Assembly (NCBI RefSeq): GCF_017309385.1
Contig: NZ_JAFJMJ010000003.1
Coordinates: 1,334,396 to 1,398,395 of the forward strand
Reading direction: 5' to 3'
Origin: Amycolatopsis sp. 195334CR
GTDB lineage: Bacteria > Actinomycetota > Actinomycetes > Mycobacteriales > Pseudonocardiaceae
Length of the DNA stretch: 64,000 nt
Of the stretch, positions 1 to 64,000 are shown one piece after another. Position 1 is the first letter of the stretch, and each line of letters opens with the position of its first letter. Under the pieces are notes generated by a model. The model had not been told where the DNA came from and made no database searches. It saw only the letters and a program-made list of their open reading frames with translations. The position numbers and the translations under genes were made by a program.

Positions 1-1735
1 TCCCCGTCACCATCTGGGCGGCCTCGGCACCGGGCACCGTCCGCACCTGCGCCGGCACCGTCCACATCGGACCCGGCCGCGGTTCGCCGTTCTGGTAGCC
101 GTAGAACTGCAGCTCTCCGGTCGGCGGCCCGGTCCACGGTTGCGAAGAGCCTTCCGGGACGCCGACGGCGAACACGTCGCCGTCCGCGCACGAAGGCAGG
201 TTCGCCATGGTCCGCAACGCGGCGCAGTCCCCGATCTCCACGCCGGTCGAGTCGCGCCCGGACTTGGCCCCGGGCGGCCGCAGCGTGGCCGAGGCCACCT
301 CGTGCACCCCGGTCAGGCCCGGCACCCCGGCGAGCCGCTGCCGCACCTCGTCCGCGTGCCCGCCGTCCGTCACGATCTCGGCGGCCAGCGCCTGGGGCGG
401 CTGCCAGCCGGTGCGCTTGGCGTCGTCGGCGGTCAGCGAGACCATCAGCGTCTGGATCAGGATGGTGCCGGCCAGCACGACCACGAGCCCGGACACCACC
501 CGGCTCGCCGTCCCCCCGTCCATCTGCAGCCGTCGCACCGCGAACTGCAGCGACGGCGTACCGCCGCGCAACCCGCGCACCACCTTCTCCACCGCCCACG
601 GCAGCAGGGCGGCCACCCCGATCAGCAGCAGCGCGCTGCCCACGCTCAACGCGATGCCCACCGCGTCGCCGTTGTCCCGCTCCTCGGCGAGCAGCGTGAG
701 CCCCATCAGCAGCGCGCCCAGCCCGGTGATCCCCCAGCGCCACCACATCCGGCGCTTGATCGGCTTGCTCTGCCGCACCACGCCCAGCGGTTCGACGATG
801 GTCCGGCGCAGGCCGAAGATCGCCGTGCCGACGGCGAGCCCGGGCACGAGCAGCGCGATCAGCACGGCCAGCTGCCACGGCGGCACGAAGTCCTCCGGGA
901 ACAGCTTCAGCCCGAACAGGTCGAGCTGCCCGATCAGCGGGCGCAGCGCGAGGAACAACGCAGTGCCCACCACGAGCCCGGCGAGCGCGCCGAGCAGCGA
1001 CTCGGCCGCGGCGATCCGGCGCACCTGCCGCGCGTCCACGCCGAGCAGCCGCAGCGCGGCGAGCCGGCGTTCGCGTTGCGCCGCGCCCATCCGGGACGCG
1101 GTGGTGACGAAGATCAGCAGCGGCAGCAGCAGCGCCACCACGATCGGCGCCATCAGCAACGCCGTGGTGGCGTCGAGCATGAACCCGTCAGGCGGCACCC
1201 CGAAGCCGGTGACCAGTTCGGTGCCCTCGGTCTGGCTGAGCCGCTCGACCGTGGTGCCGAGGTAGAGCTTCAGGTCGCCCGCGTCGTCCAGCCCCGCCTT
1301 GCCGATCTCCCCGGCCACCGTGCCGGGCACGCGTGCCCGCACCGAGTCGCCCTTCGGCCCGGCGAGCAGTTCGGCCACCGCGGGCGAGACGAACAGCTCC
1401 CCCGGCGCCGGGATCCGGTCGAGACCGGGTGGCACCGGCGAATTCGGCCCGCTCGCCGCGACCACGTGCGTGACCAGGTAGTCGTCGTCCAGCTCGGTGT
1501 ACCAGCCGTAGGAGTGGAGCGGGTCCACCCCCGGCCGCGGGTCGGTGACCTCGGCGTTCGCCGCCTCCCGCGCGTCGTACTCGGAAACCACGTTCCCGAC
1601 CGAGGCGGCGGGCAGCAGGATCGCCACCACCAGTGCCACGCCGATGGTGGTCATCACCAGCCGCAGCAGCGCCTGCCCGGACATCCGGCCGCCCCCGACG
1701 GCCAGCCGGAGCCCGAGCACCAGGTCGCGGATCAC
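1..1735 (-). CDS. FtsX-like ABC transporter permease (3' end off window)
   Basis: This is the membrane subunit of an ABC transporter of the MacB/FtsX type, probably an exporter or envelope-remodelling system; the substrate is unknown. The frame is open from a GTG at 1735 to the window edge, about 578 codons, and the C-terminus is missing. It reads VIRDLVLGLRLAV at the start. A first membrane segment lies near residues 27-48, a large extracellular domain follows to about residue 180, and then several hydrophobic segments occur (for example around 185-210, 240-262 and 280-300), the usual FtsX arrangement. The start codon overlaps the stop of the ATPase gene by 3 bases (GTGA), which implies translational coupling. 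The family assignment is firm; the function is inferred only from family and context. Confidence 0.85.
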   Translation of the reverse strand, partial: MIRDLVLGLRLAVGGGRMSGQALLRLVMTTIGVALVVAILLPAASVGNVVSEYDAREAANAEVTDPRPGVDPLHSYGWYTELDDDYLVTHVVAASGPNSPVPPGLDRIPAPGELFVSPAVAELLAGPKGDSVRARVPGTVAGEIGKAGLDDAGDLKLYLGTTVERLSQTEGTELVTGFGVPPDGFMLDATTALLMAPIVVALLLPLLIFVTTASRMGAAQRERRLAALRLLGVDARQVRRIAAAESLLGALAGLVVGTALFLALRPLIGQLDLFGLKLFPEDFVPPWQLAVLIALLVPGLAVGTAIFGLRRTIVEPLGVVRQSKPIKRRMWWRWGITGLGALLMGLTLLAEERDNGDAVGIALSVGSALLLIGVAALLPWAVEKVVRGLRGGTPSLQFAVRRLQMDGGTASRVVSGLVVVLAGTILIQTLMVSLTADDAKRTGWQPPQALAAEIVTDGGHADEVRQRLAGVPGLTGVHEVASATLRPPGAKSGRDSTGVEIGDCAALRTMANLPSCADGDVFAVGVPEGSSQPWTGPPTGELQFYGYQNGEPRPGPMWTVPAQVRTVPGAEAAQMVTG

Positions 1736-2412
1736 GAGACCAGCTCCCGATCACTCGCCTTCCCGTCGCGCACCACGACCTCGCGATCGGAATACGCGGC
1801 GACGCGGGGTTCGTGCGTCACCAGCACCACCGCGGCCTGCGTGGTGCGCGCGGCGTCGGTGAGCATGCGCATCACCATCTCGCCGTTGAGCGAGTCCAGC
1901 GCCCCGGTCGGCTCGTCGGCGAAGATCACCTTCGGCCCGGTGACCAGCGCCCTGGCCACCGCCACCCGCTGCCCCTGCCCACCGGAGACGTCACCGGGAC
2001 GGCGTCCGCCCAGCTCACCGACCTCGAGCCGGTCCAGCCACTGGCGGGCCTTGGCCTCGGCGGGGCCCCGCTTGACCCCGGTCAGCCGCAGCGGCAGCGC
2101 CACGTTCTCCAGGCAGGTCAGCTCCGGTACGAGCTGGCCGAACTGGAAGACGAAGCCGAAATCGGTGCGGCGCAGCGCGCTGCGCTCCTTGTCGCTCATG
2201 CCGATCAGGTCGCGGCCCTGGTACTCGATCGCGCCCGAGTCCGGGGTGACGATCCCGGCGAGGCAGTGCAGCAGCGTCGACTTGCCGGAACCGGACGGGC
2301 CCATCACGGCGAGGACCTCACCGGCGCGCACCGAGACGTCCGCCCCGCGCAGGGCGCTGGTCTGGCCGAAGGACTTGTGCAGGTCACGCGCCCGCAGCAG
2401 TGGCTGGTTCAC
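1732..2412 (-). CDS. ABC transporter ATP-binding protein (LolD/MacB type)
   Basis: This cytoplasmic ATPase powers the adjacent FtsX-like permease. The 226-residue protein has Walker A GPSGSGKST, signature VSGGQGQR, Walker B VIFADEPTGALD and an H-loop in LVTHEPR, so all catalytic motifs are present. Length and motif spacing fit the LolD/MacB/FtsE subfamily. The GTG start at 2412 overlaps the PadR stop (GTGA), and its own stop overlaps the permease start in the same way, so the three genes form one tightly coupled operon. Upstream in-frame extension into the PadR gene is an artefact of overlapping frames. Confidence 0.92.
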   Translation of the reverse strand: MNQPLLRARDLHKSFGQTSALRGADVSVRAGEVLAVMGPSGSGKSTLLHCLAGIVTPDSGAIEYQGRDLIGMSDKERSALRRTDFGFVFQFGQLVPELTCLENVALPLRLTGVKRGPAEAKARQWLDRLEVGELGGRRPGDVSGGQGQRVAVARALVTGPKVIFADEPTGALDSLNGEMVMRMLTDAARTTQAAVVLVTHEPRVAAYSDREVVVRDGKASDRELVS

Positions 2413-2933
2413 GCGCGCACCGCCTCGGCGAGCGCGTCCAGCCTGGCCGCGGTCAGCTCCAGCCACCGGAGGTCGGCCTCCAGGTGGAACAACGCGTGGT
2501 CGCAGATCAACTGGTCGGCCAAGTCTCCCCCGGTCTTGCGCTTGGTCAGCTCCCGCATCACCTTCAGGTGCGCGGCGCGCTGGCTGTCCAGCACGTCGGT
2601 GGCGCTGCGGCCGGACAGCAGCGCGAGCACCACCTTCGTGTAGAGCGTGTTCTGCAGGTACGGCTCCGGGCTCTCCGGCGTGGCCAGCCACGACTCGACG
2701 TCGGTGACCCCGGCGTCGGTGATGGTGTAGCGCTTGCGGTCCGGACCGTCCCCCTGTTCGACGCCCGCCTCGACGACCAGCCCGTTGCGCAGCAGTCGCG
2801 AGAGCGTCGAGTACACCTGCCCGTAGGCGAGCGGGCGCCCCTGGGCGAACTGCTCGTCGTACGAGCGCTTCAGGTCGTAGCCGTGTCGCGGCCCCGTTTC
2901 CAGCAGGGCGAGCAATGTGCGCGATACCGACAT
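2409..2933 (-). CDS. PadR family transcriptional regulator
   Basis: This is a 174-residue PadR repressor. The N-terminal winged helix (about residues 1-85) contains the typical LLETGPRHGYDLKRSYDE and YGQVYSTLSRLLRNGLV segments. The C-terminal half, roughly residues 95-174, is the helical dimerisation domain of the PadR-s/Vir type. It is the first gene of the operon with the ABC ATPase and permease, a common arrangement in which the repressor controls its own exporter and is released by a toxic ligand. The ATG at 2933 is preceded by a purine-rich GGAAGGAGG-like ribosome site. The ligand cannot be inferred. Confidence 0.9.
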   Translation of the reverse strand: MSVSRTLLALLETGPRHGYDLKRSYDEQFAQGRPLAYGQVYSTLSRLLRNGLVVEAGVEQGDGPDRKRYTITDAGVTDVESWLATPESPEPYLQNTLYTKVVLALLSGRSATDVLDSQRAAHLKVMRELTKRKTGGDLADQLICDHALFHLEADLRWLELTAARLDALAEAVRA

Positions 2934-2975
2934 GCGACCTCCTTCCCCATGATCTTGCTTGCCTGTGCGAGGGAC

Positions 2976-3008
2976 TATACACGGTAGGTATACACCACGG
3001 GTATACCC
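2976..3008. promoter_or_regulatory. Triple TATAC element, probable PadR operator and promoter
   Basis: Three TATAC motifs occur at 2976, 2989 and 3002 with an exact 13-base period. The second is part of GTATAC (2988-2993) and the third of the perfect palindrome GGGTATACCC (2999-3008). The tract is strikingly AT-rich for this genome and lies about 45-75 bases upstream of the PadR start. It most likely combines a minus-strand -10 region with PadR binding sites, which would give autoregulation of the exporter operon. The NYN gene downstream points away, so only the PadR operon would be controlled. Confidence 0.6.
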
Positions 3009-3060
3009 CGAGTGAATACCGCAACAGCGCAGGTCAGCGGGGGGTGGAGCGGGGAGAGGG

Positions 3061-4443
3061 TCAGACCCGGCCGAGGCGGGTGAGCAGCACGGCCGACGGC
3101 ACCGGGTGCGCGCCGCGGGCGCGGACCGAATCGGCGACCGCGCGGTCGGAGGTGGCCACCACCAGCGGGCGGCCCGCCGGTTCGGCCGCGACGAGCGTGC
3201 GGATCACGTCGTCGGCGAGCACGCCCTTGTCGGAGAACAGCACCCGGACCCCGCGTGCGGCCGCGGCGGGCACGGAGATCACGCCCGCCCCGTCGAAGAC
3301 GACGGTGATTTCGGCGCTCGTGCGCGCGGAGAGCGCTCCGAGCTGCTGGGCCAGGCGGTCGCGCTGGTCGGCCAGCGCCAGCTCGGGATAGCCGGTCTTG
3401 GTGACGTTGTAGCCGTCGACGATCAGGTGCACGCCGGGCAGTGCGAGCAACCGGTCCAGCGCGGCCGGGTCCTGGACCTTGCCACCGCCGTCGGCGCGGG
3501 TGCTGGCGCCGCGGACCACGTCGGCGGGCAGCGGGCCCGCGTGGCCGAGCGACAGCTCCCGCCGCAGCCCCTTCGCGGCTCCCTCGATGGTGTCGATGAG
3601 CAGCGCCAGGCGGACCTCGTCGGCCTCACGCGCTTCCCTGGCGGACTGGCGGGCCACGTCGGCGTCCGCGACCGCGTTGTCGGCACGGGCGCGCTCGGCG
3701 GCCGAACGCTGGCGCTCGCGTTCGAGCTGCGCGGTCAGCGCGGCTACCTCCTCCGCGCGGATCCCGCCCGCCTCGGCGGCGGCCGCCCTGGCCTCCTCGG
3801 CGGCGTCCTTGGCCTGGCGCAGCTTCACGCCCTGCTCGCGCAGGCGGCCGCGCAACCGGTCCAGCTCGGCCTCCCGATCGGCCCGCGCGCTCTCCACCAC
3901 GCGCCGGGCCTCGGTCAGCTCCGCCTGGACCCGCTCCAGCTCGCCCTCGAGCCGGTGGATCCGGGCCAGCGCGGCGTCGCGCTCGGCCCGCAGGCTGGTC
4001 TCCTCGGCGTTCTTCGCCACCAGGCGGACGCGGGAGTCCGCGCTGGCCTCGCCGAGCAGCACCGCGGCGGTGGCCGCGGCGATCGAATCGAGCGCGTTCG
4101 GGTCGAGCACGTCGGCACGGTGCTCGCGCAGCCACTCCAGCACCGCGGTGCGGAACCGGCTGGACTCGCCGAGCGTGCTGAGCAGCGCCGAGCCGCCCAG
4201 CTTGGCGCGCTTGGCCGGGGCGAACCGCGCCACCGGGCGCAGCTGGCGCGGTATGTCGGCGACCGGGAGCTTGCCCAGCGCGGCCGCCGCGAGCTCGGCG
4301 ATCCGCTCGCGGATGGCCTCGGGCAGCTCGACCCAGTTCACCGGCCTGGCCGGGTGCTCGGGCTGTTCCGGCTGGTCGCGCACCTCGGGGGCCGGTGGCA
4401 CGCGGCCGGCGTGCTCCGGTTCGGGGTGCGCGGATGCGGTCAT
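3061..4443 (-). CDS. NYN-domain (YacP-like) putative RNA-binding nuclease with long coiled coil
   Basis: The 460-residue protein ends in a NYN/PIN-like domain of the YacP/Rae1 type, beginning at VHLIVDGYNVTKTGYPE (about residue 340) and including FDGAGV, LFSDKGVLADDVI and VVATSDRAV. The acidic residues expected of this nuclease fold are visible. Residues 150-290 are a charged coiled coil, and residues 1-150 carry a Pro/Glu-rich start and a helical region. Members of the family in low-GC bacteria are ribosome-associated endoribonucleases; in actinobacteria the long coiled-coil version is uncharacterised. It is a single gene, divergent from the DEDDh/GIY-YIG nuclease. Start ATG at 4443. Confidence 0.85.
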   Translation of the reverse strand: MTASAHPEPEHAGRVPPAPEVRDQPEQPEHPARPVNWVELPEAIRERIAELAAAALGKLPVADIPRQLRPVARFAPAKRAKLGGSALLSTLGESSRFRTAVLEWLREHRADVLDPNALDSIAAATAAVLLGEASADSRVRLVAKNAEETSLRAERDAALARIHRLEGELERVQAELTEARRVVESARADREAELDRLRGRLREQGVKLRQAKDAAEEARAAAAEAGGIRAEEVAALTAQLERERQRSAAERARADNAVADADVARQSAREAREADEVRLALLIDTIEGAAKGLRRELSLGHAGPLPADVVRGASTRADGGGKVQDPAALDRLLALPGVHLIVDGYNVTKTGYPELALADQRDRLAQQLGALSARTSAEITVVFDGAGVISVPAAAARGVRVLFSDKGVLADDVIRTLVAAEPAGRPLVVATSDRAVADSVRARGAHPVPSAVLLTRLGRV

Positions 4444-4551
4444 CAGCCCAGGGTAGACCCGGCACCACGGCGGGGCAGGACGTGTCCACGCCCCTGTGGC
4501 ATGTTGTGACCAATCGAAGATTGTCGGTGGCCCTGCCTAGGGTGCGAACCC

Positions 4552-6261
4552 ATGACCGCGTCCCCGGCTGGCCAGCTCGCCTTCGACGAACTCGGCACCC
4601 CGCTGCGGGACACCACCTTCGTGGTGTTCGACCTGGAGACCACCGGTACCAAGCCGGGACCGGACGGGATCACCGAGATCGGCGCGGTGAAGGTGCGCGG
4701 CGGTGAGGTGCTCGGGGAGTTCGCCACCCTGGTCGATCCCGGCATGCCGATCCCGCCGCAGGTCGTCTCGATCACCGGCATCACCCAGGCGATGGTCTAC
4801 GACGCCCCGCGGATCGACCGGGTGCTCCCGGCCTTCCTGGAGTTCATCTCGGGCGCGGTGCTGGTGGCGCACAACGCCGCGTTCGACGTCGGCTTCCTGC
4901 GCGCGGCCTGCCAGGGCCACGGGTACCCGGTGCCGAAACCGGCGGTGGTCTGCACGGTCCGGCTGGCGCGCCGGGTGATCACCCGGCAGGAGACGCCCAG
5001 CCACCGGCTCTCCGCGCTGGCCGCGCTGTTCAACTCCGGCACGGTGCCGAACCACCGCGCGCTGCAGGACGCGCGCGCCACCGTCGACGTGCTGCACGGC
5101 CTGCTCGAACGGGTCGGCTCGGTCGGTGTGCAGTCGCTCGAGGAGCTGCTGGACTACCTGCCGGAGGTCACCCCGCAGCAGCGGCGCAAACGCGGCATGG
5201 CCGCGCACCTGCCCACCACGCCGGGCGTCTACCTGTTCCGCGGGCCCGGGGACGAGGTGCTCTACGTGGGCACCGCGGCGAACCTGCGGCGCCGGGTGCG
5301 GCAGTACTTCACCGGTTCGGAGAGCCGTGGCCGCATCCGCGAGATGGTCGCGCTGGCCACCGGGGTGGAGGGCATCGAGTGCGCGCACGCGCTGGAGGCC
5401 GAGATCCGGGAGCTGCGGTTGATCGCCGCGCACCGGCCCGCCTACAACCGGCGGTCGAAGAACCCGCACAACTCGTGGTGGGTCACGCTGACCGAGGAGG
5501 CCTTCCCCCGGCTCTCGGTGATCCGGCTGCCGAGGGACGGCGCGCTCGGCCCGTTCCGCAGCCAGGCCGACGCGAAACTGGCCGCCGACACGCTGTCCGG
5601 GGCCGCCGGGCTGCGCACCTGCACCCAGCGCATCTCGGCGGTGGCGCCCAGCGGGAAGCCGTGCGTGCTGGCGGAGCTGGGGCGGTGCGGGGCGCCGTGT
5701 GCGGGGCAGCAGAGCACCGGCGAGTACGAGCCGGCGGTGATCGCGGTCGCGGACCTGTTCGCCGGGCGGGACGCCGCTCCCCTGCGCTCGGCGGCGCGGC
5801 AGTTGGAGCTGCTCTCCGAAGCGCAGCACTTCGAGCAGGCCGCCCGGCGGCGGGACGAGCTGGCGCTGCTGGTGCGGTCGGTGGACCGCGCGCACCGGCT
5901 GGCCTCGCTGGCCACCATTCCCGAGTTGGTCGCCGCGAACCCGGACGGGGACGGCGGCTGGGAGTTCGCGGTGATCCGGTACGGGCGCCTCGCCTCCGCC
6001 GGGGTGGCGCGGCGCGGGGTGCGGCCGATGCCGGTGGTCGAGGTGCTGGTGGCGTCGGCGGAGACGGTGCTGCCGGGCCCGGGGCCGCTGCACGGGGCAC
6101 CGCGGGAGGAGGTCGGCATCCTGCTGCGGTGGCTGTGCCGCCCGGGGGTGCGGCTGGTGCGCACGAGCCGCCCGTGGGCCGAGCCGGCGCGCGGGGCCGG
6201 GGCGTGGCGCCCGTGGCTGGACCTGGTGGGCACGGCCACGGCGCTGGAGCACACCAATTGA
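4552..6261 (+). CDS. DEDDh exonuclease fused to UvrC-type GIY-YIG nuclease domain
   Basis: The 569-residue protein joins two nuclease modules. Residues 20-190 form a DnaQ-like DEDDh 3'-5' exonuclease: VVFDLETTG (Exo I, D27/E29), LVAHNAAFD (Exo II) and HRALQDARAT (Exo III). Residues 220-300 form a UvrC/Cho-type GIY-YIG domain: TPGVYLF, then VLYVGTAANLRRRVRQY and a conserved Glu in the ALEAEIREL segment. The C-terminal third resembles the remainder of Cho-like proteins and includes a CxxxGxCxxPC-like stretch near residue 380. It matches M. tuberculosis Rv2191 in architecture and in its position near trpD. It is presumably a DNA repair nuclease; its substrate is not established. Confidence 0.92.
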   Translation: MTASPAGQLAFDELGTPLRDTTFVVFDLETTGTKPGPDGITEIGAVKVRGGEVLGEFATLVDPGMPIPPQVVSITGITQAMVYDAPRIDRVLPAFLEFISGAVLVAHNAAFDVGFLRAACQGHGYPVPKPAVVCTVRLARRVITRQETPSHRLSALAALFNSGTVPNHRALQDARATVDVLHGLLERVGSVGVQSLEELLDYLPEVTPQQRRKRGMAAHLPTTPGVYLFRGPGDEVLYVGTAANLRRRVRQYFTGSESRGRIREMVALATGVEGIECAHALEAEIRELRLIAAHRPAYNRRSKNPHNSWWVTLTEEAFPRLSVIRLPRDGALGPFRSQADAKLAADTLSGAAGLRTCTQRISAVAPSGKPCVLAELGRCGAPCAGQQSTGEYEPAVIAVADLFAGRDAAPLRSAARQLELLSEAQHFEQAARRRDELALLVRSVDRAHRLASLATIPELVAANPDGDGGWEFAVIRYGRLASAGVARRGVRPMPVVEVLVASAETVLPGPGPLHGAPREEVGILLRWLCRPGVRLVRTSRPWAEPARGAGAWRPWLDLVGTATALEHTN

Positions 6262-6313
6262 GATTAGGATCGCGGCGACACCCATTCGTTGAACAGGCCA
6301 GGAGGGCATCCCG

Positions 6314-6592
6314 GTGATCACCGCGATCGTGCTGATTCACGCCGCAGCGGACAGCATCCCCGAAACCGCGCAGGCGATCGCGGACATCGACGGGGTGCAG
6401 GAGGTCTACTCGTGCGCCGGCGAGGTGGACCTGGTGGCGATCGTCCGGGTCAGCGCGCACGAGGACCTGGCCGACCTGATCCCGGCGAAGATCGGGAAGA
6501 TCCCGGGCGTGCACAACACCGACACGCACATCGCCTTCCGCTCGTACTCCCGCGCGGACACCGAATCCGCCTTCTCCATCGGCGTGGATTGA
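6314..6592 (+). CDS. Small Lrp/AsnC-type RAM domain protein
   Basis: This 92-residue protein consists only of the ligand-binding RAM domain of Lrp/AsnC regulators (ITAIVLIHAAADSIPETAQ through KIGKIPGVHNTDTHIAFR), without the DNA-binding helix-turn-helix. Stand-alone RAM proteins usually bind amino acids as oligomers or modulate full-length Lrp partners. The GTG start at 6314 has a perfect AGGAGG at 6300-6305. It sits downstream of the nuclease gene, separated by 52 bases, and convergent with the qcr operon. The regulatory target is unknown. Confidence 0.88.
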   Translation: MITAIVLIHAAADSIPETAQAIADIDGVQEVYSCAGEVDLVAIVRVSAHEDLADLIPAKIGKIPGVHNTDTHIAFRSYSRADTESAFSIGVD

Positions 6593-6609
6593 CGGCCTCG
6601 GGCCGGTCC

Positions 6610-6678
6610 GCAGGTGTGCTGTGAATGTGGCTTTCACTGCGGATTCCGCAGTGAAAGCCACATTCACAGCACACCTGC
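6610..6678. repeat. Palindrome family A, copy 1 (69 nt)
   Basis: This is a perfect 34-base inverted repeat around a single central T at 6644. Its outer arms begin GCAGGTGTGCTG and its core reads GAATGTGGCTTTCAC. It lies between the convergent RAM-protein and qcrB genes, beside a separate ordinary terminator (6690-6723). Three other copies with the same core occur at 16335, 25508 and 27368. A bidirectional terminator is the simplest role, but conservation of the core sequence suggests something more specific. Confidence 0.85.
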
Positions 6679-6689
6679 CGAACACGCGA

Positions 6690-6723
6690 AACGGGCCGCA
6701 CCCCCGAGGGGATGCGGCCCGTT
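6690..6723 (-). terminator. qcrB operon terminator hairpin
   Basis: The arms AACGGGCCGCA (6690-6700) and TGCGGCCCGTT (6713-6723) are exactly complementary, with further C/G pairing toward the loop. The hairpin lies 14 bases beyond the qcrB stop codon. There is no long U-tract, as is usual for high-GC actinobacterial terminators. Confidence 0.75.
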
Positions 6724-6737
6724 CGACGTAGCGAGCC

Positions 6738-8423
6738 CTAGTGGCCGCTGGTGATCTCCTTGCTCTCCTTGGTGGCGCCTTCGCCCACCGCGGAGGAGTC
6801 GACATCACCCGGGCCGTGCCCGTTGCCGTGGCCGTTGGCGCGGGCGCGATCGAGGGCGGCGGTCTCCTCCGCCGGGTCCGCGATCACCCAGCCACCGGGC
6901 ACCGCGCGCCCGGCCGAGCCCAGCTTGTTCATCTTCTTCGGCACGGACGCGCCCTGGTACTCCAGCGGCACCGCGTGCCCGTGGTCGTCCACCGGGCCCA
7001 GCGGCTGGTGGATCTCGATGAACTCACCGTGCGGCAGGCGCTTGATGATGCCCGTCTCGACCCCGTGCTCCAGCACCTCGCGGTCGCCGCGCTGCAGGCC
7101 GACGCAGATCCGGTAGGTGAGGTAGTACGCCAGCGGCGGCGCCAGCAGGATGCCGATCCGGCCCGCCCAGGTGGTCACGTTCAGCGAGATGTCGAACGTG
7201 AACGCGATGATGTCGTTGAACCCGGACATCATCAGCACCATGAAGAAGGTCAGCGCCATCACGCCGATGCTGGTGCGGACCGGGTTGTCCCGCGGCCGCT
7301 GCAGCAGGTTGTGGTGCGCGGTGTCGCCGGAGAGCTTCCGTTCGATCCACGGGTACGCCAGCAGCAGCCCGATCAGGATCGGCATGCCCAGCGCACCGAC
7401 GAAGAACACCGGCGGGATCGTGTAGTTCCCGAGGTAGAGCTCCCAGGCGGGCCAGATCCGGAGCATGCCGTCCGCCCAGGCCATGTACCAGTCCGGCTGC
7501 GAACCGGCGGACACCTGCGACGGGTTGTACGGGCCGATGTTCCAGATCGCGTTGATCTGGAAGATGCCCGACATGGCCGCGATGACCCCGGTGACCAGCG
7601 CGAAGAACGCCCCGCCCTTGAGCGCGAACACCGGCATGATGCGCACGCCGACGACGTTGGTCTCCTTGCGCCTCGGCCCGGGGAACTGCGTGTGCTTCTG
7701 GTACCAGACCAGCGCCAGGTGCGCGCCGACCAGCGCCAGCATGATGCCCGGGATGAGCAGGATGTGCAGCGTGTACAGCCGCGGGATGATCTCCGTCCCG
7801 GGGAACTCGCCACCGAAGAGCGCCCAGTGGACCCAGGTGCCCATCACCGGCACCGAGAGCACGATGCCGGACAGGGTGGCGCGGATACCGGTACCGGAGA
7901 GCAGGTCGTCCGGCAGCGAGTAGCCGAAGAAGCCCTCGAACATGCCCAGGACCAGCAGCAGCGCGCCGATCACCCAGTTCGCCTCACGCGGGCGCCGGAA
8001 CGCACCGGTGAAGAAGATCCGCATCATGTGCACGAACATCGCCGCGACGAAGATCAGCGCGGCCCAGTGGTGCAGCTGGCGGACGAACAACCCGCCCCGG
8101 ACCTCGAAGGTGATGTCCAGCGTGCTCGCGAACGCCTTGGACATCTCGACGCCCTGCAGGTTCTTGTAGGCGCCGTCGTAGATGACCTCCTGCATGGAGG
8201 GATCGAAGAACAGCGTCAGGTACACCCCGGAGATGATCAGGATGATGAAGCTGTACAGCGCGATCTCGCCGAGCAGGAAGGACCAGTGGGTGGGGAACAC
8301 CTTGTTCAGCTGGTGCCGCATGCCCTTGGCCAGGTGGTACCGGTCGTCGGCCCAGGTGGCACCGGCCGCGGCGGCCTTCTCGGCCGGGTTCGTCCCCTTT
8401 GTCGGGGTGGTCAGTGAACTCAT
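6738..8423 (-). CDS. qcrB: Cytochrome bcc complex, cytochrome b subunit
   Basis: This 561-residue integral membrane protein carries the two b haems and the quinol sites of the menaquinol:cytochrome c reductase, the target of anti-mycobacterial compounds such as Q203. Haem-ligand histidine pairs are seen in [20 protein letters not shown] and in [19 protein letters not shown]. The Qo motif is the actinobacterial PDWY (QPDWYMAW) instead of PEWY. A long hydrophilic C-terminus, after about residue 420, is also typical of actinobacteria. The ATG at 8423 overlaps the qcrA stop (ATGA); a possible ATG 15 bases earlier lies inside qcrA and is less likely. It is the last gene of ctaE-qcrC-qcrA-qcrB. Confidence 0.97.
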
Positions 8424-9568
8424 GACTTGCGCTCCCAAAACCCAGGACCGACTGCCTCGATGAAGTCACCTCTCGCAACGAAGTAGCCCTCTTCGTTCAC
8501 GGTAATGGGCAACTGGGCGAGTGCGCGAGTCGCCGGCCCGAAAACCGGCTTCGCGTAGTGCAGTGCGTCGAACTGCGACTGGTGACACGGGCAGAGGATC
8601 CGGTTGGTCCGCTGCTCGTACAGCGACGTGGGGCAACCCACGTGGCTGCAGATCTTCGTGTAGGCGTAGAAGTCGCCGAAGTTGAAGTCCTCCTGGCCCT
8701 CGCGCTTGACCACGCGCGCGGCGTCGGCCGGGCGCAGGCGGATCAGCATGACCGGGTTGTCGGACCGCTTCAGCGCCTTGGCCAGCAGCTCGTGGTTGCC
8801 GCGCTCGGACTCGCGGAACGGGAACACCGTCTCCATCGCGCCCGCCTCGAGGTCCTCCGGGCGCACCAGCGAGGGCTCCTCCGGCTCGTGGCCGAGGTGC
8901 GCGGTGTGCCGGCGCAGGTAGACGACCTCACCCGGGTAGTTCGGCTGCCAGCCGGTGTGCCACAGGGAGTCGCGGTTCTCGGTGTCCTTCCACGGGTCGC
9001 GGATGAACGACGCGAGCGGCAGCGCGACGGTGGCCAGGCCCAGCGCGCCGGCCCCGAGGCCGACGCTGCGCTTGATCGCCGAGCGGCGCGCGATGGTGCT
9101 GCGGTTGCCCGCGTCGGCCAGCTGGGCGACGATCGTCGCCTTGTCGACCTCCTTGGACCCGCCGTCCCCGCGCTCCTGCACCGCGATCTCGTCCGGGATG
9201 AACTTCTTGGTGTAGAGCAGGACGCCGACGGCCAGCGCGAGCACCGCGAGGCCGAGGGTGACGCCCAGCATCGGGGTGTACAGCGAGTACCAGAAGTGCC
9301 CGCTCTCGTTGTCCGGGCTCTCGTACTGCCACGGCCACCAGATCAGGGACACCACGAAGCCGAGCCCGGACAGCGCGGAGATCAGGAACCAGATGGCCAC
9401 CGAGCGCTCGGCGCGCTTCTCCGCCTTGGTGCCCTTGACCGGCCACTTGTCCTCGTAGTGGACCAGCTCGACGCCGTCCAGGTTGGTGCCCAGCTTCACC
9501 AGCTGGTCGCGGTCCATGTCCGCCAGTTCCGCCTCGGTCGGCGGCTTCGGCTCTTCGCCGCTACTCAT
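8420..9568 (-). CDS. qcrA: Cytochrome bcc complex, Rieske iron-sulfur subunit
   Basis: This 382-residue protein is the Rieske [2Fe-2S] subunit that passes electrons from menaquinol to the dihaem cytochrome QcrC. The cluster motifs CSHVGC and CPCHQSQ lie in the C-terminal third. Three hydrophobic segments precede the domain (around residues 57-78, 95-118 and 178-196), and the third follows a twin-arginine-like ARRSAIKRS, as in actinobacterial Rieske proteins that use both Sec and Tat insertion. It begins 3 bases after the qcrC stop and overlaps qcrB by 4 bases. Confidence 0.97.
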
Positions 9569-9571
9569 GCG

Positions 9572-10396
9572 CTAAGCCCTCGATCCAATCCAGAGGGTCA
9601 CACCGACCAGCGCGGCGATCCCCACAATCCACGCGATGACGCCTTCGGACGCCGGCCCGAACCCGTTCAGGCCGTTGCCGCCGGGGTTGTTGTTGCCGTC
9701 CGACACCGACTTGACGTACGCGATGATGTCCTTCTTCTCCTCCGGCGTGAGCTGCCGGTCGGAGAACTTCGGCATGTTCTGCGGGCCGGTGAGCATCGCG
9801 GTGTACAGCTGCTCCTCGGTGGCCGGGGCCAGCGGCGGGGCGTACTTGCCCTCCGACAGGGCGCCACCGGCACCGGTGAAGTTGTGGCACGAGGCGCAGT
9901 TCAGCCGGAACAGCTCGCCACCGCGGGCCGGGCTCTCCCCACGCAGCGCTTCGCCCTTCTCGCCGGGCCGCTGCGGACCGCCGCCGTTCGCCTGGATGTA
10001 GGCGCCCAGCGCGTCGATCTCCTCGGGGGTCAGCTTCGGCGGCTTGCGCGCGGCCTGGGCTTCCTGGCGCACGGCGGGCATGCGGCCGGAGGAGGTCTGG
10101 AAGTACACCGCGGCCTCGCCGATGCCGACCAGGGCCGGGCCCTTGTCCTGCACGCCTTCGAGGTTCGCGCCGTGGCAGGTGCTGCAGGTGTTGTTGTAGA
10201 TCTCCTCACCCTTGCGCAGCAGCGCGGGGTCGACCTGCGCCTGCGCGGTCTGGGGCTCGGGGGCGAACAGGGCGTACAGCCCGCCCGCGCTCAGCAGCGC
10301 GACGAAAAGCGCCAGAAGGCCGGCTACCCGCCGCTGGAACTTCGTGCGGCGCCGCCGTGGCTTCGTCGCCGAGGCGGGTTTCTTGCTGGTGGTCAT
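9572..10396 (-). CDS. qcrC: Cytochrome bcc complex, dihaem cytochrome c subunit
   Basis: This 274-residue protein is the membrane-anchored cytochrome cc that replaces soluble cytochrome c in actinobacteria and hands electrons directly to the aa3 oxidase. Two haem-binding sites are visible, CSTCH and CASCH, each in a separate cytochrome c domain. An N-terminal basic segment ([12 protein letters not shown]) and hydrophobic stretch form the first membrane anchor or signal, and a C-terminal segment ([19 protein letters not shown]) forms the second. The ATG at 10396 gives the expected basic N-terminus; the longer open frame upstream is spurious. It is followed at 3 bases by qcrA. Confidence 0.97.
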
Positions 10397-10440
10397 CTCT
10401 GCGGCAACCCTTGCTGTCAGTTCGGCCGGGACGGCTGGTC

Positions 10441-11067
10441 TCAGGGAACGATGTAGATCACCGCGAACAGGCCGATCCACACGATGTCGACGAAGTGCCA
10501 GTAGTACGACACCACGATCGCCGAGGTGGCCTGGGCCGGGGTGAACTTGCTCAGCCGGGTGCGGATGAGCAGGTACACGAACGCGATGAGCCCGCCGATC
10601 ACGTGCAGGCCGTGGAAGCCGGTGGTCAGGTAGAAGACCGTGCCGAACGCACCGGACGGGATGGTCACGCCCTCGTTGATCAGCTGGATGTACTCGTAAC
10701 CCTGACCGCCGACGAAGATCGCCCCCATCAGCAGGGTGATCAGGTACCACCGGCGAAGGCCGTAGACGTCACCCTTCTCAGCGGCGAACACGCCGAGCTG
10801 ACAGGTGAACGACGACGCCACCAGGATCACCGTGAACGGCAGCGCGTACGGCACATCGAGGTGGATCGGTTCGCCGGTCGACTCCAGGATCGGCGGCCAG
10901 TGGCCGCTCGAGTTCTGTGCCTTGACCGTGAAGAACATCGCGAACAGCCCAGCGAAGAACATGAGCTCGCTGGACAGCCAGACGATGGTGCCGACGCTGA
11001 CCATGTTGGGCCGGTTCAGCGAGTGCACGCGCTGGCTGATGGTGGGAGCCGTTGTCACGAGTCGCAT
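10441..11067 (-). CDS. ctaE: Cytochrome c oxidase subunit III
   Basis: This 208-residue membrane protein is subunit III of the aa3 cytochrome oxidase, with five predicted membrane segments and the conserved [11 protein letters not shown] and [14 protein letters not shown] segments. It heads the ctaE-qcrC-qcrA-qcrB operon, with 44 bases to qcrC. The ATG at 11067 begins [20 protein letters not shown], matching other actinobacterial CtaE proteins. The operon is divergent from the receiver-like gene and trpD. Subunit I (ctaD) is not in the window. Confidence 0.97.
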
Positions 11068-11221
11068 TATGTCCTCTCGCAACCACCGCCCGTCCCCCGG
11101 GTCTCCGGCGCGTCGCGGGCCGACTCGATCACACTCGCCGCCGCCCTGGTGCTGGGCGCGGGGGCACCGAGCGGATAGCATCGGCGCAGCCCGCTCCACT
11201 ACCAGGCCGGAGGCAGTTTTC

Positions 11222-11635
11222 ATGACCGAGTCGACCGCGAAGAAGATCCTGGTCTTCAGCCACCGCGCCGAGGTGCGCGAGTCGATCATCTCCGCCGTCG
11301 GCCGCCGCCCGGCCACCGATCTGGGCCGCGTCGACTACACCGAGGCGGGCACCGTGGCCGAGGTGCTGATGGCGATGGACGCGGGTGAGGCGGATCTCGC
11401 CATCCTCGACGGGGAGGCGCAGCCGACCGGCGGCATCGGCCTGACCAGGCAGCTGAAGAACGAGATCGCCGACTGCCCCCCGATCGTGGTCGCGGTCCGG
11501 CGCAAGGACGACCGCTGGCTGGCCACCTGGTCGCAGGCGGACGCCGTGCTGGTGCACCCGCTCGACCCGCTGACCGCCGCCGAGACCGTCGCCGAGGTCC
11601 TGCGCGCCACGCCGGTCCCGGCCGTCCGCGGCTGA
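11222..11635 (+). CDS. Degenerate response-regulator receiver domain protein
   Basis: This 137-residue protein has the length and fold pattern of a stand-alone CheY-like receiver domain, starting [16 protein letters not shown] and containing [21 protein letters not shown]. The usual phospho-acceptor Asp is kept (ILDGE), but the acidic pair after the first strand is replaced by Ser-His, and the conserved Lys before the last helix is replaced (HPLDPLT). It is therefore probably a pseudo-receiver that cannot be phosphorylated normally. It lies between divergent ctaE and trpD, only 8 bases before trpD, and is likely co-transcribed with it. Start ATG at 11222. Confidence 0.8.
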
Positions 11636-11643
11636 GGCCCGGC

Positions 11644-12681
<1,038 letters not shown>

Positions 12682-12698
12682 CCCCGCCGCGGCTCCCT

Positions 12699-12759
12699 GA
12701 ATGCTATGAGTGGGGCATTACTTGCGTTGATTGCAAGTAATGCCCCACTCATAGCATTC
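12699..12759. repeat. Palindrome family B, copy 1 (61 nt)
   Basis: Perfect 27-base arms (12699-12725 and 12733-12759) flank the 7-base loop GTTGATT. The core reads GAGTGGGGCATTACT. It sits 17 bases after the trpD stop, between convergent trpD and ctaF, beside a separate ctaF terminator. A second copy with a compensated base change occurs at 38637. Confidence 0.85.
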
Positions 12760-12783
12760 GGCGCCGGGCGCCGCTGGCACGCG

Positions 12784-12822
12784 GAACGGCCCGCCTCCCC
12801 GGTCAGGGGTGGCGGGCCGTTC
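12784..12822 (-). terminator. ctaF terminator hairpin
   Basis: The arms GAACGGCCCGCC (12784-12795) and GGCGGGCCGTTC (12811-12822) are exactly complementary around a 15-base loop that can itself pair in part. The hairpin is 12 bases beyond the ctaF stop and resembles the qcrB terminator in sequence (AACGG-CCGC arms). Confidence 0.75.
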
Positions 12823-12834
12823 GGCGAAAAGGGG

Positions 12835-13254
12835 TCAGTCGTGGTTCGGGCCGGTGTGGTACTCGAACACCAGGCCGCCGATGGTGATCAGCAGCATCAC
12901 GATCGCGGTGATCAGCAGCCAGATCTCGAAGAACGCCATCGCCACGCCCGCGGTCGCCGCGGAGGCGGCCAGGCCGACCGGCCAGTAGCTGCCCGGGCTG
13001 AAGAAGCCCAGCTCACCGGCACCGTCGCTGACCTCGGCGTCCTCCCGGTCCTCCGGCCGCGGCTCGATGCGGCGGGCGACGAACCGGAGGTAGCTGCCGG
13101 CCAGCAGCGACAGGCCACCGGTGAGGATCAGCGCCACCAGCCCGACCGGCTCGACGCCGTACTGGCTCATCGTCCCGGTCATCACGCCGTAGACCACGGC
13201 GACCAGGAAGGCGAAGAGGGTGACGATGTCGAAGATCCTGGCTTCGACCTTCAT
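12835..13254 (-). CDS. ctaF: Cytochrome c oxidase subunit IV, actinobacterial type
   Basis: This 139-residue membrane protein has four hydrophobic segments and begins MKVEARIFDIVTLFAFLVAV, the signature of the actinobacterial cytochrome oxidase subunit IV (equivalent to Rv2199c). It belongs to the aa3 branch of the supercomplex. The ATG at 13254 lies 52 bases after the ctaC stop, so the two genes are co-transcribed. A hydrophilic loop with REDREDAEVSD-like charge separates the second and third membrane segments. Confidence 0.94.
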   Translation of the reverse strand: MKVEARIFDIVTLFAFLVAVVYGVMTGTMSQYGVEPVGLVALILTGGLSLLAGSYLRFVARRIEPRPEDREDAEVSDGAGELGFFSPGSYWPVGLAASAATAGVAMAFFEIWLLITAIVMLLITIGGLVFEYHTGPNHD

Positions 13255-13306
13255 GGGGCTTTCCTCACTCTGAGCTGCGGACTTCGGACTGCGGACCGGG
13301 CCGCGA

Positions 13307-14281
13307 TCAGCCGGTCGCGGTCCGGGCGGTGCGGTCGGTGTTGAACGGCTGCGTGGTGGTCGCCTGCGGCGCGCACAGCTCACCACAGTTCAGCGCGGAC
13401 AGCGCCTCGGCCGTGGTGTTCGGCTTGCCGGTGGCCGGGTTGACCTGCGTGCGCAGCTGGATGAACCGGTCGTACTTGTCCGGCGAGAGCGCCCGCACCT
13501 CGAAGTTCATCACCGAGTGGTAGGTGCCGCACAGCTCGGCGCAGCGGCCGACGAAGGCACCCTCGCGATCGATGGTGTTCTCGAACGAGGAGTCCTGGTT
13601 GTTCTTGTCCGGGTGCGGCATCACGTCGCGCTTGAAGTGGAACTCCGGCACCCAGAACGAGTGGATCACGTCGGTGGAGAGCAGGTTGTACCGGATCGTG
13701 CGGTCCGTCGGCAGCACCAGGATCGGGATCTCGGCCGAACTGCCGACCGTGCTGATCGTCTGCGCCTCGGCGTCCCGCGACTCGCTCGGGTACTTGAACT
13801 CCCAGTTCCACTGGAAGGCGATCACGTCCACGGTGACGTCCGGGTCGTCGGACTTGGCCAGCACCTTCGACTCGGTGGTCGCGGTGAAGAAGAACAGCAC
13901 GCAGACCATGATCACCGGCACGACCACGCAGAAGAGCTCCAGCGGGACGTTGTACTGGAACTGCCTCGGCAGCTCCTCCTCCACCCCGTTCGCGGCCTTC
14001 TTCTTGCGGTGGAAGGCGACCGACCAGAAGATCAGCGCCCACACGATGACGCCGACCACCAGTGCGGCGATCACCGACCAGGTCCACAGGTTGCGCATGC
14101 TCTCGGCCTGGGGGGTGACCCCCTCCGGCCAGCCGAAGCGCAGGACCTCATCCCCGGAGCACCCGGTCGCCGTGGCGGCGACGAGCGCGGCCAACACGGT
14201 CACCTTGCCGACCTTCGACCGCCTCTTGGCCGGGGTGCGCTCTGCAACGCCCACTGCGGGATTCCTCCTAGCGCGATCCAT
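13307..14281 (-). CDS. ctaC: Cytochrome c oxidase subunit II
   Basis: This 324-residue lipoprotein carries the CuA centre that receives electrons from QcrC. The CuA motif CAELCGTYHSVMNF and an upstream HSFWVPEF His provide the copper ligands. The signal ends in the lipobox-like ATGCSGD. Two membrane segments follow (about residues 66-90 and 112-135). The aromatic QWNWEF electron-entry patch is present. The C-terminal tail contains an extra CGELC pair near residue 300. The ATG at 14281 heads the ctaC-ctaF operon, divergent from asnB. Confidence 0.96.
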   Translation of the reverse strand: MDRARRNPAVGVAERTPAKRRSKVGKVTVLAALVAATATGCSGDEVLRFGWPEGVTPQAESMRNLWTWSVIAALVVGVIVWALIFWSVAFHRKKKAANGVEEELPRQFQYNVPLELFCVVVPVIMVCVLFFFTATTESKVLAKSDDPDVTVDVIAFQWNWEFKYPSESRDAEAQTISTVGSSAEIPILVLPTDRTIRYNLLSTDVIHSFWVPEFHFKRDVMPHPDKNNQDSSFENTIDREGAFVGRCAELCGTYHSVMNFEVRALSPDKYDRFIQLRTQVNPATGKPNTTAEALSALNCGELCAPQATTTQPFNTDRTARTATG

Positions 14282-14397
14282 TTGACGTTCCGGAGCCTAG
14301 CCGAGCAACCGGGCGGTCCCGACCAAGGGGTAATCGTTCGTGTCGTCCATACTTGGCCACTCGACTTACGGCTACGACCAGAGGTGTGTGAAGACAC

Positions 14398-16332
14398 GTG
14401 TGCGGCCTGCTCGGACTGGTGTGCGCCACTGAAGAAGACGCGGCGAAGGCACGGGACGCGGTGGGCGCGGCCCTGCGCTGCCAGCGGCATCGCGGTCCCG
14501 ACGAGACGGACACCTGGGCCGACGCCGAGGTGGTCTACGGGTTCAACCGGCTCGCCTTCATCGACCTCGAGCACTCCCACCAGCCCCTGACCTGGGGCCC
14601 GCCGGAGTCGCCCGGCCGGTACACGATGAACTTCAACGGCGAGATCTACAACTACCTCGAACTGCGTGAGACGCTCGCCACCGAGCACGGCGCGAAGTTC
14701 AACACCGAGGGTGACGGCGAGGCCATCGTGGCCGCCTACCACTTCCTCGGCCCGGACGCGGTCAAGAAGCTGCGCGGCATGTTCGCCTTCATGATCTGGG
14801 ACTCGCAGGAGAAGCTGGTCTACGGCGCGCGCGACCCGTTCGGCATCAAGCCGCTGTTCTACTCCGAGGGCCCCGGCGGCGTCGCGTTCTCCAGCGAGAA
14901 GAAGAGCCTGCTGGAGCTGTCGGACACCCTGGGGGTCAAGCAGCAGCTCGACCAGATCGCGCTGCAGCACTACCTGACCCTGCAGTACGTGCCCGAGCCC
15001 GAGTCGCTGCACCAGGGCGTGCGCCGGATCGAGTCGGGCACCTCGTTCACCGTCTCCCCCGGCGGCCAGGTCAAGACCGAGCGCTACTTCTTCCCCGAGT
15101 TCACCGCGAAGCCGGTCTCCGGGCCGAAGGGCTCCGAGGAGCTGTACGAGCGCATCTCGCAGGTCATGCAGGACTCGGTGGCCAAGCACATGATCGCCGA
15201 CCCGGACGTGACCGTGGGCGCGTTCCTCTCCGGCGGCATCGACTCCACCGCCACCGCGGCGCTGGCCAAGCGGCACAACCCGAACCTGATCGCGTTCACC
15301 ACCGGCTTCGAGCGCGAGGGCTACTCCGAGGTGGACGTGGCGGCCGAATCGGCCGAGGCGATCGGGGTCAAGCACGTCATCCGCACCGTCTCCAGCGACG
15401 AGATGATGGAGGCGCTGCCGCTGATCGTCTGGTACCTCGACGACCCGGTGGCCGACCCGGCGCTGGTGCCGCTGTGGTTCATCGCCCGCGAGGCCCGCAA
15501 GTACGTCAAGGCGGTGCTCTCCGGTGAGGGCTCCGACGAGCTGTTCGGCGGGTACACCATCTACCGCGAGCCGCTTTCGCTGGCGCGCTTCGAGAAGATG
15601 CCCGGAGCGGTGAAGAGCCTGCTGGGCAAGGTGTCCACCAAGATCCCGGAGGGCACCCGCGGCAAGGACCTGCTGCGGCGCGGTTCGTTGTCGCTGGAGG
15701 AGCGCTACTACGGCAACGCGCGCATCTTCCGCGAGGACCAGCTGCGCGGCGTGCTGCGCAACTTCACCGACGGCGTGGGGCACCAGGACGTCACCGAGCC
15801 GTGGTACCGGATCTCGCGGGACTGGGACCCGGTGGCGCGGATGCAGCACGTGGACCTGTTCACCTGGCTGCGCGGCGACATCCTGGTCAAGGCGGACAAG
15901 GTGACCATGGCGAACTCGCTGGAGCTGCGGGTGCCGTTCCTCGACGCCGAGGTGTTCAAGGTGGCCGCGAGCATCCCGCTCGAGGAGAAGATCACCCGCG
16001 AGACCACCAAGCACGCGCTGCGCCGCGCGCTGGACGGGATCGTGCCCGCGCACGTGCTGAACCGGCGCAAGCTGGGCTTCCCGGTGCCGATCCGGCACTG
16101 GCTGCGCACCGACATGTACGACTGGGCGCGCGGCATCGTCTCGGACTCGAAGACCGAGGAGCTGTTCGACAAGGCGGCCGTGCTGCGGATGCTCGAGGAG
16201 CACAAGGCGGGCACGCTGGACCACAGCCGCCGGATCTGGGCGCTGGTGGTCTTCATGATCTGGCACGGCATCTTCGTGGAGAACCGGATCAAGCCGGAGA
16301 TCCCCGAGCCGGTCTACCCGGTCAAGCTCTGA
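14398..16332 (+). CDS. asnB: Asparagine synthetase (glutamine-hydrolysing)
   Basis: This 644-residue enzyme makes asparagine from aspartate, glutamine and ATP. The start is GTG at 14398, immediately followed by TGC, so the catalytic Cys becomes N-terminal after methionine removal (CGLLGLV). The N-terminal half is the glutaminase domain (FNGEIYNY, RDPFGIKPL), and the C-terminal half is the synthetase with PP-loop FLSGGIDST near residue 278 and GEGSDELFGGY. The conserved location beside ctaC recalls M. tuberculosis Rv2201. It could equally serve amidation of cell-wall precursors, as some actinobacterial AsnB proteins do; the sequence alone does not decide. Confidence 0.95.
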   Translation: MCGLLGLVCATEEDAAKARDAVGAALRCQRHRGPDETDTWADAEVVYGFNRLAFIDLEHSHQPLTWGPPESPGRYTMNFNGEIYNYLELRETLATEHGAKFNTEGDGEAIVAAYHFLGPDAVKKLRGMFAFMIWDSQEKLVYGARDPFGIKPLFYSEGPGGVAFSSEKKSLLELSDTLGVKQQLDQIALQHYLTLQYVPEPESLHQGVRRIESGTSFTVSPGGQVKTERYFFPEFTAKPVSGPKGSEELYERISQVMQDSVAKHMIADPDVTVGAFLSGGIDSTATAALAKRHNPNLIAFTTGFEREGYSEVDVAAESAEAIGVKHVIRTVSSDEMMEALPLIVWYLDDPVADPALVPLWFIAREARKYVKAVLSGEGSDELFGGYTIYREPLSLARFEKMPGAVKSLLGKVSTKIPEGTRGKDLLRRGSLSLEERYYGNARIFREDQLRGVLRNFTDGVGHQDVTEPWYRISRDWDPVARMQHVDLFTWLRGDILVKADKVTMANSLELRVPFLDAEVFKVAASIPLEEKITRETTKHALRRALDGIVPAHVLNRRKLGFPVPIRHWLRTDMYDWARGIVSDSKTEELFDKAAVLRMLEEHKAGTLDHSRRIWALVVFMIWHGIFVENRIKPEIPEPVYPVKL

Positions 16333-16334
16333 TC

Positions 16335-16387
16335 GCGGTGAATGTGGCTTTCACTGCGCCTGGCGCTGTGAAAGCCACATTCACCGC
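16335..16387. repeat. Palindrome family A, copy 2 (53 nt)
   Basis: The arms GCGGTGAATGTGGCTTTCAC and its complement enclose GCGCC-T-GGCGC, with one T-T mismatch between stem blocks. It begins 3 bases after the asnB stop and ends 7 bases before the stop of the convergent SnoaL-like gene. No other terminator is seen in this gap, so here it probably terminates both genes. Confidence 0.85.
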
Positions 16388-16393
16388 ACGGGG

Positions 16394-16786
16394 TCAGGCG
16401 GCGAGCTGGGCCCGCAGGGCTTCGGCGTCGTGCACGGCCGACAGGTGCAGGAACTTCCCGTCGCGGATCCGGTAGATCGCGTACTCGACGATCTCGATCG
16501 GCCGGCCGGTCGGAGCGACGCCCAGCCACTCCTTGACCGGCGTGCCGGTGTTCTTCAGCCGGACCGCGAGGCTGTCCCCGTTGACGGCGATTTCCTGTGT
16601 CTCCCAACGGAAGTCGGGCACCGCGTCGGTGATGCTGTGCAGTTGCGCCACCATTTCCGCCCGCGAACTCGGCTCGCTGTGCAGGACGATCGACTCGTGC
16701 ACGAACTCGTCCATGCGGTCGAACTCGTGGGCGTTGAGGGCCTCGAGGTAGCGCTCGTAGAACTCACGCGGGTTCTTCTCGGTCAT
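16394..16786 (-). CDS. SnoaL-like / ester cyclase (NTF2-fold) protein
   Basis: This is a 130-residue NTF2-fold protein of the SnoaL-like polyketide cyclase/ester cyclase group: FYERYLEALNAHEFDRMDEFVHESIVLHS at the start and VEYAIYRIRDGKFLHLSAVHDAEAL at the end. Such proteins are small catalytic or ligand-binding cones, and many have no known reaction. The ATG at 16786 is preferred over a TTG four codons upstream. It stands 64 bases beyond the substrate-binding protein gene on the same strand and may be the last gene of that operon. Confidence 0.75.
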   Translation of the reverse strand: MTEKNPREFYERYLEALNAHEFDRMDEFVHESIVLHSEPSSRAEMVAQLHSITDAVPDFRWETQEIAVNGDSLAVRLKNTGTPVKEWLGVAPTGRPIEIVEYAIYRIRDGKFLHLSAVHDAEALRAQLAA

Positions 16787-16850
16787 GACCGGCACCAACC
16801 CCGGCCCGCCGAGTTCTATTCCGATCGGTACAGATTTATTCGCAGGTCCG

Positions 16851-17873
16851 TCACTGGGGCAGGTAGTCGTTCGAGTAGGTGCGGGTCAGGTCCACCGGGG
16901 CGCTGGCGATCTCGGTGTCGAACTGCGACAGCACCCGGTGCACCGCCTGCGCGCCGTCCGCGGGCATGGCGCCGTCCCGCGAGAAGGACTCCTTGGCCCG
17001 CCCGATCGCCTGCACGTAGACCCCCCGGTCGCCCTGGGCGTACTCGGCGGGCATGCGCGCGGCGATCTCGTCCGGTGAGTGCGTTTCGATCCACCGCAGG
17101 GTCTTGACGATGGCGTTGGCCAGCTTCCGCGCGGTGTCCCCGTTGTTGGCCAGCCACTCGCCCGAGGAGTACAGCACCGCGGCCGGGTAGGCGGGCACGC
17201 CGAAGTCCTCCTGCACGCCCTGCGCGGTGCGCGTGTCGGTGAGGATCTTCACGTTCTCCGCGCCGACCCTGGTCTGCAGCACCGAAACCGCCGGATCGAT
17301 CATCACCGCGGCGTCCACCCGGCCCTGCTCCATCGCGGCCACCGCGCCGGCGTCCCCGCCGATGCCCTGCACGTTCGCCGCGGTGGGCGCCAGCCCGTGC
17401 TTGCCCAGCAGGTACTTGAGGAAGAAGTCGGTCGACGACCCCGGCGCGGTCACGCCGACGTTCGCCCCGGCCAGGTCGTCGATCGAATCGATCGGCTTGC
17501 TGGCCTTCGGCGAGACGGCCAGCACGATCGACGGGTACCGGAGCATGGTGACGAACGACTTCACCTCCTTCTTCTTGGCCTGCATCTGGATGGTGTGGTC
17601 GTAGTACCCGCTGACCACGTCCACGCTGCCGCCCTGCATGGCCTGCAACGCCTTCGAGCCGCCCTGCAGGTCCTCCAGCTTGACCTTGAGGCCCTCCTCC
17701 TCGTAGTAACCGAGCTGCTGCGCGAGCGTGGTCGGCAGGTACACCAGCAGCGGCTGCCCGCCGACCCCGATGGTCAGTTCACCCCCCTCGACGCGCTCCC
17801 CCGGTTTCTGCTGGCAAGCGGTCACCGCCAGCGCCGCCGCCAGCAGCAGCGCGCCCACCCTCGCCCGCTTCAT
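16851..17873 (-). CDS. ABC transporter substrate-binding lipoprotein (NMT1/SsuA type)
   Basis: This 340-residue extracytoplasmic lipoprotein captures the substrate for the adjacent importer. The signal MKRARVGALLLAAALAVTAC ends in a lipobox Cys at residue 20. The mature part has the periplasmic binding type II fold of NMT1/THI5/SsuA proteins (TLAQQLGYYEEEGLKVKLE, GGSKALQAMQGGSVDVVSG, ANVGVTAPGSSTDFFLKYLL). Related systems take up sulfonates, nitrate, pyrimidine precursors or aromatic acids. The ATG at 17873 overlaps the permease stop (ATGA). The substrate is not determined by the sequence. Confidence 0.92.
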   Translation of the reverse strand: MKRARVGALLLAAALAVTACQQKPGERVEGGELTIGVGGQPLLVYLPTTLAQQLGYYEEEGLKVKLEDLQGGSKALQAMQGGSVDVVSGYYDHTIQMQAKKKEVKSFVTMLRYPSIVLAVSPKASKPIDSIDDLAGANVGVTAPGSSTDFFLKYLLGKHGLAPTAANVQGIGGDAGAVAAMEQGRVDAAVMIDPAVSVLQTRVGAENVKILTDTRTAQGVQEDFGVPAYPAAVLYSSGEWLANNGDTARKLANAIVKTLRWIETHSPDEIAARMPAEYAQGDRGVYVQAIGRAKESFSRDGAMPADGAQAVHRVLSQFDTEIASAPVDLTRTYSNDYLPQ

Positions 17874-18691
17874 CGTTGTCCTCCCAACTCGATGCCGCGG
17901 CGGGGCTTCCACCGCAGCAGGTGGCGCTCGACGCGGTCGACTCCCGCATCGACGACGAGCACCACCACCGAAAGCACGACCATGCCGGTGAACACCCCGG
18001 TGGTGTCGAAGGTCCCCTCGGCCTGGGAAATCAGGTACCCCACCCCGGCCGACGAACCGAGGTACTCGCCCACCACCGCGCCGACGATGGCGAAGCCGAC
18101 GCTGATGTGCAGGCTGGAGAAGATCCAGGTGAGCGCGCTCGGCAGCAGCACGTGCCGCACCAGCTGCCCCTCCTTGGCGCCGAGCATGCGCGCGTTGTCG
18201 ACCAGCACCCGGTCGACCTCGCGCACCCCCTGGTAGGTGTTGAAGAACACGATGAAGAAGACCAACGTGATGCCGAAGGCCACCTTCGACCAGATGCCGA
18301 GGCCGAACCACAGCAGGAAGATCGGCGCCAGCACCACGCGCGGCAGCGAGTTCAGCACCTTGATGTACGGGTCGAAGACGCGCGCGACGAACTCCACGCG
18401 GGCCAGCAGGAACCCGATCACCAGGCCGAGGAAACCGCCCAGCACCAAGGCGAGCGCGGCTTCGAGCAGGGTGATGCCGAGGTGGTCCCAGATGTAGCCG
18501 GTGCGGAACCACTCCCCCGCCCGCGCCGCGACGTCGGACGGCTTGGAGAAGAAGAACTCGTCGACCACGCCGGTGCGCGAGCCGAGTTCCCAGCCCGCCA
18601 CCAGCAGCACGGCGAGCCCGATCTGCGCGGTGAGCACCGCCGGGCTGCGCCGCCCGGCCCTACGCCTGGGTGCGGTGGACGTCGCGGTCAT
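17870..18691 (-). CDS. ABC transporter permease (SsuC/TauC type)
   Basis: This 273-residue permease has about six membrane segments and the BPD-type EAA-like loop (VDNARMLGAKEGQLVRHVLLPSA), which contacts the ATPase. It belongs to the SsuC/TauC/NrtB family. It overlaps the upstream ATPase gene by 32 bases and the downstream binding-protein gene by 3, so the transporter is translated as a coupled unit. Start ATG at 18691 gives a short basic N-terminus before the first membrane segment. Confidence 0.93.
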   Translation of the reverse strand: MTATSTAPRRRAGRRSPAVLTAQIGLAVLLVAGWELGSRTGVVDEFFFSKPSDVAARAGEWFRTGYIWDHLGITLLEAALALVLGGFLGLVIGFLLARVEFVARVFDPYIKVLNSLPRVVLAPIFLLWFGLGIWSKVAFGITLVFFIVFFNTYQGVREVDRVLVDNARMLGAKEGQLVRHVLLPSALTWIFSSLHISVGFAIVGAVVGEYLGSSAGVGYLISQAEGTFDTTGVFTGMVVLSVVVLVVDAGVDRVERHLLRWKPRRGIELGGQR

Positions 18692-19490
18692 AGGTCGCCA
18701 TCACCTCGTCTCGCAGATCGGCCCAGATCGCCCGGTAGATCTCGGTGAACTCGGGTTCGGTGCGGATGTCCAGCAGGTCGCGCGGCCGCGGCAGGTCCAC
18801 CGGGTAGCGCCCGACCACCCGGCTCGACGGCCCGGCGGAGAGCAGCACCACCTCGTCCGCGAGGGAGATCGCCTCGTCGAGGTCGTGGGTGACGAAGAGC
18901 ACGGTCTTGCCGCTGCCGGTCCACAGCCCCAGCAGCTCGTTCTCCATCACCTGCCGGGTCTGCACGTCGAGCGCGCCGAACGGCTCGTCCATCAGCAGCA
19001 GGTCCGGGTCGCCGATCCAGGTCTGCGCCACCGCGGTCCGCTTGCGCATACCGCCGGAAAGCTGGTGGGGGTAGGAGTTCTCGAACCCGGCGAGGCCGAC
19101 GCGGCGCACCCAGTCCCCGGCCCGCGCCAGCCGTTCGCGCTTGCCGACGCCCTTCAGCTCCAGCCCGAAGGCCACGTTGTCCAGCACGGTTTTCCACGGC
19201 AGCAAGGCATCCTGCTGGAACAGGTAGCCCGCCCGCCGGTTCAGCCCGCGCAACGGCTCGCCGTCGACAAGCACCCGGCCCGCCGACGGTTCGCGCAACC
19301 CGGCCACCGCGTTGAGCACGGTGGACTTGCCGCAGCCGGTCGGCCCGACGATGGCCACGAACCGGCCACCGGCCACGCTCAGGTCCACTTCGGACACCGC
19401 GGGGTAGGTCCCGGTCGCCGCCGGGTAGGCGATGGTCACCGCCTCCAGTGCCACCGCCGGTCCCCTGCCGTTGTCTGCCACCCCTGTCAC
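18660..19490 (-). CDS. ABC transporter ATP-binding protein (SsuB/TauB type)
   Basis: This 276-residue ATPase energises the importer. Walker A is GPTGCGKST, the signature LSGGMRKR, Walker B LLLMDEPFGALD, and the H-loop VTHDLDEA. The Q-loop segment YLFQQDALLPWKTV matches the nitrate/taurine/sulfonate subfamily. It begins 6 bases after the IclR gene, so regulator and transporter are transcribed together. The C-terminus overlaps the permease gene by 32 bases. Confidence 0.94.
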   Translation of the reverse strand: MTGVADNGRGPAVALEAVTIAYPAATGTYPAVSEVDLSVAGGRFVAIVGPTGCGKSTVLNAVAGLREPSAGRVLVDGEPLRGLNRRAGYLFQQDALLPWKTVLDNVAFGLELKGVGKRERLARAGDWVRRVGLAGFENSYPHQLSGGMRKRTAVAQTWIGDPDLLLMDEPFGALDVQTRQVMENELLGLWTGSGKTVLFVTHDLDEAISLADEVVLLSAGPSSRVVGRYPVDLPRPRDLLDIRTEPEFTEIYRAIWADLRDEVMATYDRDVHRTQA

Positions 19491-19496
19491 CTCCGG

Positions 19497-20300
19497 CTAG
19501 CCGCCAGCAGTTCGCTCCGCATGTCCCATCGCCGCCGACAGGCGTCTCGCCGCGGTGACCACCGCTTCGGTCCACATCGGCCGGTTCGCGTCGGTGAAGC
19601 GCTGTTCCGGCACGCCGATGCCGAGCACCGCGGCGAGTTCACCGGTGTGGTCGTGCACGGGCGCACTGATCGAAGCCGTGCCGAGATCGCGCTCGGCCAC
19701 GCTGTCGGCCCAGCCGCAGGCCTGGATGCCGACCAGCTCGGCGCGCAGGCGTTCGGCGTCGACGATGGTGCCGGGGGTGTACGCGGTGAGCTCGCCGAAG
19801 TCGAGCACGCGGTCGCGGACCTCGTCCTCGTAGGCCAGGAACACCTTGCCCGCCGAACCCGCGTGCAGCGGCATGACCTGGCCGATGCTGACCAGCCGCA
19901 CCACCTCGTGGCGGGTCTCGGCGATGCCGACGAGCACGCGCTGGTCGCCGTAGCGGACGAAGAGCACCGCGGTTTCCCCGGTGGTGTCGCGCAACGCGTC
20001 CAGTTCGGGTTGCGCGAGCAGGGTCAGCCGCGACTCGACACGACGGCTGCGCGCCCAGCGCAGCACCCCGAGGCCGACCAGGTACCGGCCGGCGATGACG
20101 TCGAGAAAGCCTTCGGCCACCAGGTTCTGCAGCAGGCGGACGGTGGTGCTCACCGGCAGTCCGGTGGCGCGCTGCACCTGGCGCCAGGTCAGCCCGCCGG
20201 GATCGGCCGCCACCACGTCGATCACCCGCCGGGACTTGGCCAGCACCAGGATCGGCTGGCTCGGCTGGCGGACTCCGGCCCGAGCGTCCCCGACGACCAT
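19497..20300 (-). CDS. IclR family transcriptional regulator
   Basis: This 267-residue regulator has an N-terminal winged helix (LTWRQVQRATGLPVSTTVRLLQNLVAEGF, about residues 33-65) and a C-terminal IclR effector domain (GETAVLFVRYGDQRVLVGI, MPLHAGSAGKVFLAYEDE, ASISAPVHDHTGELAAVLGIGVP). IclR proteins usually sense small organic acids. It is the first gene of the ABC-importer operon and probably controls it. I chose the ATG at 20300 because GGGGAG precedes it; a GTG at 20327 would add nine residues. Confidence 0.92.
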   Translation of the reverse strand: MVVGDARAGVRQPSQPILVLAKSRRVIDVVAADPGGLTWRQVQRATGLPVSTTVRLLQNLVAEGFLDVIAGRYLVGLGVLRWARSRRVESRLTLLAQPELDALRDTTGETAVLFVRYGDQRVLVGIAETRHEVVRLVSIGQVMPLHAGSAGKVFLAYEDEVRDRVLDFGELTAYTPGTIVDAERLRAELVGIQACGWADSVAERDLGTASISAPVHDHTGELAAVLGIGVPEQRFTDANRPMWTEAVVTAARRLSAAMGHAERTAGG

Positions 20301-20382
20301 GTGGCACCGCTCCCCGAGCTGCCGCACGCCTCCACCACATCGTGGAAGGCGTTTCCGTAATGTGGTTGACCCTAGCTCATTT

Positions 20383-20431
20383 GTGATCTGGACAACACCA
20401 TCTTTCCCAGATCACGGGAGAACTTGTCCAG
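20383..20431. promoter_or_regulatory. Interleaved inverted repeats, candidate IclR operator
   Basis: Two perfect inverted repeats share sequence in the 388-base gap between the IclR gene and the divergent LuxC-like gene. GTGATCTGG (20383-20391) pairs with CCAGATCAC (20407-20415), and CTGGACAA (20388-20395) pairs with TTGTCCAG (20424-20431). The overlapping left arms mean only one hairpin could form at once; as DNA, they make a compact multi-site operator. The position, about 80-130 bases upstream of the IclR start, suits autoregulation and control of the divergent gene. The rest of the gap, 20432-20688, shows no gene. Confidence 0.55.
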
Positions 20432-20688
20432 TTTTCTGGTGCGTCACCCGGATTGTCTGCGCCGCGTTGCTGCATTCGGGGCGCGCTCTGCGTGATACGA
20501 CTCACCGGTGATCCCCCTTTCCGCAGTTCGGCGGAAAACCGGTGGATTAACGCTTGTTCAAGACCGAGTATCGTCACCGGCGGCTGATCAACGGCCGATC
20601 CGCCCACCCCCCACCGGGAAATCCGACCGGCGCGCGTCATCGTGCGAGCCGGTCGTTCGCGCGCGTCCACAACACGCCAGGAGGCACG

Positions 20689-21354
20689 GTGAAGCACGTA
20701 CTCGACCACCAGCGGAGTTCGGTCTCGTCCGGTTGCGCGGTCAACCGGCACTTCTGGCGCGGCGCCTGGCTCGATGAGGACGAAGTGGACAGACGCATCG
20801 GCGCGCTCGGCCCGACCGCGCGCGGGGTACTGGACGGCACGCGGCTCAACCCGCTCGTGGTGATCGCCGCCTGTGGGCGGCTGCGGGCCCTGCTGAACGC
20901 CCCGCGCACCGAACTGCGCGGGCGGCTGACCGATCGGCTGCGGGCGCGCGGGGTCAGCGGCGCCAAGATCGACCGGGTGTTCACCGGCCTGCTCACCGCG
21001 CTGCCGCGGCTCACGCACACCGGTTTCCGAAGCCGCGCAACCGAAGCGCGGCTGCACACGCACATCGTCGCGGGCAGCGAACCGGCCGTCGGCGCGCTGA
21101 GCGCGGTGGAAGGCCTGCTGTCCGGTGACTTCAACGTGGTGAAGACCAGCCGGGACGATTCGCTGTTCACCGCCGAACTGCTCGCCGGGCTGGCCGCGCA
21201 GGACGTCACCGGGCAGATCGCCGCACGCGTGGTGGTACTGCGTTTTTCCGCGGTGGAGCGCCGCGACTGGATGGCCCAGATCTGCGATCCGGCCGACACC
21301 GTCGCCGTGTGCGGGCCGAAATCCCGCCACGCCGGCGCGGCGACCTGGAACTGA
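20689..21354 (+). CDS. Truncated LuxC-like acyl-CoA reductase (N-terminal part only)
   Basis: This 221-residue protein begins at a GTG with GGAGG close upstream. Its segments NRHFWRGAWLDEDEVDRRI, VEGLLSGDFNVVKTSRDDSLF and MAQICDPADTVAVCGPKS resemble the N-terminal half of LuxC/acyl-CoA reductases, which make fatty aldehydes from acyl-CoA or acyl-enzyme. Those proteins are normally over 400 residues, and the catalytic Cys lies in the missing half. The frame stops just before a terminator hairpin, and no second half is seen downstream. It is probably a remnant, or a protein with a changed role. The family call is from recognition of motifs and is moderate. Confidence 0.5.
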   Translation: MKHVLDHQRSSVSSGCAVNRHFWRGAWLDEDEVDRRIGALGPTARGVLDGTRLNPLVVIAACGRLRALLNAPRTELRGRLTDRLRARGVSGAKIDRVFTGLLTALPRLTHTGFRSRATEARLHTHIVAGSEPAVGALSAVEGLLSGDFNVVKTSRDDSLFTAELLAGLAAQDVTGQIAARVVVLRFSAVERRDWMAQICDPADTVAVCGPKSRHAGAATWN

Positions 21355-21367
21355 TCCACAAAGGACA

Positions 21368-21398
21368 GTGGGGCACCACCCGCCGGGTGATGCCCCAC
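21368..21398. terminator. Bidirectional terminator hairpin
   Basis: The arms GTGGGGCACCACCC (21368-21381) and GGGTGATGCCCCAC (21385-21398) pair with one mismatch around a 3-base loop. It lies between the convergent LuxC-like and adenosine-kinase-like genes, 8 bases from the latter's stop. Confidence 0.75.
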
Positions 21399-21406
21399 CG
21401 GGAAGC

Positions 21407-22393
21407 TCAGGGCAGGATGCGCGCGATGTCCTCGGCCGCTTCGGGGCCGAAGGCCTCGGAAATGCGGGCCAGCGCGCTCTTCGCCTCGAAAAGCCATTCC
21501 TGCGTGCCGACGGTCTCCAGCACCAGCACCGCGATCAGCGAACCCAGCTGCGCGGATCGCTCCAGCGTGAGACCACCGTTCAACCCGGCCAGGAAACCGG
21601 CGCGGAAGCCGTCGCCGACGCCGGTCGGGTCGGCCTTCGTCAGTTCCGGCACGGCGGGGACCTGGAGGTTCGTCCCGTCCGCGCCGACGATTTCGACGCC
21701 CTTCTCGCCCAGCGTGGTGATCCGCAGGCCGACGCGGCTGAGCACGTCCGCCTCGGTCCAGCCGGTCTTCTGCAGCAGCAACTCCCACTCGTAGTCGTTG
21801 CTGAACAGGTACTTCGCGCCGTCGATGAAGTCGCGCACCTGCGCGCCCTCCATCCGCGCCAGCTGCTGCGACGGGTCCACCGCGAACGCGTACCCGCGCT
21901 GGCGGCACTCCTGGGCGTGGCGCAGCATGCCGTCCGGGTCGTCCGGGCTGAGCAGGGTCAGCGACAGCCCGCCGACGCGGTCGGCGATCGGGGCCAGTTC
22001 GATGTTGCGGGACTCGGCCATCGCGCCGGCGTAGAACGTGGCGATCTGGCAGAGGTCGTCGTCGGTGGTGCAGACGAAGCGGGCCGTGTGGGCCACTTCG
22101 GACACGTGCACGCCGGCGGTGTCCACACCGTGCCGTTCGAGCCAGGAGCGGTAGTCGGCGAAGTCCGCGCCGACCGAGCCGACCAGCACCGGCTGGACGC
22201 CGAGCACACCGAGGCCGAAGGCGATGTTCGCGCCGATCCCGCCCCGCCGGACGATCAGGTCGTCGGCGAGGAAGCTCAGGGAAACCCGGTGCAGTTGCTC
22301 GGCCACGAGCTGCTCGGCGAACCTCCCCGGGAAGTGCATCAAATGGTCCGTCGCGATGCTGCCGGATACCGCTATCCGCGCCGTGGCTGCCAC
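21407..22393 (-). CDS. adoK: PfkB family carbohydrate (adenosine-type) kinase
   Basis: This 328-residue kinase of the PfkB/ribokinase fold corresponds in context and length to the M. tuberculosis adenosine kinase Rv2202c. The N-terminal GGIGANIAFGLGVLG motif binds the sugar, and the C-terminal DPTGVGDGFRAGFLAGL holds the catalytic Asp and anion hole. GTG start at 22393 is preceded by AAGGAGAACC. It may phosphorylate adenosine or another nucleoside or sugar; substrate assignment rests on synteny. It is a single gene between two terminators. Confidence 0.85.
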   Translation of the reverse strand: MAATARIAVSGSIATDHLMHFPGRFAEQLVAEQLHRVSLSFLADDLIVRRGGIGANIAFGLGVLGVQPVLVGSVGADFADYRSWLERHGVDTAGVHVSEVAHTARFVCTTDDDLCQIATFYAGAMAESRNIELAPIADRVGGLSLTLLSPDDPDGMLRHAQECRQRGYAFAVDPSQQLARMEGAQVRDFIDGAKYLFSNDYEWELLLQKTGWTEADVLSRVGLRITTLGEKGVEIVGADGTNLQVPAVPELTKADPTGVGDGFRAGFLAGLNGGLTLERSAQLGSLIAVLVLETVGTQEWLFEAKSALARISEAFGPEAAEDIARILP

Positions 22394-22541
22394 CGGTTCT
22401 CCTTGTTCGGGTCGGTCAGGCGGTCTGGGGGCCCGAAGTTACCGCCCGGTCATGCCCCATCCGGGTGCTTCGGGCACACCCGGCCGACATTACCGCCTGG
22501 TACCGGTGTTCGAATCCGCCGAGCGCGCATACGTTCGGCCT

Positions 22542-22715
22542 GTGCGTACCACTACCGAACCCGAGACCATCGGCGAACTCATCGCCGACTGCGCCGACCT
22601 GCCCGAACAGCTGCACGCCTGCGCGAGCGCGCCCGCCGCGCCGAAGGCGGCGGCGAGCTGGACGGTGGACGAGCGCTGCCACGCCCAGGTCGCCGAACTG
22701 GACGTTTACGTGTGA
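22542..22715 (+). CDS. Small hypothetical protein (57 residues)
   Basis: A short frame from GTG 22542 to TGA 22715 reads RTTTEPETIGELIADCADLPEQ at the start, with Ala-rich and acidic content and two Cys. Codon use is typical of the genome (nearly all G/C third bases). It runs divergently from the kinase gene and ends just before a strong bidirectional terminator, which supports real transcription. No family was recognised. It could be a leader-type or small regulatory protein, or not translated at all. Confidence 0.4.
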   Translation: MRTTTEPETIGELIADCADLPEQLHACASAPAAPKAAASWTVDERCHAQVAELDVYV

Positions 22716-22727
22716 GCTGAAACACAG

Positions 22728-22765
22728 AAAAAAAAGCGGGGCCGGAATGATCCGGCCCCGCTTTT
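22728..22765. terminator. Strong bidirectional Rho-independent terminator
   Basis: The arms AAAAGCGGGGCCGGA (22732-22746) and TCCGGCCCCGCTTTT (22751-22765) pair exactly around ATGA. An eight-A run on the left gives a U-tract for leftward transcripts and TTTT serves rightward ones. It separates the small frame from the convergent HesB/ErpA gene. Confidence 0.9.
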
Positions 22766-22785
22766 CCACGTTCTGGCGCGGTGGC

Positions 22786-23160
22786 TCAGTGGAACGAGTC
22801 ACCACACGCGCAGGACCCGGTGGCCTGCGGGTTGTCGATGGTGAAACCCTGCTTCTCGATGCTGTCGACGAAGTCGATCACGGCCTCGGAGACGTACGGC
22901 GCGCTCATCCGGTCCACCGCCACGCGGAGGCCGTCGAAGTCGCGGAAGAGGTCACCGTCGAGGGTGCGCTCGTCGAAGAACAGCTGGTAGCGCAGGCCGG
23001 CGCAGCCACCGGGCTGGACGGCGATGCGCAGGTGCATGTCGTCGCGGCCCTCCTGCTCGAGCAGGGCTTTGGCCTTGGCGGCCGCGGCGTCGGTCAGGGT
23101 CACGCCGTGGGTGGCCTCGGCGGCCTCCGTCTGGCCACCGGTCTGCTCAGCGGTCGTCAT
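22786..23160 (-). CDS. HesB/ErpA/IscA-type iron-sulfur cluster carrier
   Basis: This 124-residue A-type carrier delivers Fe-S clusters to apo-enzymes. The three conserved cysteines are present at 53 (PGGCAGLRY) and 117/119 (GSCACGDSF at the C-terminus). An extra Thr/Ala-rich N-terminal 15 residues precede the domain. It corresponds to Rv2204c. Likely clients include the Rieske protein and the Fe-S-dependent lipoyl synthase encoded in this window, though that is inference. The ATG at 23160 is the clear start. Confidence 0.93.
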   Translation of the reverse strand: MTTAEQTGGQTEAAEATHGVTLTDAAAAKAKALLEQEGRDDMHLRIAVQPGGCAGLRYQLFFDERTLDGDLFRDFDGLRVAVDRMSAPYVSEAVIDFVDSIEKQGFTIDNPQATGSCACGDSFH

Positions 23161-23318
23161 GACTCTCCCTCGTGGGTCCAACGGTGGGCAGGAATACCCC
23201 GTTACCGAGGTCAACAAGCTCGCTGCCCGTTCTGTTCCACGCCCTTGGCGCATCTCCATGGTGACACATCTCCTGACCGGCTGAACGGCGGCGGCCAGGC
23301 CTGCAATACCCTGGCGAG

Positions 23319-23969
23319 GTGAGGTTCCTGCGCCGTAACAGCACTACAGCCACCGATACGCCCGATGAGGACGCACCGGAGGTCGCCGACGCCGTCGACT
23401 CGGCCAAGGGGTTCACCCCGAGCAAGGGCCGAGCCACGCCCAAGCGGCGGGAGGCCGAGGCCAAGCGCCGGGGGCCGGTGGCGCCGCCGCCGAAGACCAT
23501 GCGCGAGGCGATGAAGCGGAACAAGGAACTCCGCAAGCAGAACCCGGTCAGCAAGGAGGACCGGCGCGCCGCCGCCAAGGAGCGCCGCGACCGGATGAAC
23601 GCCGGGGACGACAAGTACCTGCTCCCGCGCGACCGCGGGCCGGTCAAGGCGTACGTGCGCGACCTGGTCGACGCCAAGCGGAACCTGCTCGGCCTGTTCA
23701 TGCCGCTGGCGCTGCTGGTCTTCGTGGCGCTGCTGGTGCCGAACGTGGACATCCAGCGGTACGCCACCCTGCTGTGCACGGTGATGCTGCTGGGCATGGT
23801 GGTCGAGGGCTACTTCAACGGCCGCCGCGTGGCGAAGGCGGTGCGGGAGAAGTTCCCGAAGGAGGAGATCAAGGGCCGCTCGGTCGGCTGGTACGCGTTC
23901 ATCCGCGCCAGCCAGATCCGCAAGCTGCGCGTGCCCAAGCCCCGCGTCCGCCCCGGCGACGCGGTCTGA
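23319..23969 (+). CDS. DUF3043 membrane protein
   Basis: This 216-residue protein matches the actinobacterial DUF3043 family (Rv2206 in M. tuberculosis). A long, highly basic cytoplasmic N-terminus (residues 1-115, rich in Lys and Arg, with KGRATPKRREAEAKRRGP) precedes two membrane segments (LLGLFMPLALLVFVALLV and a second near ATLLCTVMLLGMVV), and the C-terminus is basic again (EEIKGRSVGWYAFIRASQIRKLR). No biochemical role is known to me. It is divergent from the HesB/ErpA gene and starts at GTG 23319. Confidence 0.88.
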   Translation: MRFLRRNSTTATDTPDEDAPEVADAVDSAKGFTPSKGRATPKRREAEAKRRGPVAPPPKTMREAMKRNKELRKQNPVSKEDRRAAAKERRDRMNAGDDKYLLPRDRGPVKAYVRDLVDAKRNLLGLFMPLALLVFVALLVPNVDIQRYATLLCTVMLLGMVVEGYFNGRRVAKAVREKFPKEEIKGRSVGWYAFIRASQIRKLRVPKPRVRPGDAV

Positions 23970-23995
23970 TCCTCGCCCCGGCGCTGGGAAACCGG

Positions 23996-24055
23996 CTAGA
24001 CTGGCGATGCCTGAAAGATCTTCGCACTGCTCGTCATATGGGGGCAGTGAGAAGA
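23996..24055 (+). other. Intergenic promoter-like element and hairpin, possible small RNA
   Basis: The 288-base gap 23970-24257 holds no clear gene except this feature. TAGACT at 23996-24001 resembles the TAGRCT -10 motifs seen elsewhere here. It is followed by an 11-of-12 stem formed by TCTTCGCACTGC (24019-24030) and GCAGTGAGAAGA (24044-24055) around a 13-base loop with ATATG. Further GC-rich self-complementary sequence extends to about 24110. It could be a 5' leader of the small membrane protein gene or a small RNA; no known riboswitch class was recognised. Confidence 0.35.
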
Positions 24056-24257
24056 GCCACCGCTTCCGCGAGGAGGCGGCACACCCGCGGGGCTTCGCGC
24101 CTCGCGGGCCAGTGGTTCGCCTGGCCGCCTGACCGCGGCCACCCGAGGCCGGGCCGCTGCGCGCCGATTTTCACCGGTCGGCCTGGCCAGGCATCCACTG
24201 CCAGCCTCACCGGCCGGTGAGCACGCCTCGGGACTCGTCCGGCGGCAAGGGTTGGTC

Positions 24258-24479
24258 GTGCCAGCGGCTTCGTGGCTCGTTGACGTACTGAAGCTCACCC
24301 CGATCGCGGCGTTCGCCGTGTTGTTGCTCCCGCACCTGACCGGCCTGGTGTTCTACGGGCTGTTCCTGTGGCGTGCGGTGCCCGGGTGGGAGTTCTCCTA
24401 CGAAGCGTTCGGGGTGAAGCTGCGCTGCGGTCCCCTCGATACCCCGGACGAGGAGCCTGGAGCGGCTCCAGGTCGTTAG
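24258..24479 (+). CDS. Small membrane protein (73 residues)
   Basis: A short frame beginning at GTG 24258 (a TTG two codons earlier is possible) encodes PAASWLVDVLKLTPIAAFA and a hydrophobic stretch (IAAFAVLLLPHLTGLVFYGLFLW) followed by a hydrophilic, acidic tail. One or two membrane segments are likely. Codon use is largely typical. It lies 33 bases before the aldo/keto reductase gene on the same strand. I recognise no family. Confidence 0.5.
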   Translation: MPAASWLVDVLKLTPIAAFAVLLLPHLTGLVFYGLFLWRAVPGWEFSYEAFGVKLRCGPLDTPDEEPGAAPGR

Positions 24480-24512
24480 CTAGGCGAACGAGTACCGGCT
24501 AGGCTCGGCACC

Positions 24513-25502
24513 ATGGAGTTTCGTCGCCTCGGCCGCAGTGGCCTGAACATCAGTGAGATCTCGTACGGCAACTGGCTCACCCACGGCTCGCAGGTGGAAG
24601 AGGACCAGGCGCAGGCCTGCATCAAGGCCGCGCTCGACGCCGGCATCACCACCTTCGACACCGCCGACGTCTACGCCAACACCGCCGCCGAGTCCGTGCT
24701 CGGCCGCGGCCTGGCCGGGCAGCGCCGCGAGAGCCTGGAGATCTTCACCAAGGTCTTCTGGCCGACCGGCCCCAAGGGCCCCAACGACAAGGGCCTCGGC
24801 CGCAAGCACATCATCGAGTCGGCCAACGCCTCGCTGAAGCGCCTCGGCACCGACTACGTCGACCTCTACCAGGCCCACCGGTTCGACCGCACGGTGCCGC
24901 TGGAGGAGACCTTCCTCGCCTTCGCCGACCTGGTCCGCCAGGGCAAGGTGCTCTACGTCGGCGTCTCCGAGTGGAGCGCCGAGGAGATCACCCGCGGTGC
25001 CGCGATCGCGCGTGAGCTGAAGGTGCCGTTCATCTCGAACCAGCCGCAGTACAACGCGCTGTGGCGGGTGATCGAGGCGCAGGTCGTCCCGGCCTCCGAG
25101 CGCGAAGGGCTCAGCCAGATCGTCTGGTCGCCGATCGCGCAGGGCGTGCTGACCGGCAAGTACAAGCCGGGCCAGCCGCTGCCCGAGGGCTCGCGCGCCA
25201 CCGACGAGAAGGGTGGCGCGAACTTCGTCCAGCGCTACCTGAACGACGACGTGCTGACCCGCGTGCAGAAGCTGGAGCCGCTGGCCGCCGAGGCCGGGCT
25301 GTCGCTGGCGCAGCTGGCGGTGGCCTGGGTGCTGCAGAACCCGAACGTGGCCTCGGCCATCATCGGCGCCTCGCGCCCGGAGCAGGTGCACGAGAACGTC
25401 AAGGCGGCGGGCGTGAAGCTCGACGCGGACCTGCTCACCAAGATCGACGACATCCTCGACGGTGTCATCGAGCGCGACCCGTCGCTGACGAAGTCGCCGT
25501 GA
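24513..25502 (+). CDS. Aldo/keto reductase
   Basis: This 329-residue NADPH-dependent oxidoreductase belongs to the voltage-gated potassium-channel beta-subunit-like branch of the aldo/keto reductases. It starts MEFRRLGRSGLNISEISYGNW; the catalytic Asp and Tyr are in FDTADVYAN, with Lys in EIFTKVFW and His in YQAHRFD. The cofactor-binding SPIAQGVLTGKYKPG and ASRPEQVHENVKA segments are intact. The physiological carbonyl substrate is unknown. ATG start at 24513; a TAGGCT -10-like motif lies 13 bases upstream, so the transcript may be nearly leaderless. Confidence 0.92.
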   Translation: MEFRRLGRSGLNISEISYGNWLTHGSQVEEDQAQACIKAALDAGITTFDTADVYANTAAESVLGRGLAGQRRESLEIFTKVFWPTGPKGPNDKGLGRKHIIESANASLKRLGTDYVDLYQAHRFDRTVPLEETFLAFADLVRQGKVLYVGVSEWSAEEITRGAAIARELKVPFISNQPQYNALWRVIEAQVVPASEREGLSQIVWSPIAQGVLTGKYKPGQPLPEGSRATDEKGGANFVQRYLNDDVLTRVQKLEPLAAEAGLSLAQLAVAWVLQNPNVASAIIGASRPEQVHENVKAAGVKLDADLLTKIDDILDGVIERDPSLTKSP

Positions 25503-25507
25503 CCCAC

Positions 25508-25560
25508 GCTGTGAATGTGGCTTTCACTGCACTTTTCGCTGTGAAAGCCACATTCACGGC
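25508..25560. repeat. Palindrome family A, copy 3 (53 nt)
   Basis: The stem is built from GTGAATGTGGCTTTCAC and its exact complement, with a wobble-compatible T/G position just outside, a T-T mismatch, a short inner GC pair and the loop ACTTTTC. It starts 6 bases after the aldo/keto reductase stop. The right arm overlaps the end of the convergent ispD-like gene and supplies its TGA stop (25554-25556). Confidence 0.85.
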
Positions 25561-26249
25561 AGGCCGGTCTCGCGGAGCAGGTGCTCCACCACGCGCAGGT
25601 CGTGCGGGTAGGTCACCTTCAGGTTCCGCTCCTCCCCCGGCACCCAGTGCACCGGCAGCGACGAGAAGCGCTCCATGCAGGAGGCGGTGTCGGTGCCGAT
25701 GAAGCCTTCGCGGTCGGCCTGCTCGTAGGCGGCCAGCAGCGGTCCGGCCAGGAACCCTTGCGGCGTCTGGACTCGCACCGCGCCGTCGAGGGCGCCGCCG
25801 TAGCCGGTGCCGTCCTCGGTGGCGATCACCACGTCGTCGGCGGCCAGGCCCGGGACGGCGCCGCCGAACTCGCGTGCGGCCTTCAGCACCGCGGTGATCA
25901 GGCCATCCGAAGCCAGCGGGCGCGCGCCGTCGTGGATCAGCACGGTGTCCACCTCACCGGCGTCGATGCGGGTCGCGAGGTGCCGCAGGGCGCACAGTTC
26001 GGAGCCCTGCCTACTGGCGCCGCCGTGCACCAGATCCACGTCGAGGTCGCCGACGACCTCGCGGGCGAACTCCTCGTCCTCCGGGCGGATCACCAGCACC
26101 AGCACGCCGAACTCCGGGAGCCGCGCGAAGGCGTCGAGGGACCAGCGGACCAGCCGCCGCCCGGCCAGCGGCAGGTACACCTTGTTCAACTCGGCCCCGA
26201 CACGACTGCCGGAGCCGCTCGCCAGCACCACACCCGCCGCGGTCGTCAC
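25554..26249 (-). CDS. ispD: IspD-family nucleotidyltransferase
   Basis: This 231-residue protein belongs to the IspD/TarI cytidylyltransferase family. IspD makes CDP-methylerythritol for isoprenoid synthesis. The nucleotide-binding LASGSGSRVG is present, followed by a conserved Lys (NKVYLPL), and the IHDGARPL, VQTPQGF and GTDTASCMER motifs match the family. Identity is somewhat divergent (the usual PKxFxxL reads NKVYLPL), so a second IspD-like protein acting on another substrate is possible. GTG at 26249 is taken as start; an ATG four codons earlier (26261) is also possible. The stop lies inside palindrome copy 3. Confidence 0.75.
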   Translation of the reverse strand: MTTAAGVVLASGSGSRVGAELNKVYLPLAGRRLVRWSLDAFARLPEFGVLVLVIRPEDEEFAREVVGDLDVDLVHGGASRQGSELCALRHLATRIDAGEVDTVLIHDGARPLASDGLITAVLKAAREFGGAVPGLAADDVVIATEDGTGYGGALDGAVRVQTPQGFLAGPLLAAYEQADREGFIGTDTASCMERFSSLPVHWVPGEERNLKVTYPHDLRVVEHLLRETGLP

Positions 26250-26307
26250 GGCGGAAAGCATAAGAGGGCGCGCCGTCCGGGGCCTCCAAGGGCGGTAGCG
26301 TGATCTC

Positions 26308-27360
26308 GTGGACGCCGCCGACTTCCCCGAACTTCCCCTGCCGGACGAGATCGCCCGCGCGGAAGCCCAACGCCTCACCGGAACCCTGATCACCCCGAAC
26401 GGCTCGCTGGGCAGGCTCGAAGAGCTCGGCGCCTGGGTGGCCGCCTGCCAGGGTCAGTCCCCGCCGCGGCCGTTCGCGCGGCCGCGCGTGGTGGTCTTCG
26501 CCGGTGACCACGGCATCGCCGCGAAGGGGGTTTCGGCCCATGCCGCCGAGGTGACCGGACAGCTCGTCGGGGCCACGCTCACCGGCGGCGCCCCGCTGAA
26601 CGTGCTGGCGCTGGCCGCCGGCGCGACCGTGCGCGTGGTGGACCTGGCGGTCGACCGCGAGGGGTCCGCGACGCCGGAGGCCGCCGAGCTGAAGGTGCGC
26701 CGCGGCTCGGGGTCGATCGACCACGAGGACTCGCTGACCGACGAAGAGGTGCGCGCCGCGCTCCAGGCCGGGCGCACGGTCGCCGACGCCGAGGTGGACA
26801 GCGGTGCCGACCTGCTCGTCGCCGGGGAGATCGGGGTCGCCAGCAGCACGCCGGCCTCGGTGCTGGTGGCCGCGCTGACCGGCGCCGAACCGGTCGCCGT
26901 GGTGGGCCGCGGCTCCGGCATCGACGACAACGCGTGGATGCGCAAGGCGGTCGCCATCCGCGACGGGCTGCGGCGGGCGCGGGCCGTGCTGGCCGACCCC
27001 GTCGCGTTGCTGCGCACCACCGCGGGCGCGGACATCGCCGCGATCACCGGCTTCCTCGCCCAGGCCGCGGTGCGCCGGACGCCGGTCCTGCTGGACGGGC
27101 TGGTGGTCGGTGCCGCGGCACTGGTCGCGGAGGAACTGGCGCCGGGCGCGCGGAACTGGTGGGTGGCCGCGCACCGGTCGAGCGAGCCGGCGCACGCGAT
27201 GGTGCTGGAACACCTGGACCTGGCGCCGATCCTGGACCTGGACCTGCGCATCGGCGGCGGCAGCGGGGCGGCCACCGCCCTGCCGCTGCTCACCATGGCG
27301 GCGCGGGTGCTGGCCGAGACGAGCACCTACGAACAATCCGGCGTCACCCCGCCTCAGTGA
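26308..27360 (+). CDS. cobT: CobT-like nicotinate-nucleotide-dimethylbenzimidazole phosphoribosyltransferase
   Basis: This 350-residue protein resembles CobT, which activates the lower-ligand base of cobalamin. Conserved segments are ITPNGSLGRLEELG, VVVFAGDHGIAAKGVS, AGEIGVASSTPAS and VGRGSGIDD. The C-terminal motif, usually containing a Gly-Glu-Gly with the catalytic Glu, reads RIGGGSGAATALPL, so that Glu appears to be missing. Neither cobS nor cobU is adjacent, although cobS follows in mycobacteria. The fold assignment is strong; whether it catalyses the classical reaction is open. GTG start at 26308, divergent from ispD. Confidence 0.85.
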   Translation: MDAADFPELPLPDEIARAEAQRLTGTLITPNGSLGRLEELGAWVAACQGQSPPRPFARPRVVVFAGDHGIAAKGVSAHAAEVTGQLVGATLTGGAPLNVLALAAGATVRVVDLAVDREGSATPEAAELKVRRGSGSIDHEDSLTDEEVRAALQAGRTVADAEVDSGADLLVAGEIGVASSTPASVLVAALTGAEPVAVVGRGSGIDDNAWMRKAVAIRDGLRRARAVLADPVALLRTTAGADIAAITGFLAQAAVRRTPVLLDGLVVGAAALVAEELAPGARNWWVAAHRSSEPAHAMVLEHLDLAPILDLDLRIGGGSGAATALPLLTMAARVLAETSTYEQSGVTPPQ

Positions 27361-27367
27361 CCCCGAC

Positions 27368-27420
27368 GTCACGAATGTGGCTTTCGAGACGCCTGGCGTC
27401 TCGAAAGCCACATTCGTGAC
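27368..27420. repeat. Palindrome family A, copy 4 (53 nt)
   Basis: This is a perfect 26-base inverted repeat around a central T at 27394. The arms start GTCACGAATGTGGCTTTCGA. Compared with the other copies, several stem bases differ and every change is matched on the opposite arm. It lies between the convergent cobT and ilvE stops (8 and 5 bases away) and is the only terminator-like structure there. Confidence 0.87.
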
Positions 27421-27425
27421 AGGAA

Positions 27426-28529
27426 CTACTTGAGCTTCTGCATCCAGCCGTGCGGGTCGGGGCGGGTGCCCTCCTGGATGCCGGTCAGCTGCTCCCGGAG
27501 CTTCATCGTCAGCTCACCCGGCTCCCCGTCACCGACGACGAACTCGCCGCCGTCGTACTTGACCCGGCCGACCGGCGTGATCACCGCGGCGGTCCCGCAG
27601 GCGAACACCTCGGTCAGCTCCCCGGAACCGGCCGCCCGCTCCCACTCCTCGGTGGAGATGCGGCGCTCCTCGACCGGCAGCCCGTTGTCGGCGGCCAGCT
27701 GCAGCAGCGAAGCGCGCGTCACGCCTGGCAGCAGCGCGCCGGACAGCTCCGGCGTCACCACGCGGGCGTCCGCCCCGGAGCCGAAGACGAAGAACAGGTT
27801 CATCCCGCCCATCTCCTCGACCCACCGGTGCTCGACCGCGTCCAGCCAGACCACCTGGTCGCAACCCTGCTCCACGGCCTGCGCCTGCGCCACGAAGGAG
27901 GCCGCGTAGTTGCCGGCGCACTTGGCGAACCCGGTCCCGCCGGGCGCCGCGCGCACGTACTCGGTGGACAGCCACACGCTCACCGGCTTCACGCCACCGG
28001 CGAAGTAGGACCCGGCGGGCGAAGCGATCACGCTGTACAGGTACTCGGTCGCCGGCGCGTTCACGCCGAGGCCGACCGAGGTGGAGATCATGAACGGGCG
28101 CAGGTACAGCGACTCGCCCGCCTTCGTCGGCACCCAGCGCTCGTCCACCGCGATCAGCTCGCGCAGGGATTCGAGGAACAGCTCGTCCGGCAGTTCTGGC
28201 ATCGCCATCCGCACCGCGGACCGGCGGAACCGGGCGGCATTGGCGTCCGGTCGGAACGATGCGATCGATCCGTCGGGCTGCCGGTAGGCCTTGAGCCCTT
28301 CGAAGATCGCCTGCGCGTAGTGCAGCACCGACGTCGCCGGGTCGAGGCTGAGCGGCCGGTACGGCCCAACCTCCCCGTCCTGCCAGCCGCCCGGCGCGGT
28401 GTGGCGCAGGGTGACCATGTGGTCGGTGAAATGCGTCCCGAAGCCCGGCTTGGCCAATACCTCGGCGACCCGCTGGGGACTGGCCGCATCCGGGTTCGGG
28501 GTATGGGTGAAGGGCATCGTGGTCGTCAT
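27426..28529 (-). CDS. ilvE: Branched-chain amino acid aminotransferase
   Basis: This 367-residue PLP enzyme catalyses the last step of valine, leucine and isoleucine synthesis and the first step of their breakdown. The PLP lysine is in [12 protein letters not shown], and the fold-type IV signatures [15 protein letters not shown] and [18 protein letters not shown] are present. Branched-chain keto acids from this step also feed fatty-acid primers in actinobacteria. The ATG at 28529 starts [15 protein letters not shown]. It is monocistronic, divergent from a small membrane protein gene. Confidence 0.96.
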
Positions 28530-28601
28530 GCGAAGACGATAACTCTTAGTTGGACGTCAGAGTATTCCGCGGCTGGTTGAGTACCCCGCTAGGCTGGAAC
28601 C

Positions 28602-28907
28602 GTGACCTACCAACCCGCGCAGCCCGCCCAGGGCAACAGCGTGTCCGCCGGTGGCGCGTCGGACGTGAAGACCTTCTTCGCCGCCGCACTGCTCCCCTTC
28701 TCCGCCGGGCTGCTGGTGCTCGTCGGCGCGCTGCTGATCGGCGTGTTCGGCGGCATCCTCGGCGTGGTCGCCGCGATCTTCGGGGCCGTCTGGTGGCGCA
28801 GCCTCAACGGCAAGAAGTTCTTCCCGCGCGACATCGGCAAGGGCTCGATGATCGGGCTCTCCGTGACCACCGCGGTGCTGCTGCTGCTCGTCGTGCTGAT
28901 GGTCTGA
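28602..28907 (+). CDS. Small integral membrane protein (101 residues)
   Basis: GTG at 28602 opens a 101-residue protein with a Gln/Ala-rich N-terminus (TYQPAQPAQGNSVSAGG), then two or three hydrophobic segments (about 24-62 and 82-100) separated by a basic patch (WRSLNGKKFFPRDIGKGS). A TAGGCT motif lies about 12 bases upstream, so the mRNA may be nearly leaderless. No family or function was recognised. It faces the DUF402 gene, with the two stops 9 bases apart. Confidence 0.75.
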   Translation: MTYQPAQPAQGNSVSAGGASDVKTFFAAALLPFSAGLLVLVGALLIGVFGGILGVVAAIFGAVWWRSLNGKKFFPRDIGKGSMIGLSVTTAVLLLLVVLMV

Positions 28908-28916
28908 GCGACCGGG

Positions 28917-29522
28917 CTACAGCTCCGGCCGTGGCCACGCCGGGTTCGGCCGGAACGCGGTCCAGGTCCCGTCGAACGGGTAGCTGCCCGCTTCGACCAG
29001 CCGGATCACCCGTTCGCCCTCGGCGCGCAGGCGGTCGAGCTGCTCGGTGGTGAGCCGACCGGCCGCCACCGCGGCCGCCGCCTCGTCCTCGTCCTTCCAC
29101 TCCCAGCTGCGGTCGGGCGCCACCGCCAGGTCGAGCACCCCGTCGATCCGGTCGACGCCGTCGTCCGTGCGCCCCAGCGGGATCTCCAGGTTCACGTACC
29201 AGCCGGTGAAGCGCAGGTCCTCGTCGAAGAACCACCACACCGCGGACCATTCGCCGTCCACCACGCGCCGCACGTTCGAGGTGCCCCGCCAGGTGCTCTC
29301 GAAGCGCTCGCGCGGGAGCCGGAACCGGTCGGCCAGCGGCACGTCCCGCATCAGCCTGCCGTCACGCAGCCGGGTGCCGAGAATGGTGGTGCCCGCGGGG
29401 AGCCAGCCGACCAGTTCGACCCCGTCATCGGCGAGCACGCGCAGCGGGTGCACCTGCCCCTCGCTGCCGTCCGGCCGGTGGAACCGGTACCGCACGGTCG
29501 ATCCCGGCGCGAAACCCATCAT
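28917..29522 (-). CDS. DUF402 family protein
   Basis: This 201-residue protein has the DUF402/FomD-like fold: WSAVWWFFDEDLRFTGWYVNLEIP, DGVDRIDGVLDLAVAPD and WEWKDEDE. Those acidic residues bind a divalent metal in characterised relatives, some of which hydrolyse nucleoside diphosphates or cytidylyl conjugates. The start (ATG ATG at 29522-29517) overlaps the stop of the upstream membrane gene by 2-3 bases (ATGA), so the pair is translationally coupled. The physiological substrate is unknown. Confidence 0.85.
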   Translation of the reverse strand: MMGFAPGSTVRYRFHRPDGSEGQVHPLRVLADDGVELVGWLPAGTTILGTRLRDGRLMRDVPLADRFRLPRERFESTWRGTSNVRRVVDGEWSAVWWFFDEDLRFTGWYVNLEIPLGRTDDGVDRIDGVLDLAVAPDRSWEWKDEDEAAAAVAAGRLTTEQLDRLRAEGERVIRLVEAGSYPFDGTWTAFRPNPAWPRPEL

Positions 29523-30499
29523 GGCCACACCGTACCCAGCATGATCAGCAGCACCCCGGAGCTGATCACCACCACCGCCCCGCGCGGGGTGGAGACCGAC
29601 CGGCCGAGCACCACCGCGGCGAACAGCTCGACCAGCGCCAGCACGGCGGCGATCCGCAGCGCCTGGAACGGGTCGAGCACGGTCGCCAGCACCGCGGCGA
29701 CCAGGCCGCCGCCGAGCACCGGCCAGCGTCCCGCCTCCTCCTGCGCCGACGAGAGCGCGGTCAGCCCGGCGGACACCGTGGCCAGCGCGGCCACCGCGGC
29801 GAGCATGGTGGCCAGCGCGGGGGCGTCGGCCGCGGCGAGCAGGTCGCGCAACGAGGTCGGCGAGAGGCCCAGCCGGAACGGGCCGAGCTGGTACAACGCG
29901 GCGGCCGCGAGCGCCAGCAGCGCGGCGACCGGCGCGACGGGCCACCAGCGGGACCAGCGCTCGCCGGACCACCAGCGTGACCGGCCCTCGCCGGGCCACC
30001 AGCGTGACCGGCCCTCGCCGGTGTCCTCGCCGGGCCGGACCAGCAGCGGCACCACCACGACCGCGGCCAGCAGCACGCCCGCCGGTCCGGGGTGCGGACC
30101 GGACTGGGCCTGCTCGACCGGCGCGATGGCCAGGCACAACGCGATCAGCGCGAGCCCGGCGACCAGCAGCAGGCCGGTGATCCAGCGGGCGGTGAACGCC
30201 GACGGCCGCAACCCGAGCGCCTGGGCGAGCACCAGCACCGCGACCACCACGCCGGCGACCCACGACGGCGCACCGGGCACCACGTAGGCGGCGAAGGCCG
30301 AGCCGAACAACGGCAGCAGGCCGATCCGGCCGGCCGCGCGGGTTCCGGCGGCCAGGCGCCCACCGGCCGGGGGCAGTCCGGCCGCGAGCCAGGCGAGCGC
30401 ACCGGCGAGCCCGATCCCGGCGAGCAGCCACCAGCCCGCCGCCGCGGCGCCCGCGGCGAGCACGACCAGGGAACCGGCCCCGACGAGCACCTCGGCCAC
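29519..30499 (-). CDS. Polytopic membrane protein with 9-residue tandem repeat
   Basis: This 326-residue protein is almost entirely hydrophobic, with around nine or ten membrane segments, and resembles a truncated amino-acid-permease-like protein, though no specific motif was recognised. In a central cytoplasmic or external loop, near residues 160-186, it has three 9-residue units ([27 protein letters not shown]), encoded by 27-base tandem repeats at about 29941-30021. It is coupled to the DUF402 gene by an ATGA overlap. Start ATG at 30499. Confidence 0.7.
29941..30021. repeat. Three 27-base tandem repeats inside the membrane protein gene
   Basis: Three adjacent copies of a 27-base unit containing CCACCAGCG and CTCGCCGG encode a Trp/Arg-rich loop. 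Copies two and three are nearly identical over GTGACCGGCCCTCGCCGG, while the first is more diverged. Because the period is a multiple of three, gain or loss of units keeps the frame. Confidence 0.8.
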
Positions 30500-30595
30500 C
30501 TACCTCTCGCACCGACCCGAGTTGTCATTAGCATGGCTCACGATCAGTCCGGGCCACCCGCCCGGTACCGCCGACGCGAACGCATGAGGACAAAG

Positions 30596-32098
30596 ATGAC
30601 CGTGCCGAAGCTTGCCTTGTCCGAGAACACCGAGGCCGCGCTGGGCAAGACCCGCGCCGAGGTGATCGTCGTCGGGACCGTGCAGGGCGAGGACGGGCTC
30701 ACGCTCGCTCCCGGCGCCGAGGCCGCCGACGCCGCCTTCGACGGCAAGCTGGCCGAGGTGCTGACCACGCTGGGTGCCGCGGGCAAGGCCGAAGAGGTCG
30801 TCAAGGTGCCGACGCTGGGCCGCACCGGCGCCGCGGTGCTGCTGGCGGTCGGCCTCGGCAAGGCCGGTGCCGACGGCATCACCGCCGAGCAGGTCCGCCG
30901 GGCCTCCGGGGCGGCGGCGCGCGCGCTGGCCGGCACCGGGCGCGCGTTCACCACACTGTCCGCTGTGGACCTCCAGGCCGCGGTCGAGGGCACCGTGCTC
31001 GGCGCCTACACCTTCACCGAGTACAAGTCCGAGCCCGGTGACGCGCCGCTGTCCACTGTGGACGTCGCGAGCCCGGCCGATGGCAACGCCCGTGAGCACC
31101 GCGCCACGCTGAAGGCGGCCACCGCGATCGCCGAGGCGGTGATCGTCGCCCGCGACCTGATCAACACCCCGCCGAACGACCTGTTCCCGGCCTCCTTCGC
31201 CGACCGCGCCAAGAAGCTGGCCGACGCGAACAAGCTGGACATCGAGGTGCTCGACGAGAAGGCGCTCAAGCGCAAGGGCTTCGGCGGCATCCTCGGCGTC
31301 GGCGGCGGTTCCTCGCGCCAGCCGCGCCTGCTGCGCATCGCCTACACCCCGGCCAAGGCGAAGAAGAAGATCGCGCTGGTGGGCAAGGGCATCACCTTCG
31401 ACTCGGGCGGCATCTCGATCAAGCCCGCGGCGAACATGGACCACATGACCTCGGACATGTCCGGCGCGGCAGGTGTGCTCGCGTCGGTGGTGCTGGCGGC
31501 GAAGCTGAAGTACCCGCTCGAGGTGGTCGCGCACATCCCGCTGGCGGAGAACCTGCCGTCCGGCACCTCCTACCGCCCCGGCGACGTGCTGACCATGTAC
31601 GGCGGCAAGACCGTCGAGGTGCTCAACACCGACGCCGAAGGCCGCCTGGTGCTGGCCGACGCGATCGTGCGTGCCGGCGAGGAGAACCCGGACTACCTGA
31701 TCGAGACCTCCACGCTGACCGGCGCGCAGGTGGTGGCGCTGGGCAACCGGACCGCCGGGATCATGGGCTCGGACGAGTTCCGCGACCGCGTCGCCGAGAT
31801 CGCCAGGGCCACCGGTGAGGGCGGCTGGGCCATGCCGCTGCCCGAGGAGCTGCGCGGCGACCTCGACTCGCGGCTGGCCGACCTGGCCAACGTCACCGGC
31901 CACCGCTGGGGCGGCATGCTGGCGGCCGGGATCTTCCTGCGCGAGTTCGTCGCCGAGGACCTGCCCTGGGCGCACATCGACATCGCGGGCCCGTCGTTCA
32001 ACACCGGTGGCCCGTGGGGTTACACCGGCAAGGGCGGCACCGGCGTGCCGGTGCGCACCATCGCCGCGGTGCTGGCGGACATCGCCGACCGGGGCTGA
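30596..32098 (+). CDS. pepA: Leucyl aminopeptidase (M17)
   Basis: This 500-residue cytosolic metallo-aminopeptidase of family M17 releases N-terminal residues in peptide turnover. The C-terminal catalytic domain holds the two-metal motifs: [15 protein letters not shown] (Lys and Asp ligands), [11 protein letters not shown], and the signature [13 protein letters not shown] with the catalytic Arg. The N-terminal macro-like domain, about residues 1-160, is less conserved. The ATG at 30596 follows GAGGA; an ATG 12 bases upstream is less likely. In M. tuberculosis this is pepB (Rv2213). Confidence 0.95.
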
Positions 32099-32105
32099 TC
32101 CCGCG

Positions 32106-33143
32106 TTGCACGAGCAGCTCGAACCGGCCGTGAGCGAGGTGCTCACGGCCGGTGAGCCGCAGGTCGACCGCGCCGTCGGGGACACCGCGCTGCTGCTGGC
32201 CGGCAGCGGGTTCCCCGGTGAGGCCGACCGGCTGGTGCGCACCTGGCGGTCGGTCACCGAGCGCCCGGCGACCGCGCTGGTGCCGACCCCCGTGCACGCC
32301 CGCGCGTGGGCGATGCTGTTCGACGCCCGCGGCGAACGGCCGTCCTGGGCGGACACGCTGCTCCCCCTCGATCTCGACGCCGAAGAGGCCGCGCACCGCG
32401 CGTACCTCGGCCGCCCGGACCCGGCGCTGCCGACCGGGCTGCTCGGCGACCTCGGCGACTCCCTGCCCGGCCGCGTCGTCTCCGGCCTGGCCGAGCACCT
32501 GGGCAAGGGCGAGGAAGACCCGGCCAGGACCGCGCTCCTGCGCGCCGAAAACCACGCGCGCGACGGCGACCACGAAGCCGCGCGCACGGCACTGGCGGAG
32601 TGGGCAGCCCTGCGGCGGCCGTCGATGCCCGCCGCGCTCGCCTGCCGCCACCTCGCGCCGTTGCTGCTGGCCGGTGCCGACCCGCTCGGCCTCGGCGAGG
32701 AGCACGCCACCGCGCTGGCCGCCGAACTGATCGCCGCCCTGCGCACCCGGTACGCGGCGGCCACCGCTTCGCTGGACTGGCCCGCGCTGATCGAGCGCAT
32801 CCTGGAACTGCGCGAGGCGAGCGGCCGCGCTCCGGCGTCCACAAGGGACATCGCCGCCGCGGAAACCCGGCTCGGCCGGGAACTCCCGGCCGACTACCGG
32901 GATTTCCTGCGCACCACCGACGGACTGCCCGCCGACGTCGCCTTCCCACGCCTGCTGGGCGCGGCCGAGCTGAGCGCGCACGGCGACGTGGTGCCGGTCA
33001 GCGAGCGGGGCGAGAGCATGATCCTTCTCTCACCCGTGCGGGCGGGCTGGGTGGTCGTGCAGACCGACCCGCTGCTCGGCACCAGCACCTACCGCACCTT
33101 CCGCGAGCTGCTGGAAGAGCACCTGCGGCTGCTCGAGTCCTAG
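32106..33143 (+). CDS. SMI1/KNR4 (SUKH) domain protein
   Basis: The last 95 residues of this 345-residue protein form a SUKH domain (STRDIAAAETRLGRELPADYRDFLRTTDG is split here by its helix break, then FPRLLGAAEL and WVVVQTDPLLG). The first 240 residues are helical and unassigned. SUKH domains occur in immunity proteins of toxin systems, but also in housekeeping proteins. The TTG at 32106, 7 bases after the pepA stop, is the earliest start; a GTG at codon 9 is an alternative. Its stop TAG shares the CTAG at 33140-33143 with the convergent gene. Confidence 0.75.
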   Translation: MHEQLEPAVSEVLTAGEPQVDRAVGDTALLLAGSGFPGEADRLVRTWRSVTERPATALVPTPVHARAWAMLFDARGERPSWADTLLPLDLDAEEAAHRAYLGRPDPALPTGLLGDLGDSLPGRVVSGLAEHLGKGEEDPARTALLRAENHARDGDHEAARTALAEWAALRRPSMPAALACRHLAPLLLAGADPLGLGEEHATALAAELIAALRTRYAAATASLDWPALIERILELREASGRAPASTRDIAAAETRLGRELPADYRDFLRTTDGLPADVAFPRLLGAAELSAHGDVVPVSERGESMILLSPVRAGWVVVQTDPLLGTSTYRTFRELLEEHLRLLES

Positions 33144-33490
33144 GACCCGGGCCTGCGCTTCTGCCGCTCGGTGTACTCGCGCATGCGCTTGGGGTAGCCG
33201 ACCTTCGACACCTCGTAGACCGGGATCGAGCGCTTCTTGCCGAACTGCTGCGCGGCGTCCAGGCTGCCGATGCGGCGCCGGGTCCACTCGCCGTCGTGCG
33301 CGATCAGCACCACGGTGGTCTCGGTGACCGTGGTCCGCGGCTCCACATAGGCCTCGACGCCGTTCCGCGCGGCCGCCCACTCGTCCAGGTGACGGGTGTC
33401 GTCCGGAGTGGATTTCCGCAGCGTGCCGGGCTTGCCACCGCCTTTCGAGCCGCCCTTGCCCCGCCTGCGCAGCGAGTCGAACAGACCCAC
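33140..33490 (-). CDS. Conserved hypothetical basic protein (116 residues)
   Basis: The protein starts GLFDSLRRRGKGGSKGGGKP and has a Gly/Lys-rich N-terminal 25 residues, then a compact alpha/beta domain (TVTETTVVLIAHDGEWTRRRIGS, FGKKRSIPVYEVSKVGYPKRMREY). I recognise it as a recurrent actinobacterial hypothetical protein without known activity. GTG at 33490 is chosen; an ATG three codons upstream would begin MVGVGLF. Its stop codon overlaps that of the SUKH gene on the other strand through one CTAG. Confidence 0.65.
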   Translation of the reverse strand: MGLFDSLRRRGKGGSKGGGKPGTLRKSTPDDTRHLDEWAAARNGVEAYVEPRTTVTETTVVLIAHDGEWTRRRIGSLDAAQQFGKKRSIPVYEVSKVGYPKRMREYTERQKRRPGS

Positions 33491-33543
33491 ACCGACCACC
33501 CTCTCTCGAAGCCGCTGACACGCCCATTATCGCCCTGTTCCAG

Positions 33544-33637
33544 CGGGTGTGTCGGCACACACCCGGCTAGGTCGCAAGCGTGCCGGACGAGGTGACAAGA
33601 TGAGGTGTGTTCCGCGCGCGCGAAGTATTCGCGCGCG
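33544..33637 (+). promoter_or_regulatory. Paired inverted repeats in the lpd leader
   Basis: Two perfect inverted repeats lie 45-140 bases upstream of lpd. CGGGTGTGT (33544-33552) pairs with ACACACCCG (33557-33565), directly before a TAGGTC motif. CGCGCGCGAA (33615-33624) pairs with TTCGCGCGCG (33628-33637) around GTA. The first could be an operator and the second a leader hairpin; the alternating CG tract is also Z-DNA-prone. No known regulator site was recognised. Confidence 0.45.
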
Positions 33638-33681
33638 GGCGGACGAGCATCATCGCCGAGCTCTTGCTAGGAGTATTCAAC

Positions 33682-35055
33682 GTGACCGACACCTCCGCTG
33701 ACCTGGTGATCCTCGGTGGCGGATCGGGCGGGTACGCCGCGGCCTTCCGCGCGGCCGAGCTCGGCCTTTCCGTCATCCTGATCGAGAAGGACAAGCTGGG
33801 TGGGACCTGCCTGCACCGCGGGTGCATCCCGACCAAGGCCCTGCTGCACGCGGCGGAGGTCGCCGACTCGGCCCGCGAGAGCGAGCAGTTCGGCGTGAAG
33901 GCCACCCTGGAGGGCGTCGACATCGCCGGGGTGAACAAGTACAAGGATTCGATCATCTCCCGGCTGTACAAGGGCCTGCAGGGCCTGGCCAAGGCCCACA
34001 AGGTCACCCTGGTCGAGGGCAGCGGCACCTTCGTCGGCGGCACCAGCGTCGAGGTGGACGGCACCCGGTACACCGGCAAGAACGTCATCCTGGCCACCGG
34101 CTCGTACTCCAAGACGCTGCCCGGCCTGGAGCTGGGCGGGCGGATCATCGCCAGCGAGCAGGCGCTGTCGCTGGACTACATCCCGGAGAAGGCCGTGGTG
34201 CTCGGCGGCGGGGTGATCGGGGTGGAGTTCGCCAGCGTGTGGGCCTCCTTCGGCACCGAGGTGACCATCGTCGAGGCGCTGCCCCGGCTGGTCCCGAACG
34301 AGGACGAGTTCGCCTCCAAGCAGCTCGAGCGCGCCTTCCGCCGTCGCAAGATCGCCTTCAAGACCGGGGTCAAGTTCACCGGTGCCAAGCAGGACGACAA
34401 CGGCGTGAGCGTGTCGCTGGAGTCGGGCGAGACGATCGACGCCGACCTGCTGCTGGTCGCGGTCGGCCGCGGGCCCAACTCGGCCGGGCACGGCTACGAG
34501 GAGGCCGGGGTCTCGATGGAGCGCGGCTTCGTGCTCACCGACGACCGCCTGCGCACGAACCTGCCGAACGTCTACGCGGTCGGCGACATCGTGCCGGGCC
34601 TGCAGCTCGCGCACCGCGGGTTCCAGCAGGGCATCTTCGTCGCCGAGGAGATCGCCGGGCTGGACCCCCGCCCGGTGGACGAGGCGGGCATCCCGCGGGT
34701 GACCTACTCGCACCCCGAGGTGGCCTCGGTCGGCCTCACCGAGGCGCAGGCCAAGGACCGCTACGGTGCCGACGTGGTCACCTTCACCTACGACCTCGGC
34801 GGCAACGGCAAGAGCCAGATCCTCAAGACCTCCGGCGCGGTGAAGCTGATCAAGGCGCCGGACGGCCCGGTGGTCGGCCTGCACCTGGTCGGCGACCGCG
34901 TCGGCGAGCTGATCGGCGAAGCCCAGCTGATCTACAACTGGGAGGCCTTCCCGGAGGACATCGCCCCGCTCATCCACGCCCACCCCACCCAGTCCGAAGC
35001 ACTCGGCGAAGCGCACCTGGCCCTGGCAGGCAAGCCACTGCACGTGCACAGCTGA
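33682..35055 (+). CDS. lpdA: Dihydrolipoyl dehydrogenase (E3)
   Basis: This 457-residue flavoprotein reoxidises dihydrolipoyl groups of 2-oxoacid dehydrogenases with NAD+. It has the N-terminal FAD motif LVILGGGSGGYAAAFRAAELG, redox disulfide GGTCLHRGCIPTK, NAD motif VVLGGGVIGVEFAS, second FAD motif NVYAVGDIVPG and the C-terminal HAHPTQSEAL with the catalytic His-Glu pair. The GTG at 33682 has AGGAG at 33669-33673. It is 60 bases upstream of sucB and co-transcribed with it, as in Streptomyces. Confidence 0.96.
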   Translation: MTDTSADLVILGGGSGGYAAAFRAAELGLSVILIEKDKLGGTCLHRGCIPTKALLHAAEVADSARESEQFGVKATLEGVDIAGVNKYKDSIISRLYKGLQGLAKAHKVTLVEGSGTFVGGTSVEVDGTRYTGKNVILATGSYSKTLPGLELGGRIIASEQALSLDYIPEKAVVLGGGVIGVEFASVWASFGTEVTIVEALPRLVPNEDEFASKQLERAFRRRKIAFKTGVKFTGAKQDDNGVSVSLESGETIDADLLLVAVGRGPNSAGHGYEEAGVSMERGFVLTDDRLRTNLPNVYAVGDIVPGLQLAHRGFQQGIFVAEEIAGLDPRPVDEAGIPRVTYSHPEVASVGLTEAQAKDRYGADVVTFTYDLGGNGKSQILKTSGAVKLIKAPDGPVVGLHLVGDRVGELIGEAQLIYNWEAFPEDIAPLIHAHPTQSEALGEAHLALAGKPLHVHS

Positions 35056-35115
35056 CGACCGCGTACCGAACCCAAGACCGCACCAGAACCATTTCATCAA
35101 GGGAGTCAGCAGAAA

Positions 35116-36957
35116 ATGGCCTACTCCGTCACATTGCCGGAGCTCGGGGAGAGCGTCACGGAGGGCACCGTCACCCGGTGGCTCAAGCAGGAGGGTGACC
35201 GGGTCGAGGTCGACGAGCCGTTGCTCGAGATCTCCACCGACAAGGTGGACACCGAGGTGCCCTCCCCGGTGGCGGGCACCGTGCAGCGCATCGTGGCCGC
35301 CGAGGACGAGACCGTCGAGGTCGGCGGCGAACTCGCGGTGATCGACGACGGCTCCGGCGGCGGCGAGTCCGCGCCGGCCGAGCAGTCCGCGCCCGCCCAG
35401 TCCGCGCCCGCCCAGGAGCAGGCGCCCGCCCAGGAGTCGCAGCCCGAGCCGGAGCCCGAGCCGCAGCGTGAAGCGGCCCCGGCCGCGCAGCCCGCTCCGT
35501 CCGGGTCCGCGCAGGGCACCCCGGTGACCCTGCCCGAGCTGGGCGAGAGCGTCACCGAAGGCACCGTCACCCGCTGGCTCAAGCAGGTCGGCGACACCGT
35601 CGAGGTGGACGAGCCGCTGCTCGAGATCTCCACCGACAAGGTGGACACCGAGGTGCCGTCGCCGGTGGCGGGCACCGTGCTGGAGATCAGCGTCGGTGAG
35701 GACGAGACCGTCGAGGTCGGCGGCCAGCTGGCCGTGGTCGGCGACGCGGGTGCCGCGCCGCAGCAGCAGTCGGCCCCGCAGGCCGAGGCCGCGCCCCAGC
35801 CGAAGGAAGAGCCGAAGCCGGAGCCCAAGACCGAACCGGTCCCGCAGCAGGCGGCCCCGCAGGACGCCCCCCGGCAGCAGGCCCCGCAGCAGTCGGCGCC
35901 TCAGCAGCAGGCGCCCCAGCAGTCGGCGCCCCGGCAGGAAGCCCCGAAGCAGGCGGCCCCGAGCAAGCCCGCGGCCGACACCAACGGCGCTTCCTCGCCG
36001 TACGTCACGCCGCTGGTGCGCAAGCTGGCTTCGGAGAACGGCATCGACCTCGCGTCGCTGACCGGCAGCGGTGTCGGTGGCCGCATCCGCAAGCAGGACG
36101 TGCTGGCCGCGGTCGAGGAGAAGCAGAAGCAGCAGGCCGCCCCGGCGCCCGCCGCCGCTGCCCCGTCGGCCCCGGCCCAGCAGGCTCCGGCCGCCGCCCC
36201 GGCCCCGGCCGCCGGCGGTCAGGACAAGTCGGCCCTGCGCGGCACCGTGCAGAAGGCCAACCGGATCCGGCAGATCACCGCCACCAAGACCAAGGAATCG
36301 CTGCAGGTCTCCGCGCAGCTGACCCAGGTCCACGAGGTGGACGTGACCAAGATCGCCCGGCTGCGCCAGCGGGCGAAGGCGGCGTTCAAGGACCGCGAGG
36401 GCATCAACCTCACCTTCCTGCCGTTCTTCGCCAAGGCCACGGTCGAGGCGCTCAAGCAGCACCCGAACGTGAACGCGTCGTACAACGAGGAGACCAAGGA
36501 GATCACCTACCACGGTGCGGTCCACCTCGGCATCGCCGTGGACACCGAGAAGGGCCTGCTGTCGGTGGTCATCCACGACGCCGGTGAGCTGAACCTGGCC
36601 GGGCTCGCGCACAAGATCGCCGACCTGGCGGCCCGCGCGCGGACCAACAAGATCAAGCCGGACGAGCTGACCGGTGGCACCTTCACGGTGACCAACATCG
36701 GCAGCAACGGCGCGCTGTTCGACACGCCGATCATCGTGCAGCCGCAGTCGGGCATGCTCGGCACCGGCGCGGTGGTGAAGCGGCCGGTGGTGATCACCGA
36801 CGCCGACGGCAACGACACCATCGCCGTGCGGTCGATGGCGTTCCTGCCGCTGACCTACGACCACCGCCTGATCGACGGCGCGGACGCGGGCCGGTTCGTC
36901 ACCACGATCAAGCAGCGCCTCGAAGAGGGCAACTTCGAGGACGAGCTGGGTCTGTAG
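35116..36957 (+). CDS. sucB: Dihydrolipoamide acyltransferase (E2), two lipoyl domains
   Basis: This 613-residue E2 forms the core of the pyruvate/2-oxoglutarate dehydrogenase complex shared in actinobacteria. Two lipoyl domains (about residues 1-80 and 135-215) each contain [14 protein letters not shown] with the lipoyl Lys in DKV. They are joined by Gln/Pro/Ala-rich linkers that include an APQQ-type repeat near 250-280. The peripheral subunit-binding domain follows ([20 protein letters not shown], residues 295-330), then the catalytic domain with the active-site [13 protein letters not shown]. It needs lipoyl groups made by LipB and LipA encoded downstream. Confidence 0.95.
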
Positions 36958-36971
36958 AAGCAGTAGTTCGG

Positions 36972-37007
36972 AGAACGGGGTCCCACCACGCGGTGGGGCC
37001 CCGTTCT
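36972..37007 (+). terminator. sucB terminator hairpin
   Basis: The arms AGAACGGGGTCCCACC (36972-36987) and GGTGGGGCCCCGTTCT (36992-37007) pair throughout, with one G-U wobble, around ACGC. The hairpin begins 15 bases after the sucB stop and ends just before the promoter of the serine hydrolase gene. Confidence 0.85.
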
Positions 37008-37011
37008 GCTG

Positions 37012-37057
37012 TTGACAGGTCTTGGTTCTCCAATATTCTAGAATTACGGAATTCTAG
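37012..37057 (+). promoter_or_regulatory. Promoter with palindromic operator for the serine hydrolase/ArsR pair
   Basis: A consensus TTGACA -35 (37012-37017) is followed, 16 bases later, by TATTCT (37034-37039). The palindrome ATTCTAGAAT (37035-37044) overlaps the -10 box, and CTAGAATT (37038-37045) is inversely repeated as AATTCTAG (37050-37057) across ACGG. The tract is unusually AT-rich and ends 12 bases before the ATG. This layout suggests repression by steric block, and the ArsR-like protein encoded by the second gene is the obvious candidate. Confidence 0.7.
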
Positions 37058-37069
37058 AGGGAGGATCTC

Positions 37070-38134
37070 ATGCTGAACCGGCGGAAGTTGCTCGCGTCGG
37101 CCGCCGTCGCCGGCTCCGTGGCGTTGCTGCCGCCACCGCGGGCGCGCGCAGCCACCCCGGCAGGCGAAGCGCTGGACTGGATCGCCGCGCACCGCGGTGA
37201 CGTCGGGGCCGCGGTGGACGACGGCACCGGACGCCGCATCCGGCACCGCGCCGACGTGCCGATGGTGCTGGCGTCGACGGTGAAGGTGGTGCACGCCGCG
37301 GCGTACGGGCGGGCGGTGGCCGAGGGCAGGCTCGATCCGGCCGAGCGGATCCGGGTCGGTGACTGGGACATCCGGCACCCGTGGGTGTCCGACGGCGGCG
37401 CGCACCGGCAGTCGCTGCTCGCGCTCGGCGTCCCGTGCGACGAGTTCGGCATCGCGCACGATCCCGAGCAGCGGGTGGCGTTGGACGACCTGGTCCGCTC
37501 GATGATCCTGTACAGCGACAACGCCGCTCCGGACTACCTGCGCCACCGCCTCGGCGACGGCGCACTGCACCGGGCGGGCGCGGCGGGCGGCTGGTGGCGG
37601 CCGGACGTCCGGTCGTTCCAGGGAGAAACGCTCCAGCTGATCCTGCCGGAGCTCGCGGGCCGCACTCCGGCGCAACGGCGGGCGGTCGGTGACCGGCTCG
37701 CCGCGAAGTTCATCCACAGCGAGGCGTTCCGGACCGAGGTGGCGTACCGAATCCCGTCCATGCCCGCGACGAGCGACGCGCAGTGGCCGTGGACGCAGGG
37801 CACCGGACGCGGTACCGCTGCGCAGGTGGCCGGCATGCACCGCGCCCTCGCCCACACGGGTGGCATCGCGCGTGATCACCTGGAAGTGGCGTTCGCGAGC
37901 AGGGTGCCCGAGGGCGCGGTGGCGGTCGGCTTCAAGGGCGGCAGCCTGCCGAAGACGCTGAACCTGGGCATGAGCGTCCGCTGGCGCGACGGCCGGGTCG
38001 GCTCGCTGGCGTTGCTGCTGACCGGGGTCGGTGACGAACTGCTGGCCGCGCCCGGTGGGTTCCTGGAAGCCGGGCTGGCCGCGGTGAGCACGCCGTCCGG
38101 GTTCGACGGGCTGGCGCGGGCGCTGGGGGCCTGA
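37070..38134 (+). CDS. Secreted serine hydrolase of class A beta-lactamase fold
   Basis: This 354-residue exported protein has a signal (LNRRKLLASAAVAGSVALL, with a twin-arginine-like start and AxA cleavage near residue 28) and the three penicillin-recognising motifs: S69-T-V-K72, S149-D-N151 and K289-G-G291. This identifies the class A beta-lactamase/serine-hydrolase fold. The KTG triad reads KGG, and the Glu of the omega loop is not obvious, so penicillin-binding or esterase activity rather than lactam hydrolysis is possible. The ATG at 37070 follows GAGGGAGG. The ArsR-like gene starts 16 bases later. Confidence 0.85.
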   Translation: MLNRRKLLASAAVAGSVALLPPPRARAATPAGEALDWIAAHRGDVGAAVDDGTGRRIRHRADVPMVLASTVKVVHAAAYGRAVAEGRLDPAERIRVGDWDIRHPWVSDGGAHRQSLLALGVPCDEFGIAHDPEQRVALDDLVRSMILYSDNAAPDYLRHRLGDGALHRAGAAGGWWRPDVRSFQGETLQLILPELAGRTPAQRRAVGDRLAAKFIHSEAFRTEVAYRIPSMPATSDAQWPWTQGTGRGTAAQVAGMHRALAHTGGIARDHLEVAFASRVPEGAVAVGFKGGSLPKTLNLGMSVRWRDGRVGSLALLLTGVGDELLAAPGGFLEAGLAAVSTPSGFDGLARALGA

Positions 38135-38150
38135 CCGGCATGCTGGTGCG

Positions 38151-38618
38151 ATGAGCGCCGAGCTGAGCGAGCGGGTGGCCGAGTTGGAACGCCGGGTGGC
38201 CGCACTGGAGGGTCGTGCGGAGCCGGAACCCCCGCCGGAGGACGACGGCGGGGTGATCACCTACGCCGGTGAGCTGACCCGGCCGGGGGAGTTGCGGTGG
38301 CAGGTGGCGCTGCCGTCTTCGCGGGTGCTGGCGCTGGCGGACCAGCCGCGCATCGAAGTGCTCTCGGCGCTCGCGCACCCCGCCCGCGCGGCGATCGTCC
38401 GGCACCTCGCGGAGCACGGCGCCCAACCGGGCGCGACCCTGCAGGAAGCCGCCGAACTGGGCTCGGCGGGGCAGTTCTACCACCACCTCAAGGCGTTGAC
38501 CGGAGCGGGAATCGTCGAGCAGGACAAGCGCGGCAGCTACCGCCTGCGCGCCACCGCCGCGATCCCCGCCCTGGTCCTCCTCGCCGCGGCGGCGGACATC
38601 GCGGGCCAGCTGCGGTAG
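38151..38618 (+). CDS. ArsR-like winged-helix regulator with N-terminal coiled coil
   Basis: This 155-residue protein has an N-terminal heptad segment (LSERVAELERRVAALEG, residues 4-20), an acidic/proline linker, then a winged helix (RIEVLSALAHPARAAIVRHLAEHG, AELGSAGQFYHHLKALTGAGIVEQDKRG split across its turns). The C-terminus is hydrophobic (ALVLLAAAADIAG). ArsR-family proteins are repressors released by ligands. It is co-transcribed with the serine hydrolase gene and probably binds the palindrome at 37035-37057. No metal-binding Cys motif is visible, so a non-metal signal is likely. Confidence 0.8.
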   Translation: MSAELSERVAELERRVAALEGRAEPEPPPEDDGGVITYAGELTRPGELRWQVALPSSRVLALADQPRIEVLSALAHPARAAIVRHLAEHGAQPGATLQEAAELGSAGQFYHHLKALTGAGIVEQDKRGSYRLRATAAIPALVLLAAAADIAGQLR

Positions 38619-38636
38619 CCGCGTGCCCCGCACGGC

Positions 38637-38697
38637 GATTGCTATGAGTGGGGCATTACTAGCGTTGAATGCAAGTAATGCCCCACTCATAGCAATC
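38637..38697. repeat. Palindrome family B, copy 2 (61 nt)
   Basis: The 27-base arms (38637-38663 and 38671-38697) enclose the 7-base loop GTTGAAT and share the core GAGTGGGGCATTACT with copy 1 at 12699. One A-A mismatch lies near the loop, while an outer T-A pair replaces the A-T pair of copy 1. It lies 18 bases after the ArsR-like stop and before a gene on the same strand, so it is not restricted to convergent gene ends. Confidence 0.83.
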
Positions 38698-38749
38698 AGC
38701 GCGGCGCGCTAGGCCAGCCGGTTCCATTCGGTGGTGGCAGGATCGTGTC

Positions 38750-39631
38750 ATGCGAGTTCTCATCGCGGGTTCCAGCGGCCTGCTCGGCAACGCACTGACC
38801 GCCCGGCTGCGTGCCGACGGCCACGAGGTCGTCCGCCTCGTGCGCCGCGAGACGCGCAAGGGGGACGAGTACAGCTGGGACCCGCCCGCCGGGCGGGTCG
38901 GTGACGGCGCCTTCGAGGGCACCGACGCCGTGGTCAACCTGTGCGGCGCTCCCCTGCTGCCCGCCCGCTGGAGCGCCGCGCGCAAGCAGGTCATCCTCGA
39001 CAGCCGCGTCGAGCCGACCGAGGTGCTGGCCGAGGCCGTCGCCGAGCACCGGATTCCGGTGCTGCTCAACGCTTCCGCCGTCGGCTACTACGGCGACGCC
39101 GGGGCCGCGCTGCTGGAGGAGTCCGCGCCCAACGGCGAGGGTTTCCTCGCCGACCTCTGCGCCGCCTGGGAAAACGCCACCGAAGCCGCGGGCGACGCGC
39201 GTGTGGTCCGGTTGCGCACCGGCCTCGTGCTCTCCGGCGAAGGCGGTCTGCTCGGCCCGCTCAAGCCCCTGTTCTCCATGGCACTGGGCGGAAAACTCGG
39301 CGACGGCTCGCAGTACATGCCGTGGATCTCCGAGGCGGACCACGTTTCCGCCGTGTTGTTCGCGCTGACCAACGAGAACCTGTCCGGCGCGGTGAACGTC
39401 TGCGGACCGCTGCCGGTGACCAACACCGAGTTCACCCGCGAATTCGGCCGCGTCCTCAACCGCCCCGCGCCATGGTGGGTCCCGGCCCCGGCGATGAAGC
39501 TGGCGATCGGCCAGGCCGCCGAGGAAATGGCGTTGGCGAGCCAGCGGGCCGTACCGCGGGCACTGGAGGACGCCGGGTTCGAGTTCCAGCACAAGACCGT
39601 CGGCGAAGCGCTCGCCGCCGCCGTGTCCTGA
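38750..39631 (+). CDS. TIGR01777 family epimerase (SDR39U1-like)
   Basis: This 293-residue extended short-chain dehydrogenase-like protein corresponds to Rv2216, and the gene lies between sucB and lipB as there. The nucleotide motif is VLIAGSSGLLGNALTARL, the substrate region contains VVNLCGAPLLPARWS, and the C-terminal DUF1731 part has WWVPAPAMKLAIGQAAEEM. The reaction is unknown; related plant and cyanobacterial proteins act in plastid division. Its TGA overlaps the start of the PAP2 gene by one base. Confidence 0.9.
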   Translation: MRVLIAGSSGLLGNALTARLRADGHEVVRLVRRETRKGDEYSWDPPAGRVGDGAFEGTDAVVNLCGAPLLPARWSAARKQVILDSRVEPTEVLAEAVAEHRIPVLLNASAVGYYGDAGAALLEESAPNGEGFLADLCAAWENATEAAGDARVVRLRTGLVLSGEGGLLGPLKPLFSMALGGKLGDGSQYMPWISEADHVSAVLFALTNENLSGAVNVCGPLPVTNTEFTREFGRVLNRPAPWWVPAPAMKLAIGQAAEEMALASQRAVPRALEDAGFEFQHKTVGEALAAAVS

Positions 39632-40284
39632 TGCCCGCCGGACTCAGGCGCGCGCTCCGCGTCAGATGGGGCCTGTTCGGTGGCGTGCTGCTGCTCGCCT
39701 TCACCGTGCTGGGGCTGGCCGTCCGAGACCGGCCGTGGGGACTGGACCTCGCGCTCGTGTGGGCGCTGCACGGCGAATGGCTGGACGCGCCGGGCCTGGT
39801 CGCCGGCGTGCTGAGCAACGTGTTCGGCCCGGTCCTGCCGGTCGCGCTGGGGCTCGGCCTGGTCGTCGGCGCCGTGCTGACCCACCGCCGCGGCGACCGC
39901 GCCACCAGCGGCGTCTTCGTCCGCGTGGCCGTGGTGCTGGTGCTGTGCCGGTTGACCAGCTTCGTGTTCAAACCGCTGTTCGAGCGCGACCGCCCGCGCG
40001 AGTACCCCGATCTGAGCTATCCCAGCGGGCACGTGGTTTCGGTGGCCAGCACGGGGTTCGCCGCGGTGCTGCTGTGCGCCTGGCTGGCGCCCCGGCTGGT
40101 GCGCCGGATGGTGGTCTGGGCGCTGGCCGCGACCGTGGTGGCCGCGGTCTGCCGCGTGGTGCTCTCGGTGCACTGGTTCACCGACACCCTCGGCGCGGTG
40201 CTCGCCGTCGGCGGTGTGGGCCTGGTCTCAGCGGTGGCATTGCGCCTGCTCCCCGTCTTATCGGACCGGCCTCCGGCGGCGTAG
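39631..40284 (+). CDS. PAP2 family membrane phosphatase
   Basis: This 217-residue polytopic protein has the three PAP2 phosphatase motifs: KPLFERDRP, PSGH and SVHWFTD, with catalytic histidines in the last two. Such enzymes dephosphorylate lipid phosphates such as undecaprenyl pyrophosphate or phosphatidic acid at the outer face of the membrane. It is coupled to the epimerase gene (TGATG overlap) and 9 bases before lipB. Codon 210 (40258-40260) is TTA, a very rare leucine codon in this genome. Confidence 0.9.
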   Translation: MPAGLRRALRVRWGLFGGVLLLAFTVLGLAVRDRPWGLDLALVWALHGEWLDAPGLVAGVLSNVFGPVLPVALGLGLVVGAVLTHRRGDRATSGVFVRVAVVLVLCRLTSFVFKPLFERDRPREYPDLSYPSGHVVSVASTGFAAVLLCAWLAPRLVRRMVVWALAATVVAAVCRVVLSVHWFTDTLGAVLAVGGVGLVSAVALRLLPVLSDRPPAA

Positions 40285-40293
40285 CGTGGCGGG

Positions 40294-41031
40294 GTGACCT
40301 CCTCCTGCCGCGCCACCCGCGAAGCCGTCGACGTCCGCCTGCTCGGCACGATCGACTACCTCGAAGCGTGGGAACTGCAACGCACGACCGCGACGGCCCG
40401 CGCCGACGGCGAGGGGCCCGACACCCTGTTCCTGCTGGAGCACCCGTCGGTGTACACCGCGGGCAAGCGCACCGAACCGGCCGACCGGCCGGTCGACGAC
40501 ACCCCGGTGATCGACGTGGACCGCGGCGGGAAGATCACCTGGCACGGGCCGGGGCAGCTGGTCGGCTACCCGATCGTGAAGCTGGCCGACCCGATCGACG
40601 TGGTCCAGTACGTGCGCCGGCTGGAAGAGGGCCTGATCGCCGTGTGCGAGGGCTTCGGCGTGCACGCCGGCCGGGTCGAGGGCCGCAGCGGCGTGTGGAT
40701 CCCGGCCGACGACCGCGGCCCCGAGCGCAAGATCGCCGCGATCGGCATCCGCGTGCAGCGCGGGGTGACCATGCACGGCTTCGAGCTGAACTGCAACGCC
40801 GACCTGTCCGCCTTCGACAAGATCGTGCCGTGCGGCATCCGCGACGCCGGGGTCACCTCGCTGTCCTACGAACTGGGCCACGAGGTGACCGTGACCGAGG
40901 CGCTGGCTTCGGCCCGCGACGCGGTGCTGGCGGCGCTGGAGGGCGACCTCCCGGTCCGCGAGGACCGCTGGCTGCCGCGTCCGGCCGCCCCCAGCGCCGA
41001 CGGTGTCACCTTCGTGCTGCAGAACTCCTGA
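40294..41031 (+). CDS. lipB: Lipoyl(octanoyl) transferase
   Basis: This 245-residue enzyme moves octanoyl groups from acyl carrier protein to the lipoyl-domain lysine of E2 proteins, the first step of lipoate synthesis. The conserved [28 protein letters not shown] with the catalytic Lys, [20 protein letters not shown] with the catalytic Cys, and TSLSYELG are all present. GTG start at 40294. The stop is directly abutted by that of the convergent luciferase-like gene. Product use: SucB in this window. Confidence 0.95.
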
Positions 41032-41967
41032 TCAGCCGAGCTGGCGCGCCACCTCGGCGCTGATCAGCTCCAGGTGGTCCAGGTCGGACAGGTCGAGCAC
41101 CTGCAGGTAGAGCCGGGTGATGCCGGTCTTCTCCACCCAGGCGCCGATCTTGTCCACGGCCTCGGCGGTGGTCCCGGCGATGCCGTTCTGCCGGACCTCG
41201 GCGGGCTCCCGGCCGATCGCCTCGGCCCGCCTGGTGAACTCGGCCTCGTCGCGGCCGATGGCCACCACCTGGGCCACCGAGCGCACGATCTCCTTCGGGT
41301 CGCGGCCGATCTCCGCGGCGGCCGCCTCCACCCGTTGGAACTGCGCGAGCGCGGTGTCGGCGTCGGTGAACGGCAGGTTGAACTCGTCGGCGTAGCGCGC
41401 GGCGAGCCGCGGGGTGCGCTTCTTGCCCCCGCCGCCGATGATCACCGGCGGGCGCGGGCGCTGGGCCGGCTTCGGCAGCCCGGGCGCCTCGCTGAGCTGG
41501 TAGTGCTCACCGGTGAAGGTGAAGGTCTCCCCCTCCGGGGTTTCCCACAATCCGGTGAGCACGGCGAGCTGCTCGCTGTAGAGGTCGAAGCGTTCCTTGA
41601 TGGCGGGCATCGGGATGCCGTACGCGGTGTGCTCGGCGTCGTACCAGCCGGAGCCGAGGCCGAACTCGACCCGGCCGCCGGACATCTGGTCCACCTGCGC
41701 CACCGAGATGGCGAGCATCGACGGGTGCCGGAAGGTGGCGGCGGTGACCAGCGTGCCGAGCCGGATGCGCTGGGTCTCGCGGGCGAGCGCACCGAGGGTG
41801 ACCCACGCGTCGGTGGGCCCCGGCAGGCCGGTCGCCGAACCCATCTTCAGGATGTGGTCGGAGCGGAAGAACGCGCCGTAGCCGAGTTCCTCGGCGGCTT
41901 TCGCGACGCGCAACTGGTCGTCGTAGCTGGCCCCCTGCTGGGGCTCGGTGAAGATCCTTAGTTCCAC
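41032..41967 (-). CDS. LLM-class F420-dependent oxidoreductase
   Basis: This 311-residue protein has the luciferase-like monooxygenase TIM-barrel pattern of the F420-dependent class: MELRIFTEPQQGASYDDQLRVA, GYGAFFRSDHIL, RIRLGTLVTAATFRHPSMLAI, GGRVEFGLGSGWYDAEH and PPVIIGGGGKKRTPRLAARYADEFNLPF. The substrate is unknown, and F420 rather than FMN is inferred from the subfamily. The tetR gene lies 11 bases upstream on the same strand, suggesting that TetR controls it. Its stop abuts lipB's, forming TGATCA. Confidence 0.9.
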   Translation of the reverse strand: MELRIFTEPQQGASYDDQLRVAKAAEELGYGAFFRSDHILKMGSATGLPGPTDAWVTLGALARETQRIRLGTLVTAATFRHPSMLAISVAQVDQMSGGRVEFGLGSGWYDAEHTAYGIPMPAIKERFDLYSEQLAVLTGLWETPEGETFTFTGEHYQLSEAPGLPKPAQRPRPPVIIGGGGKKRTPRLAARYADEFNLPFTDADTALAQFQRVEAAAAEIGRDPKEIVRSVAQVVAIGRDEAEFTRRAEAIGREPAEVRQNGIAGTTAEAVDKIGAWVEKTGITRLYLQVLDLSDLDHLELISAEVARQLG

Positions 41968-41978
41968 GGTCCCCGAAT

Positions 41979-42581
41979 CTACGCGTGTTCCGGGGTCACC
42001 CTGATCCGGCTCAGCAGGGTGATCACCACGGCCTCCACCTCGGCGCTGACCTGAGCCGGGTCGGCCGAGCCGGCGATCACCGTGGCGGCCGAGGACAACG
42101 CGCCGAACAGCAGCCGCGAGGTGGTGTCCACCGGCACCTGCTCCAGTTCACCGGCGGCGACGAGCTCCTCGATGCAGTCGCGGAGCAGGCCGAAGCTGAA
42201 GTGCTCCTCGGCCTGGCGCCAGCGCTCCCAGCCCATCACCACCGGCGCCTCGTGCACCACCACGCGCTGGTACGACGGTTCGAGGCAGCACTTGAGAAAG
42301 GTGCGCAGGCACTCGATCGCCCGGTCCCACGGCGGCTCGGGGCCGCTGCGGATCTGGCGCAGGCGGTCGATGACCTCGTTTTCCACCGCGTCGAAAGCGG
42401 CTTCGAACAAGGCCTGCTTTCCGGAGAAATGGTGGTACAGCGCGCCTTTGGTGACCCGGGCGCGGCGGGCGATCTCGTCGAGCGAGGTGCCGGCGTAACC
42501 ACGTGTGGTGAACAGCTCCACCGCGCTGGTGACCAGTGCCGATCGGGTCGACTCCGAGTAGTCGAGCCGGCGGGACCTCAT
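41979..42581 (-). CDS. TetR family transcriptional regulator
   Basis: This 200-residue repressor has a classical TetR helix-turn-helix (ALVTSAVELFTTRGYAGTSLDEIARRARVTKGALYHHFSGKQALFEAAF, split by helix boundaries, residues 12-58), followed by a ligand-binding helical domain with a CC pair (LKCCLEPSY) near residue 100. The ATG at 42581 is preferred over an upstream GTG-type start at 42590. It is transcribed with the F420-dependent oxidoreductase and away from the hypothetical gene at 42725. Confidence 0.92.
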   Translation of the reverse strand: MRSRRLDYSESTRSALVTSAVELFTTRGYAGTSLDEIARRARVTKGALYHHFSGKQALFEAAFDAVENEVIDRLRQIRSGPEPPWDRAIECLRTFLKCCLEPSYQRVVVHEAPVVMGWERWRQAEEHFSFGLLRDCIEELVAAGELEQVPVDTTSRLLFGALSSAATVIAGSADPAQVSAEVEAVVITLLSRIRVTPEHA

Positions 42582-42631
42582 AGCGACCACTTTGTCAGCA
42601 CGGCCACAACCTTACGTCATATTCGCCGGAA

Positions 42632-42678
42632 CATACTCGTGGTACGGTACCGGCAGTCAGGACCGTACCGGGAGTATG
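42632..42678. promoter_or_regulatory. Long inverted repeat, candidate TetR operator
   Basis: CATACTCGTGGTACGGT (42632-42648) is inversely repeated as ACCGTACCGGGAGTATG (42662-42678), matching at 15 of 17 positions across a 13-base spacer. The inner half includes the palindrome CGGTACCG (42645-42652). It is centred in the 143-base gap between the divergent tetR and hypothetical genes, ideal for controlling both. The overall layout fits TetR dimer pairs. Confidence 0.7.
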
Positions 42679-42724
42679 CCGCAAACCCGCGGTATGGCCC
42701 CGCTCACGGCAAGGGGGCTCCACC

Positions 42725-43201
42725 ATGAGCTGGCACGACTACTACCGCCGCCGCGACGCCATCGACGCCGTGCTGCGACAGGCGAAACGCGATCCGGCCG
42801 GGCCGCTGCCGCGCACCGGCGTGTTCGCTTCCGACCGCGACCTGTTGCTCGCACTGCAGTACAAGTGGTCGCTGATCCTCGGCGGCCACCTGCGGGTCCA
42901 GCTCTGCGAGACCGACGGGGACGAGCTGGACGCGGTCACCCGCGCCTGGCGCGCTGCCGCCGACGCGCAGCCGACCCTGCGCGCGGTGCTCGACGCCCAC
43001 CTCGGCCGGTTCCCGGAAGCGGCCCCGGTGCGCGAGGCGGAACTGCGGATGCTCGCCCACGCGGCTGGGCTGTCCGAGACCGGCGACTCCGCCGAACAGG
43101 TGACGAAGGTCGGGCTCGCACTGGAAAGCCTGCTGCTCGGCGCCCCGGCGAAGGCACGCGCGGGCTGTCCCGTGCGGCGTCTGCTCCTGCCGAGCGCATA
43201 G
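42725..43201 (+). CDS. Conserved actinobacterial hypothetical protein (158 residues)
   Basis: The protein begins MSWHDYYRRRDAIDAVLRQAKRDP and is mainly helical, with QYKWSLILGGHLRVQLCE, WRAAADAQPTLRAVLDAHLGRFP and a C-terminal Cys near RAGCPVRRLLLPS. No catalytic motif or membrane segment is visible. I recognise it only as a hypothetical protein type seen in actinobacteria. It is divergent from tetR across the candidate operator, so it may be the main TetR target. The ATG start at 42725 is clear; the SDR gene follows 59 bases later. Confidence 0.75.
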   Translation: MSWHDYYRRRDAIDAVLRQAKRDPAGPLPRTGVFASDRDLLLALQYKWSLILGGHLRVQLCETDGDELDAVTRAWRAAADAQPTLRAVLDAHLGRFPEAAPVREAELRMLAHAAGLSETGDSAEQVTKVGLALESLLLGAPAKARAGCPVRRLLLPSA

Positions 43202-43260
43202 CCCACCCGTCTCCCACCACCACCCTCAACGGAGCGCTCCGCGCCGTCTAGCCTCGAACC

Positions 43261-44211
43261 ATGACCAAATGGACCGAAGCGGACATCCCGGCTCAGGACG
43301 GCCGCACGGTGGTGATCACCGGCGCCAACTCCGGGCTCGGCCTGCGCAGCGCGGTGGTGCTCGCGGAGAAGGGCGCGCGGGTGCTGCTCGCCTGCCGGTC
43401 GCCGGAACGCGGTCAGCGCGCGCTCGGCGAAGTGGCCGAGGTCGCCACCGGCCCCGCCCCGGAGCTGGTCCGGCTGGACCTCGCGTCGCTGACCTCGGTG
43501 CGCGAAGCCGCCGAGGAGATCCGCAAGGCCACCGGTGATTCGGTCGACGTCCTGCTGAACAACGCCGGTCTGATGGCCCCGCCCAAGGGCCACACCATCG
43601 ACGGCTTCGAGACGCAGTTCGGCACCAACCACCTCGGGCACGCCGCGCTGACCTGGCTGCTGATGCCCGCGTTGCGCGCCGCCGAAGGGGTTTCGCGGGT
43701 GGTGACGGTGTCGAGCGTGGTCGCCGCCATCGGCCGGATCGATCTGGCCGACCCGAACTTCGAGACCCGCGGTTACCTGTCGTACCCGGCCTACGGGCAG
43801 TCGAAGCTGGCCAACCAGGTGTTCGCGCTGGAGCTGGACCGGCGGCTGCGCGCGGCGGGCGAGCCGGTGCTCAGCGTCGCCGCGCACCCCGGCTACACGC
43901 GCTCGGGACTCACCTCCGGCATGGCGAACGCACAGCGCAACGCGGCCCTGCGCGCGGTGGTCGGCGCGGGCGGCGCGCTCTCCGACCGCCTGCTCGCGCA
44001 GAACACCCGGATGGGCACCCTGCCGCAGCTGTACGCGGCCACCGCGCCCGAGGTCGAAGGCGGCGCGTACTACGGCCCCGACGGCTTCGCCGGGGTGCGT
44101 GGTTTCCCGACCCGCGTGCGCCCGCTCGGGCCCGCGCGGGACGAGCCGCTCGGCGCCGGGCTCTGGCAGCTCAGCGCGGAAATGACCGGGATCACGCCCG
44201 ACCCGGCTTGA
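43261..44211 (+). CDS. Short-chain dehydrogenase/reductase (retinol dehydrogenase-like)
   Basis: This 316-residue NAD(P)-dependent oxidoreductase has the cofactor motif TGANSGLGL with a following CRS that favours NADP, the NNAG motif (LLNNAGLMAPP) and the catalytic YPAYGQSK (Tyr and Lys), preceded by TVSSVV. The arrangement resembles retinol-dehydrogenase/protochlorophyllide-reductase-like SDRs. Its substrate is unknown. It lies between the TetR locus and lipA on the same strand as lipA. Confidence 0.9.
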   Translation: MTKWTEADIPAQDGRTVVITGANSGLGLRSAVVLAEKGARVLLACRSPERGQRALGEVAEVATGPAPELVRLDLASLTSVREAAEEIRKATGDSVDVLLNNAGLMAPPKGHTIDGFETQFGTNHLGHAALTWLLMPALRAAEGVSRVVTVSSVVAAIGRIDLADPNFETRGYLSYPAYGQSKLANQVFALELDRRLRAAGEPVLSVAAHPGYTRSGLTSGMANAQRNAALRAVVGAGGALSDRLLAQNTRMGTLPQLYAATAPEVEGGAYYGPDGFAGVRGFPTRVRPLGPARDEPLGAGLWQLSAEMTGITPDPA

Positions 44212-44247
44212 TCGGCGGCGGCCCGCCCCGGGCGTACGCTGGTCGGT

Positions 44248-45249
44248 GTGAGTGCTGCCCCGGAGGGTCGGAAGCTGTTGCGGCTTGAGGTTCGCAACAG
44301 TCAGACGCCGATCGAGAAGAAGCCGTCGTGGATCAAGACGCGGGCGCGGATGGGTCCGGAGTTCACCGAGTTGAAGGGCTTGGTGCGCCGGGAGGGTCTG
44401 CACACGGTCTGTGAAGAGGCCGGGTGTCCCAACATCTACGAGTGCTGGGAAGACCGCGAGGCCACGTTCCTGATCGGTGGGGATCAGTGCACGCGTCGCT
44501 GTGATTTCTGTCAGATCGACACCGGCCGTCCGGCGGAGTTGGATCGGAGCGAGCCGCGCAAGGTCGCCGAGTCGGTGCAGGCGATGGGTTTGCGCTACTC
44601 CACGGTGACCGGTGTCGCCCGTGACGACCTGCCCGATGGTGGTGCCTGGCTGTATGCCGAGACCGTGCGCCAGATCCACGCGTTGAACCCGGGGACCGGG
44701 GTGGAGTTGCTGATCCCGGACTTCAACGCCGACCCGGACCAGCTGGCCGAGGTGTTCGGGTCGCGTCCGGAGGTGCTGGCGCACAATGTGGAGACGGTGC
44801 CGCGGATTTTCAAGCGCATCCGTCCGGGTTTCCGTTACGCGCGTTCGCTGGAGGTCATCACCGCCGCCCGCGAGGCCGGTCTGGTGACCAAGTCGAACCT
44901 GATCCTGGGCATGGGCGAGACCCCGGACGAGGTCGCCCCGGCGATGCGGGATCTGGTCGAGGCCGGGTGCGAGATCCTGACGATCACCCAGTACCTGCGG
45001 CCCTCGCCCCGGCACCACCCGGTGGATCGCTGGGTCAAGCCGGAGGAGTTCGTCGAGCACTCGCAGGCCGCCGAGGCGATGGGCTTCGCCGGGGTCATGG
45101 CCGGACCGCTCGTCCGGTCCTCCTATCGAGCCGGCCGCCTCTACGCCCAGACCAAGGCCCACCGCGGCGAGGAACTGCCGGAAAACCTCGCTCACCTGGC
45201 CGCACAGGGTCCCGCCGCGCAGGAGGCGGCAAGCCTGTTGAACCGTTAG
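44248..45249 (+). CDS. lipA: Lipoyl synthase (radical SAM)
   Basis: This 333-residue radical-SAM enzyme inserts two sulfurs into octanoyl-E2 to complete lipoate. The auxiliary cluster cysteines are in [12 protein letters not shown] and the radical-SAM CxxxCxxC is CTRRCDFC. The conserved C-terminal serine, which ligates the auxiliary cluster, is in [14 protein letters not shown] start at 44248. Codon choice differs from its neighbours: 10 of the first 60 codons end in T, compared with 2 of the first 60 in the preceding SDR gene. In many actinobacteria lipA directly follows lipB; here three minus-strand or accessory genes intervene. Confidence 0.96.
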
Positions 45250-45372
45250 TAGTAGGGGCACGTACCACCAAAGTGGGTGAAATCCCCTGACCTAAGGTTG
45301 ACGACCGATGGTTAGGGTCGGCACTAGCCTGAACGGCGATTCGCCCGATTCACCGAACTGAGGGGACTTCAC

Positions 45373-46044
45373 GTGGCACTGGTGACCGACATTCTCGACT
45401 GGCTGCGGGCACTGCCGCCCGCGGGGGTGACCGCCGGGGCCGGCCTGCTGGTGTTCGGGGAGACGACCCTCGGGCTCGGCTTCATCGCGCCCGGTGAGTC
45501 CGGCCTGTTCATCCTCGGCACCACGGTGGACAACACCCCGAAGTTCCTGCTGATGTGGCTGGTCACCACGGTCTGCGCGATCGGCGGTGACTCGGTCGGG
45601 TACCTGATCGGCAAGAAGTTCGGGCCCCGGCTGCGGCAGACGAAACTGGTCAGGAAGTACGGCGCCGACGGCTGGGACAAGGCGTGCGACTTCTTGCGCC
45701 GCAAGGGTTCCTGGGCCGTGCTGATCGCCATCTTCCTGCCGGTGATGCGCACCCTGGTGCCGGCCGCGGCGGGCGCGTCCGGTCTGCCGTTCCGGAAGTT
45801 CCTGCCGCCGGTGGTCGTCGGCGCGACCGCGTGGTGCGCGCTGCACATCGGCATCGGCGCCGCCGCCGGTGAGGCCGCCGAGCAGCTGGAATCCGCGGTG
45901 GGCAAGGGCAGCTGGATCGTGCTGGCCCTGATCGCCGCCGCCTTCGTCGGCTTCGTGCTGTACAAGCGGAAGCGCGCCAAGGCCAAGGAAGCCGCGGCCG
46001 TGGAGACGGACCCCACCACCGAGTCCGAGCACGCCCAGCGCTGA
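45373..46044 (+). CDS. DedA family membrane protein
   Basis: This 223-residue integral membrane protein of the DedA/SNARE-associated family is now linked to flipping of undecaprenyl phosphate or phospholipids. It shows the family pattern GETTLGLGFIAPGES, GDSVGYLIGKKFG and FLPVMRTLVPAAAGASGLPFRKF, with the conserved Arg in the re-entrant region. About five hydrophobic segments occur, and the C-terminus is charged (YKRKRAKAKE). GTG start at 45373. The 123-base upstream gap contains a TTGACG box. A strong hairpin follows. Confidence 0.9.
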   Translation: MALVTDILDWLRALPPAGVTAGAGLLVFGETTLGLGFIAPGESGLFILGTTVDNTPKFLLMWLVTTVCAIGGDSVGYLIGKKFGPRLRQTKLVRKYGADGWDKACDFLRRKGSWAVLIAIFLPVMRTLVPAAAGASGLPFRKFLPPVVVGATAWCALHIGIGAAAGEAAEQLESAVGKGSWIVLALIAAAFVGFVLYKRKRAKAKEAAAVETDPTTESEHAQR

Positions 46045-46055
46045 TCGCTACGCCG

Positions 46056-46088
46056 AAGGTGCGCGAGTCCCCGGGACTCGCGCACCTT
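46056..46088 (+). terminator. Terminator hairpin after the DedA gene
   Basis: AAGGTGCGCGAGTCC (46056-46070) pairs exactly with GGACTCGCGCACCTT (46074-46088) around CCG. It starts 12 bases after the DedA stop and lacks a U-tract. Confidence 0.8.
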
Positions 46089-46219
46089 CCGCGTTTGCCG
46101 ATGAAACCCGGCTGGCTGAGTGTGGGCCTCGAACGGGTGGGCTGGGCGGGAGAGGGGTGCGGCGCCCTGACGGCGGTAGTTGGGTGGTTCCCAGCGAACC
46201 GAGGCCGTCTGGAGGCAGC

Positions 46220-47743
46220 ATGCGCGGAACGAGGACAGGGCTGGCGATATTGGCGCTCGCCACCGTCGCCACAGCGGGAGTGCCCGCGATCGCCCAGCAG
46301 GCGCCTGCCTGGGCGCCCTGTCCCCCCGGGTTCGGCAGCAAGCTCGAATGCGCCGAGATCTCCGTGCCCCAGGACTACGACGCCCCCGACGGACCCCAGA
46401 TCAAGATCGCCCTCTCCCGGCACAAGGCGACCAGTCCGAACAAGCGCGGCGTGCTGCTGCTCAACCCCGGCGGCCCCGGGTCGAGCGGGCGCGCGATGCC
46501 GCAGTCGGTCGGCGGGCTCGCCCCGCGCGGGGTGACCGACCACTACGACCTGATCGGCTTCGACCCCCGCGGCACCGGCGCCAGCACCCCGGTCTCCTGC
46601 GAGCTCACCGCCGAGCAGCAGGTCGGCACCAAGCTCATCCCCTACCCCGCGCCCGACGGCTCGATCACCGAGAACCTCGCGTACGCCGAGCAGGTGGCGA
46701 AGCAGTGCGCGAACAGCGCCGACATCCCGCACGTCACCACCGCCAACACCGCCCGCGACATGGACCGCATCCGCGCCGCGCTCGGTGAGGAGAAGATCTC
46801 CTACTTCGGCGGCAGCTACGGCTCCTACCTCGGCGCCGTCTTCACCACGCTCTTCCCGGACCGCAGCGACCGCGTGGTGCTCGACGCGGTGGTGGATCCG
46901 ACGGACGTGTGGCGCCGCGTCTGGCAGTTCTGGGGCCTGGCCAACGAGGAACGCTTCGAGGACTTCGCCGGCTGGGCCGCCGCCCGGCACGGCACCTACG
47001 AACTCGGCGAAACCCCGGAAGCGGTCCGCGAAACCTACTTCGCCCTGGTCGCCAAGCTCGACGCCACCCCGCTGACCACCAGCGGATCACCGTTGTCCGG
47101 CAACGACTTGCGTGCCGACACCCGCGGTGCGCTGTACGGCGACGAGAGCTTCCCGTCACTGGCGAGGCTGTGGCAGGCGGCCAAGCTCGGCGATCCGGCG
47201 AAGGCCGCTGAGGCCCGCCAGATGCCCGACGAGTCGCAGTCCTTCCCCGCCACGCTCTGGTCGATCGCCTGCAACGAGTCGGACTGGCCGCGCGAGCCGA
47301 AGCTGTACCAGCGCGAGGTCGACCGCGACCGCAAGCTCTACCCGATCACCGGCGGCATGCCGTCGAACGTCTGGCCGTGTGCTTTCTGGCCGCACCAGCC
47401 GGAGCAGCCGGTCGAGGTCGCCGACCGCGGCCAGCCGACCGTGCTGCTCCTGCAGAACCTGCGCGACCCGGCGACCCCGCTGCCCGGCGCGCTGGCCATG
47501 CGCAAGTCCCTCGGCGACCGCGCCCGCCTCGTCCTCGCCGACCAGGGCGGCCACGGCACCTACCTGACCACGCAGAACGCGTGTGGTTCCAACGCCGCCA
47601 CCTCGTTCCTGGTGCACGGCACGCTGCCCGAGAAGGACGTGTTCTGCGGCCCGGAGACCGCGGTCCCGGACGCCAGGGTGGCGTCCGGCCCGCAACGCGA
47701 CGAACTGGTCCGCGACCTCCGCAGTGGTCAGTTCCCGTTCTGA
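46220..47743 (+). CDS. Secreted alpha/beta hydrolase (tripeptidyl aminopeptidase-like)
   Basis: This 507-residue exported hydrolase has a signal peptide (MRGTRTGLAILALATVATAG, cleavage near AQQ) and an alpha/beta fold. The nucleophile elbow is GGSYGSYLG, the oxyanion region LLLNPGGPGSSG, and the C-terminal TAP-like domain supplies the catalytic His in GGHGTYL. The family cleaves N-terminal tripeptides or acts as an esterase outside the cell. The ATG at 46220 follows GGAGG at 46211-46215. The 3' end overlaps the convergent acyl-CoA dehydrogenase gene by 16 bases. Confidence 0.88.
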   Translation: MRGTRTGLAILALATVATAGVPAIAQQAPAWAPCPPGFGSKLECAEISVPQDYDAPDGPQIKIALSRHKATSPNKRGVLLLNPGGPGSSGRAMPQSVGGLAPRGVTDHYDLIGFDPRGTGASTPVSCELTAEQQVGTKLIPYPAPDGSITENLAYAEQVAKQCANSADIPHVTTANTARDMDRIRAALGEEKISYFGGSYGSYLGAVFTTLFPDRSDRVVLDAVVDPTDVWRRVWQFWGLANEERFEDFAGWAAARHGTYELGETPEAVRETYFALVAKLDATPLTTSGSPLSGNDLRADTRGALYGDESFPSLARLWQAAKLGDPAKAAEARQMPDESQSFPATLWSIACNESDWPREPKLYQREVDRDRKLYPITGGMPSNVWPCAFWPHQPEQPVEVADRGQPTVLLLQNLRDPATPLPGALAMRKSLGDRARLVLADQGGHGTYLTTQNACGSNAATSFLVHGTLPEKDVFCGPETAVPDARVASGPQRDELVRDLRSGQFPF

Positions 47744-49674
47744 GTGGTTTTCGGCAGGTAGCGGCGGTGCACGTTCTCCTTGCTGGACGCGCCCGCCTGC
47801 CAGTCGGTGATCCACGGGCCGGTGCCCTCGCTCGCGTCGAGCACGCCTTGCTCGAGCCAGGTGTACCGGCCCTTCAGCGTGCGCCCGGCGATCTTGTGGT
47901 CGACATCGTCGGTGTTGTCCCACAAAGCGCCGAACAACGCCTCGACCCGCAGCCGGGACTGGCGGCAGAAGGCGTCGGCGAGTTCGTAGGCCGCTTCGCC
48001 CTCTTCGCGGTTGATCCCGCGCTGCATCTCCGCGCGCACGCACGCCGCCGACATCGCGAACAGCTCGGCGCCGATGTCGACGATCCGCCCGAGGAAGCCC
48101 TGCCGCTTCTCCAGCCCGGCCTGCCAGCGCGCCATGCCGTAGAACGTCGACCGCGCGAGCTTGCGCGCGGTCCGCTCGACGTAGCGCAGGTGCCCGGCCA
48201 GCGCGCCGAACTCGGCGTACGAGGTCGGCACCTGGCCCTTGCCCGCGACCAGTTTCGGCAGCCACTTCGCGTAGAACCCGCTCGCCTTCGCGGCGGCCTT
48301 CGCCTTGGCCTTCAGCTCGGCGTCCGGGTCGGCGAGATCACCCGCCGCGGTGAGGTGCGAGTCGACCGCCTCCCGGGCGATCAGCAGGCGCATGATCTCC
48401 GAGGAACCCTCGAAGATCCGGTTGATCCGCAGGTCGCGGACCAACTGCTCGACCGGCACCGCCCGCTCCCCGCGCGCGGCCAGCGACTCGGCCGTCTCGT
48501 ACCCGCGACCACCGCGGATCTGCATCAGCTCGTCCGCGATCAGGCACGACACCTCGCTGGCCCACAGCTTCGCCAGCGCGGCCTCGATCCGGATGTCGTT
48601 GCGGCCCTCGTCGCTCATGTGGCCGGACAGGTCGAGCACCGCCTCCAGCGCGTACGAGGTCGCCGCGATGTAGGAGATCTTGTTCTCCACCGCGCCGTGC
48701 TGACCGACCGGCTTGCCCCACTGGACCCGCTCGCCCGACCACTCGCGCGCGATCTTCAGGCACCACTTCGCCGCACCGGCGCACATCGCCGGAATGGACA
48801 ACCGCCCGGTGTTCAGCGTGGTCAGCGCGATCTTGAGCCCGTCGCCCTCGCGGCCGACCACGTTCTCCTTCGGCACGCGCACCTTGTGGAACCGGGTCAC
48901 GCCGTTCTCGATGCCGCGCAGGCCCATGAACGCGTTGCGGTGCTCGACGGTGATCCCCGGCGAATCCGCCTCGACGATGAACGCGGTGACCCCGCCGCGA
49001 TGGCCCTCGCTCTTGGGCACGCGGGCCATCACCACGACGAGTTCGGCGACCACGCCGTTGGTGGTCCACAGCTTCACGCCGTCGAGTTCGTACGCCTCGC
49101 CGCCGTCGACCGGGACCGCCGCGGTGGCCAGGCGCGCCGGGTCCGAGCCGACGTCGGGCTCGGTGAGCAGGAAGGCGGTGACCGCGCCCTTCGCGCACCG
49201 GGGCAGGAAGCGCTGCTTCTGCTCGTCGGTCCCGGCCAGCTTGAGCGGTTCGGGCACGCCGATGGACTGGTGCGCGGACAGCAGCGCACCGATCGTCGGG
49301 TGCACCGAGGCGGCCATCATCAGCGCGCGGTTGTAGGCGAACTGGGTCAGCCCGAGCCCGCCGTAGGCCTCGGGGATCTTGATGCCGAAGCAGCCCAGCT
49401 CGGCGAAGCCCTTGACGAACTCGTCCGGGATGCGGGACTCGCGCTCGATGACCGTGCCGTCGAGGGTCTCGCAGTAGGCGCGGAGCTGGGTGAGGAACCG
49501 GTCCGCCTTGGCCTCGTCCTCGGCCGAAGGCAGCGGGTGCGGGTGCACCAGGTCGAGGCGGAACCGGCCGAGGAACAGCTCCTTGGCGAAGGAGGGTTTC
49601 TGCCAGCCGCTCTCCCTCGCCTCCTCGGCCACCGCGCGGGCTTCCTTCTCCGTCACCTTCGGTTGGTCGGCCAC
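47728..49674 (-). CDS. Acyl-CoA dehydrogenase (very-long-chain type)
   Basis: This 648-residue FAD enzyme starts beta-oxidation of fatty acyl-CoA. The FAD-binding FLLTEPDVGSDPA and WTTNG segments, the RIEAALAKL helix and the catalytic Glu in IFEGSSEIMRLLIA are visible. At nearly 650 residues, with an N-terminal extension and a C-terminal helical domain, it resembles the VLCAD/ACAD9 group rather than the 380-residue short enzymes. The GTG at 49674 follows GGGGAGG. A 3' overlap of 16 bases with the hydrolase gene may cause antisense interference. Divergent from the patatin gene. Confidence 0.92.
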   Translation of the reverse strand: MADQPKVTEKEARAVAEEARESGWQKPSFAKELFLGRFRLDLVHPHPLPSAEDEAKADRFLTQLRAYCETLDGTVIERESRIPDEFVKGFAELGCFGIKIPEAYGGLGLTQFAYNRALMMAASVHPTIGALLSAHQSIGVPEPLKLAGTDEQKQRFLPRCAKGAVTAFLLTEPDVGSDPARLATAAVPVDGGEAYELDGVKLWTTNGVVAELVVVMARVPKSEGHRGGVTAFIVEADSPGITVEHRNAFMGLRGIENGVTRFHKVRVPKENVVGREGDGLKIALTTLNTGRLSIPAMCAGAAKWCLKIAREWSGERVQWGKPVGQHGAVENKISYIAATSYALEAVLDLSGHMSDEGRNDIRIEAALAKLWASEVSCLIADELMQIRGGRGYETAESLAARGERAVPVEQLVRDLRINRIFEGSSEIMRLLIAREAVDSHLTAAGDLADPDAELKAKAKAAAKASGFYAKWLPKLVAGKGQVPTSYAEFGALAGHLRYVERTARKLARSTFYGMARWQAGLEKRQGFLGRIVDIGAELFAMSAACVRAEMQRGINREEGEAAYELADAFCRQSRLRVEALFGALWDNTDDVDHKIAGRTLKGRYTWLEQGVLDASEGTGPWITDWQAGASSKENVHRRYLPKTTQNGN

Positions 49675-49817
49675 GACAGCCTCCCCTTCCTCGAATCGAC
49701 GAGTCCCGTCAAGTCACATCCGGAAACTGTGACCAGTGTTACCCATCAGTAGTGAAAGGGAAACCGGCAGGCGGGCTACGTTACTGAAGAGTTCGACCAG
49801 ATCAGGAGGTACGGCGG

Positions 49818-50687
49818 ATGACCATGGCGGAGCTCCCCCGCCCGCTCGCGTTCGTGCTCGGGGGCGGCGGCAGCCTGGGCGCGATGCAGGTCGGCATGCT
49901 GCGGGCGGTCACCGAAGCGGGGTACCGGCCCGACCTGGTGGTGGGCACCTCGGTCGGTTCGCTCAACAGCGCGGTGCTCGCGCTCAAGGGCGACGACCAG
50001 GCCGAACGCCTGGAGCGCATCTGGACCAGGATGACCCGGCACGAGGCCTTCCCCGGCGGGGTGTTCAGCCAGGTCCGGACGCTGCGGCACAGCGGGACCA
50101 ACCTCTTCCCGAACACCGGGCTGGCCGCGATCGTCGACGAGTACCTCGGCGAGGGCACCACCTTCGAGGACCTGGCGCTGCCGCTGGGCGTGGTGACCAC
50201 GGACGTGGAGACGGCCGAGCCGCGGCTCATCCGCTCGGGCGAGCTGCGGCCCGCCCTGCTGGCCAGCTGCGCCATCCCGGGCATCTACCCGCCGGTCGAG
50301 CACGAGGGCAGGCTGCTCTACGACGGCGGGCTGGTGGCCAACGTGCCGATGCGCCAGGCGATCTCGATGGGCGCGAAGTCGCTGGTGGTGCTCGACTGCG
50401 CGTTCCCAGGCCAGCTGCCCGCCCGGCCGCAGACGCTGGCCGAGGTGGTGATGTTCACCGCGATGATCAGCATGCGGAACCAGGCGGTGCTGGAGGCGCC
50501 GCTGGCCGCGGCCGAGGTGCCGGTGGTCTACCTGCCCGGCCCGCCACCCGTGCGGGTGAGCCCGCTCGACTTCCGGCGGACCGGTGAATTCACCGCACTC
50601 GCGTACGAATCGGCCAAAAAGCACCTCGACGGCCTTTCCGTGAATGGTCCAGGGCTTTACGGTGTGCCCGGCCTCGCCACGCCGTGA
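49818..50687 (+). CDS. Patatin-like phospholipase
   Basis: This 289-residue serine hydrolase of the patatin/RssA type has the oxyanion hole GGGGSLG, nucleophile motif GTSVG and the catalytic Asp in YDGGLVANVP, so the Ser-Asp dyad is intact. Substrates are probably phospholipids or other acyl esters. The ATG at 49818 is preceded by AGGAGG at 49804-49809. It diverges from the acyl-CoA dehydrogenase gene, suggesting release and oxidation of fatty acids may be coordinated, though this is inference. Confidence 0.9.
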   Translation: MTMAELPRPLAFVLGGGGSLGAMQVGMLRAVTEAGYRPDLVVGTSVGSLNSAVLALKGDDQAERLERIWTRMTRHEAFPGGVFSQVRTLRHSGTNLFPNTGLAAIVDEYLGEGTTFEDLALPLGVVTTDVETAEPRLIRSGELRPALLASCAIPGIYPPVEHEGRLLYDGGLVANVPMRQAISMGAKSLVVLDCAFPGQLPARPQTLAEVVMFTAMISMRNQAVLEAPLAAAEVPVVYLPGPPPVRVSPLDFRRTGEFTALAYESAKKHLDGLSVNGPGLYGVPGLATP

Positions 50688-50753
50688 CCGCGTTCTCCGG
50701 TACTTTTGACAGCAAGGGAAATCCACTGCGTCAATTCTTAAAAAAGAGATCAC

Positions 50754-51947
50754 ATGCCACCCAAGAAGTCTTTACTCTTGCTGCCGCTGGCCGCGGTGCT
50801 GCTGCTTTCCGCGTGCTCGGCCGGTGATTCCGGCGGGACCACCGGCGGGGCCGCCGAACCGGCACCGGGGCAGCCGGTCGTGCGCATCGAACCGGCGGGC
50901 GGGCACGACCTCAGCCCGGTCACGCCGATCACCGTGCACACCGAGAACGCGGGGCTGACCGAGGTGACCGTGGCCAACACCGCGCGGGGGACGCAGGTGA
51001 AGGGCACGCTCGCGCCGGACCACCGCAGCTGGACCTCGGCCGAACCGCTGGGTTACGGCGCCGGCTACACGATCACCGCGAAAGCCGTTGACCAGCAAGG
51101 GAAACCGGTCGAGCAGCGGGCGGAGATCAGCACCCTGACGCCGAAGCAGCAGGCCGAGCCGAACCTGATCCCGGCGCCCGGCGCGGTGGCGCAGGGCGGG
51201 ATCGGGGTCGGGCAGCCGATCGTGTTCCAGTTCAGCCAGCCGGTCAAGGGCGACGCCGCGAAGGCGACCGTGGAGAAGTCGCTTTCGGTGGTCTCGGAAC
51301 CGGCTCAGGAGGGCGGCTGGTACTGGATCGACGACAACAACGTGCACTACCGGCCCAAGGAGTACTGGCAGCCGGGCACCACGCTGAAAGTGGCGGCGAA
51401 GGTGTACGGCGTCGATTTCGGCGGCGGGGTCTACGGCGCCCAGGACCGCGAGGAAACCTACCGGGTGCACGATTCCTGGGTGGCCAAGGCGGACGGCGGC
51501 ACCGAGCAGATGCAGATATTCCACAGTGGAGCGCTGGTGAAGACCATGCCGATCTCGATGGGCAAGGACGCCACCCCGACCCACCTCGGCGCGCACGTGA
51601 TCTCGGAGAAGCACGAGAGCTACACGATGGACTCGTGCACCTACGGCGTCTGCCAGGGCTCCCCCGGTTACTACCGGACGCAGGAGAAGTGGTCGCTCCG
51701 CATCTCGAACGACGGTGAGTTCGTGCACGAGAACCCGAACAGCGTCGGCCAGCAGGGCAGCTCGAACGTCTCGCACGGCTGCATCAACCTCAACGCCGAG
51801 AACGCCAAGTGGTTCTTCGACAACCTGGGCCTCGGCGACGTGGTCGAGGTGACGAACTCAGGCGGCCCGCAACTCCCCGTGTGGGACCTCTACGGCGACT
51901 GGGCCGTGCCGTGGGACCAGTGGGTGGCGGGCAGCGCGCTCCACTAG
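50754..51947 (+). CDS. L,D-transpeptidase lipoprotein (Ldt/YkuD)
   Basis: This 397-residue lipoprotein makes 3-3 cross-links in peptidoglycan. The signal peptide has lipobox LSAC with Cys21. Two immunoglobulin-like domains follow (about residues 40-130 and 135-240), then the YkuD catalytic domain with HGAHV-type HLGAHVI and the active-site SHGCINL (Cys343). This is the domain plan of LdtMt2. Codon 7 (50772-50774) is TTA, very rare here. The AT-rich 5' flank contains TTGACA at 50706 and an A-run. The stop shares CTAG (51944-51947) with the convergent LtrA gene. Confidence 0.93.
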   Translation: MPPKKSLLLLPLAAVLLLSACSAGDSGGTTGGAAEPAPGQPVVRIEPAGGHDLSPVTPITVHTENAGLTEVTVANTARGTQVKGTLAPDHRSWTSAEPLGYGAGYTITAKAVDQQGKPVEQRAEISTLTPKQQAEPNLIPAPGAVAQGGIGVGQPIVFQFSQPVKGDAAKATVEKSLSVVSEPAQEGGWYWIDDNNVHYRPKEYWQPGTTLKVAAKVYGVDFGGGVYGAQDREETYRVHDSWVAKADGGTEQMQIFHSGALVKTMPISMGKDATPTHLGAHVISEKHESYTMDSCTYGVCQGSPGYYRTQEKWSLRISNDGEFVHENPNSVGQQGSSNVSHGCINLNAENAKWFFDNLGLGDVVEVTNSGGPQLPVWDLYGDWAVPWDQWVAGSALH

Positions 51948-53131
51948 GGACGGTCGACGGCGTGTCCGCGCGTGGCCAGCACGACGGTCAGCACCAGCAA
52001 AGCGCAGACACCCGCGGTGAAGTGGATCGGTGCCGGGCTGAAGGTCGACGCCAGCACCAGCACGCCGGCCACCGGGAAGCCGATCGCGATCGGACGGCAT
52101 TCGTTCGACGGCCCCACGTGCAGCAACCACACGCTGAACAGGAACAACGCCACCGGGATCGTGGTGGCCAGCGCGGTCGGCACGCCGCCGATGTGCGCGG
52201 TGTGCGTGTCGTAGTCGACGGCCACCTCGATCCCGGCCCCCAGCGCGGCCAGCGACGCGAAGATCACGTAGTGCCCGTAGCCCCAGGTGAGCGAGGCCCG
52301 CAGGGTGGTCATGCGGAGGTGCCCCGGCTGGTCGAAGTAGAGCCACCACAGCGCGAACACGATGACCAGCGCGGCCACCGCCAGTGAGATCAGCGGGCCC
52401 GCGTGCCCTTCGGCGATGGCCTCGCGGAAGGCGTTGGTGGAACTCAGGATCGTCTCGCCGAGCACGATGATGGTGAACAGCCCGTACCGCTCGGCGATGT
52501 GGTGGCGGTGGTAGTGGGTGCCGTGCGCGCGTTCCGCCCACACCGGGGTGGCCACCTCGACCAGCATCAGCACCACGAACCCGGGCAACTGCACGCCTTC
52601 GGGCAGGAACAGCCAGAGCACCCAGCCGAGCTGCGCGACCACGATGCCCGCCGCGTACCGCAGCGAGGTCGGGCGGCAGTCCACATCGGACCTCGCCGCC
52701 CGCAGCCACTGGGTCACCATGGCCAGCCGCATCACCACGTACCCGCCGACCACCACGTCGAACTCGCCCTCGAAGGCACGCGGGACCCCGGCGGCCACGA
52801 CCAGGCTGCCGGCGATCTGCACCAGCGTGGTCAGCCGGTACGGCCCGTCGTCGGTGTCGAAGGACGACGCGAACCAGGTGAAGTTCATCCACGCCCACCA
52901 GATGGCGAAGAACACCATCAGGAAGCTCAGCACGCCTTCGCCGATGTGGTTCTCCGCGATCCCGTGGTGCAGCCCGACCGCGGCCTGCGCGACGGCCACC
53001 ACGAAGCAGAGGTCGAAGAGCAGTTCCAGCGGGGTCGCGACGCGGTGGGGCTCCTCGGTGTCCCTGGCGCGCATCGGCCGGTGCCAGACCCTGACGCGGT
53101 TGTGCGGACGCTGCCGTTCCTCCGTGGTCAC
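51944..53131 (-). CDS. LtrA family (low temperature requirement A) membrane protein
   Basis: This 395-residue polytopic protein, with about ten to twelve membrane segments, matches the LtrA family: ATPLELLFDLCFVVAVAQA, WAWMNFTWFASSFDTDD, ERYGLFTIIVLGETILS and a hydrophobic C-terminus. Its function is undefined; the name comes from a Listeria cold-growth mutant. The GTG at 53131 (TTEERQRPHNRVRVW) is chosen because the further upstream reading frame has no family similarity. Its stop TAG overlaps the Ldt stop. Confidence 0.85.
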   Translation of the reverse strand: MTTEERQRPHNRVRVWHRPMRARDTEEPHRVATPLELLFDLCFVVAVAQAAVGLHHGIAENHIGEGVLSFLMVFFAIWWAWMNFTWFASSFDTDDGPYRLTTLVQIAGSLVVAAGVPRAFEGEFDVVVGGYVVMRLAMVTQWLRAARSDVDCRPTSLRYAAGIVVAQLGWVLWLFLPEGVQLPGFVVLMLVEVATPVWAERAHGTHYHRHHIAERYGLFTIIVLGETILSSTNAFREAIAEGHAGPLISLAVAALVIVFALWWLYFDQPGHLRMTTLRASLTWGYGHYVIFASLAALGAGIEVAVDYDTHTAHIGGVPTALATTIPVALFLFSVWLLHVGPSNECRPIAIGFPVAGVLVLASTFSPAPIHFTAGVCALLVLTVVLATRGHAVDRP

Positions 53132-53422
53132 GCCCCGGGATCGTACTGGAGTGAGCCCGGGTTCTCCCCTTCCCGAGCTCACCCCAGCGAGTCCTCCGCG
53201 CGTGCTACCCGATGCGGGTGGCGACGCTCCCAGCGGCCACCGTGCGATCCCCCGCGGCCGTCGGCGACGAGCGCCTGGGAGCTGGTCCCGGATGCGCGTC
53301 CGGGTCCGATCCGGCACAGGTGCCTGACCGGAATTGCCACACTGGGTAGCTGATTTCCCCTCACGAAGGTGTCCAGAGCCTTCCATAGTTGCTCTGCGTA
53401 GCGCCATTAGCTGACCGGCATG
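53132..53422. other. Intergenic region without a recognised gene
   Basis: This 291-base gap lies between the LtrA start and the stop of the MFS gene, both on the minus strand. It should hold the LtrA promoter. Apart from a distant GCTCCCAG/CTGGGAGC inverted repeat, near 53229 and 53274, I see no gene, tRNA or clear operator. One frame here extends LtrA upstream, but codon use and content do not support it. Confidence 0.5.
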
Positions 53423-54898
53423 TCACCCGGATGGGCTATCCACGAATACGCTCGGCTCCTCGTTGACTGCGACGCGCCGCCGTCGCAGCTCGAAGATGCC
53501 CAGTCCGAGGGCGACCGCGGTGAGCGCGGCCGCGCACCCCATCGACACCGCCAGCGCCACCGGGTAGTCCTCACCCGAACCGGTGACCACGGCGTGGAAG
53601 ATCGAGGCGAGCAGCGCGGTGCCGATCGCCGTCCCGATGCGCTGACCGGTCTGCAACGCACCCCCGGCCACCCCGGCCATCCTGGTCGGCACGCATTCCA
53701 GGGTGAGCGTGGTGTTGGGCGAGATCACCATGCCACCGCCGAGGCCGCCGATCAGCAGCGGCAGCGCCACCGCGAGCCCGGCGTGCGCCGGGAACAGCAG
53801 TACCGCCACCCCCGAGCCGACCATGCCGACCACCACCATGGTCAGCCCGGTCACGGTCAGCCCGCGGCCCCAGCGCTCGACCAGCCTGCCCGCCACCACC
53901 GACGAAACCGCCGAGCCGACCGCGAACGGCGTCACCGCGAGCCCCGACTCCAGCGGTGTGTACCCCAGTCCCTGCTGGAAGAACATCGCGAAGACCAGCC
54001 AGATCCCGGTGAACGCGCAGAAGTAGACCGAACCGAGGGTGGCGCCGCTGGTGAACCCGCGCACCGTGGTGAACAGCCGGACGTCCAGCAGCGGCGCCCG
54101 CTCCAGCCGCACCAGGCGCCGCTCCCACCAGACAAAAAGGACACCGAGCACCACCGCGACCGGGAACATCCACCACAGCGAGCCCAGCCCGCCCTGTTCG
54201 GCCTCCATCACCGGGAACAGCACCCCGGCCACCGCCAGCCCGAGCAGCAGCGCGCCGACGAAGTCCAATTCGGACTTCAGCCCGCGCAGGCGCCGCGGTG
54301 ACTTGGGCAGCAGCTTGGCCGCGAGCACCAGCGCCAGCGCGCCGATCGGGATGTTCACGAAGAACACCCACCGCCAGCCATCCGGATCCCCGAAGGCGGC
54401 CAGGATCACCCCGCCCAGCACCGGCCCGACCGCGGTGGACAGGCCGACCGTGGCGCCGAACATGCCGAACGCGCGCCCGCGTTCCGGACCGGCGAACAGC
54501 TCCTGGATCAGGCCGGTGTTCTGCGGGGTGAGCAGGCCGCCCGCCATGCCCTGCAGCAGCCGGGCCAGGATCAGCAGCACCTCGGTCGGCGCGAACCCGG
54601 CGAGCGCGCTGGTCAGCACGAACGCGGTGAGCGCGAAGAGGAACATCCGCCGCCTGCCCAGCGCGTCGCCGAGCCTGCCGCCGGCGACCAGCACCAGGCC
54701 GAAGGTCAGCGCGTAGCCGGACACCACCCACTGCATGCCACCCGCCGACGCACCGAGGTCGCGCTGCATCGACGGCAGGGCCACGTTCACGATGCTGACG
54801 TCGAGCAGCACCATGAACCCCGCGGTCAAGGTCACCGCGAGCGCCTTCCAGCGACGGGGATCGGGTTCGACGCGGTGACTGGCCTCGGCTGTACTCAC
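53423..54898 (-). CDS. MFS drug efflux transporter (DHA2, 14-segment type)
   Basis: This 491-residue transporter belongs to the EmrB/QacA drug:proton antiporter family with 14 membrane segments. Motif C-like GATVGLSTAVGPVLGGVIL, motif A GGRLGDALGRRRMFL and motif D1 LDVSIVNVALPSMQRDLGAS are clear. Substrates may be toxic compounds or endogenous metabolites. GTG start at 54898. No regulator is adjacent; dnaE lies 43 bases upstream on the same strand, so some transcription may continue from it. Confidence 0.93.
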   Translation of the reverse strand: MSTAEASHRVEPDPRRWKALAVTLTAGFMVLLDVSIVNVALPSMQRDLGASAGGMQWVVSGYALTFGLVLVAGGRLGDALGRRRMFLFALTAFVLTSALAGFAPTEVLLILARLLQGMAGGLLTPQNTGLIQELFAGPERGRAFGMFGATVGLSTAVGPVLGGVILAAFGDPDGWRWVFFVNIPIGALALVLAAKLLPKSPRRLRGLKSELDFVGALLLGLAVAGVLFPVMEAEQGGLGSLWWMFPVAVVLGVLFVWWERRLVRLERAPLLDVRLFTTVRGFTSGATLGSVYFCAFTGIWLVFAMFFQQGLGYTPLESGLAVTPFAVGSAVSSVVAGRLVERWGRGLTVTGLTMVVVGMVGSGVAVLLFPAHAGLAVALPLLIGGLGGGMVISPNTTLTLECVPTRMAGVAGGALQTGQRIGTAIGTALLASIFHAVVTGSGEDYPVALAVSMGCAAALTAVALGLGIFELRRRRVAVNEEPSVFVDSPSG

Positions 54899-54941
54899 CC
54901 GTCCATCGTCGCGCGGATCACCGCCCCCGGCTCGCCAAGGG

Positions 54942-57900
54942 TCACGTGTTGGCGGTGATCCCCTGGATGCTCTTCAGCTCACCCATCAGCATCGAGCTGA
55001 CCCGCACCGGGTAGTCGTCCAGCGCGTACATCCGCGGTCCCTGCTTGCCCATCAGCTTCAGGTGCGCCGGGGTCTCGCCCTTGTGCGCCAGCAACGTGGA
55101 CTTCAGCTCGCTGACCACCGACTGGTCGAGCTTCTCCGCGGCGACCAGCAGCACCAGCGGCGGCTCCTCGTCCCCGACCGCGGCGTCGGACAGGTCCAGC
55201 GGCACCAGCCCGCCGCCGAACACCGACATCTTGTCCTCGCGCCAGTTCACCCGGCCCTTGACCAGCACCGCGTTGTCCTCGATCAGGTCGGCCGCGAAGA
55301 TCGCGTAGGACTTGGGGAAGAACAGCACCTCCAGCGAGGCGTCCATGTCCTCCACCGTGCAGATCGCCCAGGGCTCGCCCTTCTTGTTGACCCGCCGCTC
55401 CAGCGACGTGATCAGCCCGGACACCACGATCTCGCCTTCCTTCGGCGGGTCCGCCAGAATCGCCGCGATCGGCCGCTTCGCGTGCTTGCGCAGGATCCGC
55501 TCGGCCCCGTCGAGCGGGTGCGCCGAAACGTAGAGCCCCAGCATCTCCCGTTCGTAGGAGAGCAGCTGCTTGCGCGGGTACTCCTCGTCGCTGAACTTCA
55601 GGTGCGCCAGCGGGGAGGACGCCGCCGCGGCCGCCGCGTCGTCCGGCTCGTCGCCCATCGGCCCGAACAGGTCGAACTGGCCCATCGCCTGCTGGCGCTT
55701 GAGCGGCACCACCGCTTCCACGGCTTCTTCGTGCGCCTGCACCATGGACAGCCGGGTGTTGCCCATCGAGTCGAACGCCCCGGCCTTGATCAGCGACTCC
55801 AGCACCCGCTTGTTGCAGGCCACCAGCTCCGACTTGTCCAGGAAGTCGGTGAACGAGGTGTACTTGCCCTTCTCCTCGCGGGTCTTGATGATCGACTCGA
55901 CCACGTTCGCGCCCACGTTGCGGACCGCGCCCATGCCGAAGCGGATGTCGTCCCCGACGGCCGCGAACCGCTGGGCCGACTCGTTGACGTCCGGCGGCAG
56001 CACCTTGATCCCGAGGCGGCGGCATTCGGACAGGTAGATCGCGGACTTGTCCTTGTTGTCCCCGACCGAGGTGAGCAGCGCGGCCATGTACTCCGCGGTG
56101 TAGTTCGCCTTGAGGTACGCGGTCCAGTACGAGATCAGGCCGTAGGCGGCCGCATGGCTCTTGTTGAACGCGTACCCGGCGAACGGGAGGATCGTGTCCC
56201 AGAGGGCCTTGATCGCCTCGTCGGAGAACCCGCCGGGCACCAGGTCGCTGGCCTTCATCCCGGCCTCGAAGCCCTCGAACTCCTTCTCGAGGACTTCCTG
56301 CTTCTTCTTGCCCATCGCGCGGCGGAGCACGTCCGCGCGGCCCATCGAGTACCCGGCCACCTTCTGGCCGATGTGCATGATCTGCTCCTGGTAGACGATC
56401 AGGCCGTAGGTGTCGGCCAGGATCTCCTTCAGGGGCTCGTCGAGCTGCGGGTGGATCGGTTTGACCTTCTGCCGGTTGTTCTTCCGGTCGGCGTAGTCGT
56501 TGTGCGCGTTCATGCCCATCGGGCCGGGGCGGTACAGCGCGCCGACCGCGACGATGTCGTCGAACAGTGTGGGCTGCATGCGGCGCAGCAGGTCGCGCAT
56601 CGGGCCACCGTCCAGCTGGAACACACCGAGCGTGTCCCCGCGGGCGAGCAGCTTGTAGGTCTCCGGGTCCTCGACGCCCAGGGTGTCGAGGTCGATGTCG
56701 ACCCCGCGGTTGGCCTTGATGTTGTCGATCGCGTCGCCGATGACGGTCAGGTTGCGCAGGCCGAGGAAGTCCATCTTCAGCAGGCCGATGGCCTCGCAGG
56801 ACGGGTAGTCCCAGCCGGTGATGATGGAGCCGTCGTCGCGCTGCCACAGCGGGATCGCGTTGGTCAGCGGCTCGCTCGACATGATCACCGCGCAGGCGTG
56901 CACGCCGGCGTTGCGGATCAGGCCTTCGAGGCCGCGGGCGGTCTCGAAGATGGTGGACACCTCGGAGTCGGTCTCCACCAGCGCGCGCACCTCGGCCGCT
57001 TCGCCGTAGCGCTCGTGCTCGGGGTTGACGATGCCGGACAGCGGGATGTCCTTGGCCATGATCGGCGGCGGCAGCGCCTTGGAGATCTTGTCCGCGATCG
57101 CGTAGCCGGGCTGTCCGTAGTGGACACGGGCGGCGTCCTTGATCGCCGCCTTGGTCTTAATGGTGCCGAAGGTGATCACCTGGGCGACCTTGTCCACGCC
57201 GTACTTGTCGGTGGCGTAGCGGATCATCTCGCCGCGGCGGCGGTCGTCGAAGTCGATGTCGATATCGGGCATCGAGACGCGCTCGGGGTTGAGGAACCGC
57301 TCGAACAGCAGCTTCTGCGGGATCGGGTCCAGGTTGGTGATACCGAGCACGTAGGCGACCAGCGAACCGGCGGCCGAACCACGGCCGGGGCCGACCCGGA
57401 TGCCCACGCGCCGGGCGTAGTTGATCAGGTCGGCGACGATCAGGAAGTAGGCCGGGAAGCCCTTCCCGATGATGACGTCGAGCTCGACCTCGATGCGCTC
57501 CTGGTAGCCATCGGGCGCGCCTTCGGGGAACCGCCACTTGAGGCCGCGCTGGACCTCCTCGCGCAGCCAGGTGCCCTGGTCGTAGCCGTCGGGGACCTCG
57601 AAGAACGGGAGGCGGTCCTTGTGCGCGTAGACCTCTTCGTAGGACTGGACGCGCTCGGCGATCAGCAGCGTGGAGTCCGCCGCGCCCGGGACCTCGGTGT
57701 CCCAGTACGACCGCATCTCCTCCGCGGACTTCAGGTAGTAACCATCACCATCGAACTTGAACCGGTTCGGGTCATTGAGCGTCTTGCCCGCCTGCACACA
57801 CAGCAACGCACTATGCGTATCCGCCTGATCCCGCGTGACGTAGTGCGAGTCGTTCGTCGCCAGCGGCCGGATCCCCAGCTGCTTGCCGATCTCCAGCAAA

Positions 57901-58532
57901 CCCTCACGCACCGACCGCTCGATCGGCAACCCGTGGTCCATCAACTCCAGGAAGAAGTTGTCCGGCCCGAAAATATCCTTGTAGTCCGACGCGGCCTGGA
58001 TCGCCTCGGCCTTCTGCCCCAGCCGCAACCGAGTCTGCACCTCACCCGACGGACACCCCGTCGTGGCGATGATCCCCTCGTGCAGCTCGGAGATCAGCTC
58101 CCGATCCATCCGCGGCTTGCGGTAATACCCCTCAAGACTGGCCAGCGACGACAACCGGAACAGATTGCGCAACCCCTGCGCGTTCTCCGCCAGCATCGTC
58201 ATATGCGTGTAGGCGCCCCCACCGGAGACATCGCCACCCTCACCGAACTCATCAGCCCCACGCTGGTTCGACTGCCCCCAGAACACCGGCTTCTTGTGGA
58301 ACCGCGACTCCGGCGCCACATACGCCTCGATCCCGATGATCGGCTTGATCCCGGCCTTGCGCGCCTGCTGGTAGAACTCATCCGCCCCGTACATGTTGCC
58401 GTGGTCGGTCATCCCCACCGCCGGCATCTCCAACCGAGACGCCTCGGCGAACAACGGCGCGATCTTCGCCGCACCGTCCAGCATCGAGTACTCGGTGTGC
58501 ACATGCAGATGGACAAAAGAGTCCTTGGACAC
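54942..58532 (-). CDS. dnaE: DNA polymerase III alpha subunit
   Basis: This 1196-residue replicative polymerase starts with a PHP domain ([19 protein letters not shown] and [14 protein letters not shown]) and has the catalytic aspartates in [17 protein letters not shown] near residue 423. The Cterminal OB-fold lies in [19 protein letters not shown]. It is the DnaE1 form, distinct from the DnaE2 mutasome protein, judging by context and PHP conservation. The GTG at 58532 starts [10 protein letters not shown]. The 5' 800 bases use a looser codon set than the rest (14 of 78 sampled codons end in T, compared with 1 of 56 at the 3' end), as if from another source. Confidence 0.96.
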
Positions 58533-58891
58533 CAGCGAAAACCTCCCCTGAACACCAACCGGCCACGACCGTCACCCGGGGGATCCACCCTAGTCCAGCC
58601 GACGCCCCAGCGCTCCAGCGACACCCCAGACCCAAACCCCTCAGAATAGGGCGCGCCCCTGCCACGAACCCGCCCTCGGCTGATCATTTTGAGCCCGGCT
58701 CCCGGCAGCCGCCCGGCCACGAAGATCCCTAGTGACCCAGCTCACCCGTCCGGTCGCCCAAGATCCACCCCGCCCGGCCCGCACCCCAGCTCAACGCGGA
58801 AATCCAAGGCCCCCAAGCCAAACCGGCCGGTCTGCCGCCGTTCCCCCGTCCGCTTGACAACGCCGAGCGCGCGACCGCACCATCACCCCTC
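58533..58891. other. Intergenic region between divergent dnaE and gntR genes
   Basis: This 359-base gap should contain both promoters. TTGACA at 58854-58859 could serve the gntR operon, although no good -10 box follows. Base composition up to about 58690 resembles the atypical 5' part of dnaE (richer in A, with CCACCC-type runs). No gene or RNA was recognised. Confidence 0.5.
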
Positions 58892-59614
58892 GTGAACCTG
58901 TCAGACAGCCAGACAGTCGGACATACCGCCCAGCGGATGACCGCGATGGAGGCGGTGCTCGCCGGGCTCCGCGCCGCCATCGAGGGCGGAGAGTACGCCG
59001 TCGGCGGCAAGCTCCCGTCCGAGGCCGCGCTGTCGGCGGAGTTCGAGGTCAGCCGCTCGGTGGTGCGCGAGGCACTGCGCGCGCTGCAGGCACTGGGGCT
59101 GACCGTCTCCCGGCCCGGCAAGGGCACCTTCGTCGCGGCCGCGGGCCCGGTGGAGAACCCGATCTTCGGCGACTACTCGGCCCGCGACCTGTTCGAGGTC
59201 CGCAGGCACGTGGAGATCCCGGTGGCCGGGTACGCGGCCCTGCGCCGCGGCCAGGACGATCTCGACCTGCTCGAACACCTCCTCGACAAGATGGGCGCCG
59301 AAACCGACAACACCGGCTGGGTGGCGCTGGACAGCCTGTTCCACATCACCATCGCCCAGGCCTCGGGCAACCCGGCCTTCAGCAAGGTCATCGAGGAGAT
59401 CCGCGACGCGCTCTCCCGCCAGTCGAGCTTCCTCAACCAGCTCGGCGACCGGCAGGCCGAGTCCAACGCCGAGCACGCCGAAATCGTGCGGGCCATCGCC
59501 GACGGGGCCGAGACGGCCGCCGTCGAGGCGATGACCCGCCACCTCGACAACGTCGAGCGAACGCTCGAAACCATCGTGCGCAAAGACGCGCACCGACCCT
59601 CGGAGCACCCGTGA
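58892..59614 (+). CDS. GntR/FadR-type transcriptional regulator
   Basis: This 240-residue regulator has a winged helix ([41 protein letters not shown], split by its turns) and an all-helical FCD effector domain with metal-binding residues ([37 protein letters not shown]). It most likely controls the asparagine operon it heads. The GTG at 58892 gives the longest form, but an ATG at 58937 may be the true start. In that case CTGTCAGACAG (58898-58908) and the following CAGACAGTC lie in the leader as operator. Its stop overlaps the permease GTG. Confidence 0.92.
58898..58919 (+). promoter_or_regulatory. CTGTC/GACAG repeats, candidate GntR operator
   Basis: The palindrome CTGTCAGACAG (58898-58908) is followed at once by a further CAGACAGTC half-site. 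The motif lies at the 5' edge of the gntR frame, before the alternative ATG. FadR-type proteins recognise short GT-N-AC dyads, so self-binding here is plausible. Confidence 0.4.
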
Positions 59615-61053
59615 CGGACCAGATCCTGCAGCCCGCGACGGCGGCGGCCGAAGAACCGGCCGACGCCGGGGACGCCGGCTACAGCAAGGCGCTCAAGCCG
59701 CGGCACATCAGCATGATCGCCATCGGCGGCGCCATCGGCACCGGCCTGTTCCTCGGCGCGGGCGGCAGGCTCGCCCAGGCCGGCCCGGCGCTGGCGATCG
59801 CCTACGCCATCTGCGGCCTGTTCGCCTTCTTCGTGGTCCGCGCGCTCGGCGAGCTGATCCTGCACCGCCCGTCCTCCGGCGCGTTCGTCTCCTACGCCCG
59901 CGAGTTCATGGGCGAGAAGGGCGCCTTCGTCGCCGGCTGGATGTACTTCCTCAACTGGGCCACCACCGGCATCGCCGACATCACCGCGATCGCGTTGTAC
60001 GCGCACTTCTGGAGCTTCTTCACGCCGATCCCGCAGTGGGTCCTGGCGCTGGTCGCGCTGGCCATCGTGCTGGTGCTGAACCTGGTCTCGGTGAAGCTGT
60101 TCGGCGAGATGGAGTTCTGGTTCGCCATCATCAAGGTGGCCGCGCTGGTGCTGTTCATGATCATCGGCATCGTGCTGCTGGTCACCGGCGACCCGATCAA
60201 CGGCACCACGCCCAGCGTCAGCCTGCTCGGCAGCGAGGGCGGCTTCCTGCCCAACGGCCTGCTCCCGCTGGTGCTGGTGATCCAGGGCATCGTGTTCGCC
60301 TACGCCTCGGTCGAGCTGGTCGGCGTGACCGCGGGTGAGACCGCCGAACCGGCGAAGATCATGCCGAAGGCGATCAACTCGATCATGTGGCGGATCGGCG
60401 TCTTCTACGTCGGCTCGGTGGTGCTGCTGGCGATGCTGATGCCGTGGAGCTCCTACACCAAGGGCGAGAGCCCGTTCGTCACGGTACTGTCGAACATCGG
60501 CATCCCGGCCGCCGGCGACGTGATGAACCTGGTGGTGCTGACCGCGGCGATGTCCAGCCTGAACTCCGGGCTGTACTCCACCGGCCGCATCCTGCGCTCG
60601 ATGGCGGTGGCCGGGTCGGCGCCGAAGTTCACCGGCGTGATGAACCGCAACCACGTGCCCTACGGCGGCATCCTGCTCACCGCGGCGGTCTGCGTGCTGG
60701 GCGTCGGCCTCAACTACGTGGTGCCCGCGGACGCGTTCGAGATCGTGCTGAACTTCGCCGCCATCGGCATCCTGTCCACCTGGGGCATCATCATGCTGTC
60801 CCACCTGCTGTTCTGGCGGAAGACCAAGGCGGGCCACCTGCAGCGGCCGTCGTTCCGGCTGCCCGGGTCACCGGTCACCGAGATCGTCACCCTGGTGTTC
60901 CTGGCCAGCGTCGTGGTGCTGATGTGGTTCGACGAGCTGGGCAGGCTGACCCTGATGTCGCTGCCCGCGATCGTGCTCGCGCTGGTGATCGGCTGGTTCG
61001 TGGTCCGCAAGCGGGTCGACACCACCAAGGCGCTGAACGAGGGTGGGCAGTGA
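59611..61053 (+). CDS. ansP: Amino acid permease, probably L-asparagine (AnsP type)
   Basis: This 480-residue transporter of the amino acid-polyamine-organocation family has 12 membrane segments. The family motif [21 protein letters not shown] and the [30 protein letters not shown] stretch (split by a loop) resemble AnsP/GabP-type permeases. The gene lies between a GntR regulator and an asparaginase, with GTGA overlaps on both sides, so asparagine is the most probable substrate. Inference of specificity rests mainly on that context. Confidence 0.88.
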
Positions 61054-61979
61054 CAAACCACGTTCCCCTGCTCCACGTCCTGCGCGACGGCCTGGTCGAG
61101 AGCGTCCACTTCGGTTCCGTGGTGGTGCTCGGCCCGGACGGCGAGGTCCGCTTCGCAACTGGTGACGTGGAATCGCCAGGTTATCCCCGCTCGGCGGCAA
61201 AACCGCTGCAGGCGGTGGCGATGACCAGGCTCGGCCTCGACCTGCCGGACGATCTCCGCGCACTGGTCGCGGCCAGCCACTCCGGTGAGGACTTCCACCT
61301 CGCCGGGGTGCGCCGCATCCTCGGCGACGCCGGGTGCACCGGGGCGGACCTGCGCAACCCGGTGGACCTGCCGTACGACCCGCACATCCGGGACGCCTGG
61401 CTGGCCGCCGGGCGCCCGGCCAGCAAGCTCTCGCACAACTGCTCCGGCAAGCACGCCGCGATGCTCGCGGTCAGCCGCGACCACGGCTGGTCCACAAAGG
61501 ACTACCTGAACCCCGATCACCCGTTGCAGCGCGAGATCGCGAAGGTGGTCAGCGAGCTGTCCGGGGAGCGGATCGCGAAGGTGGCGGCCGACGGCTGCGG
61601 GGCCCCGCTGTTCTCGATCTCGCTGCTCGGGCTGACCAGGGCGATCGGGCGCATCGGCGCGGCCGATCCGGAGACCGCGGAGGGCGCGGTCGCGCACGCG
61701 ATCCGGCGGCACCCGGAGATGGTGGCCGGGACCCGGCGCGACGTGACCAGGCTGATGCGCGCGGTGCCCGGGTTGATCGCGAAGGACGGGTTCGAGGGCG
61801 TGCAGGTGGCCGCCCTGCCGGACGGCTCGGCGCTGGGCGTGAAGATCGCCGACGGGGGCGACCGCGCCCGGCTGCCGGTGACGCTGGCCGCGCTCGGCGT
61901 GCTCGGCGTGGAGACCGGGCTGGACCGGGACCCGGCGCTGCGCGTGACCGGGGAGCTGGCACTGGCTCCCGTCGCGTAA
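61050..61979 (+). CDS. L-asparaginase II (Rhizobium etli type)
   Basis: This 309-residue enzyme belongs to the asparaginase II family (PF06089), unrelated to the E. coli type. It hydrolyses asparagine to aspartate and ammonia. Motifs [51 protein letters not shown] and [13 protein letters not shown] match the family, including the Ser-Lys and Cys residues of the active site. The GTG at 61050 overlaps the permease stop. It is the last gene of the uptake-degradation operon. Confidence 0.92.
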
Positions 61980-62119
61980 CCGATCTCGGCAATCAGCGCA
62001 ACCTCAGCACCCGTTCAGCGCAAGTGTGGAATCGTTGGTGGGTACCTGGTTTGGGTGATTCTTCCACCGGGTAACCCCGACGACTTGCGTGTTTCGTTCG
62101 ACAGCTGAGGAGCCCGGCG

Positions 62120-63697
62120 GTGAGTTCGGCGGACCACACGTTGCCGCGGTTCGACCTGCCCGCTTTCGCCGAGGAGCCGGTGAGCCCGGCTCTGGTGGGC
62201 GGGCGGTACCGGCTGCTGTCGAAGACCGGGGCGGGCAGCAGCGCGGTGGTGTACCGGGCGCTGGACCTGGTGACCGAGCAGGACGTGGCGGTGAAGCTGT
62301 TCCACGCGGGGATCGCCGGCCGGGACTTCCTGCGCCGGGAGCGCGAGTTCCGGGTGCTGGCCGATCTGCGGCACCCCGGCCTGGTTGAGTTCCGCGATTC
62401 GGGGTTCGACCTGGACCGGGCGTACCTGGTGATGCGCCTGGTGGAAGGCCCGACGGTGGCGGGCCGCATCCTGTGCGGCCCCCTGTCGGTGCGGGAGACG
62501 ACGCAGCTCGGGATCGGGGTGGCGGAGGCGCTGGCGTACGTGCACTCGCGCGGGATCACCCACCGCGACCTGAAGCCGGCGAACGTCCTGCTCGCCGAAG
62601 ACCGCCCGCTGCTGACGGACTTCGGGCTCGCCCACCGCCTGGGCAGCAGTGATCTGACCGCCAGCGGAGCGGTCGTCGGCACCGCGGCGTACATGGCCCC
62701 GGAGCAGGTGCGGGGCAAGGAGGTCGGCCCGCCCGCGGACATCTACGCGCTGGGTTTGATCTTGTTGGAGTGCCTGACGGGCTACCGCGAATACCCCGGG
62801 GCGATGGTGGAGTCCGCGCTGGCCAGGCTGACCAGGACGCCGGAGATCCCGGACTTCGTGCCGCCGGCGCTCGCGGTGCTCCTGACGCACATGACCGCCG
62901 AGTCCGCGGCCAACCGGCCGACGGCCGCCCAGATCGCCGCCGAACTGACCACCATGGCGGCGGCCGATGAGACCACGGTCCTCCTCCGCCCGGTAGCCAC
63001 GGGCGCCGCCGTCGCGGACCTCGCGGCCGCAGACACCCCGGCAGAAGTGCCCGAGCGGTCGGAGGGCCCCGCCTCCCACTTCCCGAACGCGTCCGAGTGG
63101 TCGGAGGGCCCCGCCTCCCATTCCCCGTCCCCGGCGGCACCCGAGCGGTCGAAGGACCCTGCCGCTCATTTCCCGGCGGCGAGTGACCCGTCGCAGGTGG
63201 ATGCGCCAACCAGGATTCTGCAGCCGGTGACCACCCCCGCCGCGACGAACGCGGGAGGCGCCAAGGGCGCCGCAGTAGAGACCGCGACCAAACAGCTGCC
63301 GGTGGCCAAGGGGGCCGCGGCGGAGGCCGCGACCAAGCAGTTGCCGGTGCTGGAGCCGCGCAGGCGGCGGAGAAGGTTGCTGCTCTCGGCCGTCCTGCCC
63401 ACCGCGGGCGTGGCGCTGGCCGGCCTCTTCACGCTGAACTCCGACCCCCAGGGCCTCCCGACCACCCAAGCTCCGAACACGACCCCGCCCCCACCGGCCG
63501 CCACGGCACCGGCCACCCCCATCGCCACCGCGACGCTCGTGCCCATCGGCGGCCACCCCACCGGCGGCTCCCAGCAGCACCAGGGCCAGGTCGTCAACAA
63601 GGAGTCCAAGGCCAAGCCCGCCAACCAGGGCAAGGAGAAGAACCCACCCCAAGCCCCCGACGCCCCCGGGAAGAGCAACGGCAAGCCCCGCAACTGA
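62120..63697 (+). CDS. Transmembrane Ser/Thr protein kinase (PknB-like)
   Basis: This 525-residue kinase has a cytoplasmic catalytic domain at residues 30-275: glycine loop KTGAGSSAVVY, ATP-binding K59 (VAVK), catalytic HRD 148-150 (HRDLKPANVLL), DFG 167-169 and APE 193-195. A juxtamembrane region of about 140 residues contains tandem repeats (three units of PERSEGPASHFP type, and KGAA-ATKQLPV twice). One membrane segment (about 420-439) follows RRRRRR. A short Pro/Thr and Lys-rich external tail has no PASTA domain. GTG start at 62120. The signal sensed is unknown. Confidence 0.93.
   Translation: MSSADHTLPRFDLPAFAEEPVSPALVGGRYRLLSKTGAGSSAVVYRALDLVTEQDVAVKLFHAGIAGRDFLRREREFRVLADLRHPGLVEFRDSGFDLDRAYLVMRLVEGPTVAGRILCGPLSVRETTQLGIGVAEALAYVHSRGITHRDLKPANVLLAEDRPLLTDFGLAHRLGSSDLTASGAVVGTAAYMAPEQVRGKEVGPPADIYALGLILLECLTGYREYPGAMVESALARLTRTPEIPDFVPPALAVLLTHMTAESAANRPTAAQIAAELTTMAAADETTVLLRPVATGAAVADLAAADTPAEVPERSEGPASHFPNASEWSEGPASHSPSPAAPERSKDPAAHFPAASDPSQVDAPTRILQPVTTPAATNAGGAKGAAVETATKQLPVAKGAAAEAATKQLPVLEPRRRRRRLLLSAVLPTAGVALAGLFTLNSDPQGLPTTQAPNTTPPPPAATAPATPIATATLVPIGGHPTGGSQQHQGQVVNKESKAKPANQGKEKNPPQAPDAPGKSNGKPRN
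63051..63180. repeat. Three 42-47 base degenerate tandem repeats within the kinase gene
   Basis: Units start with CCGAGYGGTCGRAGGRCC near 63051, 63093 and 63141. The first two also share GGCCCCGCCTCCCA. They encode PERSEGPASHFPNA, SEWSEGPASHSPSP and PERSKDPAAHFPAA in the juxtamembrane linker. A separate 48-base duplication at about 63258-63350 encodes the KGAA-TKQLPV pair. Confidence 0.75.
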
Positions 63698-63840
63698 CCC
63701 GGGCCACGCTGCTCGCCCCAGCCATGAAAGAGCGTGGTCCCGAACCAGGATCAGAGCCACGCCTCTCGCTCCAGATATGCAGAGAGCGTGGCCCCGGACC
63801 AGAGCTGGCTCCGGTGCCACGCTTCCCGCTTCCAGACATA
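63698..63840. repeat. Degenerate tandem copies of an rRNA terminator unit
   Basis: Two further copies of the hairpin at 63847-63887 occur with a period of about 55-64 bases: left arms begin AGAGCGTGG at 63728 and 63783, and right arms contain GCCACGC at 63756 and 63816. Right-arm-like GGCCACGCT at 63703 suggests a partial fourth copy. Spacer sequence CTCCAGATATG/TTCCAGACATAC is also shared. Pairing gets worse with distance from the 5S gene. Confidence 0.75.
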
Positions 63841-63841
63841 C

Positions 63842-63887
63842 AAAAAAGAGCGGGGCCCGAGCCATGTCCTGGCTCAAGCCCCGCTCT
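63842..63887 (-). terminator. rRNA operon terminator
   Basis: AGAGCGGGGCCCGAGCCA (63847-63864) pairs with TGGCTCAAGCCCCGCTCT (63870-63887) around five bases. The two mismatches are G-U wobbles only in the leftward transcript. In that direction the hairpin is followed by six T residues (AAAAAA at 63842-63847 on the given strand). It lies about 15 bases beyond the 5S rRNA 3' end and is a classic intrinsic terminator. Confidence 0.9.
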
Positions 63888-63900
63888 CTTCTCAAGTTAA

Positions 63901-64000
63901 GTTCGGCGGCGTCCTACTCTCCCACACCCCTTCGAGTGCAGTACCATCGGCGCTGGCAGGCTTAGCTTCCGGGTTCGGAATGGGACCGGGCGTTTCCCCA
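63901..64000 (-). rRNA. rrf: 5S ribosomal RNA (5' end off window)
   Basis: The reverse complement ends GGGAGAGTAGGACGCCGCCGA and contains the conserved CCGAACCCGGAAGCTAAGCC segment (split by loop B/helix III), ATGGTACTGC and GTGTGGGAGAGTAGG, which are hallmarks of actinobacterial 5S rRNA. About 100 of the roughly 117 nucleotides are inside the window; the 5' end and the 23S and 16S genes lie to the right. The 3' end is set at about 63901-63903. Confidence 0.95.

Follow-up and report, generated by a model that had tools for sequence, protein, structure and literature searches.

Among the hairpin repeats without a known transposase are the cyanobacterial small dispersed repeats and the Rickettsia palindromic elements, joined reportedly by the small dispersed hairpin elements of sponge mitochondria, and we know of no 30-bp unit spacing in any of them. 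BIMEs are grouped with REPINs as inverted REP doublets. In the relevant portion of PMC3116915, REPINs are described as pairs of inverted REPs whose mobility depends on RAYT transposases, and the commonest inter-REP spacings in SBW25 are given as 71 and 110 bp. The GTAG- and CGTC-tagged REPs are presented, in the part of PMC3733652 that concerns them, as dimers downstream of genes in convergent and unidirectional gaps, with a dimer distance described as variable and, for the CGTC REPs, no dedicated transposase; six actinobacterial names looked for in the main text of that paper do not occur there. The use of inverted uptake sequences as intrinsic terminators is cited in a portion of PMC2267715.

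The window, the whole 64,000-nucleotide stretch of Amycolatopsis sp. 195334CR analysed here, holds four palindromes that the sequence-only reading had grouped as family A, and each was recovered at its position with the shared 13-nt core. As that reading had described, two copies are perfect palindromes, copy 1 with arms of 34 bp around a single T and copy 4 with arms of 26 bp; copy 2 matches its own reverse complement at 50 of 53 positions and copy 3 at 42 of 53. With up to two mismatches allowed, the core occurs at 9 sites in the window against 0.60 expected, a number reached in none of 100 shuffles, and exact cores in the four palindromes make up 8 of these sites. Genes called with a purpose-written caller based on codon usage converge on all four copies, as had been claimed. 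Copy 1 (6610..6678) consists of a 53-nt element (6618-6670) extended on both sides by 8 base pairs peculiar to this copy; it lies between genes at 6314..6592 (+) and 6738..8423 (-), and the ordinary G+C-rich hairpin said to coexist with it was located at 6690-6723. Copy 2 (16335..16387), a 53-nt element, is flanked by genes at 14398..16332 (+) and 16394..16795 (-), and the corresponding site in the relative G004 carries a palindrome of a different word. Copy 3 (25508..25560) stands between genes at 24513..25502 (+) and 25554..26249 (-), the minus-strand gene ending in the element's own TGA as its stop, and a single unit is present at the G004 site. Copy 4 (27368..27420), of the GTCAC/GAGAC subtype, is flanked by genes at 26308..27360 (+) and 27426..28529 (-), with no long palindrome at the G004 site; its matched flank change belongs to a subtype common to 10 of 60 aligned elements. 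An Rfam search of the window at gathering thresholds returned 5S rRNA only, and copy 1 had no match among plasmid records.

The earlier reading had seen neither the anatomy of two units nor their 30-bp spacing, nor that the words are specific to lineages. The 53-nt element is built of two inverted mini-palindromes whose centres lie 30 bp apart with a short central stem between them, each unit having a 3-nt loop of its own; in copy 1, unit 1 spans 6618..6640 (core 6623-6635) and the inverted unit 2, 30 bp away, spans 6648..6670 (core 6653-6665). Further copies, on which the earlier reading depended, are plentiful: a whole-genome core search found 126 exact paired copies in 9.9 Mb and none in the reversed control. 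Counting sites with at most one mismatch and no more, the genome holds 392 cores, 317 of them exact, and about 65 of these 317 are without an exact partner. A second word family, family B, has the same 30-bp unit layout, with window copies in a convergent gap (12699..12759) and a tandem gap (38637..38697); the genome as a whole has 63 exact pairs of it.

The elements are far from randomly placed relative to gene ends. In 864 kb, made up of 41 sequence stretches of which 31 were picked by exact copies, 62 elements were found, of which 44 lie in convergent gaps, 16 in tandem gaps, 2 in divergent gaps and none in genes, convergent gaps accounting for 13.3% of the intergenic bases outside elements (binomial p 4e-25). 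In the 244 kb that had been taken without regard to copies, 10 of 11 elements lie in convergent gaps against 9.0% (p 3.5e-10), and here, free of selection by exact copies, both cores are perfect in 9 of 11. All but one of the 16 tandem-gap copies are closer to the 3' end. The elements lie at a median of 16 nt from the 104 adjacent gene 3' ends, and the element's own TGA is used as the stop at 11 of them. Exact core pairs 25-35 nt apart are inverted in one sense in 58 cases (57 at 30 nt, one at 32 nt), direct in 2 and inverted in the opposite sense in none.

The matched arm changes had been taken to suggest more than recent copying, and 60 aligned elements, collected through the core with few mismatches, support this: the core is nearly invariant while the flanking pairs covary, so that the arms do vary with compensation. 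The covariation score of the long hairpin is 0.229; shuffles give 0.098, and sliding the pairing gives no more than 0.045. Both sides have changed in 26 of 56 rows at columns 3:51; covariation at columns 2, 4, 5, 19, 20 and 22 derives largely from one inherited subtype. Folding of the units into mini-hairpins in place of the long hairpin was considered and rejected, since pairing at N1:N2 (28/60, 19.6 expected) is weaker than at N1:N4 (46/60, 17.3 expected); the covariation score over mini-hairpins is likewise lower (0.186). A transcript hairpin of 22-33 base pairs is predicted for the four window copies. With 100-nt windows and 20 mononucleotide shuffles, strong folds (z below -2.5) were obtained in 33 of 34 G000 convergent gaps with an element, among gaps passing length filters, compared with 22/101 such gaps without one, 10/32 in G004 and 4/80 at random. 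A T-tract after the hairpin (at least 4 T within 8 nt) is present at just 1 of 104 incoming gene ends.

The two-unit layout recurs in relatives within the Pseudonocardiaceae, with unit words that differ by lineage. In 60 genomes sampled from the larger genus, a generic two-unit pattern matches 58, six of these by a single match that may be chance, and matches 43 at least 10 times, with a maximum of 505; it allows gaps of 5-30 nt and thus counts two-unit elements, not solely those with 30-bp spacing. Words without TGAA/TTCA are missed by it, as in G041, where it finds 15 elements against 27 by the genome's own word. Across the family, 57 of 150 genomes match; outside it 6 of 171 do, four with one match each, which looks like chance, G342 with 4 (three in the 30-bp layout) and G226 with 11. 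The reversed control itself matches in G011 (23), G056 and G081 (12 each), G319 (6), G344 (2) and several others (1). Among pairs of perfect units, which leaves aside the imperfect units of G000 and G004 as well as genomes G132 and G011, 188 of 226 across 17 genomes are spaced at 30, 60 or 90 nt, and 30-nt pairs occur in 11 of the 17. Of 21 testable clusters, themselves related, 13 have the maximum of their mini-palindrome signal at 15 nt from the axis, against 5 for the next best distance. G132 departs from this spacing, with steps of 31, 62 and 23 nt. In G186 and G202 the units run as arrays of 30-bp period with freely oriented loops, directly repeated in 18 of 39 pairs in G186 and 11 of 21 in G202, so that in these two genomes the long hairpin does not stay fully paired.

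Sites turn over rapidly. In the nearest relative the element is absent at 21 of 27 scoreable orthologous sites, a comparison that combined a 34-piece probe with copies 3 and 4; L055:10287, L063:10718, L066:18721 and L074:9242 were left out of the 27 for want of a right flank, and the probe pieces L047:1643, L053:15496, L058:15766, L061:2872 and L076:9816, for which no locus was fetched, stand outside it. Seen in one relative, such empty sites are compatible with gain here or loss there. Substitution by another terminator, by which a hairpin would be expected at the relative's empty sites, was rejected: 15 of 18 tested sites (11 convergent, 6 tandem and 1 divergent; W27373, L084:1369 and L068:9784 being omitted from the 21) have no strong hairpin and 3 fold strongly. 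No consistent target duplication of the kind expected of a MITE is evident at the empty sites inspected; a 4-nt direct repeat at L083:16141 may be chance. Of 59 other species searched, the copy-4 gap was recovered in 29 and, judged by eye, 28 have a hairpin of some kind there, in 19 a long palindrome, with a variety of words, and in 9 a G+C-rich hairpin; this suggested conservation of position, an idea dropped given G004 and the copy-3 gap, where by eye a long palindrome is present in 1 of 11 recovered species (L037) and a single unit in one.

Taken together, it seems fairly probable that these are REPIN/BIME-like dispersed palindromes at gene 3' ends, which would probably act as bidirectional hairpin terminators, both function and mobility being what we infer. 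Machinery that did not turn up in this analysis would copy each element, as a whole unit, to other places in the genome, and copies landing just past stop codons would be tolerated. The transcript there would fold into a long hairpin, halting or trimming transcripts from both sides, while a sequence-specific agent, either the copying machinery or a binding protein, would hold the core nearly invariant as the flanking pairs drift together. Of what the sequence-only reading suggested, the dispersed REP-like element at gene ends is supported and a REP-type transposase is not, the Y1_Tnp domain (PF01797) being found in none of 24 genus genomes, this one included; 2 of 40 relatives in all were positive, both in other families, and the control was positive in 5 of 14. 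Neither an enzyme that would mobilise the elements nor an excised form of them was observed. A position-conserved terminator role is weakened because so many orthologous sites are empty and so few of the tested ones fold strongly. A more tentative proposal, possible but not the one we would bet on, is a mobilising and/or reading system in Pseudonocardiaceae other than RAYT, in which a lineage-specific factor would recognise the unit word and a 30-bp ruler, copy the element to gene ends and keep the word uniform within a genome, whereby related species would drift into dialects; some lineages would expand the lattice into 30-bp arrays.

Other explanations may hold together with these, as they are not mutually exclusive. 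The units could be DNA sites for a dimeric protein reading two mini-palindromes 30 bp, or about three helical turns, apart, serving at points of converging transcription as roadblocks, insulators or nucleoid sites, with the hairpin secondary. A spacing held while words change across lineages, the arrays with freely oriented loops in G186 and G202 and the dominance of exact cores among near matches all agree with such sites, but we consider them somewhat unlikely, as flank covariation is stronger over the long hairpin than over the mini-hairpins, almost every exact core pair is inverted in the same sense, and the protein search, which covered PF01797 only, left no candidate. That the elements are ordinary bidirectional terminators selected in place, their similarity reflecting homogenisation only, would account for the bias to convergent gaps and 3' ends and for the hairpins of the copy-4 gap; it appears improbable in view of the empty sites in the nearest relative and their rarely strong folds, the nearly palindrome-free copy-3 gap, the missing T-tract and a unit layout that hairpin stability does not explain.

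Template-switch correction in quasi-palindromes would make arms match, and such switching during replication, or gene conversion, could have produced the matched arms with no selection on structure. The private extra arms in 4 of 60 copies, 8 bp long in copy 1 and 5 bp long in the remaining three, agree with it; it is nevertheless unlikely, for a near-invariant core beside variable matched flanks and the 3'-end bias are left unexplained, and mismatches persist at columns 21:33, where 18 of 56 rows are unpaired. A short fixed word, inverted pairs at gene ends and lineage dialects also recall DNA-uptake-type signals like those of Neisseria, set in inverted pairs that would serve as terminators as well. 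Such uptake words, however, would be expected to occur as single copies and inside genes, and in 864 kb there are 6 exact cores outside inverted pairs, none in a gene and four arranged as two direct pairs, which makes this reading extremely improbable.

In a large genus, 43 of the 60 genomes sampled have at least 10 matches to the two-unit pattern, and our literature search found no description of these elements. They raise the question of what, if not a RAYT, copies and reads palindrome pairs of fixed spacing, and offer a natural experiment in which the same gene ends bear one word in one species and another word, or no word at all, in its relatives. Should the elements prove to stop transcription, they could provide compact bidirectional terminators for actinomycete work.

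In relation to known systems, the elements are very small, dispersed and hairpin-forming like the cyanobacterial, Rickettsia and sponge mitochondrial repeats, but have other hosts and another anatomy. They share with intrinsic terminators and inverted uptake sequences a hairpin just past the stop, often in convergent gaps, and a paired inverted word, and differ in the missing T-tract, the rapid site turnover and the lack of gene-internal single words among the cores examined. Like the GTAG and CGTC REPs, as far as the part of PMC3733652 describes them, they are dimers at gene 3' ends in convergent and tandem gaps and, as for CGTC REPs, no transposase was found for them; unlike those REPs, no GTAG or CGTC tag is conserved beside the units of this genome's elements. 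With REPINs and BIMEs, as portrayed in the portion of PMC3116915 cited above, they have in common two inverted conserved units at fixed spacing, an extragenic position, hairpin formation, compensatory changes and singlets. They are set apart from REPINs by the lack of Y1_Tnp in the 24 genus genomes and by their build: mini-palindromes with 3-nt loops whose centres are 30 bp apart, and which in some relatives extend into arrays of 30-bp period.

The four intergenic palindromes at 6610-6678, 16335-16387, 25508-25560 and 27368-27420 (copies 1 to 4) belong to a large family. Re-examination of the window bore out the positions, the 13-base core and the arm lengths that the sequence-only reading had claimed for them, together with their placement between convergent genes, as judged by a gene caller based on codon usage and written for this analysis. 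With up to two mismatches allowed, the window contains 9 occurrences of the core where 0.60 would be expected. Further copies, the existence of which had been left to a genome search, are indeed abundant: in the 9.93-Mb genome in which the window lies (G000), GAATGTGGCTTTC with its reverse complement 1-30 nt after it is found 126 times and the reversed control 0 times, and the core by itself 317 times exactly or 392 times with at most one mismatch. Three same-orientation cores 106 bp apart at C1 482538-482762 of this genome may form a tandem repeat. The exact pair is present in one of 59 other genus genomes, that of the nearest relative, G004 (10 copies), and a compensated variant, GAAGG/CCTTC, in four of 60 (G041, 27; G000, 7; G004, 6; G015, 3).

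To describe the anatomy, 864 kb of G000 were surveyed, comprising the window, 31 stretches picked around exact copies and nine contiguous stretches adjoining the window. Among the 62 distinct elements found there, the 60 of standard length align without gaps over 53 columns as a unit, a short centre and the inverted unit, where the unit GCnGTGAA-TGTGGCT-TTCACnGC is an imperfect palindrome in its own right. Pairing stops sharply beyond 53 nt, with four exceptions that carry 5 or 8 extra pairs, and both cores are perfect in 9 of the 11 elements from 244 kb not picked by copies. Matched arm changes of the kind described earlier recur among the aligned elements: columns 3 and 51 show all four Watson-Crick types, with both sides changed in 26 of 56 distinct rows, and covariation over the whole long hairpin is 0.229 vs 0.098 for shuffles and at most 0.045 for slid versions; for the two mini-hairpins it is 0.186. 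One inherited subtype, GTCAC/GAGAC (10 of 60 rows, copy 4 among them), accounts for part of both scores.

The elements lie between genes, with 44 of the 62 in convergent gaps, 16 in tandem gaps, 2 in divergent gaps and 0 in genes. Of the intergenic bases outside elements, 13.3% belong to convergent gaps. Fifteen of the 16 tandem copies sit closer to the 3' end of the upstream gene; the median distance to gene 3' ends is 16 nt (n=104), and the element's own TGA serves as the stop at 11 of these 104 ends. A second palindrome family, built on the word GAGTGGGGCATTACT (window 12699-12759 and 38637-38697), has the same 30-bp unit layout, with 63 exact paired copies in G000 and 0 in 59 other genus genomes; its centre, ACTTGC...GCAAGT, is found again in relatives beside other unit words. 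A 5S rRNA at 63901-64000 is truncated by the window end.

Turnover is considerable. G000 and G004 are 92% identical over one 4-kb region, and the 27 scoreable orthologous G004 sites, classified by eye, show a full pair in 4 (one degenerate), a single unit in 2 and neither in 21, which fits either gain in G000 or loss in G004. At several of those sites the gene ends abut or almost do so. A strong fold (z < -2.5) occurs at 3 of 18 tested empty sites, whose gene contexts are mixed, at 33 of 34 G000 convergent gaps with an element and 22 of 101 without, at 10 of 32 G004 convergent gaps and in 4 of 80 random cases. Flanks of the copy-4 gap were recovered from 29 other species, 28 of which have some hairpin there (by eye, 19 long palindromes and 9 G+C-rich); the copy-3 gap has a long palindrome in just one of 11 and a single unit in one, also by eye. 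A hairpin AACGCGAAAA...TTTTCGCGTT in G000 has a near-alike counterpart in G004 with a differing stem (L078:5052 and L168:16000).

The generic pattern TGAANGNNNCNTT-N5..30-AANGNNNCNTTCA is present in 58 of 60 genus genomes (at least 10 matches in 43; maximum 505) and in 57 of 150 family genomes spanning 26 of 46 genera; among 200 order genomes it occurs in 19, of which 6 lie beyond the family. Its reversed control gives 0 or 1 in most genomes, the exceptions being G011 (23), G056 (12), G081 (12), G319 (6) and G344 (2); the matches in G011, G056 and G081 may come from a separate palindrome family whose stem sequence is mirrored. A stricter pattern occurs in at least 120 stretches of a named genome collection, and among the matches listed (80 rows) every name is one we take to be Pseudonocardiaceae. 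By these names, G000 is probably an Amycolatopsis. In the same rows, almost every word of Amycolatopsis rhizosphaerae is AAGGGTCCCTT, A. suaedae shares AAGGCCACCTT with Prauserella, A. roodepoortensis, A. keratiniphila and their kin have AAGGCCCCCTT, and Kutzneria viridogrisea has AAGGTGGCTTT; words are common to related species and are therefore marks of lineage rather than strictly of species.

The layout recurs in relatives. Scanning 75-80 kb from each of 12 species and 240 kb of G004, alongside 244 kb of G000, gave 131 palindromes without masked bases (85 in convergent gaps, 34 tandem, 4 divergent, 5 in genes and 3 at stretch ends), with unit words varying by lineage. When 143 palindromes 42 nt or longer, from these stretches and 28 further loci, were grouped into 30 mutually related clusters, coding and ordinary hairpins among them, the signal of 3-nt-loop mini-palindromes was maximal 15.0 nt from the axis in 13 of 21 testable clusters (runner-up 5, counting one per cluster). 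Perfect-unit pairs 11-95 nt apart number 226 in 17 genomes, 112 at 30 nt (in 11 of the 17), 45 at 60 and 31 at 90; G000 and G004 contribute 0 because their own unit carries a mismatch. Excluding two array genomes, whose stretches were picked by matches, 52 of 76 pairs lie at 30 nt. Unit pairs 11-80 nt apart were never inside a gene. G186 and G202 (L178-L191) carry tandem unit runs between genes with a period of exactly 30 bp and another small palindrome halfway between units; apart from one at a stretch end, these runs occupy convergent and tandem gaps. G132, outside the 226-pair count, has unit steps of 31, 62 and 23 nt; its stretch L196 carries at about 8550-9260 a distinct array of TGAACGGTCCGTTCA units stepping about 23 and 31 nt, not 30.

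Since the hairpins stand directly behind stop codons on both sides, they likely serve bidirectional termination or 3'-end trimming, although no T-tract follows them. The near-invariant core beside drifting matched flanks, and a 30-bp spacing that outlasts changes of word, suggest that some factor reads sequence and spacing. A REP-type transposase, looked for on the earlier suggestion of a REP-like element, did not turn up in the genus: PF01797, the RAYT and IS200-type domain, was absent from all 24 genus genomes scanned and detected in 2 of 40 relatives, with the control positive in 5 of 14 genomes. Titles and abstract openings on Amycolatopsis, Pseudonocardiaceae, palindromes, REP, RAYT and terminators, a scope with most subscription papers outside it, contain no description of the element; A. 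mediterranei is named once, in a satellite table, in the passages of PMC6749651 covered, and none of four group names looked for occurs in the main text of PMC13155455. In anatomy, position and turnover the G000 elements agree with REPIN/BIME-like dispersed elements (PMC3116915, PMC3733652), but two defining features of that class, RAYT and the GTAG/CGTC tag, were not found.
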